This document shows, piece by piece, positions 1 to 41,248 of a DNA stretch of 41,248 nucleotides. The notes beneath the pieces were generated by a model. It ran no database searches and was not told the DNA's origin. It worked only from the letters and a program-made list of their open reading frames with translations. The stretch is from Nitrososphaerales archaeon (GTDB lineage Archaea > Thermoproteota > Nitrososphaeria > Nitrososphaerales > Gagatemarchaeaceae), in the NCBI GenBank assembly GCA_030038365.1, contig JASHPA010000015.1, positions 1 to 41,248 on the forward strand, read 5' to 3'. The position numbers and the translations under genes are program-made. How positions within the stretch are numbered: the first letter of the stretch is position 1; each line of letters opens with the position of its first letter.

Positions 1-1
1 G

Positions 2-511
2 GAGCAGGAGGATTACGAATACATGATAAGGATGAAAACGGGTGCCCTGATAGGAGCCTCCTCGGCGAGCGGCGTCGTGGTCGGCGGAGGGCTCCATGAC
101 GACAAGCTGCTGGACATCGCTTTCTCCTCGGGGGAGTGGCTGGGAATGGCGTATCAGGTCCGGGATGACCTACTCGACATAATGAGCGACGAGCAGACCC
201 TTGGCAAGCCTGTTTTCGCCGACATAAAGGGAGGGAAGAAGAATGCAGTACTCATCCATGCCATGTCGAAGTCGTCCGAGGATGACAGGAGGTTCCTGCG
301 AGCGCTGCCCCACAGGAATGGACAATTCTCGGAGGCGGAAATCGACAGGGTAAGGGACCTTCTGGTAAGGCACGGTTCGGTCGAGTATGTGAGGGACTTG
401 TCAGCGCTATATGCTCAGAACAGCCTGAAGCTCGTCGAGACGGTAGAGATAGGCGACACCCGCAGAAAGCTGGCCGAACTATCCGAGTACTTGGTATCGA
501 GAAAATACTGA
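2..511 (+). CDS. Polyprenyl (geranylgeranyl-type) diphosphate synthase, C-terminal part, 5' truncated by window edge
   Basis: Open from base 2 (EQEDYEYMIRMKTG...); second Asp-rich motif region YQVRDDLLDI, GKPVFADIKGGKKN. Confidence 0.88.
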   Translation, partial: EQEDYEYMIRMKTGALIGASSASGVVVGGGLHDDKLLDIAFSSGEWLGMAYQVRDDLLDIMSDEQTLGKPVFADIKGGKKNAVLIHAMSKSSEDDRRFLRALPHRNGQFSEAEIDRVRDLLVRHGSVEYVRDLSALYAQNSLKLVETVEIGDTRRKLAELSEYLVSRKY

Positions 512-538
512 GACGCGAACGCTGCCCGCGGATGCCCT

Positions 539-985
539 TTACCTGCCGTGGATTACTTTCGACGCCGAAACCGACTTCTTGCCCTTGAATGACGCCCTAG
601 CAAGCATCCGATAGTAGCTCTCCTCTTCCAGAAGGGTCGGAGGGGGAGACCAGTGGTCACCCTGGTCATCTTCCTGATAGTTGAAGTAGACTCGCAGAGC
701 GATGTCCTCGAAGCCGGGCCCTCCGGTCCCGTAGTCTCTGTCCCAGTCCACCTGCCCGTCCGGAAATTCCTTCTCGAAGCTCCTCAGGAACTCGGGCAGC
801 CGGACCAGCCAGAATGGACGAACGCTGGAGACGAGACCGTCCTTCCAGTAGATCGGAATAACCACATCATCGATCACGCTACTCGACACCAGCTTCTCGA
901 CGCTCTCCTTGTCGGCTCCTACCGATAGGAGCGCCTTTTTCAGTGTCGCTGGATCTGAAGGTGCATCTGAAGTCTTTCGCGCCAA
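539..985 (-). CDS. Hypothetical protein
   Basis: 148-aa ORF, TTG start preceded by GGAGA; no family recognised. Confidence 0.55.
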   Translation of the reverse strand: MARKTSDAPSDPATLKKALLSVGADKESVEKLVSSSVIDDVVIPIYWKDGLVSSVRPFWLVRLPEFLRSFEKEFPDGQVDWDRDYGTGGPGFEDIALRVYFNYQEDDQGDHWSPPPTLLEEESYYRMLARASFKGKKSVSASKVIHGR

Positions 986-1102
986 TCTCCCGAAACGTCA
1001 ATTCTTCCCCGGATAAATGATTATGCCCAGCGGTGGCGGTGTACCCGCGGGAATCTTCCATGCTCGTTATATACCATCGTGACCAATCAATTGTGAAGGT
1101 CG

Positions 1103-1483
1103 TTGCCTTCGGGCGATTGGGCGGAGGAACGTGACCCGCGCGCCAGCGATGACCATAAGTCACTCGGATTCGATGCGTACGCGAACTCAGACTGTGTGTA
1201 TTGCGCAGGAACTACTGAGAGGAAGACCGCCGAGATACTCTACATGTCCCTCAAGTGGGACTACTACTACTGCTACAAGTGCCGTGGCTGGTTCAAGCGG
1301 TACTACGGCGACAGGAAGGTGTTTCTGCCGGTCAGGGATGAGCGAGAAGTCAGGAGTCTCACCCAATCCTACATCGACCAAGTGCGATCGATCTATGAAC
1401 GCGGGTGGTTGTACGACAAGCTTGCTGGCCTCTGGCACACGGTAGGCCGGTGGTCGCACAAAACGAATCAGGATGGCGCCTGA
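1103..1483 (+). CDS. Hypothetical protein with Cys pairs (CVYC...CYKC), possible Zn ribbon
   Basis: 126-aa ORF with TATATA element about 30 nt upstream; CxxC pairs. Confidence 0.55.
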   Translation: MPSGDWAEERDPRASDDHKSLGFDAYANSDCVYCAGTTERKTAEILYMSLKWDYYYCYKCRGWFKRYYGDRKVFLPVRDEREVRSLTQSYIDQVRSIYERGWLYDKLAGLWHTVGRWSHKTNQDGA

Positions 1484-1836
1484 CTACCGTAGAACTCCCA
1501 AATTTTCTGCTGCAACTTCCTCACGTACGCCTTCTCTGCCTGCGAAAGTCTGGGGTCCTGACACTTGCCAGCAGGTCGCCTTAGCTCCGGGGGAACATCA
1601 TCCCAGCAGAAGAAACCGCCGCCCGGATAACCGGTGTCCTTTCGTACAACTATCGCCGCGAACCCGGGCGCCCCTTTTCCAAATTCCTCCCGGTCCACCT
1701 CTCCGACCATCCCGAGCACGGTGTTTCCAGAGCTGCCGCGTGTGAGACCAAAACGCACCATCAACTGGCCGTACGTCACAGTCTCGCGTCTACGAGCCGC
1801 GGAGAGCAGCTCCTTTCGCATCTCGTCGACAGACAT
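1468..1836 (-). CDS. Hypothetical protein
   Basis: 122-aa ORF with coherent protein-like sequence; ATG start. Confidence 0.55.
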   Translation of the reverse strand: MSVDEMRKELLSAARRRETVTYGQLMVRFGLTRGSSGNTVLGMVGEVDREEFGKGAPGFAAIVVRKDTGYPGGGFFCWDDVPPELRRPAGKCQDPRLSQAEKAYVRKLQQKIWEFYGSQAPS

Positions 1837-1850
1837 GGTTTTCTGAAGGC

Positions 1851-2618
1851 GTGCGGAAGCTAAAAACGGTTTCCACGCGACCGATAATTAGTTATTCAGG
1901 ATGCCAACGGGACCTCTTCACACTGCCGTCCGTCGAGATTGAAGGATATCGCATAGAGTACTTCGTGACCAGAGGCACGAGCAGGAGATACACGTACTTC
2001 CGGTTCGGTTCAGACAATAGGCTTGAGGTGGTCGTCCCCAGAGGAAGGACGATCGATGTCCGGTCAGCGATAATGAGCAGGGAGCGCTGGATTCTCAGAC
2101 GCTTCCAGCGGCTCGACGGCGACCCAAAGATATTCGACAAGGAGACCGTGATGTACCAAGGAAGGGCGCTCTCGCTCGTATTCGAAAAATCACTGGAAAA
2201 AGAGGAGCTCCTGCTCGAACCCCTTGCCGACCAGGTCGTCATCAGGGCGAGCGATACTTCCCGGATACCGGAGTTGATACGCAGGTGGTTCATCCGCGAA
2301 ACCTCTAGATACGTGATCGGGAAGCTGGGCGAGTTATCGGCAGGGATTCCTGTAAGGTACAAGAGGGCAGACGTCCGCCAAATGAAGAACTGGGGCTACT
2401 GCACCCGGGACGGCAGGCTCTCCTTCAGCTGGCAGCTCATAGCGCTCCCTGGCCCTCTCAGGGATTACGTCATCATGCACGAACTTGCACACCTCACAGA
2501 ATTCAACCACTCCGCGGCCTTCAAGAGGCGGCTGTCCGAGCTGTGCCCGGAGTACAGGGAGAGGGAGAAGGAGCTCGATAGGATTCTGCCGGGCAGTCTA
2601 GCAGGATACCTCGATTGA
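1851..2618 (+). CDS. YgjP/WLM-like (DUF45) putative metal-dependent hydrolase
   Basis: HELAHLTEFNHSAAFKRRLSELCPEY zinc-binding HExxH motif and DUF45-like architecture. Confidence 0.85.
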   Translation: MRKLKTVSTRPIISYSGCQRDLFTLPSVEIEGYRIEYFVTRGTSRRYTYFRFGSDNRLEVVVPRGRTIDVRSAIMSRERWILRRFQRLDGDPKIFDKETVMYQGRALSLVFEKSLEKEELLLEPLADQVVIRASDTSRIPELIRRWFIRETSRYVIGKLGELSAGIPVRYKRADVRQMKNWGYCTRDGRLSFSWQLIALPGPLRDYVIMHELAHLTEFNHSAAFKRRLSELCPEYREREKELDRILPGSLAGYLD

Positions 2619-2660
2619 TCACGACCTGCTGCTACCTCCCGTGAACCTTGGTCGAGATTC

Positions 2661-2685
2661 TAAGCAATCTTGCAATAATTGCTTA
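2661..2685. promoter_or_regulatory. Candidate operator: TAAGCAAT-N9-ATTGCTTA inverted repeat upstream of ABC exporter operon
   Basis: Perfect 8-bp inverted repeat, upstream of TATA-like ttatatta and the 2751 start. Confidence 0.5.
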
Positions 2686-2750
2686 AAGATTTGGGAACGA
2701 TTTTGGAAACTCGTTATATTATGTAGCGAGACAGGCCACTCAAGACACTA

Positions 2751-4040
2751 ATGTCGTCGCTGAATCTGGCCGTGAGGAGCCTTCGTCGCCGTAGGACCAG
2801 GACAATTCTCACGGTCTCGGGGATTGTGATCGGTGTGGCGATGATACTAGTCCTGCTTTCTATTTCGGCGGGAGCTTCGACACAGACGAACGGGCTGCTC
2901 AGGAATGCTCTCGGTGCACAGATTACCGTAGTCAACGCGACTACTCCCACATTCCCTGGATTTACCGGCAACTTTACTGGCTTTAGTTTTACGGGCGGCG
3001 GTCCTCCATCTGGATCGGGAGGGAGTAATCCTGGAGGATTCGCGCAGTTCTTCGGCGGCGGGAACACGCTGAATGAGTCCTTGGTTACCAAGATTGATGC
3101 CATCTCGGGGGTGTACGCAACTTCACCTGAACTTGACACAACGGGTTACGTCAATGGGAACTCCGTCCTCCTCGACGGAATAGACCCGAGCACCTATTCC
3201 TCGGTCACCAATGGAATCGATATCAGTAGCGGGTCCATGTTCAGTTCCTCATCGGCAAGCAATAGCATAATTCTGTCTAGTGCCCTCGCGACCAATCTAG
3301 GAGTATCTGTCGGCTCGACCGTTGCTGTGGGCGTGAATTCGACGGGCGGGGCAAGCTACACTGTCACCGGAATCTATACCCCGACGAACTCCGCCTTCGG
3401 CGCCGCTTCGAGGTCGGCATACATTCCAATTTCGGCAGCACAGGCAATCAGCGGCGACTCGAATGAGGTGACAGAGATCTACGTGAAGGCGGATACCCCG
3501 AGCCTCGTCAACTCGGTTGCATCGCTCATCGACTCCGAGATATCTGGGGTCACGGCGAACACGGCGTCATCGATAACCGTAGCATCCAGCCTGAGCGGCA
3601 CACTCAGCACGCTCTTCATCGTAATAGGAGTCGTGGCGCTGATCGCAGGAGCCTTCGGCGTAATCAACACAATGATGATGTCAATAAGCGAGCGGACGAG
3701 AGAGGTCGGGACTCTCCGCGCCATCGGCGCGCAGAAACAGACGGTCATGAAGATCTTCATGAGCGAGGCGTTCATGATAGGTATAATCGGCGCTGTAGCA
3801 GGCGTGGTCGTCGGGCTCATCGTCTCCGTTGCACTCCCCTCCATCACCGGCTCAGGAGCAGCGGGTGCCGCAGGTAGGTTCGCCGGAGCCTCGCTCATCA
3901 GCAGCCTGAACACTTCGATAACACCCGAGAACGTGCTTCTGAGCCTTGCGCTCGGCATCATCGTCGGGACTCTGGCTGGAATCTACCCAGCGTGGCGTGC
4001 ATCGAGAATGGACCCGGTGGAGGCGCTAAGGCATGTCTGA
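2751..4040 (+). CDS. MacB/FtsX-family ABC transporter permease
   Basis: N-terminal MacB_PCD-like region, C-terminal FtsX domain with LRAIGAQKQTV and PAWRASRMDPVEALRHV. Confidence 0.9.
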   Translation: MSSLNLAVRSLRRRRTRTILTVSGIVIGVAMILVLLSISAGASTQTNGLLRNALGAQITVVNATTPTFPGFTGNFTGFSFTGGGPPSGSGGSNPGGFAQFFGGGNTLNESLVTKIDAISGVYATSPELDTTGYVNGNSVLLDGIDPSTYSSVTNGIDISSGSMFSSSSASNSIILSSALATNLGVSVGSTVAVGVNSTGGASYTVTGIYTPTNSAFGAASRSAYIPISAAQAISGDSNEVTEIYVKADTPSLVNSVASLIDSEISGVTANTASSITVASSLSGTLSTLFIVIGVVALIAGAFGVINTMMMSISERTREVGTLRAIGAQKQTVMKIFMSEAFMIGIIGAVAGVVVGLIVSVALPSITGSGAAGAAGRFAGASLISSLNTSITPENVLLSLALGIIVGTLAGIYPAWRASRMDPVEALRHV

Positions 4041-4782
4041 GATGGCAGTGAAGACCGCAGGACTCGCTAAGAGCTATAATCGCGGGAAGGAATCGGTTCA
4101 GGCCCTCAGAGGAGTAGACGTAGAGATAAGGAAAGGGGAGACACTAGCCATAGTGGGCAGGTCGGGGTCTGGAAAGACCACGCTGTTGAACCTAATCGCG
4201 GGTCTCGACAAGCCTACTGGAGGAAAGATTCTGGTCGACGAAACGAACCTCCGGGAACTCAGCGACCATGATATGACCGCGTTCAGACTGAAGAACATCG
4301 GTTTCATCTTCCAGTTCTACAACCTTAACCCAACACTCTCCGCGCTGGAGAACGTGGAGGTCCCGATGTCCCTAGCTGGAATGCCAAGCGCGGAGCGGCG
4401 TGAGAGGGCCATCGAGCTCCTCACTTCCGTAGGACTTCAGGCGAGGACGAGCCACACGCCCGACCAGATGAGCGGTGGAGAGCAACAGAGGGTGGCTGTA
4501 GCTAGGGCCCTCGCCAACAAACCACAGATACTCCTTGGCGACGAGCCTACGGGTGACCTCGACTCGAAATCTACCAAGGCTCTCATGGATCTGCTCAGAT
4601 CGCTCAGGAAAGATACGGGCATGACCATGGTCTTCGTGACCCACGACCCATTGGTCGTCTCTCGTTGTGACCGGGCGATCGCACTCAGAGATGGCAAGCT
4701 CGTGCAGGAGCTCTCCAGAAGTGATATCGAGAAGGCGAGAATCGGCACCATGGAGAACGAAGTGCTCGAAGGCGTTTACTGA
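4033..4782 (+). CDS. LolD/MacB-type ABC transporter ATPase
   Basis: Walker A GRSGSGKTT, signature MSGGEQQRVAVARAL, Walker B ILLGDEPTGDLD, H-loop VTHD. Confidence 0.95.
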   Translation: MSEMAVKTAGLAKSYNRGKESVQALRGVDVEIRKGETLAIVGRSGSGKTTLLNLIAGLDKPTGGKILVDETNLRELSDHDMTAFRLKNIGFIFQFYNLNPTLSALENVEVPMSLAGMPSAERRERAIELLTSVGLQARTSHTPDQMSGGEQQRVAVARALANKPQILLGDEPTGDLDSKSTKALMDLLRSLRKDTGMTMVFVTHDPLVVSRCDRAIALRDGKLVQELSRSDIEKARIGTMENEVLEGVY

Positions 4783-4851
4783 ACTAAGCTCGTGAGCTCG
4801 TCACCCCTTACCTATCCTTAAATCGGAGCCTAGGGCCGAACCGGGTCTGGC

Positions 4852-6894
4852 ATGGCCTCCGACAGGAAACCAAATCGGCTCGCGGACGAAAAGAGTCCCT
4901 ACCTCCTGCAGCACGCCTACAACCCTGTGGGCTGGTACCCGTGGGGTGCCGAGGCACTCGGGAAGGCCAAGTCGGAGGGCAAGCCCATCTTCCTCAGTAT
5001 AGGTTACTCCACATGCCACTGGTGCCACGTGATGGAGAAGGAATCATTCGAGAACGAGCGCATCGCGAAGATGCTCAACGAGAGATTCATCCCCATCAAG
5101 GTCGACAGGGAAGAGCGTCCTGACATAGATGAGATCTACATGAAGGCGGTAATAGCCATGCATGGGCAGGGTGGCTGGCCCCTCTCCGTCTTCCTCACGC
5201 CTGATCTGAAGCCATTCTACGGGGGCACATATTTCCCACCCATTCCGAGTCACGGGCTGCCTAGTTTCCCCCAAGTTCTCGAATTCGTCTCAGACCTGTG
5301 GACGAACAAGAAGGACGAGATCATCAAGGATTCTGACGAGATCGTCAGGGTCCTCCAGGAGAGCTACACCTCTCAAGGTCGTGACCACCTCTCGAAGTCG
5401 ATTCTCGACGAGGCCTATGTCCAGCTCATCTCGTCCCTCGACGAACAGTACGGCGGGTTTGGCCCTGCGCCGAAGTTTCCGGTCCCGACCTACACCGAAT
5501 TCCTGCTGCGCTACTACCGAAGGAACCGCAAGGAGCCTGCCCTCAAGGCAGCGAAGAGAACGCTGCAATCAATTGCCGCGGGCGGCATACACGACCATCT
5601 AGGGGGCGGCTTCCATCGGTATTCAACGGACAGGTTCTGGCTCATTCCCCACTTCGAGAAGATGCTGTACGACAACGCCCAACTCGCACGAGCGTTTCTG
5701 GAGACGTATCAGCTCACGACAGATAATTCCTTCCTTGAGCCGGCTATTGACACTCTCGAGTGGATGCTGAGAGAGATGAAGAGCCCCGAGGGTGGCTTCT
5801 ACTCGGCGCAGGACGCGGACACACGCGACGGAGAGGGCTACTACTATACTTGGACGCCCGAGGAGGTGGCCCAGGTCGTCGGCAAGCAAGAGGCGACGGT
5901 GTTCGACGAACTCTTCGGGGTCACCACCGAGGGCAACTTTGAGGGAGGACGGTCTATACTTCACGTGAGCTCGCCCGTCGAGCGCGTAGCGTCAAAGAAC
6001 GGCTTGGAAACGGGAGCTGTCGACCGACTTGTTACCGAAGCCAAGACGAAACTGCTTGCTGCTCGACTGAAGAGGGCGCACCCCAGCACAGATGACAAGA
6101 TCATCGCCTCGTGGAACGGCCTTGCGATCTCAGCGCTTGCCGTAGCCTATCAAGTGACCGGAGAGCAGCGGTATCTCGATGGAGCTCGCGGTGCTGCAGA
6201 TTTTGTGCTTAGCAAGCTAGTGAAGAATGGTCGATTGCTGAGGCGCTATAGGGATGGGGATGCAGCATTCGATGGCGCGCTCGACGACTACGCGCTCGTA
6301 GCGGCCGCGTTGCTCGACCTTTACGAAACCACTTTCGAGGGGCCTTGGCTGAGTCAGGCGGTGAACCTTACCGAGAAGATGGTCGAATTCTTCTGGGATC
6401 CTGAGTCTGGCGGGTTCACGAACTCGTCGGGAGGTCTCCTACTGAAGGTCAAGGAGGCGTACGACGGACCGACCCCATCGGGCAATTCCGCGGCAGCTCT
6501 GACGCTCCTTCGGCTGTCCAATCTTACGGGTCGGGAAGACTACAGGGCTAAGGCAGAGAAGACGATGAAATTCTTCGCGGACGCGATGGAGTCGTCGCCC
6601 ACTTCCCATACCTACATGATGTGTGCCCTCGACTTTTGGCTGGGTTCGCGCGAGATAGTCCTCGCAGGAATCAAGAACAACCCCGAGTCGCGTCAGGTGA
6701 TGGCGGAGATTCGCAAGAGATTCCTCCCGGACATGGTCCTTGCTGTCCCGGACGACTCCGTCTCTGAGCTCGAGTCGCTCACCCAGGGGAAGACCAGTAT
6801 CGACGGGAAGCCGACGATCTACATATGCCAGAACTTCGCGTGCCGGAGTCCCATAACCCAGCTCGACTCATTGAAGACGGCACTAGATGCCTGA
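4852..6894 (+). CDS. Thioredoxin-domain protein of the DUF255/YyaL (SSP411-like) family
   Basis: [41 protein letters not shown] and [19 protein letters not shown]. Confidence 0.93.
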
Positions 6895-7723
6895 GGACAT
6901 CGAAGAGGAGACAACAACGAAGGCTATCATCCTCACAGACCCGGAGAGACCCAAGGCTCGGAAGGAAGACGTGATCCCGATGTTGGACAAGGCAGGTATC
7001 GGTTTCGCAGGTCGGGGCGCAGACTTCGGGGTGGTCGTCGGCGGGGATGGCATATTCAGCCACTATGGTCGGCTCATCTCCATCCCGCTTCTCTTCGTCA
7101 GCGTCAGGTCCAGCGAGTCCACGGCTTCGAAGGGCTACCTCGCTGAGGTCAACCTACACGACCTTCCGCAGGCTCTAGAAGAGATTGCTCGGGGAGAGTA
7201 TCACGAACTCGAATACAGGAGGCTTCAGGTTTCGATGAACGGCACCATCAAAGGCGATATCTTCACCGACGTCTATCTCGAGAAGGGCGCGGACAGCAAC
7301 TGCTTGAGATACCGAATCGATGTGCATGGCAAAGGTGCGAGCTTCACCGAGTCAGCCATAGCCAATGGCATCATAGCCTGCACGAGCGCTGGCTCGACCG
7401 GCTACTACTCCTACGTCGACAAGCTGCAGAACGGCGGCAGCTTCAAGGCTGAACAGTTCACGAAGATAGACGCGGACCAGATAGGAATCTGCCATATAGC
7501 TCCCGTCTACACAAAGAGGGATGGCACTGGGGAGACGCCACTCAGGTACACGCTGCCTTGGGGAGCTAGAGTGAGGATCACTCTCACGAGGGACGCCGAT
7601 GCACGCCTCTTCGGTCTCACGAGGTCCAGGAAGGGGATACGGACAAGAGTGGGGGATTATGTGGACTTGGCTCCCAGCAAAGCCAAAACGCGGGTGCTCA
7701 AGCTCGGATCTGGCCATAGGTGA
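6887..7723 (+). CDS. NAD kinase
   Basis: GGDG motif ([23 protein letters not shown]) and [11 protein letters not shown]; overlaps preceding gene by 8 nt. Confidence 0.8.
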
Positions 7724-8942
7724 GCTCGCGGAAGAGTTCGACGAGTTTCTTTCCGTCCGACGCGACCGGCGTCGAGTCGATGTCCACATGAATCGACTCC
7801 TGATCCTTGAGTCCATTCCCGGTCGCCACGCATACGATTAGTGAATCCCGCTCCAGTTTAGCACCGATTTCGGTCAGTGCGGCGATAGGTGTCGCGCTGG
7901 CCGGCTCGACGAACAGTCCTTCCCTTGATGCGAGGAGCTTCCTCGCAGCAATTATCTGCTCGTCAGAGACCGTGAGAACCATGCCCTGCGATTCCCTCAG
8001 GGCCGCCAGGGCTTTCTTTGACGATGCGGGGTTGCCAATCCGTATCGCCGACGCGACCGTCTGGGGGTTCTGTACGGGGGTTATTGCATCGCTTCCTCTC
8101 CAGAACGCCTTGGCTATAGGCGCAGCCCCCTCGGCCTGGACTCCTACCATCCTAGGTACTTTGTCGGTTATCCCGCAGAGCCTGAGCTCCTTGAACCCCT
8201 TCCAGATCGCGCTTATGTTCCCGGCATTTCCGACCGGAAGCACAAGATAATCCGGAACCATGAACCCGAGCTGCTCGTAGACTTCAAAGGCAAGCGTCTT
8301 CTGTCCCTCGAGCCTGTATGGGTTGACCGAATTCATTATAGCAAATTCGGGCAGTCCAGAGATGGACTGGAGCAGAATCTCGAGAGCGTCATCGAAGGTC
8401 CCTTCCGTCCTCACTATTTTCGCGCCATAAACGACCGCTTGCACCATCTTGCCTGACGCGACCTTTCCCGATGGCAGGATTATCGCTGCGGCCTTGCCCG
8501 CTCTGGCCGCGTAGGCAGACATCGAGGCCGAGGTGTTGCCAGTAGATGCACAGACGAGGACGCGCGCCCCGCTCTGCACCGCTCTCGTGACGGCAACCGT
8601 CATACCTCTATCCTTGAACGACGCGGTAGGATTCTGCCCTTCGTTCTTGACATAGAGATTTCCGGACGAGGTCTCCTTCCCGATGTTTCTCGTCCTTACC
8701 AGGGGCGTCCCTCCTTCGAGGAGTGAGACGGGGCTGACCTCCTGCACGATGGGGAGAAGCACCCTGAAGCGCCAGACTCCTTCACCCGACTTGGCGAATA
8801 GCTCGTTGCGGGACACAGTGTACTCCTTCTTGACAGCCTCAAGCAGTCCACCGCAGTTGGAGCAGAAGTATCCGGGCGGATCCTGTTCGAAGACGGTCTC
8901 ACAGTCGATGCAGTTCAGCGTCCAGCCGGCGGTTACCTTCAA
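7698..8942 (-). CDS. thrC: Threonine synthase; likely TTG start at 8942 overlapping the thrB-like stop
   Basis: PLP lysine region PTASFKDRGMTVAV, N-terminal Zn ribbon CIDCE...CSNCGG; TTGA overlap with upstream stop. Confidence 0.9.
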   Translation of the reverse strand: MKVTAGWTLNCIDCETVFEQDPPGYFCSNCGGLLEAVKKEYTVSRNELFAKSGEGVWRFRVLLPIVQEVSPVSLLEGGTPLVRTRNIGKETSSGNLYVKNEGQNPTASFKDRGMTVAVTRAVQSGARVLVCASTGNTSASMSAYAARAGKAAAIILPSGKVASGKMVQAVVYGAKIVRTEGTFDDALEILLQSISGLPEFAIMNSVNPYRLEGQKTLAFEVYEQLGFMVPDYLVLPVGNAGNISAIWKGFKELRLCGITDKVPRMVGVQAEGAAPIAKAFWRGSDAITPVQNPQTVASAIRIGNPASSKKALAALRESQGMVLTVSDEQIIAARKLLASREGLFVEPASATPIAALTEIGAKLERDSLIVCVATGNGLKDQESIHVDIDSTPVASDGKKLVELFRELTYGQIRA

Positions 8943-9898
8943 AGGACGCTCGCCCCCTGACCTACAACGGTCGTCAGACCAGTTGCCTCCACACCGACAC
9001 TCCCGAATCCACGTATCATCTCTTTGAGTACGTCCCGAGGCGAATATCTCTTGGCGTCGACTAGGGCGAGCATTGACGGCCCTGCTCCGCTGATGCATAC
9101 TCCTGCTGCCCCCGCGGCTACACCGGCCTTCCGCACTGCGTCGTATCCAGGTATGAACCGCTTCCGCGCTTCCTCGACGACTCTGTCATTCATCCCGGAC
9201 CCGATCATCCCGATGTCCCCCCTGGCGAAGCCCGAGACGATGAGACTGGCATTAGCGACATTAGAGACCATCATGTCAAGGCGCACGCTCGAGGGGAGCA
9301 CGGACCTCGCATATTCGGTTTTGCGTTCCGGAAGGTCCAGCTTTGGGGTCGCCAAGCAAAGAGCCATGTCCTTTGGCGCCGGCCAGCTCATCGCCGCAGG
9401 CCTTTTGCCGACCCTCACGACCACGAACCCTCCGAGAATCGAGGCCGAGACATTGTCGTAGTGCGCTGTCCCCGAGGCGCACGCTTCCCCCATCCCGGCA
9501 TAGAATATCAGGTCGTCACTGCTCATGCCCAAGCTGAACAGCTGGTCCATGGCCAGAGCAGCCGCCGCAGCGGACGCACCGCTGCTCCCCATGCCTAGCC
9601 CGATTGGCACCTTCTTGACCATCTCTATCGAGATTCTCTCCTTTATGCCAAAGTCCTTCGCTATAGCCAAGCAGACTGCGCCTGCTCCGTTTTTCGAGGC
9701 CGTAGATGGCGTCTTGATTCCCTTGACGCTGTCGATACCGACCGAGGCTCGGGTGGACTTTTCCGCCTTCAGCGTTACCGTGTCTCGGGGATTGTCCAGA
9801 GCCAGCGCAAAGACGTCGAACCCGGGTCCCAGGTTTGCCGATGAGGCGGAAGCTTCGACTGTAACCTTCAATCTTCTTCGACTCGCTCTCCGAGGCAA
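8939..9898 (-). CDS. thrB: Homoserine kinase (GHMP family)
   Basis: SSANLGPGFDVFALAL, KKVPIGLGMGSSGASAAAA, GVCISGAGPSMLAL; adjacent to thrC. Confidence 0.92.
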   Translation of the reverse strand: MPRRASRRRLKVTVEASASSANLGPGFDVFALALDNPRDTVTLKAEKSTRASVGIDSVKGIKTPSTASKNGAGAVCLAIAKDFGIKERISIEMVKKVPIGLGMGSSGASAAAAALAMDQLFSLGMSSDDLIFYAGMGEACASGTAHYDNVSASILGGFVVVRVGKRPAAMSWPAPKDMALCLATPKLDLPERKTEYARSVLPSSVRLDMMVSNVANASLIVSGFARGDIGMIGSGMNDRVVEEARKRFIPGYDAVRKAGVAAGAAGVCISGAGPSMLALVDAKRYSPRDVLKEMIRGFGSVGVEATGLTTVVGQGASVL

Positions 9899-10122
9899 TT
9901 ATATGACTATCGCGCGAACTTATTGGTACCGTCAAGATAGCGGAACAGGTTTGACAGCCAACCGGAGATTTGAGGCCGTACGGCATTCTTGGCGAGATTT
10001 TCACCTTGCCATCGGCAGCTAACAAGATCAATCAATTGGTGATTTGACAGTCAATTCACAGGTCTTATCTCGACGGTGTCGGACTTCTCCGGACAAATGC
10101 TTTTAGCGGAAAAGAGAAGCCC

Positions 10123-11688
10123 ATGAGAAACCCCTTGGCAACTGAGCACGCGCTCCAGCCGCGCGAGTATCAACGTCGCATAGCGGAGACCGCGTCCCAG
10201 ACCAACACCCTAGTCGTGCTTCCAACCGGGCTCGGCAAAACGATGATAGCGATGCTCGTTGCGAAGATCAGGCTCGAAAAGTTCCCAAAGGGCAAGGTCG
10301 TCATGCTAGCGCCTACAAGGCCCTTGGTCCTACAGCACTACGAAGCCTTCAGAGGCACTCTTGGTCTAACAGAAAACGAGGTAGCCGTCATGACTGGGGA
10401 GACCAATCCCACAGAGCGCAGCTACCTGTGGAGGAGGTCGCGGTTCGTCTTCGCGACCCCGCAGACAGTCCGTAACGACCTCAGAGGCGGCAGAATCGAG
10501 CTCAATGATGCGGTCCTCGTGGTCTTCGACGAAGCCCACCGGTCCGTCAAGGACTACTCGTACACGCAGCTCGCAACAATGTACAAGCAGCAGGGCTGGA
10601 CCCCGCTGATACTTGGCCTCACCGCGTCGCCGGGAGGCTCGAGGGAGAAAGTCGCCGAGATTGTGAAGAACCTCTTCATAGAGAAGGTCGAGGCTCGCAC
10701 AGAAGAGGACGAGGACGTCAAGCCGTACGTGGAGCAGACCAAGCTCGAGGGGATCAAGGTCTCCCTCCCCCAGGAATACTCGACACTCCTCAACGCTCTC
10801 AGGGTCATCTACAACGAGAAGGTGACGAGACTGGTAGAAGGCGGGTTCCTTCCGAAGACACGCCTCTCAAAGAAAATCCTGCTTCAGGCGCGAGGCACCA
10901 TCATAACGCGCCTCCGAAGTGCCGAGGCTAGCGGCGGCAATAAGGGCTACATCTTCGGAGCCCTGGTCAACCAAGCCCAGGCGATTATAATCGTACATGC
11001 CATCGAACTGCTCGAAACCCAAGGGCTGGCTGTACTCGAAAAGTACCTGGTGCGACTCAGGGAGAAGCCCGAGCAGGGGAAGTCCGCGCAGGCGCTGCTC
11101 AGGGACAAGCGTTGGTCGATAATCGAGAAGGAGGCGGAGAGACTTCGCAACGTCCCCTATCCCAAGCTTGAGAAGCTTGCCGAGATAGCGGGAGAGCAGG
11201 TCTCCAGAAAGAAGGACTCTAGGATAATCGTATTCACTCAGTACAGGGACACAATAGAGACGATAGTCGAACGTCTAGCGAAGAGCAGCATAACCTCGAT
11301 GAGGTTCGTGGGTCAGGCCAACAAGACCGACAGCGAGGGAATGGACCAGAGGACCCAGACAAAGGTCCTCGAGCGTTTCCGCGACGGAGAGTTCACAGCG
11401 CTCGTGAGCAGCAGCATCGGCGAAGAGGGGCTTCACGTGCCAGATGTCGACCTCGTGGTCTTCTACGAGGCGGTCCCCTCGGAGATTCGTTCAATACAAC
11501 GCAAGGGTAGGACTGGCAGGACCAGACCAGGCAGGGTAATCATACTTCTGGCCGAAGGAACGGTCGACGAGGCTTACTACTACAGCAGTGTCAAGCGTGA
11601 GAAGTTCATGAGGAGCTTGGTCTCGAACCCGAATGTCAAGAAACCGGAGAGACGCACGAAGGCTACTACGTTACTGGACTACATGTAA
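10123..11688 (+). CDS. Hef/FANCM-like SF2 helicase (helicase-only)
   Basis: LPTGLGKT, VFDEAHRS, LTASPGG, QRKGRTGRTRPG; no C-terminal nuclease domain. Confidence 0.92.
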   Translation: MRNPLATEHALQPREYQRRIAETASQTNTLVVLPTGLGKTMIAMLVAKIRLEKFPKGKVVMLAPTRPLVLQHYEAFRGTLGLTENEVAVMTGETNPTERSYLWRRSRFVFATPQTVRNDLRGGRIELNDAVLVVFDEAHRSVKDYSYTQLATMYKQQGWTPLILGLTASPGGSREKVAEIVKNLFIEKVEARTEEDEDVKPYVEQTKLEGIKVSLPQEYSTLLNALRVIYNEKVTRLVEGGFLPKTRLSKKILLQARGTIITRLRSAEASGGNKGYIFGALVNQAQAIIIVHAIELLETQGLAVLEKYLVRLREKPEQGKSAQALLRDKRWSIIEKEAERLRNVPYPKLEKLAEIAGEQVSRKKDSRIIVFTQYRDTIETIVERLAKSSITSMRFVGQANKTDSEGMDQRTQTKVLERFRDGEFTALVSSSIGEEGLHVPDVDLVVFYEAVPSEIRSIQRKGRTGRTRPGRVIILLAEGTVDEAYYYSSVKREKFMRSLVSNPNVKKPERRTKATTLLDYM

Positions 11689-11696
11689 CGAAGCGC

Positions 11697-12146
11697 TCAG
11701 GCCGGGGCCTGTTCCATCGCCTTCCTGATCCCATCGAATATCTCCTTGACCTTCTTCTCCGCGAACCCCTTCAGGATGCTGGAGCCTATCCCGGCCATAA
11801 CTCCCGTGATCTCTGCATCTGCGACCCACTTCATCCTCGTCGGGGCATCCCCGTCGAGGTCAAAATCGCTAGTTATCTTCATGCTGCTCCCGCTTCCCGT
11901 GCCATCGACGAGGAGCCTCGCATGCTGAGGCGGGACCTTGTCGGCTATCTTCATGTGAACGTTCATGTTCGTAGTGAGGAACGAAATCCCGATCTTCATC
12001 CTCGCGTCCAGGCTGTTCTCGTCAATCACCTTGGTCTCCTGCGCATCGGGCAGGGATTTGGCGATAAAGGCAGAATTCGTAAGCAGCTGGAAGACCCGCT
12101 CCCTAGGCAGCGTCAGATTCTCTTGTCCTTCGAGATGCAGCTGCAT
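11697..12146 (-). CDS. CoxG-like SRPBCC-family protein
   Basis: PRERVFQLLTNSAFIAKSLPDAQE...GFAEKKVKEIFDGIRKA. Confidence 0.85.
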   Translation of the reverse strand: MQLHLEGQENLTLPRERVFQLLTNSAFIAKSLPDAQETKVIDENSLDARMKIGISFLTTNMNVHMKIADKVPPQHARLLVDGTGSGSSMKITSDFDLDGDAPTRMKWVADAEITGVMAGIGSSILKGFAEKKVKEIFDGIRKAMEQAPA

Positions 12147-12186
12147 GCGCGGCCCCCTGCTTGTCTCCGTCTTATTCCTTCTCGTC

Positions 12187-13410
12187 CTACCGGTATGCCT
12201 CGAAATCCCTTCCGAGGACGGTCGAGGCTATCTTCAGCTCCATGACCTCATCCGTCCCTTCGTAAATTCTGGCTACGCGCGAGTCGATCAGGTGTTTCGC
12301 AACGGGAGAGAGAATCGAGTAGCCGAAGCCTCCAAAGCACTGCACCGCGCTGTCGGCAGAGTCCCACGCCGAGCGCGTCGCGACGTACTTCGCCACTGCG
12401 GAGATGCGGTCCGCCTCGGCGCGCAGCCCCAGGTCGGTCTTCGTGTTGTCGTATTCCTCCTTCTTCAGCGCGGCGTGATAGACCAGCCACCTCGACGATT
12501 CCAGATTCGAGGCTATCTTTGTCACATGCCGCTGGATAAGCTGGTGTTTGCCAATCAGCTTCCCGTGCTGTGTTCTCGAGGAGACCCGCTCCTTCACCTG
12601 GTTAAGGCAGTCCTCCATCACACCTATGGAGCCGGATGCAATCCCGATTCTTCCGTTGAGGAGGCCCGAGTACGCTACCGCAAGGCCCCTGCCTTCCTCC
12701 CCTATCACATCCTCCTTCGGGACCCTGACGTCCGTGAACGACAGCATCGCAGTGTCGGAGGTGAACAGACCCATCTTCTCCTCCAGTTTCATGTCGACCG
12801 CGAACCCGGACTCCTTAGCGTCCACGAGAAAGGCCGTCATGCCCTTCGTCTGACCCTCGGGATATGCGAAGACTATCAGACGATTCGCAACTGAGCCATT
12901 TGAGATCAGATATTTGGAGCCGTTGAGATAGTAGTTGTCGCCATCCTTCCTGTACTGCGTCTTTAGCGACGCGGGGTCGCTGCCCGCCTCCGGTTCTGTG
13001 AGCGCGTAGGCCAGGACGACCTCGCCCGTGGCCGCCTTTGTCAGGTACCGCTGCTTCAGCTCCTCACTCCCCCACTCCTGCAGAGTCAGGCTCCCAAGTG
13101 CCTGGTGGACGTCCACGAATGTCACGACTCCCAGACCCACCTGACCGAACCTCTCGAGGGTCAGAGCGTGGACGAGTGGCCTTGCACCGCTTCCGCCGTA
13201 CTTCTTGGAGATGGGCACGCCCATCAGGTTGTACTTCTTCAAGACCTCGGGGACATTGTCGTCGAACTTCCTCTCCATGTACTTTTCGAACTCCGGCACG
13301 AGGAGTTCATTGCAGGCCTCGTCCGTCCGCTGAAACAGCGCGTAATCATCATCTGTGAGCTTTACGAGCTTCGAGGCGTCGGCTACCGACCTCTCGAAAA
13401 GCGTCTCCAC
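12187..13410 (-). CDS. Acyl-CoA dehydrogenase
   Basis: AYALTEPEAGSDPASLKT, NGSKYLISNG, QCFGGFGYS, RIYEGTDEVMELKIA. Confidence 0.95.
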   Translation of the reverse strand: METLFERSVADASKLVKLTDDDYALFQRTDEACNELLVPEFEKYMERKFDDNVPEVLKKYNLMGVPISKKYGGSGARPLVHALTLERFGQVGLGVVTFVDVHQALGSLTLQEWGSEELKQRYLTKAATGEVVLAYALTEPEAGSDPASLKTQYRKDGDNYYLNGSKYLISNGSVANRLIVFAYPEGQTKGMTAFLVDAKESGFAVDMKLEEKMGLFTSDTAMLSFTDVRVPKEDVIGEEGRGLAVAYSGLLNGRIGIASGSIGVMEDCLNQVKERVSSRTQHGKLIGKHQLIQRHVTKIASNLESSRWLVYHAALKKEEYDNTKTDLGLRAEADRISAVAKYVATRSAWDSADSAVQCFGGFGYSILSPVAKHLIDSRVARIYEGTDEVMELKIASTVLGRDFEAYR

Positions 13411-13484
13411 GTGCGGCCGTCCCGTCCTCCGCCATTAAAGCCTCTCGGAGCAGCCTTTTTAGTCGTCATCAGTCGCGAATTACC

Positions 13485-13694
13485 ATGGAGATAGATGGCG
13501 CCGACGACCTGACATTGAGAACCTACTATATGGTCGACTGGAAGTCGGCTTGCCAGACCGACTCCAACGCAACATGCGTCACCTGCGGCGGCAAGATGAG
13601 AAAGTTCGAGCCTTACCGCGACAAGAAGGGAATCATCTATGACGGGCTCGTGTGTCACACGTGCAAGCAGGTCTACTGGCTCAAGCGCGACTAG
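13485..13694 (+). CDS. Small Zn-ribbon protein
   Basis: 69 aa; CVTCGGKM...CHTCKQVYW. Confidence 0.65.
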   Translation: MEIDGADDLTLRTYYMVDWKSACQTDSNATCVTCGGKMRKFEPYRDKKGIIYDGLVCHTCKQVYWLKRD

Positions 13695-14365
13695 AGCACT
13701 ACGAGCCTTCCGACTATCGCCGCAATCGCGACCACGTACACGGCGTACTTGTAGATACTGAGCAGGTAGAGTGCGTCCTTCCATGCGGGCGACTCCCTGC
13801 TCATGATTGCTAGGTGATGCATCATCACCACACTGAAGCCGATGAAGACCGAAAGTCCAACGGCGAGAAGGCTGATCGTCGAGGTTTGTATGAAGTAGGC
13901 ACCGAGGAAGGGAATCGTCCCCCAAGTGAGGCCGAAACCGGCGTACGAATGCATGACCTTCGGGTTCTCGCGTGGATACGACAGTGCAGCGAAACCTTCG
14001 ACAAACACGAAGATGAGGAATCCCAAGTTCCACCTGAACGCCATGTACGCCCCGACCGCGACCCCGAGAGCGACCGCTATGATGCCCACGGCCAGCATGT
14101 AGCGGGGTATCCGGAGATAGGGCGAGAATTTCTTCTTGCTCGACCCGATGTCGATGTAGTGAGCGCCGACGACCAATCCGAGGAATGTAGCCAGAAGGGT
14201 GAAGAGGTATATCTCGAGGTTGAAGCTCGGCCCTATCGCTTGGGCCAGGGTAATCCAGCCGATGAAAATGAGGCTGAACGGGACGCGTAGTCCGTAGACC
14301 CAGGTGTTCGCCTTCCACGGTCCGACGAGGTCGGGCTCGACGGGTGGAGTCTCCAAGGCGGGCAA
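13691..14365 (-). CDS. Polytopic membrane protein, possibly UbiA-like
   Basis: About seven hydrophobic segments; UbiA-like size and topology but catalytic Asp motifs are not clear. Confidence 0.65.
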   Translation of the reverse strand: MPALETPPVEPDLVGPWKANTWVYGLRVPFSLIFIGWITLAQAIGPSFNLEIYLFTLLATFLGLVVGAHYIDIGSSKKKFSPYLRIPRYMLAVGIIAVALGVAVGAYMAFRWNLGFLIFVFVEGFAALSYPRENPKVMHSYAGFGLTWGTIPFLGAYFIQTSTISLLAVGLSVFIGFSVVMMHHLAIMSRESPAWKDALYLLSIYKYAVYVVAIAAIVGRLVVL

Positions 14366-14409
14366 TTCTCGTTGCGCAGATTATTAAGCTCTGCACGGGC
14401 TCAACCACC

Positions 14410-15099
14410 ATGGACTCTGGCGCCCAGCCACTGGCCCGGCAGATCTTCGAGGGTCTGTCGCCCTCTTACGACCGGACTTTGGCGCTGGTCACGCTTATGC
14501 AGGATAAGTACTGGAAGAGCTGGCTGATGATTCGCGCCGGACTCACCCGAGAAAGCAGGGTCCTCGACATCGGCTGCGGCACCGGAGTGTTCGAGGAAAA
14601 AATCGATGGCGGAGTGCAGATCATCGGCATCGACATCACAGAGGAGATGGTCCGACTTGCGCAGGGAAAGCGTATCCGCTCGCTGACCTCCCTGAACCTA
14701 GCCGACGGGGAACACCTTCCCTTCAAGGATGGCTCGTTCGACTGCGTCCTCTCATGCTACGTCGTAAAGTACTGCAATCCATCGCAACTGGCCAGCGAAG
14801 CCGCGCGGGTGTTGCGGCCAGGCGGGGTGCTTGTTCTCTATGACTTCTCGGCCCCTCGAGGGGTGCTGGCTCCCTTTCACGCTCTCTACGTCTACGGGCT
14901 CCTGAAGATAATCGGCAGGGCGATGCGCCTTCTCGACCCAAAGGAGGCCCTGACATATCAGGCGCTCCCTGAAGTCATCCGTTCAAGGATATGGGATGCC
15001 CGCTTCGGTGAAGTTCTCGAATCCGCGGGTTTTCGCGATATCGGGAGCGAGCGACTTACTGGCGGCGTGGTCACGGGTTTCTGGGCAATGAAAGCCTAA
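14410..15099 (+). CDS. Class I SAM-dependent methyltransferase (UbiE/MenG-like)
   Basis: VLDIGCGTGVFEEKI, LPFKDGSFDCVLSCYVVKYC, EAARVLRPGGVLVLYDFS. Confidence 0.88.
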   Translation: MDSGAQPLARQIFEGLSPSYDRTLALVTLMQDKYWKSWLMIRAGLTRESRVLDIGCGTGVFEEKIDGGVQIIGIDITEEMVRLAQGKRIRSLTSLNLADGEHLPFKDGSFDCVLSCYVVKYCNPSQLASEAARVLRPGGVLVLYDFSAPRGVLAPFHALYVYGLLKIIGRAMRLLDPKEALTYQALPEVIRSRIWDARFGEVLESAGFRDIGSERLTGGVVTGFWAMKA

Positions 15100-15106
15100 A
15101 CACATC

Positions 15107-15643
15107 GTGAGCTTTTTTAGTGCTCCCTCCCGCATCGGCCTCGTGTCCGTAGTCAGCGGAAAGGAAGTCGCAGGCTGCTGCAAGTCTGTGGTGAAGATCA
15201 ATCCGAACGGCGTCGACCTTGCACCAACGGCCGTGCGGGTACTGCCAGCCGACCTCACGATTCTTCTTCACGGGGAGCACAGAGGCTACATCGGCCCTGA
15301 CGGAAAGGTCTCCTCCGAAAAGCAGACCATCCACCCAGATACCGATGGGTTCTACAACTTCGAGAGAGGCAGACTGTATGAGCTCCGCTTCCCCGAGGTC
15401 TCCGTGCCGCCTACCTGCACCGGGCTGGCCTTTCCCCGATCTTCCATGAACAGGCTCGGAATCATCAAGCTCGAGTCCGCGGTCTTCGACAGCGGATACC
15501 GCGGGGAGCCTACACAGGTCATATTCACACCGATTCCGGCCAAGGTCCACAAAACCGAAGCGGTCATACAGCTTGTCTTCCTCCGCAACGAGAAGACTGC
15601 GGAGACGCTCTACAGTGGATTCTACCAGAACGAAAAAGGCTGA
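15107..15643 (+). CDS. dCTP deaminase/dUTPase-family protein
   Basis: FPRSSMNRLGIIKLESAVFDSGYRGEP. Confidence 0.8.
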   Translation: MSFFSAPSRIGLVSVVSGKEVAGCCKSVVKINPNGVDLAPTAVRVLPADLTILLHGEHRGYIGPDGKVSSEKQTIHPDTDGFYNFERGRLYELRFPEVSVPPTCTGLAFPRSSMNRLGIIKLESAVFDSGYRGEPTQVIFTPIPAKVHKTEAVIQLVFLRNEKTAETLYSGFYQNEKG

Positions 15644-15646
15644 CCG

Positions 15647-16351
15647 CTATGCCTTCGACTTGGGCGCGACGATCTCGTTGTAGTACTTGCAGTATGATTT
15701 CAGCGTGCAGATGCCGCATCTCGGACCTATCGGCTTGCACGTAGTCTGTCCGAATCGCACAAAGAGCTCATTGAGCTCCAGCCAATATCTCTTGGGGATT
15801 GTCTTCGTCAGCTCCTCCTCGGTCTGCTCAGGAGTCTTGGTCTCGACGAGGCCCAGCCGGTTGGCGATTCTGTGGACGTGCGTGTCTACCGGGATCGCAG
15901 GTTCGTGAAATCCGTAGACAAGGACGCAGTTCGCCGTCTTCCTGCCCACGGCATGCAACGTGAGCAGGCTCTCTAAGTCATCGGGGACCTTCCCATGGAA
16001 TTCATCGACTATCTGCTTGGCGACCCTGATGATGTTTCGTGTCTTCATGTTGTAGAACCCCACTGACTTTATCAGATCCTTCACCTTACGGGGGTCGGCA
16101 TTCGCGAGCTTCTCGGGTGTGTCGTACACCTCGAACAGCCTGTCGGTCGCCTTCGAGGTGCTTTCGTCCCTCGTCCGGTGCGAGAGAACCGTCCCTATCA
16201 ATATCCTGAACGGGTCGCTTCCCTCCGCGTCCCGCAGCTCGGAGAGAGCAGTTGCACGCTTGTCCGTACTGTTCTCTATCATCCTCCTGATCCTCTTGAG
16301 GACCTCGCCTATGCCAAGTCTTTGGTAGCCCACGGTTCTTTGCGATACCAT
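15647..16351 (-). CDS. nth: Endonuclease III (start codon uncertain; overlaps upstream gene)
   Basis: SHRTRDESTSKATDRLFE, HAVGRKTANCVLVYGF, CKPIGPRCGICTLKSYC (FeS cluster). Confidence 0.93.
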   Translation of the reverse strand: MVSQRTVGYQRLGIGEVLKRIRRMIENSTDKRATALSELRDAEGSDPFRILIGTVLSHRTRDESTSKATDRLFEVYDTPEKLANADPRKVKDLIKSVGFYNMKTRNIIRVAKQIVDEFHGKVPDDLESLLTLHAVGRKTANCVLVYGFHEPAIPVDTHVHRIANRLGLVETKTPEQTEEELTKTIPKRYWLELNELFVRFGQTTCKPIGPRCGICTLKSYCKYYNEIVAPKSKA

Positions 16352-17235
16352 TCCGAAACCTCCTTCACTGTCTTCTCCATCGTGTAACTTGGGACGTACG
16401 AGATTTTCTTCCAGAACGCCTGTTCGCCGATGGTCCTGCCTGCCTTTATCTGATCCGCCGCGTACTGCCGGATGAGCGTCTTTCCCGACAGGAGCCCGCT
16501 CGACTTCACATCCGCCTTCTTGCCGGTCGCTTCAGACAGTTTCTTCGAGAGACTCTCTATACTCGCGTCGAAGGACTTCACAAGGAACTCCTCCCACTGT
16601 CCTTCATAGGTGGCGGCCCTGAGCATCGACTGTGCTATGTCCTTCGGATGGCTCAGAGAAATGACGTTCGTCGAACCGGGTGGGAGTACCACTCTGCCGT
16701 CCTCGACCATCTTAAGCAATGGCAACGTTATTCCCTTGTCTCTCGGACCGACTGCTCTCGCTGACCTCACCACCCGTACCTTCATGTCGGGATGGTTCGT
16801 GCCGAAATCGGTGACGAACTGCTCGGCCGCCAGCTTTCCTTTCTGGTATTCATCTATCGGCCTCGGGGTGGAGTTCGGTCCTATCGCGCCCCCGAACCCG
16901 TAAACGTCAAGACAGCTCAGATGCACGAACACCTTCGCCCCGTGCTCGTTCGCCTCCTCCAAGAGGTTGTTGAGCGCGACCGCGTTGAACTTGGTGTAGT
17001 CACCGCTGCCTGGCGTGGGAAACGCCAGATTGTACACTACATCAACCATGTCCAGTGGTTCGTGAAGACTGTGACGGTCCATCAGGTCCGCCTCGATACA
17101 CTGCACACCGCACTGATCCATGACCCTGAGAAAGGACCCTTTCCTGAATATACCCTTGGATATCTCCCCCTCTTTGAAGAAGTACTCCGCAAGATGTCCA
17201 CCGACGAGTCCGGTTCCACCGACGATGAGGTTCGT
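16309..17235 (-). CDS. NAD(P)-dependent epimerase/dehydratase; true N-terminus likely at ACG 17235
   Basis: Rossmann motif NLIVGGTGLVGGHL is encoded upstream of the first ATG (17121); YQKGKLAAE downstream. Confidence 0.82.
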   Translation of the reverse strand, partial: TNLIVGGTGLVGGHLAEYFFKEGEISKGIFRKGSFLRVMDQCGVQCIEADLMDRHSLHEPLDMVDVVYNLAFPTPGSGDYTKFNAVALNNLLEEANEHGAKVFVHLSCLDVYGFGGAIGPNSTPRPIDEYQKGKLAAEQFVTDFGTNHPDMKVRVVRSARAVGPRDKGITLPLLKMVEDGRVVLPPGSTNVISLSHPKDIAQSMLRAATYEGQWEEFLVKSFDASIESLSKKLSEATGKKADVKSSGLLSGKTLIRQYAADQIKAGRTIGEQAFWKKISYVPSYTMEKTVKEVSEWYRKEPWATKDLA

Positions 17236-17561
17236 TATCTCGTCTCTCCGAGATGCTGATGTTCGTGGGCCTTGGCGCTCTTCGGGTCGACGTCGAAGTC
17301 GCCCTCCACCAGTCTGAGCTGGAGGTCCTCCTCGAAGGCTGCAAGGTCGCCGAAGATCCCCTTCAACTTCTTCCTGGCGGTGGGCGACAGCTTAGGGGCC
17401 ACGTTCTGGCCGCCATACCTGCCATAGGCTATGGCAGTGAACTTCACCTTTTCGGCGCCAACAAGAATCTGGCCTCTGATTATGTTGGCGATATCGCCTC
17501 CGCTGACATCATCGATCACAATCTGATACTCTCGAAGGTCGCTCTTCCGCTCAGGCCTCAC
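17235..17561 (-). CDS. Hypothetical protein
   Basis: 108-aa ORF, GTG start; its TAA overlaps the candidate ACG start of the epimerase. Confidence 0.6.
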   Translation of the reverse strand: MRPERKSDLREYQIVIDDVSGGDIANIIRGQILVGAEKVKFTAIAYGRYGGQNVAPKLSPTARKKLKGIFGDLAAFEEDLQLRLVEGDFDVDPKSAKAHEHQHLGETR

Positions 17562-17601
17562 GATGTGCGCACCTTCCCTTGGAAGTATATGAACGATGGG
17601 A

Positions 17602-18081
17602 CTATTCGGTCAGCAACGGATACCTAAAGTCCTCCTTGTACGTGTTGAGGACAAGATGGGTATTCGTACGTTCTACGTACGGGACGGAGAGTAACTCCTT
17701 CGTGAACTTGCTCACTTCATCCCGGTTCTTGAACTTCGATATCACGATGCTGTCCTCGATTCCTGTCACATCATAGACTGCGCAAACCGAGTTCAGCTTA
17801 GCGATTTTTTCCTGCACCTCCACAAGCTTCCCCTTCGAGACTGTGACCTCCGTTATCGTGGTGATCTCGTAGCCGAGCATCTCTTGATTGAGGATCCCGG
17901 CATATCCTTTGATAATGCCATCGTGTTCCATCTTTCTCACCCTCTGTGCCACGGTCACGACCGAGACACCGGTCTTTTTGGCGAGCTCCCGATAGGATTG
18001 GCGCGCGTCGCCCTCCAGCTCCTTCAGAAGCGACCTGTCAAGGTTGTCCATTTTCATCTGTGAACGGTTAACTCCCGACAT
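17602..18081 (-). CDS. Lrp/AsnC-family transcriptional regulator
   Basis: LDRSLLKELEGDARQSYRELAKKTGVSVVTVAQRVRKMEHDGIIKGYAG. Confidence 0.93.
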   Translation of the reverse strand: MSGVNRSQMKMDNLDRSLLKELEGDARQSYRELAKKTGVSVVTVAQRVRKMEHDGIIKGYAGILNQEMLGYEITTITEVTVSKGKLVEVQEKIAKLNSVCAVYDVTGIEDSIVISKFKNRDEVSKFTKELLSVPYVERTNTHLVLNTYKEDFRYPLLTE

Positions 18082-18113
18082 CTAGCATTTGATAAGCGTT
18101 GTTATTACTTCAA

Positions 18114-18135
18114 TTAGCAATTGTCAAATTGCTTG
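18114..18135. promoter_or_regulatory. Candidate operator TTAGCAAT-N6-ATTGCTTG directly upstream of glnA TATA box
   Basis: Inverted repeat with the same GCAAT/ATTGC cores as at 2661-2685; TATA-like tttataa begins about 28-30 nt before the ATG. Confidence 0.5.
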
Positions 18136-18171
18136 GCAAGATTTATAACCGGTAGTAATTGACGCGTTTCG

Positions 18172-19635
18172 ATGCCTTTCGATAAGACACCAAAGGGATT
18201 GGTCCCACGGAAGCGGACACCTAAGCAAGTTGTCGACGAGGTGGCTTCCAAGGGTATCCGTTTCATAGACCTGCAGTTTACAGACGTGCCCGGCCGCTCC
18301 CAGCATGTCACGATTCCATACAACATGCTCGACGTCGAGACGTTCAAGGAAGGGGTTCCCAAACTCGACGGGTCCTCCATCAAGGGGTTCGCTTACATAT
18401 TCGATTCTGACATGCTCCTGCTTCCCGACCCTTCGACGTTCGCCGTTATTCCATGGGGCGATCAACGTTTCCCTACAGCCAGGATGATTTGTGATGTCCA
18501 CTGGGGCTACGAGAAGGGCCGCTTCTCGAGAGACCCGCGGTACGTGGCACAGAAAGCCGAGGCCGCCGTAAGAGCCGCTGGCTTCACCGAATCCTACTGG
18601 GGACCCGAGATGGAATTCTTCGTCTTCGACTCGGTCACCTGGGATATCGCAAGCCCGTTCGGAAGTAGTCACAAAATTACATCAATCGAGTCCGCTCACG
18701 AAGCGAGGGGCACCAACTTTCCCATCAGGTTCAAAGAGGGTTACTACCCCACACCGCCTAGTGATACCCTGCAGGACTACAGAAGCGAAGTAGCGTATCA
18801 CCTAGACGAGTCGTTCGGTGTCATCAACGACGCGCACCATCACGAGGTCGCGACGGCAGGGCAGTGCGAAATCAACCTCTACAGGGACACCCTGACGCCG
18901 GGCGCTGACAGCATTCTCACGTACAAGTACGTCATCAAGAACGTAGCAGCCAACAGGGGACTAATAGCGACAGTAATGCCAAAGCCAATCTTCGGAGACA
19001 ACGCCTCTGGTATGCACGTGTCCTCCAGCCTCTGGAAGGGAGACAGGAACTCGTTCTACGACGAGAGTGACGAGTATGCCAACCTGAGCCAAATTGGACG
19101 CTACTACATCGGAGGACTTCTCGAACACAGCAGGGCGATCTGCGCTATAACCAACCCCACGACCAACTCGTATAGAAGGCTCGTCCCAGGTTACGAGGCC
19201 CCGGTCTTCGTCGCCTGGAGCAGAGGAAACAGGTCAGCCAACATCAGGATTCCGCTGCACTACAAGGGCAAGTCTGGCATGAAGGGCAAGAGGGCAGAGT
19301 TCAGGACCCCCGACCCTTCGGCCAACACCTATCTCGCGTTTGCAGCCATAGTCTCGGCCGGACTCGACGGCATCAAGAAGAAGATCGATCCCGGAGACCC
19401 AGTCAACGAAGACATCTACGAGCTGACCCCGCAGAAAAGGAAGCAGCTCGGTGTCAGAGAGTTACCCAGGAGTCTCATGGAGTCGATAGACTCGTTGAAG
19501 AGCGACTCCAGCTTCCTGAAGGGAGTCTTCTCGGACGACCTCATCGACACGATAATCGACCTGGAGACACAGAACTATAACGCCGTAGCCGCGAGACCAA
19601 CGCCTTACGAGTTCTACCTCTACTTCGACATATGA
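18172..19635 (+). CDS. glnA: Glutamine synthetase
   Basis: DGSSIKGF, GPEMEFFVFD, NDAHHHEVATAGQCEI, KPIFGDNASGMHVSSSLWK, NPTTNSYRRLVPGYEAPVF. Confidence 0.97.
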   Translation: MPFDKTPKGLVPRKRTPKQVVDEVASKGIRFIDLQFTDVPGRSQHVTIPYNMLDVETFKEGVPKLDGSSIKGFAYIFDSDMLLLPDPSTFAVIPWGDQRFPTARMICDVHWGYEKGRFSRDPRYVAQKAEAAVRAAGFTESYWGPEMEFFVFDSVTWDIASPFGSSHKITSIESAHEARGTNFPIRFKEGYYPTPPSDTLQDYRSEVAYHLDESFGVINDAHHHEVATAGQCEINLYRDTLTPGADSILTYKYVIKNVAANRGLIATVMPKPIFGDNASGMHVSSSLWKGDRNSFYDESDEYANLSQIGRYYIGGLLEHSRAICAITNPTTNSYRRLVPGYEAPVFVAWSRGNRSANIRIPLHYKGKSGMKGKRAEFRTPDPSANTYLAFAAIVSAGLDGIKKKIDPGDPVNEDIYELTPQKRKQLGVRELPRSLMESIDSLKSDSSFLKGVFSDDLIDTIIDLETQNYNAVAARPTPYEFYLYFDI

Positions 19636-19713
19636 AGAGTCGCCAAGCGGCATGAGATGGATGGGTTACCGACCGAGTTCGAGTCTGCGCGGCCGTTCAC
19701 AAAAACGGTCAGG

Positions 19714-20652
19714 TTACTCGAAGGCCGGGAGAACTTCTTTCGCGAGTATTTCGAGCTGTTCGGCATAGTTACCTATGGGCCAGAGGTGGATGCGATGGGC
19801 CCCAGCCTCGGAGAATTTTCGCAGTCTCTCAATGCACTCCTTTGAGTCGCCAAAAGGAAGCGCTTTCTCGAGTTCCTCGGGCGGCCTTCCTAGTGTGGGA
19901 GCTAGTGTCTCTCTGATCATCCTGAGGGCTCTTTGCTTGTCGGAAGTTATGTAGCAAAACATGGTCATGACCGATATCTCGAATCCAGCTCGACCCCGCC
20001 CGCTTTCTTCCTTGTATGATAGCAGTATATCGGATTTCTCCTTGAGGTCATTCGGCGTGGCGTTGTACGCCGAGGCCATCCAGCCATCCCCAAACTTCGC
20101 GATTATCCTGAGGATTTGCTCGGACCCCCAACTTCCCACCATCAGAGGGGGGTGAGGCTTCTGGAGGGGTATAGGTGTCACTGGGATGTTCTCGATTTTA
20201 TAGAATCTTCCCCGATAGTCTATCGAATCCTTACCCCAGAATCTAGAGAGGATCTCGGTACTTTCTCGAAATCTCCCCCAGCGTTCCTCGAAAGGGACTC
20301 CTGCAGCTAGATAGTCGCCTTTGTGGGAACCGGGTCCGATTCCTGCGATTAACCTGCCCGACGAGAGTATGTCTATAGATGAAAGAGCCTTCATGCTTAC
20401 GATGGGATTTCTTACGACAACGTTGAGAATTGAGGTTGCAATCCTGATTCTGTCGGTAACAGCCGCGACGGCGGCCAGTGTCTCGAGAGAGTCCAGCCAG
20501 CTTGTCCTATACGAGATGTGATCGTTGACCGATAGCGAATCGAACCCCAGTTTTTCTGCTAGTCTTGCGGACGACAGAATCTGTTCTCTTCCGAACTCTT
20601 GGTCCCCAATTCCCATCACCGGTGAGTGAACTCCAAGCAATAGCTTCCTCAT
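19714..20652 (-). CDS. LLM-class flavin/F420-dependent oxidoreductase
   Basis: GFDSLSVNDHI, RIRIATSIL, RLIAGIGPGSHKGDYLAAGVPFEERWGRFRE. Confidence 0.9.
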   Translation of the reverse strand: MRKLLLGVHSPVMGIGDQEFGREQILSSARLAEKLGFDSLSVNDHISYRTSWLDSLETLAAVAAVTDRIRIATSILNVVVRNPIVSMKALSSIDILSSGRLIAGIGPGSHKGDYLAAGVPFEERWGRFRESTEILSRFWGKDSIDYRGRFYKIENIPVTPIPLQKPHPPLMVGSWGSEQILRIIAKFGDGWMASAYNATPNDLKEKSDILLSYKEESGRGRAGFEISVMTMFCYITSDKQRALRMIRETLAPTLGRPPEELEKALPFGDSKECIERLRKFSEAGAHRIHLWPIGNYAEQLEILAKEVLPAFE

Positions 20653-20984
20653 GTTCCAGGCAGCAGTCAGTGATTGGCTCCAAATAGGTTTGGCAAAACC
20701 CGCCAGAATTCACGAGCCACGCCTAGTCATGCAAAAACACTCCTGACCTCGGATAGAGGTAGAACTTGAGTTCTATAGATACTTCGATATCTAGTCAAAT
20801 GTCATCAGATAAGTGGAACTCTCCAAATCAACAAGACTGGCTGCAGCCGATTGCTCGGAGTCTCGTCCTTAATGGTTATCAGACCTGAGCCCGTGAAGCG
20901 TGAGAACGTTCAGACGCAAAAATCCAGCAGCCATTCCAGAAAATCCGAACACGCGGTTCACGATGCAGAACGCCTTCCGAATAG

Positions 20985-21030
20985 GATACCTAGTTAGTGA
21001 TAGGTATCGAAGCTTCGAACAGCGAAGCTT
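20985..21030. repeat. Two abutting perfect 8-bp inverted repeats downstream of the cyclase gene
   Basis: GATACCTA-N8-TAGGTATC (20985-21008) and AAGCTTCG-N5-CGAAGCTT (21010-21030). Confidence 0.7.
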
Positions 21031-21045
21031 GTCGCCCTATCCGGA

Positions 21046-22974
21046 CTAGTATGTGATATTCGCTCTCTTGAATATCTCTGGGAAACGAGAGTCGCTCCTT
21101 GCCTTTTCAAGCATGGGGTTGTATCTTAGAGCGGAGACCGCGAGTGTGTGGTCGTCAGCCGCCCTGAACATGTACTCGAAGAACTTGTCCATGTTTCCCA
21201 ATGCAAGGTAGATGTACCCCGCAGACGAGGATCGTGCCCATCCAGGGCTATGAGTGCTGTCCAACCTTCCTATCATTTCGTAGGCGGTCCTTGTGTCTCC
21301 CGTTAAAGCGGCGAAGAGGCCCCGATTGAGGTAAGTGAACTCCAGCGTCGGGCCAATCCGCTCGAGTTCCTTCAGAGCCTTCTCTGCTTCTTCATATTCT
21401 CTTCTGCTCGCATAATAGTCGAACATCACCCGATAGGTACCGTAACGGTTGAGGTGCATGGTTCTCTTCCAGTGGTTGAGGGCATCCTCATACCTACCGG
21501 CGTACAGGTAGGATATGCCTAGCAAACGGACGGTTGAAGGCGATAGAGGGTCAAGCTGATAGGCTCTCTCGGTCGCCTCCACCATTCCTTTGATGTCGCC
21601 AGCCACCCCGGCCTCCTGCGCCTCTGCAGATGCGGCCTCGGCCAGGTTGGGATTGAGTTCCAGAGCCCTCTTGAGCTCTGTTCGCCTCGCCTCTAGGCTT
21701 TCGTCGGCCATGAACATGATCTCCGCGAGCCTGCAGTGCGCTTCTGCCAGCTGCGGGTCGATCTCGAGTGCCCTCATCACCGCAGTCTTGGCTTTGTCGA
21801 TGGCTTCCTGCCACTGCATGTATCCATTGTTCCCGAGTCTATTGTAGCACCATGCTAGGCCGGCGTATGCCCTGGCAAACTCCCGATCCCTCATCACAGC
21901 CTGCTCGAAAAGAGCGAGGGCATGCCTTAGAGGCCCCTCCTCACTTTCGTTGACGAGTTGGCTCGCCTGCAGGAACTGAGTGTATGCGACGGTATCCTGA
22001 GTCTCTTTTTCTGTCTGCGCCGGGGCCCGAGGATGCAGGACTATCCCGGGTATCGATCCGGCGACCTTCTCTGCGATATCGCTCTGGACGGAGAAGATGT
22101 CGTCGAGGTCGCTGTCGTAGTTGCTAGAGAAGAGGTGCCCTTCGGTGTTGGCGTCTATTACTTGAACTGTGACCCTAATCTTGTTACCTGCCTTCCTGAC
22201 GCTCCCTTCCACAACCGTCCCAACGCTCAATTGCTTGGCAATCTCTGACACCATTTTGTCCTTCTTCTTGAAACTCATCACCGATGTCCGGGCGATGACC
22301 TCAAGTCCTCGTATGTGGGAAATCTTCCCAATCAGCTCCTCCGTGAGCCCGTCGGCGAAGAATTCATCGTTTGGATCGGGACTCATACTCACGAATGGTA
22401 GGACAGCAAGTCGCTCCCTCGGAGCTGTCGCCCTATGAGGCGCGGCTTCGTTCCAGGGCATCTCCATCTTGTACAGCTCCACCGGGGAAGACACATTCTT
22501 GAGCATACGTGAGCCGATGCTGGACAACTGGATGTCAAGCTTGTTGTAGACGTGGTCGTATACCTGCTTCGTGATGCAAACGCCTCCGTCCTCCGCCAGC
22601 GATTCTATCCTCGAGGCAACGTTCACTGCGTCCCCTGAAATGTCATTCTGGGACTCTTCGACTTCGCCTAGGTGAACTCCAATACGGAGATGAATCCTCT
22701 TTTCGGCGTCGAGCGAGACGTTAAACTCTCTTATCGCCCGCTGAATGTCATAGCTGCATCTGACGGCGTCAACGGCGTTAGGAAATTCTACCAAGAATGC
22801 ATCCCCAATTGTCTTCACCTCCCTACCGTTATGTCTCGATAGGACGGCCCTGACGACCTTCCTCTGCTCTTCGACAAGAGCCAATGAGAGGGATTCATTT
22901 CTCTGCCCCAAGGCAGTATAGCCGACCATATCGGTAAACATGATTGCTGCTAGCCTTCGCTGCTCTTGGGACAA
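21046..22974 (-). CDS. Class III adenylate/guanylate cyclase domain + TolB-like domain + TPR repeats
   Basis: FTDMVGYTALGQRN, VKTIGDAFLVEF, ISGDAVNVASRIESLA; FFADGLTEELIGKISHI; C-terminal TPRs. Confidence 0.92.
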   Translation of the reverse strand: MSQEQRRLAAIMFTDMVGYTALGQRNESLSLALVEEQRKVVRAVLSRHNGREVKTIGDAFLVEFPNAVDAVRCSYDIQRAIREFNVSLDAEKRIHLRIGVHLGEVEESQNDISGDAVNVASRIESLAEDGGVCITKQVYDHVYNKLDIQLSSIGSRMLKNVSSPVELYKMEMPWNEAAPHRATAPRERLAVLPFVSMSPDPNDEFFADGLTEELIGKISHIRGLEVIARTSVMSFKKKDKMVSEIAKQLSVGTVVEGSVRKAGNKIRVTVQVIDANTEGHLFSSNYDSDLDDIFSVQSDIAEKVAGSIPGIVLHPRAPAQTEKETQDTVAYTQFLQASQLVNESEEGPLRHALALFEQAVMRDREFARAYAGLAWCYNRLGNNGYMQWQEAIDKAKTAVMRALEIDPQLAEAHCRLAEIMFMADESLEARRTELKRALELNPNLAEAASAEAQEAGVAGDIKGMVEATERAYQLDPLSPSTVRLLGISYLYAGRYEDALNHWKRTMHLNRYGTYRVMFDYYASRREYEEAEKALKELERIGPTLEFTYLNRGLFAALTGDTRTAYEMIGRLDSTHSPGWARSSSAGYIYLALGNMDKFFEYMFRAADDHTLAVSALRYNPMLEKARSDSRFPEIFKRANITY

Positions 22975-23316
22975 GTTCTGCTGCGCAGATTCCGTGTTAA
23001 TTGGCGATAAATCCGTTATGGGGCGTTTGACAGTAGAGGAGTCGAATAAGAGCCGGGCAAGGATCTCTAGGTGAACGGACCAAAGGTTGCCAAGGAGACA
23101 TTCCGGATCAAGTTCAAGCTAGACAAGGTTCGCTCGGCTTGTTTCTTCGTGGGTCAGTAGGAACTCTGTTGTGTCGTCGGGGGATCAGCAGACGATATCT
23201 TGGTGCACGTAGGCCATCATTACGCTATGAGACATACGGTAGACCTCCGCGATGATGGAGATCTAGGCCTCTCAGCAGACAAACAGATATCTCCGTCTCG
23301 CTAGCCTCATAACCGC

Positions 23317-23793
23317 TTGATTCGCTGGCCGGAGAAGTACAGTCCTGAAAGGACGGCTGTCCACGCGCACAATGAGCTGGACATGCCTGTCACGCCCGAG
23401 CCCATCTGGGCCTGGCTAATCAGAGCCGACCTGTGGTCGACATGGTACAGCAACGCAAGGAATGTCGTTATTGCTGGAGGCAGGCACGAGCTTGGACCCG
23501 GAGTCACTTTCAGGTGGACGACCTTCGGAGCGTCTCTGAAGTCGAGGGTTGAGGAATTCGTGCCCTTCGAACGTCTTGCATGGACCGCCAAAGGTATGGG
23601 GATTGATGTCTACCACGCATGGCTGATTGAAAAGACTCCTTCGGGATGTCATGTGCTGACGGAGGAGAACCAGAACGGCATGCTGGCCCGGATGAGCGCA
23701 ACTTTGCGCCCCGGGAACATGGAAAGATATCACCAGGTGTGGCTGCAGAATCTGCTGGTGAAGGCGAAGCAAGGATATCCTCCACCTGCGTAG
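23317..23793 (+). CDS. SRPBCC-family protein
   Basis: PEPIWAWLIRADLWSTWYSNARNV...GVTFRWTTFGASLKSRVEEFVPFERLAW. Confidence 0.75.
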   Translation: MIRWPEKYSPERTAVHAHNELDMPVTPEPIWAWLIRADLWSTWYSNARNVVIAGGRHELGPGVTFRWTTFGASLKSRVEEFVPFERLAWTAKGMGIDVYHAWLIEKTPSGCHVLTEENQNGMLARMSATLRPGNMERYHQVWLQNLLVKAKQGYPPPA

Positions 23794-23858
23794 ATTGTTC
23801 GAGCAAGGTACCCGGTTATTTTCACCGGCTACCTAACATCAATTATGATGTCGATAAG

Positions 23859-23871
23859 CTATTATTAATAG
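23859..23871. promoter_or_regulatory. Candidate operator CTATTA-T-TAATAG upstream of znuABC-type operon
   Basis: Perfect 6-bp inverted repeat in an AT-rich promoter region with a TATA-like atatatttaata downstream. Confidence 0.4.
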
Positions 23872-23950
23872 TCAAGTGGCAATCACTCTTAGCTAATTTA
23901 ATAGTAATCCGAATATATTTAATAACCACAGCAGGAAAGGTCCTCCGGTC

Positions 23951-25123
23951 ATGCAAACATCCGGTCCGAAAAGGAGCAGATACGTGATTCCGGCTATAGT
24001 GGTGGTAGTGATTCTGGTTGTGGCTGCGGCGGCGGGGCTGTACCTTGCCATTCAGCATTCCCAGAGTTCTACGATGAGTATTGCGAGTACCACTTCTAGC
24101 TCGACGACGGGCACCTCCTCGGGGCCGATGATTAACATCGTCGCAGCCGAGAACTTCTGGGGCAGCTTGGTATCGCAGCTCGCAGGAACCCACGGCAACG
24201 TCACCAGCATAGTGTCGGACCCGAACACTGATCCTCACCAGTATGAGGCCAACGCAGCCGATGCGAAGGCAATCGCTAACGCACAGCTCGTAATCATCAA
24301 CGGGATGCAGTATGATACCTGGGCCTCACTGCTCATCAACGCCAGCGATACACCCGGCCAGATTGTGCTGGACGCTCAACAGGTAGTGGGCCTTCCAGAT
24401 ACCCCAGCAACCTATGCCAACATAAACCCGCACCTTTGGTACAGTCCCTGGTACGTGAACGACACCGTGCATGCGATGTACAATGCTCTCGTAAAGATCG
24501 ACCCGACGGACGAAGCGTACTTCAACGCTAACTATGTCAGCCTGAATTCGTCGCTGTACCAGACCTACATGAAGGTAGAAGATTCGATGAGGGTGCAGTA
24601 TGGTGGCTCATCTTCGACAGTCGTCCAGGACGTACTGCGACAGTATTCGGGCAATGTCACCATAGAAGCGACCGAGAGCATCGTCCAGTTCTTCGCCAAC
24701 GCGACGGGCCTGAACATAGCCACTCCTGTGAGTTTCATGTTCGCCGTCGCAGAGGGGAATGACCCTTCGCCCTCTGCCATCGCTACAATGGAACAGCAGC
24801 TCTCAGCCGGGAATCAGACGATCAGGTGCCTGGAGTACAACATCCAAACAGTGATGCCCATCACGCAGACGATAAAGCAGGTCGCTACCCAGTATCAGAT
24901 CCCGATCGCCGACGTCTCGGAGACCGTCCAACCACCGGGTCTCACATTCCAGGCCTGGCAAGGAGGCGAAGTGGCCCAGCTCCAAAACTGTCTTAACTCA
25001 ATCGCGCTAGGCAACCTGCCTGCGCATGTCGGAACAGCCTCGCCAGTCACCCAGACGACCAAGTCCGTCGGCTTCCAGTATCAGATCCCGATTGCCGAGC
25101 GATGGGCAACTCGCTCGCAATAG
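23951..25123 (+). CDS. Metal (Zn/Mn-type) ABC transporter substrate-binding protein
   Basis: N-terminal TM/lipoprotein-like segment, DPNTDPHQYEANAADAKAIANAQLVIINGMQYDTW, NPHLWYSPWYV. Confidence 0.9.
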   Translation: MQTSGPKRSRYVIPAIVVVVILVVAAAAGLYLAIQHSQSSTMSIASTTSSSTTGTSSGPMINIVAAENFWGSLVSQLAGTHGNVTSIVSDPNTDPHQYEANAADAKAIANAQLVIINGMQYDTWASLLINASDTPGQIVLDAQQVVGLPDTPATYANINPHLWYSPWYVNDTVHAMYNALVKIDPTDEAYFNANYVSLNSSLYQTYMKVEDSMRVQYGGSSSTVVQDVLRQYSGNVTIEATESIVQFFANATGLNIATPVSFMFAVAEGNDPSPSAIATMEQQLSAGNQTIRCLEYNIQTVMPITQTIKQVATQYQIPIADVSETVQPPGLTFQAWQGGEVAQLQNCLNSIALGNLPAHVGTASPVTQTTKSVGFQYQIPIAERWATRSQ

Positions 25124-25141
25124 CGCTAGGAAATCGGAACG

Positions 25142-25972
25142 ATGACCATCACGGAGACCACGTCCGAGCGCGTCGGAGCATCTTCGGACCTCATAGTCGG
25201 AGAGAATGTCACCGCCGGCTACCGCGAAAAGGTCGTCTGGAGGAACGCGAGCTTCTCGTTCGGCAAGGGGGAGTTCGTCGCCGTCATTGGACCTAACGGA
25301 GCCGGCAAGACGACCCTCTTCCGGATGCTTCTCGGTCTGCAGCCAGCGCTGAGCGGCAGCCTCAAGATACTCGGCTCCAACCCAAGGAAGGGCAACGACC
25401 GGATCGGCTATGTTCCTCAGCGGCACATAATCGACTCGGATATGACTGTCGAGTCGCAGGAGCTTGTCAGACTCGGTGTCTCAGGGAAGCGCTGGGGGTT
25501 CAACCCGTTCTCCCGCTGGGACACCAAGGCGGCCAAGGAGGCATTGGAGGCAGTAGGGAGTGAGGACATCGCCAATAGGCCGCTCGGCGTCCTTTCGGGC
25601 GGAGAGCTCCAGAGAATCTTCCTGGCGGAGGCATTGGTGAGCAATCCGGACATTCTACTGCTCGATGAGCCGCTCTCGAACCTTGACATCAGACGCGAGA
25701 CTGAGCTCCTGCATCTGGTCAATGATGTCGTCCGTAATCGGGGGGTGACCGCGCTTTTGATTGCCCACAACATCAACCCGCTCCTGCCTCACCTCGACAA
25801 GGTCATGTACGTTGCGAATGGAAAAGTCGCTACGGGCACTCCGAGCCAGGTCCTGACTTCGAAAAGTCTCAGTGACCTGTACGGGATTGAGATAGAGGTG
25901 CTTCGCGATCCGCACGGAAATGTGGCCATCATAGGCGTGGAAGAACACCACGGCGACAGGGCGGGTGTCTGA
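25142..25972 (+). CDS. Metal ABC transporter ATPase
   Basis: GPNGAGKTTLFRMLLGL, LSGGELQRIFLAEAL, ILLLDEPLSNLD. Confidence 0.95.
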   Translation: MTITETTSERVGASSDLIVGENVTAGYREKVVWRNASFSFGKGEFVAVIGPNGAGKTTLFRMLLGLQPALSGSLKILGSNPRKGNDRIGYVPQRHIIDSDMTVESQELVRLGVSGKRWGFNPFSRWDTKAAKEALEAVGSEDIANRPLGVLSGGELQRIFLAEALVSNPDILLLDEPLSNLDIRRETELLHLVNDVVRNRGVTALLIAHNINPLLPHLDKVMYVANGKVATGTPSQVLTSKSLSDLYGIEIEVLRDPHGNVAIIGVEEHHGDRAGV

Positions 25973-26924
25973 CACGGTATCCTTCACAGCTCACCTGAAC
26001 CTGATTTCCGACTTCCAGGAGATGTGGAAGTATGCGTTCATGCAACATGCCTTCGAAGGGGGCACAATAATTGCGATCCTGGCCGGTGTCACGGGTTATT
26101 TTGTTGTCCTCCGGCGTTCGGCATTCACCGCACACGCCTTTTCCGAGATTGGATTCGCAGGGGCTGCAGCGGTCATCCTCGTGAACATAGCGCCGATATT
26201 CGGCCTCCTCGCGGGCTCCATCCTTGGCGGGATTGCTATTGCAATCCTCGGTCGCCGTGCTTCGAACCGTGACACGCAGATAGGCATCGTCCTAGCCTTC
26301 TCGTTCGGGCTCGGACTCTTCTTCCTCAGCCTCTACAGTGGGTACGAGACCGAGGCTTATTCCATTCTGTTTGGTGAGATCGTCGGCATAAGCACCGGCA
26401 TGGTCTACCTGACGGCATACGCCTGCGTCGGGGTTCTTATTGTCGTCGCATTCCTCTACAGGCCCCTTCTCTTTGCATCGCTCGACGAGGACGTAGCCGA
26501 GGCGAAGGGATTGCCCATGTTCTTCCTCGGGGTAGCCTTCATGCTGATCGTGGCGGTCTCGGTGTCCTTCGCGGTGCAGGTGACGGGGGTCCTGCTGATT
26601 TTCTCATTGATGGTGACACCCGCCGCGACCGCGTCGTACCTGGCCAGGAAGCCGCAGCGGGCAATCATCATATCTGTCGCAATCGCGCTCGCCACGACAT
26701 GGTCGGGTCTCTTCATCGCGTTCTACACCATATACCCGGTCAGCTTCTTCATAACCGCGGAGGCCTTTGGGCTGTACATACTGGTCAGAGCAATCAGCGG
26801 CGCGCTGAAGTGGCGGGTGCGAAGGGAAAGCATGGAGACGGCTCCAAGAGCGACATCTGCAATTCTCCCCGGCTCGATCATGCGACTCCCGGATTCCAAG
26901 AAGCGACCGGATACCGCGCAGTAG
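25965..26924 (+). CDS. Metal ABC transporter permease
   Basis: FMQHAFEGGTIIAILAGVTGYFVVLRRSAFTAHAFSEIGFAGAA; multi-TM; GTG start overlapping ATPase stop. Confidence 0.93.
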   Translation: MSDTVSFTAHLNLISDFQEMWKYAFMQHAFEGGTIIAILAGVTGYFVVLRRSAFTAHAFSEIGFAGAAAVILVNIAPIFGLLAGSILGGIAIAILGRRASNRDTQIGIVLAFSFGLGLFFLSLYSGYETEAYSILFGEIVGISTGMVYLTAYACVGVLIVVAFLYRPLLFASLDEDVAEAKGLPMFFLGVAFMLIVAVSVSFAVQVTGVLLIFSLMVTPAATASYLARKPQRAIIISVAIALATTWSGLFIAFYTIYPVSFFITAEAFGLYILVRAISGALKWRVRRESMETAPRATSAILPGSIMRLPDSKKRPDTAQ

Positions 26925-26930
26925 ACATCC

Positions 26931-27431
26931 TCAGGCGTGTCCGATTGACGAAGACCCGCTGAGGGCCGAACTGCGCGTCGCGATCCTGGCGCCGGTCTTT
27001 TCGCTTTGGACCAGGCCGGGAGCGAATGCCACCAGAGAGCTGACCAGCGTGTCGATGGTCAGCATGATCTCCCGATTCAGCAGAGAGCGGATAGTAATCT
27101 TGAGCTCCACCTGGCGCCCCGTTCCCTTGATCAGCAGACGCCCCCCGAAGAGCTCGGTCGGCTCGTCGAAGATTATCTTGACGACGTTCTCCTTCTGCAT
27201 CTCGAAGTCCTTGGTAGAGATTATCTTGTCGGCGACCCCGAGAGCCCTTGAGCGGTTTTCTTCGCTAGGCTCGGAGCCGGGTGAAATGTAGACCCAGAAA
27301 TCGTCGGGGTATTCGGGCCGGTAGGCGCCTACGATGCGGCTGTCGGTGATCAAAAGCGAGTATCCTTCACTGTCGTTTCTCCTTATGTCCCATGAGGATA
27401 CGATGCCTATCAGCCGCTCGCGGCGCAGCGT
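26931..27431 (-). CDS. Conserved-looking hypothetical protein; true N-terminus likely at ACG 27431
   Basis: Coherent N-terminal LRRERLIGIVSSWDIRRNDSEGYSLLITDSRIVGAYR lies upstream of the first TTG (27353). Confidence 0.6.
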   Translation of the reverse strand, partial: TLRRERLIGIVSSWDIRRNDSEGYSLLITDSRIVGAYRPEYPDDFWVYISPGSEPSEENRSRALGVADKIISTKDFEMQKENVVKIIFDEPTELFGGRLLIKGTGRQVELKITIRSLLNREIMLTIDTLVSSLVAFAPGLVQSEKTGARIATRSSALSGSSSIGHA

Positions 27432-27459
27432 GTTCTTCTCCCTCCACGCGCTGAAGCGG

Positions 27460-27783
27460 CTACCTGTTTATCTCTGCCTGAATCAGTTCTTCAAGCTTCT
27501 GGAAGTAGAGGCGCGTGGCCATAGGCATGGCCTCGAGGTTCTTGTCAATCGCTTCAAAGACATAGCCGACAGCCCTTTTCGAGGCCTTCAGCTCGAACTT
27601 CATGGGAAGTATCTCGTTCTGGATGACCTGGATGCTGTCCCTGAGGTGTTCTGGGGCCCGCGCCCTTGCATCGGTCTCTACCTTTCGGTACCATCCGGAC
27701 AGCACTGCGGGGTCGAGGCCGAGCTTTAGATTCTCGATCTCCTTGACAAGCCTCTCAATCATCCTCGTCTCTTCGTCGGGCAT
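27460..27783 (-). CDS. Hypothetical protein
   Basis: 107-aa ORF immediately following the 27784-28197 gene. Confidence 0.6.
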   Translation of the reverse strand: MPDEETRMIERLVKEIENLKLGLDPAVLSGWYRKVETDARARAPEHLRDSIQVIQNEILPMKFELKASKRAVGYVFEAIDKNLEAMPMATRLYFQKLEELIQAEINR

Positions 27784-28197
27784 TTAGCTGCACCTCGTCT
27801 GGAACAGCTCACTCTTTTCGTACTCGGCTTCCCACGAGTGTGTGCTGTTCCTGGCCCTCCTCAGGGCCAAGAGAGTATAGCCCTCGGGCTGTTCGGAGAG
27901 GGCCAGCCCAAAAATCTCCTGAAGGCTGTTCCTGTCCTCGTCGAAGTTCTTCACTATGTGCTGCCTGTACTTCTCGATCTCCTTCATGTGATCTTTCAGG
28001 CACAGGTTCTTGCCCTGGAACCGCGACGAAGTCAGCCGCTTCACCTGCTCGCCGCATACCTCGCATACGACCTTCTCCATCCCGCAGTTCATGCAGACTC
28101 TGCCCACCCCGATGACCTGAGGGAATGTACCGGGAGTGGACTCCTCCTTCCCACAGACGGCGCACTTCGCCGGCTTCTTGGAACTCAGGTGCTGCAT
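27784..28197 (-). CDS. Multi-Cys zinc-finger-like protein
   Basis: CAVCGKEE, CMNCGMEKVVCEVCG, LCLKDH. Confidence 0.7.
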   Translation of the reverse strand: MQHLSSKKPAKCAVCGKEESTPGTFPQVIGVGRVCMNCGMEKVVCEVCGEQVKRLTSSRFQGKNLCLKDHMKEIEKYRQHIVKNFDEDRNSLQEIFGLALSEQPEGYTLLALRRARNSTHSWEAEYEKSELFQTRCS

Positions 28198-28260
28198 TGT
28201 AAAAGCGGCTGCGTTCTTCGCTTAAGATGGTTTCGCTTCGGAAGCGACGAAAAATTCCCT

Positions 28261-29037
28261 CTACATGTACTGCAGCAGCTCGTCTACGTTGGATATCACG
28301 GCCTTCGCCTTTGTATTCGTACTCCCATCGAAGACTCCTGTGAGCACAAGAATTGAGTCTATACCCGCGTTCATGGCCCCTTCGACATCGGTGTCCTCTT
28401 GGTCACCCACCATCACGGTCTCCCTCTTGCTGCAGCCGGCCTTCTCCATAGCCGTCAGGAACATGAGAGGCTGGGGCTTTCCGACGGTGAAGGCCTTCTT
28501 CTCTGCCCCATACTCTATCGCCTTCAGGATGGGACCGACGGCTATCGCTGGGCCCCTCTTGTACATGTAGAGGCGCGCGGAATGATTGGCGACTATGTGT
28601 GCTCCGCCGCGTGCAAGCTGCACCGCCTTGTCGAGCTTCGCATAGGTCAGCTTCCTGTCGAGTCCGATCGCGACTACGTCCGCCTTGTCCCCGAAGACCC
28701 TCCTCAGACCCGCCCTCTCTAGCTCCTTGCTGAATCCCTCCTCGCCAACCAGGAAATACGTTGCTTTCCCGTACTTCTTCGCTACGTACTCTGCGGTCAC
28801 CCGCGCGCTGGTGAGGATTTCGCCCTCACCGACATCCAGCCCCTGAGACCTTAGACGCTCCAGGACTGTCTCCACGGTGTCGGTCGAGTTGTTGGTGACG
28901 ATGATGAGCTTCTTCCCCTTCGACCGTATCCTTTCGATGACGGTGGCACCCCCGAGCCTCACCGGAGATTCCTTTCCCTTGAGGAGCACTCCATCGAGGT
29001 CGAAGAGGAAGAGCCTCTTCCGAGAGAGGTCGATCAT
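28261..29037 (-). CDS. HAD-superfamily hydrolase (NagD-like)
   Basis: LFLFDLDGVLLKG, IIVTNNSTDT, GKPQPLMFLTAME, VMVGDQEDTDVEGAMNAG. Confidence 0.92.
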   Translation of the reverse strand: MIDLSRKRLFLFDLDGVLLKGKESPVRLGGATVIERIRSKGKKLIIVTNNSTDTVETVLERLRSQGLDVGEGEILTSARVTAEYVAKKYGKATYFLVGEEGFSKELERAGLRRVFGDKADVVAIGLDRKLTYAKLDKAVQLARGGAHIVANHSARLYMYKRGPAIAVGPILKAIEYGAEKKAFTVGKPQPLMFLTAMEKAGCSKRETVMVGDQEDTDVEGAMNAGIDSILVLTGVFDGSTNTKAKAVISNVDELLQYM

Positions 29038-29130
29038 CTGACGCGACCCGTCCCATCCCGGATAATATCCTTATGGCGAAACGAAGCAAAATCTAAATAT
29101 GCATCCAAGGAGCCGCAGTTGAACAAATTC

Positions 29131-29442
29131 ATGCCCCAGTACGCGCGCATCAAGCTCACGAGCAGCAACCTGGAACAGCTCGACAGACTTGCAAAAGAGA
29201 TCAAGGACATCACCGAGAAGACGGGTGTGAAGATGAAGGGTCCTCAGCCACTGCCAACCAAGAGGCTCAAGATAACCACGCGAAAGGCACCCACTGGGGA
29301 AGGCACACACACCTTTGACCACTGGCAGCTCAGGATTCATCGTCGCATCATGGACATCGAGCCCGACGATAGGACCATGAAGCAGATAACGAAGCTTCGC
29401 ATCCCCGAAGATGTGAAGATCGAACTGACTCTGACTAGCTGA
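29131..29442 (+). CDS. rps10: 30S ribosomal protein S10 (uS10)
   Basis: ARIKLTSSNLEQLD...GVKMKGPQPLPTKRLKITTRKAPTGEGTHTFDHWQLRIHRR. Confidence 0.95.
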   Translation: MPQYARIKLTSSNLEQLDRLAKEIKDITEKTGVKMKGPQPLPTKRLKITTRKAPTGEGTHTFDHWQLRIHRRIMDIEPDDRTMKQITKLRIPEDVKIELTLTS

Positions 29443-30328
29443 GTTTCTTCACCCAGTCGACCGTCCTCTTCAGCCCGGTCTCAAGGTCGATGTTGTAGCT
29501 GTACCCCAACCTGTCCTTCATCTTCTCGAGGGAAGGATAGCTCACCATGGGCTCCGATTCGGCCTCGCTCCTGGGTGGGAGCAGCCGCAACTCCGAGCTT
29601 GAGGCAGTAAGTTTCTTGATGAGCTCCGCAAGTTCGCGTATGCTGAGCACCCTCTCACCTCCAAAGTTGAAAGCCTGTCCGATGGCCTCAGACCTCTCAA
29701 GCAGAGCTACGACGAGCTTCCCGTAATTGGACGCATGGCAGGGAGCCGTGGTATCCCGGCCAGAGTTGAAGAGACTGATCGGCTGATTCTCGAGACAGGA
29801 CTTGATGAACCTCGGTACGGCGCGGTTCATGGCGTCGTACTCCCCGAAGAGGAGCCAGGACCTCGTTATCGCGACAGGCAGACCCTTCGCCCTGTAGTAT
29901 CCCATCGCGAAAGCCTCGGCAGCGACCTTCGAGTAGTCGTAGGGCACGCGCGGGTTGAAAGATGTCTCCTCCGTCACGGGATTGACCTTAGGCGCGCCGT
30001 ACACATTCGCAGAACTTGCGCACACGAAACGTGACACCTTCTTCCTAGCCGCAAGCTCGAGCATGTTCAGGGTCCCGTAGCTGTTGACATCAAAGGCGGT
30101 GTGGGGGTCGTCGAGGGTCTTCTTGAGGTCCGCAATCGCGGCCAGGTGAACGACCGCCTCGAAGTCTATCTTCGATAGCGTGTCGAAGACGAACGATTTG
30201 TCGGCGACGCTCCCTCTGTTCGTTTCCCCCACGACATCGGTGGGGATTGGTTCGTGACCATGGGTCGAGAGGTATTCAATGACGTGCCTTGCCACGAACC
30301 CGGAGGCGCCGGTTACGAGAACCTTCAC
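29435..30328 (-). CDS. NAD-dependent epimerase/dehydratase
   Basis: VTGASGFVARHVIEYL, YDYSKVAAE, RSWLLFG. Confidence 0.93.
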   Translation of the reverse strand: MKVLVTGASGFVARHVIEYLSTHGHEPIPTDVVGETNRGSVADKSFVFDTLSKIDFEAVVHLAAIADLKKTLDDPHTAFDVNSYGTLNMLELAARKKVSRFVCASSANVYGAPKVNPVTEETSFNPRVPYDYSKVAAEAFAMGYYRAKGLPVAITRSWLLFGEYDAMNRAVPRFIKSCLENQPISLFNSGRDTTAPCHASNYGKLVVALLERSEAIGQAFNFGGERVLSIRELAELIKKLTASSSELRLLPPRSEAESEPMVSYPSLEKMKDRLGYSYNIDLETGLKRTVDWVKKLS

Positions 30329-30372
30329 GCTGCTCAGGCCTCCAGCGTACTCGTTTTAAAAAGCTCAGTCCG

Positions 30373-30753
30373 TTAAGCGAGGACCTCTCTGTAGGACTGA
30401 GCGAACGGAGGGTCGATTACCCCGGAGACCAGCTTCTCGTTCCCCTGCGGATCTAGAATCGGCATCGCCGTCGCGTGATAGGGAAGGTCGAGCGCGTCGA
30501 GCCTCTCATCATCCTCTATCTCGGAGACCTTCCTCAGTCCTCCCTCTCCTGCCTCGAAGTGATAGACCTTGACGATCCGTCTTTCTCCGAAACCTCCTCC
30601 CCGTCCGCCAGCCGCCGTCGAGCCGTCCGGAAGCTGGAGCACGTAGATGTCGTTGGGCGAATCGGGGGTCCTGAGGTCGATCGGTTTGGAGGTGACGTAG
30701 ACCCTCCTCCCCTTCGAGTTCACCAGCTCAAGGAACTCTGACAGGCCATCCAT
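30373..30753 (-). CDS. Hypothetical protein
   Basis: 126-aa ORF; no family recognised. Confidence 0.6.
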   Translation of the reverse strand: MDGLSEFLELVNSKGRRVYVTSKPIDLRTPDSPNDIYVLQLPDGSTAAGGRGGGFGERRIVKVYHFEAGEGGLRKVSEIEDDERLDALDLPYHATAMPILDPQGNEKLVSGVIDPPFAQSYREVLA

Positions 30754-30792
30754 GGCCGCAGGCTCACGTTGCCACGTTTAAGGGTTGGAGGC

Positions 30793-31713
30793 CTATATCT
30801 GAAGGGCGGCCCTGAGGTTCTTGTAGCGATTCCGGATGGTGACCTCGGTCACGCCGGCCGCCTGGGCTATGTCCCTCTGGGTCTTCTCCTCTCCGGAGAG
30901 TGTGCTTGCCACGTACAACGCCGAGGCGGCGAGACCCACAGGGTCCTTACCTGCGGCGACCCCGCTCTGCCTCGCCCTGGCGATTATCTCCAGCGCTCTG
31001 CGCCTGGTCTTTTCTCCGGCCCCCACCTTCGACGCGATCTTAGCGACCGACTTGGCGGGGTCTGGGACGGGCATCTTGATGTCCATCTCGCGGATGAGCA
31101 GCCTGTATGACCTCGCGAGGTCCTTCTTCCCGATGTTCGCGACCTGGGCCACGTCCTTTAGGGTTCTCGGTATCTCGCTGTCTCTGCACGCTGCATAGAG
31201 CGATGCTGCGATCATCTCGGTGATTGACCTGCCCCTTATGAGCCCTCTCTCGAGCGCCTTCCTGTAGACATATGCGGCCCTCTCGATTATCTCATCGGAG
31301 AGCGACAGTTTGTCGGAAAAGGTCCTGAGCTGTACGAACGCGCGGCTGAGGTTCCTGTCGGACGACTCGTGGACCTGGCTCCTCCTGTCCCAAGTCCTCA
31401 GTCTGTCGACGGTGCTCCTCATGCTGCCAGAGATGGGCCTGCCGGTCGAGTCAGCGTTCCGTGTCCCTATCATGGTTGAAAGGCCCATGTCGTGGGCGGC
31501 GATCGAAGTCGGCAGCCCCGCCCTGCTTTCGTCCTTACCCTCCTCCCTCGAGGAGGACCTCCATTCGGGACCCGTATCCTCTATCTTCTCCTTGACCACG
31601 AACCCGCAGTTGCTGCAAACCAGCTCCCCTGTCTCAGAGTCCATGACCATCGGACCCTTCCCACAGCGCGGGCACTTGTCGAGGGCTCGCTGCAAGCGGA
31701 GCTGACGAGCCAT
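30793..31713 (-). CDS. tfb: Transcription initiation factor B (TFB/TFIIB)
   Basis: Zn ribbon CPRCGKGPMVMDSETGELVCSNCGFV plus two cyclin folds (SLYAACRDSEIPRTLKDVAQVANIGKK; VTEVTIRNRYKNL). Confidence 0.95.
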   Translation of the reverse strand: MARQLRLQRALDKCPRCGKGPMVMDSETGELVCSNCGFVVKEKIEDTGPEWRSSSREEGKDESRAGLPTSIAAHDMGLSTMIGTRNADSTGRPISGSMRSTVDRLRTWDRRSQVHESSDRNLSRAFVQLRTFSDKLSLSDEIIERAAYVYRKALERGLIRGRSITEMIAASLYAACRDSEIPRTLKDVAQVANIGKKDLARSYRLLIREMDIKMPVPDPAKSVAKIASKVGAGEKTRRRALEIIARARQSGVAAGKDPVGLAASALYVASTLSGEEKTQRDIAQAAGVTEVTIRNRYKNLRAALQI

Positions 31714-31771
31714 GTCTTTTTCAACCAACACAGAAAATCACATATGTAATAAGTTAAGGATATATTTATAC

Positions 31772-31796
31772 TTAGTAGTAGCATTAAACCTACTAA
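31772..31796. promoter_or_regulatory. Candidate palindromic operator TTAGTAG-N11-CTACTAA upstream of the tfb TATA box
   Basis: 7-bp inverted repeat; TATAAATATA-like element lies between it and tfb on the minus strand. Confidence 0.4.
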
Positions 31797-31866
31797 ATCA
31801 TCCTTACCTATCTTGGTCAACTGCCGCTGACCGGAATCTGGCGCGGCTTGCCTGCTCCCAGTCCGA

Positions 31867-33045
31867 CTAGTTGGCGAATTCTAGGGCCAGAGAGGCCAGC
31901 GAGAGGGTGCCGTACTTCAGCACGTCCTCGTCTACCTTGAACTTTGAGCTGTGGTTGGGACTGTCGCATCCCTTCGAGGTGTTGCCCGTCCCTAGGTAAT
32001 AGAACGTCCCCGGGGCCTTCTGCTGGAACCGGGAGAAGTCCTCCGCACCCATCCGAGGGTCGGCCCGTATCGTCTTCATGCGGGGTATCCTCCTGAGTGT
32101 CTTCGCGACCCTCTCTGTCACCTTCTCGTCGTTGTACACGACCGGGTACGTGTCCTTCTGGAAGTCGATTACACAGGATCCGCCATAGGCCTCGCAGGTC
32201 GAGGCCACGACACGCCTCATGTCGGCGATGGCCTTGCTCCTCGTGTTCTTCTCGAACGTCCGTATGGTTCCCTCGAGGACCACCTCGTCGGGGATGATGT
32301 TGTTCTTGGTACCGCCATGGACGCTGCACACGGAGATCACGAACGGCCTTATGGGGTTGACCATCCTCCCGGAGAGTCCCTGCAGCGCGATCGTCACCTG
32401 CGCCGCGATGTAGACGGGGTCGATTGCGCGATGCGGGGCTGAGCCGTGGCCACCCCTGCCGATCACCCGGATTTTGAAGGCGTCAGGTTTCGCCATGAAG
32501 GGTCCTCCTCTCACCCCGTACACTCCCGACGGCATGTCCGCCGCGATGTGAAGGCCGAAGACGTAGTCCACCCTTGGGTTCTCCATCGCGCCTTCATCGA
32601 TCATCGGCTTCGCTCCACCGTTGCCCCCGGATTCCTCCGCCGGCTGGAAGAGGAACTTCACGTCCCCTCCGAGCTGCTTCCTGTGCTTCGCCAGCAGGGC
32701 CGCGGCGCCCAGCAGCATCGCCACATGTGTGTCGTGGCCGCAGGCGTGCATCACGCCCTTCCTCTTTGACTTGAACTCGAGGTCGACCTCCTCCTGGAGC
32801 GGGAGCGCGTCCATGTCGGCCCTGAGTGCAACGACCTTTCCGTTCTTCCCCGACCTGAGGAGACCCACGACGCCCGTGCCACCGACACCTGTTTTCACTT
32901 CGATTCCCAGCGACCTGAGCTCCTTCGCTACCAGTCTGGCAGTCGCTACTTCATGATGAGCGAGTTCGGGGTTCTGGTGTATCGTCCTTCTGATCTCGAT
33001 TATCCTAGGCTCCAGCCTCTTGACCTCTTGGGCCAGATCTTGCAA
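31867..33045 (-). CDS. M20-family amidohydrolase/N-acyl-amino acid deacylase
   Basis: LRADMDALPLQEE, MHACGHDTHVAMLLGAAALL, MGAEDFSRFQQKAPGTFYYLGTGN. Confidence 0.93.
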   Translation of the reverse strand: MQDLAQEVKRLEPRIIEIRRTIHQNPELAHHEVATARLVAKELRSLGIEVKTGVGGTGVVGLLRSGKNGKVVALRADMDALPLQEEVDLEFKSKRKGVMHACGHDTHVAMLLGAAALLAKHRKQLGGDVKFLFQPAEESGGNGGAKPMIDEGAMENPRVDYVFGLHIAADMPSGVYGVRGGPFMAKPDAFKIRVIGRGGHGSAPHRAIDPVYIAAQVTIALQGLSGRMVNPIRPFVISVCSVHGGTKNNIIPDEVVLEGTIRTFEKNTRSKAIADMRRVVASTCEAYGGSCVIDFQKDTYPVVYNDEKVTERVAKTLRRIPRMKTIRADPRMGAEDFSRFQQKAPGTFYYLGTGNTSKGCDSPNHSSKFKVDEDVLKYGTLSLASLALEFAN

Positions 33046-33553
33046 CGGATGCTGTTCGGCCTATCGCAATAAATCCGTTTTGATGGTATGCTGGGTGACA
33101 TCCTAGACGCACGTTTGTTGTTTTTCTTTCATGGCGCCTAAATGTGTTATCTGCTTTGTACTCATGGATCAGCTAACGCAGACCGGGACCAAGCCTCCTC
33201 GTCCGGGTCGAAGAAGAACCATCCCTTCTGCGCTCAGAATCGAACTCTATGCGCGAGCCGAAGAACTTCGGAAGAAAGGACTAGTTCCGAATTGAAACCA
33301 CAGGACCCTACAGAAGCAAGAGCAAAGGTACAATCTTAACGAGAAGAGGGAAATCATACGTACGGCGTGCCGATTGCTACTCAATCCGCGTCGTCATGCG
33401 AGACGCAGCTCTGTTCTACGACCATGTTGGTCTGACAATTGAAAGGAAGAAGAGCCAGTCTGGAGCGGCACCTAGGCTACCGCAAAATCTAGCAGGAGTT
33501 TCAGATGCAGTGGGGGCGGCGGGAGTTTCACCCGCCTACGCATGCTACTCCCG

Positions 33554-33658
33554 CGCCGGGGGTAGGATTCGAACCCACGAGACCCGGATGGGTCACAGGC
33601 TCTCAAGGCCCGCGCATTACTGTGTAGGTCTTTTCCTAGACCACTCTGCTACCCCGGC
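33554..33658 (-). tRNA. tRNA-Ser(UGA), with apparent 19-nt D-loop insertion/intron (about 33618-33636)
   Basis: Acceptor GCCGGGG/CCCCGGC, anticodon arm CGGGC-CTTGAGA-GCCTG, long variable arm GACCC-ATCC-GGGTC, T arm GTGGG-TTCGAAT-CCTAC, discriminator G. Confidence 0.88.
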
Positions 33659-34217
33659 TTAGAGTTAGCTTCATTTGAATTGGCTTCTTATCTTTTGCCC
33701 AAAGCCTCGGCCTATCTGCCGCGGCAGAGTCTTCATCACCTCTTCGTGCACCCCTTCTTTTGTGCAATGGAAGCTTGTTCTTTCGAGGCTCGATAATTTC
33801 CAAGTGGAACAGCCAGGCCGACGCAAGGCTGCCGTCGAGGTCGAAATTTTCGTCCTCTTTTTCTCTCAAAATGCAGTCATAACCCGCTTCTTTATCTCGT
33901 AGCACCACCACTCCATGAATGTCCGGTCACCTTTCTGGCTTAGTACACTATCTTCTTGACTGTCGCTTTTCTCCTTTTCCTCCGAAACGGAGTCGAACCT
34001 TCTGTCCACCCAAACCTGTGAACAATTCAGCATCGGATAGGTCTCTTTCCATCGACTCGAGCCTCTTTTTCTTGTCGAGATGGAATCCAACTGTGAAAGA
34101 GACGCCTTCTTTGTGACGTACAATTGAATCAAGAAGATGTACTTAATCACCATATCACCGAAGTCGCTTTAGCCCCATGTCAATCGTTATTACCTGTGGG
34201 TCTGGTGCAGAAGTGAC

Positions 34218-35108
34218 TTGCCTCCCATAAAGAGGGTTAGCGTGTTGGGCGCCGGACTGATGGGTCACGGAATAGCCCAGGTCTCTGCACAGACTGCGGG
34301 CTACGAAGTAACTTTGCTAGACGTGAAACAGGAGTTCCTCGATCGAGGAATGACGATGATCAAGGACAGTCTTTCAAAGTTCGTTTCGAAGAAGACGATA
34401 ACCAAAGACGATGCCGAGTCAGCTCTTGCAAGGATTCACCCGACTCTCGACCTGAAAGAAGCTGTGGCAGGTTCGCAGCTCGTGATTGAGGCATCCACTG
34501 AGGACCCAAAGCTCAAACTTGACCTGTATCGAAGAGTAGCCGACTACGCGGGACCGGAGACGACACTAGCCTCCAACACGTCTTCGATTAGCATCACTTT
34601 GCTGGGAGGCGCTACCAAGAACCCTGCCAACGTCGTGGGCATGCACTTCTTCAACCCTCCCCAGCTGATGCCGCTCATCGAGATAACGCGAGGCCGGAGA
34701 ACCTCAGACTCTGCGGTCGCCGTAATCAAGGAGGCCGCATCGGCGATGAAGAAGGAGACTGTCCTCTGCAAGAAGGACTCTCCTGGGTTCATCGTCAACA
34801 GGATATTGGTGCCGGCGCTCAACGAGGCCGCGTTCCTTGTGGATGAGGGGGTCGCTGACCCGGAGGATATCGACAAGGCAATCATGCTAGGCCTAAGCTG
34901 GCCGATGGGTCCGCTGAAGCTCTTGGACTATGTCGGCCTGGACACGACCCTCAACATATCCCAGGTCTTCATGCAGGAGTTTCAAGACGACAAATATCGC
35001 CCATCGCTGCTGCTCAGGCAGATGGTCAGGGCCGGATTCCTGGGTAGGAAGTCTGGCAAGGGGTTCTACGAATGGCCCTCGCCCAGCACGGCTAAGACGA
35101 CAACTTAG
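34218..35108 (+). CDS. 3-hydroxyacyl-CoA dehydrogenase (start may lie slightly downstream)
   Basis: VSVLGAGLMGHGIAQVSA, ASNTSSISIT, GMHFFNPPQLMPLIEI, DSPGFIVNRILVPALNEA. Confidence 0.95.
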   Translation: MPPIKRVSVLGAGLMGHGIAQVSAQTAGYEVTLLDVKQEFLDRGMTMIKDSLSKFVSKKTITKDDAESALARIHPTLDLKEAVAGSQLVIEASTEDPKLKLDLYRRVADYAGPETTLASNTSSISITLLGGATKNPANVVGMHFFNPPQLMPLIEITRGRRTSDSAVAVIKEAASAMKKETVLCKKDSPGFIVNRILVPALNEAAFLVDEGVADPEDIDKAIMLGLSWPMGPLKLLDYVGLDTTLNISQVFMQEFQDDKYRPSLLLRQMVRAGFLGRKSGKGFYEWPSPSTAKTTT

Positions 35109-35493
35109 CGCGTATCTCGTCGGGCACCGGCATCGGTTTCCCGTCGCTGCCCACGACCACGTGGACCGTGTGGCCCCTGCAGAGAAGCTCCATCGACGGC
35201 AGCTTGTATACCTCGTTCTCGAATCGCATGCTCGTCTTACCTATCTTGGCAAGCCGCGTCCTGACGAGCAACTCGTCGTCGAAGCGCGCCGGGGCCAGAT
35301 AGTTGGCCTGCACCTCGATGACGGGGATGAAGATTCCCAGGTGCTCGATGTCCCTGTAGACTATGCCCTTGGAGCGTAGCAGCTCGACCCTGCCCGACTC
35401 GAACCACACGAGGAAGTTCGCGTAATAGACGACCCGCATCGTATCGGTGTCAGCGTACCTGACTCTCGTCAGAATTTCGTGCTCAACGACCAT
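35092..35493 (-). CDS. 4HBT-type acyl-CoA thioesterase (YbgC-like)
   Basis: TRVRYADTDTMRVVYYANFLVWFESGRVELLRSKG. Confidence 0.93.
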   Translation of the reverse strand: MVVEHEILTRVRYADTDTMRVVYYANFLVWFESGRVELLRSKGIVYRDIEHLGIFIPVIEVQANYLAPARFDDELLVRTRLAKIGKTSMRFENEVYKLPSMELLCRGHTVHVVVGSDGKPMPVPDEIRAKLSS

Positions 35494-35573
35494 GGCCGAC
35501 GCCGGACCTATCCCGCGCAGGCTCTTTTGCGTTCCCGACCCGGGAAAATCTTATCTCACGTCGGAAGAGGGAT

Positions 35574-36056
35574 GTGTGCCGGTTCATGGTCGTCTATAGA
35601 CGCGCGAACAGACAGTATGTCGCGATGTCGGAGAAAGAGGTTTGGGACTTCCTCGATTCCCGGAACAAGTTGTTCGTTGGCTTCACGAGGGAAGACGGCT
35701 TTCCCCATGTCTCTCCCCTCTGGTTCTGCATCGAAAACCGCCGAATCTACCTCAGGACCCACGACTATAAGACCAAGACGCGACTGGCGAAGACCGGCAA
35801 GGCTTGCTGCGTCATAGACGATGGGTTCCTGTACAGGGAACTGCGAGGAGTGATTGTCTGGGGCAAATCACGGGTGCTCACAGATGAGAAGACGATAGAA
35901 CGGGTCAACAAGAAGCTGGACAAAAAGTACGAGAAACAGCAGTGGAGCTCCGGCGAGATGCCTCCAGGTTGGGTGGCCGAAAGGAAGCGGGAGAAGCGCG
36001 CTTTCATCGAGATCATACCCGAGAGGATAGATTCCTGGGACAATAGCAAGGTCTAG
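35574..36056 (+). CDS. Pyridoxamine 5'-phosphate oxidase-like flavin-binding protein
   Basis: FVGFTREDGFPHVSPLWFCIENRRIYLRTHDYKTKTRLAKTGKACCVID. Confidence 0.8.
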   Translation: MCRFMVVYRRANRQYVAMSEKEVWDFLDSRNKLFVGFTREDGFPHVSPLWFCIENRRIYLRTHDYKTKTRLAKTGKACCVIDDGFLYRELRGVIVWGKSRVLTDEKTIERVNKKLDKKYEKQQWSSGEMPPGWVAERKREKRAFIEIIPERIDSWDNSKV

Positions 36057-36631
36057 CCAGTACGCCAGACCTCATCCTCGCTACCCTCTAGGACGTTCGT
36101 CTGCCTAGCCGCATTGAAGAGGTAGGTCGAGAGTCTGTTCAGGAAGGGCATCAGCTCCAGATTGACCTTCTCCGCGCGCGCGAGGGTCACCACGCTCCTT
36201 TCCGCCCTCCTGCAGACGGACCTCGCGAGGTGCAGATGGGCCGAGAGAGGGACCCCTCCCGGGAGTATGAAGCTGGTGAGACGTGGGAGTTTCTCCTGCA
36301 GGTCGTCGATCATCTGCTCGAGCTTCTTCGTGTCGTCGCTCCCTATCCTCGGTACTCTGTCAGGCTGTCCTTCCGTCAATTCCGACGCCAGGTCCGCACC
36401 CGCCACGAACAGCTTGCCCTGAATCCACTTTAGGTTCCTAGTGATCTCCTCGTGTTTGCTGACCGAGACAGCGACGCCGATGCAGCTGTTGAGCTCGTCG
36501 ATGTTGCCGTATGCCTCGACTCTGGGACTGTCCTTCTTCACGCGTTTCGAACCGTAAAGTCCGGTCTCTCCAGCATCTCCGCGTCTTGTGTACAAGGCTA
36601 GGTGAGCGACGAGAGCCTCATCAACATACAT
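36053..36631 (-). CDS. PduO-type cob(I)alamin adenosyltransferase
   Basis: LYTRRGDAGETGLYGSKRVKKDSPRVEAYGNIDELNSCIGVA, LPGGVPLSAHLHLARSVCRRAERSVV, LNRLSTYLFNAAR. Confidence 0.93.
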   Translation of the reverse strand: MYVDEALVAHLALYTRRGDAGETGLYGSKRVKKDSPRVEAYGNIDELNSCIGVAVSVSKHEEITRNLKWIQGKLFVAGADLASELTEGQPDRVPRIGSDDTKKLEQMIDDLQEKLPRLTSFILPGGVPLSAHLHLARSVCRRAERSVVTLARAEKVNLELMPFLNRLSTYLFNAARQTNVLEGSEDEVWRTG

Positions 36632-36782
36632 AAGCCGTTCGAAAATCCGATTTTGCTACAATAGAACGCTTTCGAGCCTTCGAGGAGGGCTGACGAAGCC
36701 GAAATGGGAATAAATTTGAACCAACCCGCTAAATTGTCTTCACCTGTCTTGCTAATAGATGTGGATGGTGTTTATCGCGTCT

Positions 36783-37460
36783 ATGCGATCAGAACTTATC
36801 CAGAACAGGGTGGGGCGTCCCGTAAAGGACGTCTACGGGCGGTACTGTGGTTCGGTGATTGGATTCTCGATAGATAGTTCCGGGGAGCTGAAGTCGATAG
36901 GACTCGATCAGTGCGAGGGCCGATTCCAGGAGTTCGCGAGCAATAGAATCATCTCTGACAAGGACGGGTTTATCATGATACCTGTCTGGAAGGTTGCAGC
37001 GGATGGGCTCGGCAGGGAAACCGAGACGGTTAGGAGGAGAGCGCAAGCGCTTGCCGACCTCGAGAAGGAGGGAGAGGTTCCCCAAGAGCTCCGCGAGGAA
37101 GTGCATAGTCAGTATGACGGCGAATTCAAGAGACTGAGGGAGTCATACGTTAACCTCGGGGCGGAGGTGCGTGGGCTCATCGAGGCCCTGGACCGTCAGG
37201 CCAGGTCACTCGACAGGTTCCTTCTGAACCTCAAAATCCAGTTCCGGTCAGGCGAGATCGATGACGGAACTTTCAAGGCCGAGGCGGAGTATTGCGCTAT
37301 GATCAAACAGAGGGACACGAAGGAGCGAGACGACATGAGGAGGCTCCTCACAACTGTGATTGACCCTGTGCTTACGGGCAACGTCGCCTCCGTAGTTGGG
37401 GGAGCACCCGTCGAGCAAAGAACCGTAGAGGTACCCGTTCCACAGGTCGCCTCGAGGTAA
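36783..37460 (+). CDS. cdvA: CdvA-like protein (PRC-barrel + coiled coil)
   Basis: N-terminal PRC-barrel-like NRVGRPVKDVYGRYCGSVIGFSIDSSGELKSIGLDQCEGRFQEF followed by helical region; resembles thaumarchaeal CdvA from memory. Confidence 0.7.
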   Translation: MRSELIQNRVGRPVKDVYGRYCGSVIGFSIDSSGELKSIGLDQCEGRFQEFASNRIISDKDGFIMIPVWKVAADGLGRETETVRRRAQALADLEKEGEVPQELREEVHSQYDGEFKRLRESYVNLGAEVRGLIEALDRQARSLDRFLLNLKIQFRSGEIDDGTFKAEAEYCAMIKQRDTKERDDMRRLLTTVIDPVLTGNVASVVGGAPVEQRTVEVPVPQVASR

Positions 37461-37550
37461 CCAAGCCGCTTTCGCCTCAGGGAGCACAGGCCGTCGTCGC
37501 AGAGAGGAAACGACGAAAACAAAGCGTAGGATGAGGTCGAGTACATCTTC

Positions 37551-38036
37551 TTGATTGTCTCTCTTCCGCTGATAGCGAAGAGCGTGAAAGTCAACCGGCT
37601 GAGGCTGGTCCTTGTCGCCTCCATCTCGCTCATCATCGTCACGAACGCGACCTTCATGATGGGGTTGATGAGTTCAGCGAGGATCCTAGTGACAGTCCTC
37701 GTTTTCCTGTTCACGTTCATCCCAATCTCACTTACCTTCCTCGAGACCGTATCACGGACCAACCAGAGCCTCTCGCTTTTCAGGAGTCTGGGCGCGAAGA
37801 AACGCACTGTCGTCGTATCACTTCTCATCAGTCTGGCCGCTGCAGGCGCCGCCGGAGCACTAATCGGCGCGTTGGCAGGTTCATTGTTGCTGGTCAGCGT
37901 CCAGGGAGCGGCATCGCTTCTGCATCCTTTCCCACAGCTCTTACTGCAAGCGGGATACGTCCTGGGGTCGTTCGGAGGAGGGATTGCGGCAGCGACAATC
38001 TTCTGGGTGTTGCTATCATGGAACAGGTCGGACTGA
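37551..38036 (+). CDS. Compact FtsX-like ABC permease, four predicted TM segments, no large extracellular domain
   Basis: LFRSLGAKKRTVVVSLLISLAAAGAAGALIGALAGS is the FtsX-domain coupling motif plus TM3; an in-frame stop immediately upstream excludes N-terminal extension. Confidence 0.75.
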   Translation: MIVSLPLIAKSVKVNRLRLVLVASISLIIVTNATFMMGLMSSARILVTVLVFLFTFIPISLTFLETVSRTNQSLSLFRSLGAKKRTVVVSLLISLAAAGAAGALIGALAGSLLLVSVQGAASLLHPFPQLLLQAGYVLGSFGGGIAAATIFWVLLSWNRSD

Positions 38037-38752
38037 CAAGAAGGCGAACCCAGGAAAGGGCTGCCGCATACGCCATAGAGCTGGTACACGTCAGGAAAGT
38101 CTACGGTCATAACTTCCAAACCCGCAAAGAAGTATTCCTTGACGTGAGTCTCCGCGCAGTTCCCGGAGAGTTTATCGCGATTTCCGGGCCCATCGGCTGC
38201 GGAAAAACTACGCTTGTCAACCTGATAGCTGGTCTCGACAGACCCAACACTGGTCTAATCAGGGTTCAGGGTGTCGAGACGACGAGACTCACAGATGATC
38301 AATTCGCAGAACTGAGATCCATGACAATCGGATTGGTCCCACAGGTCCAAAGTCTCTTGGACGACCTGACGGTCTTCGAGAACGTAGAGGTCCCTCTCTA
38401 CTTTCTGGCCCAAAGCAAACAGAAGCTCGACGGACGGTCCCGAAGGGACCGGGTAGAGGAGACGCTGAAGAGAATGGGGCTGCTCTCTGATGCCCGAAGG
38501 AAGGTAGGAGCGCTGAGCGTCGGCGAGAGGCAAATGATAGCGATTGCGAGGGCGCTCGTCACAGATCCTCCGATTCTGCTCATGGACGAGCCAACCGAAT
38601 CATTGGATCCGGTGATGTCCGATATGGTGCTGGAGCTGCTGAGAGGAGACAACATGACGAGAGGAAGAACTGTCGTCGTCACGTCGCACGACAAGAACCT
38701 CTCTAGCATGGCGAGTAGAACCATAAGGCTGAAGAAGCGCTTGGCGCCTTGA
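38018..38752 (+). CDS. FtsE/LolD-like ABC transporter ATPase
   Basis: Walker A GPIGCGKTT, signature LSVGERQMIAIARAL, Walker B ILLMDEPTESLD, H-loop TSHD; overlaps permease by 19 nt. Confidence 0.92.
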   Translation: MEQVGLTRRRTQERAAAYAIELVHVRKVYGHNFQTRKEVFLDVSLRAVPGEFIAISGPIGCGKTTLVNLIAGLDRPNTGLIRVQGVETTRLTDDQFAELRSMTIGLVPQVQSLLDDLTVFENVEVPLYFLAQSKQKLDGRSRRDRVEETLKRMGLLSDARRKVGALSVGERQMIAIARALVTDPPILLMDEPTESLDPVMSDMVLELLRGDNMTRGRTVVVTSHDKNLSSMASRTIRLKKRLAP

Positions 38753-39013
38753 ACTAAGGCGCCAACCAACATACAGAAGGAAGGGAGGGTACAGTCACGC
38801 GGTGGACACGGTACGTTCTGGCGCGATTGCTCTCAATTCTATAGTCATATCGCCACCACAAGAGCATTGGGCTCCCCGCAGGTGCCAGCTTTGATGAGAA
38901 GTGACATTCAAAAATTGTTATCAACATATTTAGGCTCGGAGGTCGCATATTTTCCCGACCCAACGCATATAATCTAATCTTTCGCAGACACAAGAGCTGG
39001 GTGCTTAGAAGCT

Positions 39014-39439
39014 ACGCCAAACGAGCTTTCTGGTGACGACATCACACACCTCTTCACGCCGCAGGAGGCCTCGAGGTTGCTGCCCGATGTCAAAATCAAA
39101 CTCAAGGAAATAATGGAGAGGAAGAAGGTGGCTGATATCCTGAAGAGCGACATCGAGCGCTATGCGCTGGTGGGCTTCGATACACCTGAGCTCACAGAAA
39201 AGAACCAGGAGCTGGAGACGGTGGTCAAGGATCTTATGTCCAGGGTGTCCGAGCTCGAGGACCTTGGTCTCAGGATACGCGACATCGACACAGGCCTCGT
39301 CGACTTCCCCGCGATGCGGTTCGGGACCACGGTCTTTCTATGCTGGCGGTATGGAGAATCTGCCATCGAATACTGGCACGCCTCAAATGAGGGCTTCAAC
39401 GGAAGGAAGTCGCTGAACGCCCAGATAATATCGCCGTAA
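39014..39439 (+). CDS. DUF2203-family protein; likely start at ACG 39014
   Basis: HLFTPQEASRLLPDV...LEDLGLRIRDIDTGLVDFPAMRFGTTVFLCWRYGESAIEYWHASNEGFNGRKSL. Confidence 0.82.
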   Translation, partial: TPNELSGDDITHLFTPQEASRLLPDVKIKLKEIMERKKVADILKSDIERYALVGFDTPELTEKNQELETVVKDLMSRVSELEDLGLRIRDIDTGLVDFPAMRFGTTVFLCWRYGESAIEYWHASNEGFNGRKSLNAQIISP

Positions 39440-39487
39440 ACTCCACTATTGGTTAAGGTTTTGTAGCAGTCGGTAGACGGCTGGTTC

Positions 39488-39964
39488 ATGAAAGCGGAGC
39501 GAGAACTGGCCGAAGGCGATGCCGCCCCCGATTTCACCCTGCCGTCTTCGACGGGCGACAAGGTGAAACTCAGCTCTCTGAAGGGAAAGAACGTGGTCTT
39601 GTACTTCTATCCCAAAGACGACACCCCAGGGTGCACAAAGGAAGCCTGCTCCTTCAGGGACAATCTCCCGAAGTTCCAAAATCTCGACGCCGTCGTCCTG
39701 GGCGTCAGCAAGGACTCCTTTGATTCACACAAGAAGTTCATCGAGAAATACGGGCTCAACTTCACCCTCCTAAGCGACGAGGAGCTGAAGGCGCACAAGC
39801 TCTACGACACGTGGAAGGAGAAGAACATGTATGGAAAGAAGTACTGGGGGACGGAGCGGTCTACCTTCGTCATAGACAAGAACGGGAGGATCAAGAAGAT
39901 ATTCAGGCGCGTCAACGTCGACGGGCACGAGAAAGAGGTTCTAGAAGCTCTGCAGTCGGCGTGA
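39488..39964 (+). CDS. bcp: Peroxiredoxin, BCP/PrxQ type
   Basis: DFTLPSSTGDKVKLSSLKGKNVVLYFYPKDDTPGCTKEACSFRDN. Confidence 0.96.
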   Translation: MKAERELAEGDAAPDFTLPSSTGDKVKLSSLKGKNVVLYFYPKDDTPGCTKEACSFRDNLPKFQNLDAVVLGVSKDSFDSHKKFIEKYGLNFTLLSDEELKAHKLYDTWKEKNMYGKKYWGTERSTFVIDKNGRIKKIFRRVNVDGHEKEVLEALQSA

Positions 39965-39971
39965 CCAACGG

Positions 39972-40685
39972 TTGGGGTCCGTCCTAGCCGGAGCACGGGC
40001 AGGCGCCGTCGCCAGTCTCTACTTCGCCGGCTCGGTCTCGCTGTTCAACCTCCTGTTGCTCTACTCCTTCAAGACCCAGGTCCTCGCCTATCTGGCGCAG
40101 AATTATCCCTCGACTTGCTCCGCCGCCGCGACGTCGTCGTCGACCGGGTCAGCCGAGTCGTGCTTCACCGACATCGTCATCAACGGTGTCGTCACGGCAG
40201 ACTTTCTGAGGGTCGCTGTCATCGGGATGGTCTTCGCACTAGTGATTGGACTGTACTTCGACCAGCTTCCGGGACGGAGCTACCTCAGCCGTGCGCTTCT
40301 GGCGTCGCTGGTGATGCTGATTGGGATGCTCTTCTTGGGGCTCTATGGTCTTGTTATCGACGAGACTCAGGCTCTGCTCATGATACTCTTCCAATCAGGG
40401 TCCGCCTTCCTGTACGCAGCCATCATCGCGCGGCTGTATCGCCACTTCACTCGCGAGATCGAGTTCCAGAATCCTGCCAAATCGGTCAAAGTGTTGGTCG
40501 ATGGACGTGACGTCACCGGGAAGAAGAGGACTTTCACTGTGAACTCCAACCACAAGCTCGAGCTCGGCGGTGACCAGGTCACCTTCAAAGGATGGTCGGT
40601 GAGCGGGGGGCTAACCGTGAAGGAACCCAAGGAACAGAAGACAACGCTCCGGGTCACGGGGGACGGCATCCTGAAGGTCCGATGA
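39972..40685 (+). CDS. Hypothetical membrane protein with C-terminal soluble beta-rich domain
   Basis: About four hydrophobic segments, then KSVKVLVDGRDVTGKKRTFTVNSNHKLELGGDQVTFKGWSV. Confidence 0.65.
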   Translation: MGSVLAGARAGAVASLYFAGSVSLFNLLLLYSFKTQVLAYLAQNYPSTCSAAATSSSTGSAESCFTDIVINGVVTADFLRVAVIGMVFALVIGLYFDQLPGRSYLSRALLASLVMLIGMLFLGLYGLVIDETQALLMILFQSGSAFLYAAIIARLYRHFTREIEFQNPAKSVKVLVDGRDVTGKKRTFTVNSNHKLELGGDQVTFKGWSVSGGLTVKEPKEQKTTLRVTGDGILKVR

Positions 40686-40755
40686 GGCTCGACTTCTGTC
40701 GAACTGCCATTCTCCTTCCGCCGACTGATATATACTAGGGGCCCGGGCAAACCGC

Positions 40756-40911
40756 ATGCTTCGGCTCAGGTTAGAAGTCGATGAAGGTTACTGCCTCAAG
40801 ACTCAGAATCATGTGTCGTCCTGTAACAGTCGCAACCACTCATGCTATCGGTGCGGGATGTATCTCGGAAGATGTGACTGCCCGCGCCTGGGGTCTCCTC
40901 TGGACTACTGA
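40756..40911 (+). CDS. 51-aa Cys-rich putative zinc-binding microprotein (absent from ORF track)
   Basis: MLRLRLEVDEGYCLKTQNHVSSCNSRNHSCYRCGMYLGRCDCPRLGSPLDY; TATA-like atatatac about 25 nt upstream of ATG. Confidence 0.6.
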   Translation: MLRLRLEVDEGYCLKTQNHVSSCNSRNHSCYRCGMYLGRCDCPRLGSPLDY

Positions 40912-41246
40912 GAAGCGCTCTTGTCTTCGACGGCGAAAATCTCCACCAGAGCCCTGGAACCCCTCTTCATGTAGAACCTTGCGGCAATAGCGTTCTGCGC
41001 AGGAAACTCGGCCACAATCATCTCCGCCCCCATGGCCTTGAGCCTCTGCGAAGCCCGTGAGATGATCTCCCTTCCCAGGTCCTTCCTACGCGCTTCCGGC
41101 AGGATGTAAAAGTCCGTGATGGAACCCTCCTTCGCCGGCACGTAGAACAACCTGTCCCTTATCTCTGCCCGGAGCACGCCGACCACCTTGGGACCCCTGG
41201 TCGCGACCAGGACCAGCTTGTCCTCGGAGCCGAGAGAGTCCGAGAG
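40905..41246 (-). CDS. GNAT-family N-acetyltransferase, 5' truncated by window edge
   Basis: ITDFYILPEARRKDLGREIISRASQRLKAMGAEMIVAEFPAQNAIAARFYMKRGS; open to window end. Confidence 0.85.
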   Translation of the reverse strand, partial: LSDSLGSEDKLVLVATRGPKVVGVLRAEIRDRLFYVPAKEGSITDFYILPEARRKDLGREIISRASQRLKAMGAEMIVAEFPAQNAIAARFYMKRGSRALVEIFAVEDKSASQ

Positions 41247-41248
41247 GT

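Follow-up and report, generated by a model that had tools for sequence, protein, structure and literature searches.

Candidate ACG translation starts in the archaeal family Gagatemarchaeaceae, with an ACG apparently conserved in a DUF2203 gene

Three genes in a 41,248-nucleotide stretch of DNA from a member of the Gagatemarchaeaceae (Thaumarchaeota group I.1c) carry an ACG at what is probably the translation start, and one of them, encoding a DUF2203 protein, appears from orthologue alignments to begin with ACG in nearly the whole family. The stretch, hereafter the window, is the entire contig C67 of a 2.3-Mb draft metagenome-assembled genome (G000; 88% complete, 5% contamination). The reading proposed here, with a probability of roughly 0.75, is that the ACGs are genuine starts at which weak initiation by a CAU initiator tRNA is aided by Shine-Dalgarno (SD) motifs, and that in the DUF2203 gene the low output is kept.

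The initial annotation, made from the letters of the window, had pointed to three ACG triplets, each in a frame closed further upstream and exactly 10 nt after an SD-like motif. The triplets were found in the contig sequence on the strands and at the spacing claimed, along with the features listed here.

16309..17235, minus strand: NAD-dependent epimerase gene, candidate start ACG at 17235-17233; Pfam Epimerase match (E=2e-21) from residue 3.
17246..17249, minus strand: SD-like GGAG, 10 nt 5' of the epimerase ACG, as read in the sequence.
17235..17237, minus strand: TAA stop of the upstream open reading frame, overlapping the epimerase ACG by one base (TAACG).
26931..27431, minus strand: gene for a 166-residue protein, candidate start ACG at 27431-27429; ATG in the same column of G003 and G001.
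27442..27445, minus strand: SD-like GGAG, 10 nt 5' of the ACG at 27431, as read in the sequence.
39014..39439 (coding 39014-39436), plus strand: DUF2203 gene, identified by its Pfam match, candidate start ACG at 39014-39016 in a column common to genera g1, g4 and g7.
39000..39003, plus strand: SD-like GGTG, 10 nt 5' of the DUF2203 ACG, as read in the sequence.
38975..38977, plus strand: in-frame TAA closing the DUF2203 frame 5' of the ACG.
38966..38973, plus strand: TATA-like CATATAAT, read in the sequence and a putative promoter of the DUF2203 gene.

In-frame stops lie 53 (17235), 13 (27431) and 13 (39014) codons upstream of the ACGs with no ATG, GTG or TTG between, and at 17237-17233 the stop and the candidate start overlap as TAACG, both in agreement with the annotation. 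The first canonical codon downstream is ATG at codon 39 of the epimerase gene (17121), TTG at codon 27 of gene 27431 (27353) and TTG at codon 22 of the DUF2203 gene (39077).

The Pfam DUF2203 match (E=3e-32) covers residues 13-134, and since it begins at residue 13 a start upstream of the TTG at codon 22 is needed. In the predicted structure (mean pLDDT 87) residues 14-53 form the first strand and helix, and a start at one of the downstream codons would therefore cut into both this helix and the conserved FTPQEA; structure and PDB searches yielded no function for DUF2203. Matches to the protein included Candidatus Gagatemarchaeum stordalenia and other Thaumarchaeota genomes from soil and groundwater, and on these matches the source genome is assigned to the Gagatemarchaeaceae. 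Every g1 orthologue and every g7 genome that was read has ACG in the start column, as does G010; the column holds ATG in G011 and G012 and TTG in g2 genomes. In the outgroup Nitrosopumilaceae an ATG-encoded methionine stands immediately before the domain. A TAG stop directly precedes the ACG in G001 and G004 (TAG-ACG), and a stop lies two codons upstream of it in G017, G019, G027, G029 and G022. In G001 and G022 no ATG, GTG or TTG occurs for 48-60 codons past the conserved FTPQE. Several DUF2203 genes therefore have no usable canonical start in place of ACG; this is not true of every orthologue, and some carry GTG, TTG or ATG within the first 10 codons. A TATA-like block similar to that of the window was present at the equivalent place in G001, G003 and G005. 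The DUF2203 gene of G007 (G007:C4 143-546) is split into two frames, either by a draft error or by a real frameshift.

Codon usage at the start column was compared with that at the invariant threonine of FTPQE, 11 codons downstream, in 18 g7-like genomes. ACG filled the start column in 18/18 whereas the threonine was encoded by ACG in 6, ACC in 6, ACT in 5 and ACA in 1 (Fisher P=3e-5, a value that overstates independence because the rows are related). Since the nearby invariant threonine uses all four codons, it is ACG itself that appears to be conserved and not threonine. From species to species the gene keeps one rare codon at its candidate start although synonymous positions change.

The epimerase column holds TTG, ATG, GTG or CTG in nearly all orthologues, and ACG in the source genome and in G001 of the same genus. 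The codon before it is ATA in the source genome, AGA in G001 and ATG in g2 genomes. Gene 27431, for which no Pfam or NCBIfam match was found, has ATG in the same column of its orthologues in G003 and G001, at about 39-50% identity, and its ACG is present only in the source genome; it is the weakest of the three sites. The initial annotation had asked whether orthologues carry a canonical codon in the ACG column or start further downstream; among those sampled the column holds ATG, TTG or GTG in relatives, and downstream starts were not indicated.

In order to look beyond the window, reciprocal best hits were determined across about 2.2 Mb from six Gagatemarchaeaceae genomes. ATG occurred 196 times, TTG 147 times and GTG 62 times in 110 well-supported start columns; in the family TTG accounts for about 36% of starts, an unusually high share, and GTG for about 15%. 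In a second set from six genomes, 635 rows at 205 start columns were canonical. Ten of the non-canonical rows aligned well and contained nothing canonical between the column and the upstream stop; ACG stood in 5 of these 10, whereas it makes up 1.6% of codons in the background (P=3e-7). A lack of ACG enrichment, which would have spoken against the annotation, was not seen in this sample of one family. The six-genome rows are related and were selected partly by hand, so that independence is overestimated in the binomial and Fisher values. The remaining non-canonical rows mostly have an ATG, GTG or TTG nearby, a few codons off, and represent shifted starts. Codon counts by the conservation boundary alone, and codon enrichment around that boundary in closed genes, were dropped as too noisy. 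About eight further gene families carry ACG at an orthologue-supported start in the six genomes, the family names being a reading of their sequences.

MFS transporter: candidate ACG start in G017 and G019.
YHS protein: candidate ACG start in G010 and G017.
carB: candidate ACG start in G017 and G019.
UspA: candidate ACG start in G010.
GlmU-like acyltransferase: candidate ACG start in G013 and G017.
Gene at G019 102933: candidate ACG start.
Gene at G020 64823: candidate ACG start, as TAG-ACG.
Gene at G017 50660: candidate ACG start.

These families, together with the conserved DUF2203 column and the canonical starts of the epimerase and 27431 orthologues, strongly support real ACG initiation, one of the options offered in the initial annotation.

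Other unusual codons were encountered at apparent starts. CTG starts occur, for example in the DUF1028-like gene of G017. At the carB column where G017 and G019 carry ACG, G013 and G020 have TCG; the start is preceded by a GAGGTGA SD in G013 and G019 and by a like motif in G020. A small conserved protein of G010 (C1, minus strand, ORF index 16961) has TCG at its start where two relatives have ATG. In an RpoH-like gene, ATA was found in G013 (C1, about 159757) and G019 (C2, minus strand) at the apparent start, where G017 has TTG. The carB gene of G013 (G013:C1 103646-103731, L098) also contains, after about codon 24, a 22-nt insertion, AAGCTGGTAGAACCAGCCGCAA, that breaks the frame; its hairpin z is about -2.5, and the genome is a single contig. 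Protein matches suggest an identical break point in G025, G029 and G032, and a mini-intron or a programmed frameshift may account for the insertion.

The likelihood that an SD-like motif precedes an ACG by chance was evaluated with 405 orthologue-supported canonical genes of Gagatemarchaeaceae, which contain 124 in-frame ACGs upstream of the true start. A motif of the initial annotation stood exactly 10 nt before 0/124 of these and within 6-12 nt of 12/124. Because no control ACG matches, three ACGs so spaced in one 41-kb contig exceed chance. The constant spacing of 10 nt, which the annotation had pointed out, did not hold up: a motif lies exactly 10 nt before only 15/405 true starts and SD-to-start spacing in the family is broad (about 7-14 nt), hence a constant 10-nt spacing is no property of the genome. 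Histograms of SD spacing over all in-frame codons gave no signal. An SD-like motif was found far more often at ACG than at ordinary starts, at 10/11 ACG families versus 36% of canonical starts (P=3e-4) and, with the three window sites picked in the annotation left out, at 7/8 (P=0.004).

The annotation had also considered population or assembly variants, by which the true base would be T. The draft state of the source genome and the confinement of the 27431 ACG to it are consistent with such a variant, which is possible for that gene. The DUF2203 ACG, however, is found in numerous assemblies that were produced independently and stem from different projects and sites, including a single-contig genome, and this recurrence excludes assembly error there; for the epimerase gene, with its ACG repeated in G001, a variant is unlikely. 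As an account of the ACGs in general it is the least probable of those weighed here. Somewhat less improbable, yet still quite unlikely, is that translation starts elsewhere, at a downstream canonical codon or a near-cognate such as ATA, with ACG merely the next codon. The ATA and ATG that precede the epimerase ACG in the source genome and g2, and the early canonical codons of some DUF2203 genes, fit this explanation, and for the source genome alone an epimerase start at the ATA is conceivable. The AGA-ACG of G001 argues against it, as does the DUF2203 alignment, in which ACG is the sole near-cognate common to one column, the preceding codons vary and include stops, and downstream starts would remove the onset of the first helix together with the invariant or nearly invariant residues F14-A19.

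C-to-U editing, a process known from some plastid genes, would turn the ACG of the DNA into AUG in the mRNA ahead of translation; it has the attraction that a single such change turns ACG, the TCG of carB in G013 and G020, and CTG into AUG or UUG. The ATA at the RpoH column is beyond this repair, and at 19 ACG sites no context is shared from -4 to -1 (base -1 is G in 7, C in 5, A in 4 and T in 3); the lack of a common context in this span would argue against site-specific editing, and editing is considered very unlikely, between the two preceding explanations in probability. A search of 61 genomes for DYW-type deaminases returned no match, a result that is uninformative since the controls were equally without match. 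A broader proposal holds that the starts form an extended NCG set, comprising ACG and the TCG of carB in G013 and G020, that is served by editing or by special decoding through a modified initiator anticodon or 30S site, with the DUF2203 ACG acting in an initiation-stringency circuit. It too is doubtful, although less so than the three other explanations.

Direct weak initiation is tentatively favoured over editing because the initiator tRNA has a CAU anticodon and no common sequence from -4 to -1 precedes the ACGs. This anticodon was found in G000, G001, G003, G010, G012, G025 and others, most g7 genomes lying outside the search pattern, and with it ACG would be read with one mismatch. An altered initiator tRNA (e.g. 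CGU) was looked for and not found, the anticodon being CAU in the genomes matched by the pattern. The idea that start selection is relaxed because aIF1 has been lost was rejected, aIF1 being present in 56/61 genomes; its gene apparently begins with a normal GTG in the three genomes read. A pattern search for the 16S 3' end gave three scattered matches only. The initiator tRNA genes (L256-L277, e.g. L263) contain intron-like insertions at more than one position, in the anticodon loop in some genomes and also further 3'.

In the proposed mechanism the 30S subunit and the ordinary CAU initiator tRNA would accept ACG despite a mismatched A-C pair in the middle of the codon, methionine presumably being inserted, while the SD motif would hold the mRNA in place at the ACG. 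The high share of SD motifs at ACG starts fits strong mRNA placement that offsets a weak start codon. Initiation would be weaker than at AUG and would keep expression low. For most of the genes, ACG may be a tolerated T-to-C change from ATG or may have replaced a TTG or GTG ancestor. In the DUF2203 gene ACG would be maintained by selection throughout the family, its most likely role being that of a start with low output.

The start codon of E. coli infC is AUU. In Streptomyces the GTC start of sigR is repressed by IF3 (PMC5472188). Both are prokaryotic genes whose conserved start codon is weak and holds expression down, as is proposed for the DUF2203 gene, and by analogy with sigR the conserved ACG suggests that the weak start itself is kept by selection. 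The codon and gene differ; repression by an initiation factor belongs to the sigR case, and for the DUF2203 gene the likeness lies in the conserved ACG. The yeast ALA1 gene uses ACG as a natural start with ordinary translation machinery (PMC2909995), although in one gene and by eukaryotic scanning with no Shine-Dalgarno, as opposed to many genes of one archaeal family. Plastid genes with ACG at the start position that is edited to AUG are mentioned in another report (PMC9845219); a shared editing context was not found from -4 to -1 at the 19 Gagatemarchaeaceae ACGs. The exchange of ATG, GTG and TTG between relatives is like the start switching analysed by Belinky et al. 2017 (PMC5622118), in which only 2 CUG and 1 AUU arose from 61,358 ancestral AUGs, ACG is unmentioned and UUG is a small minority of prokaryotic starts, in contrast to the high TTG share and the apparent use of ACG in Gagatemarchaeaceae. 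Start codons are not discussed in the description of the family (PMC10640624). A literature search that had most subscription journals outside its reach gave no previous account of ACG starts conserved in archaea.

Gene callers accept only ATG, GTG and TTG, and for this reason database entries for proteins of the Gagatemarchaeaceae, which are abundant in soil, are probably too short or begin at the wrong codon. Regulatory weak starts have so far been studied with infC and sigR in bacteria. An ACG kept across many species would offer a natural test of archaeal start-codon selection and of the regulatory use of weak starts.
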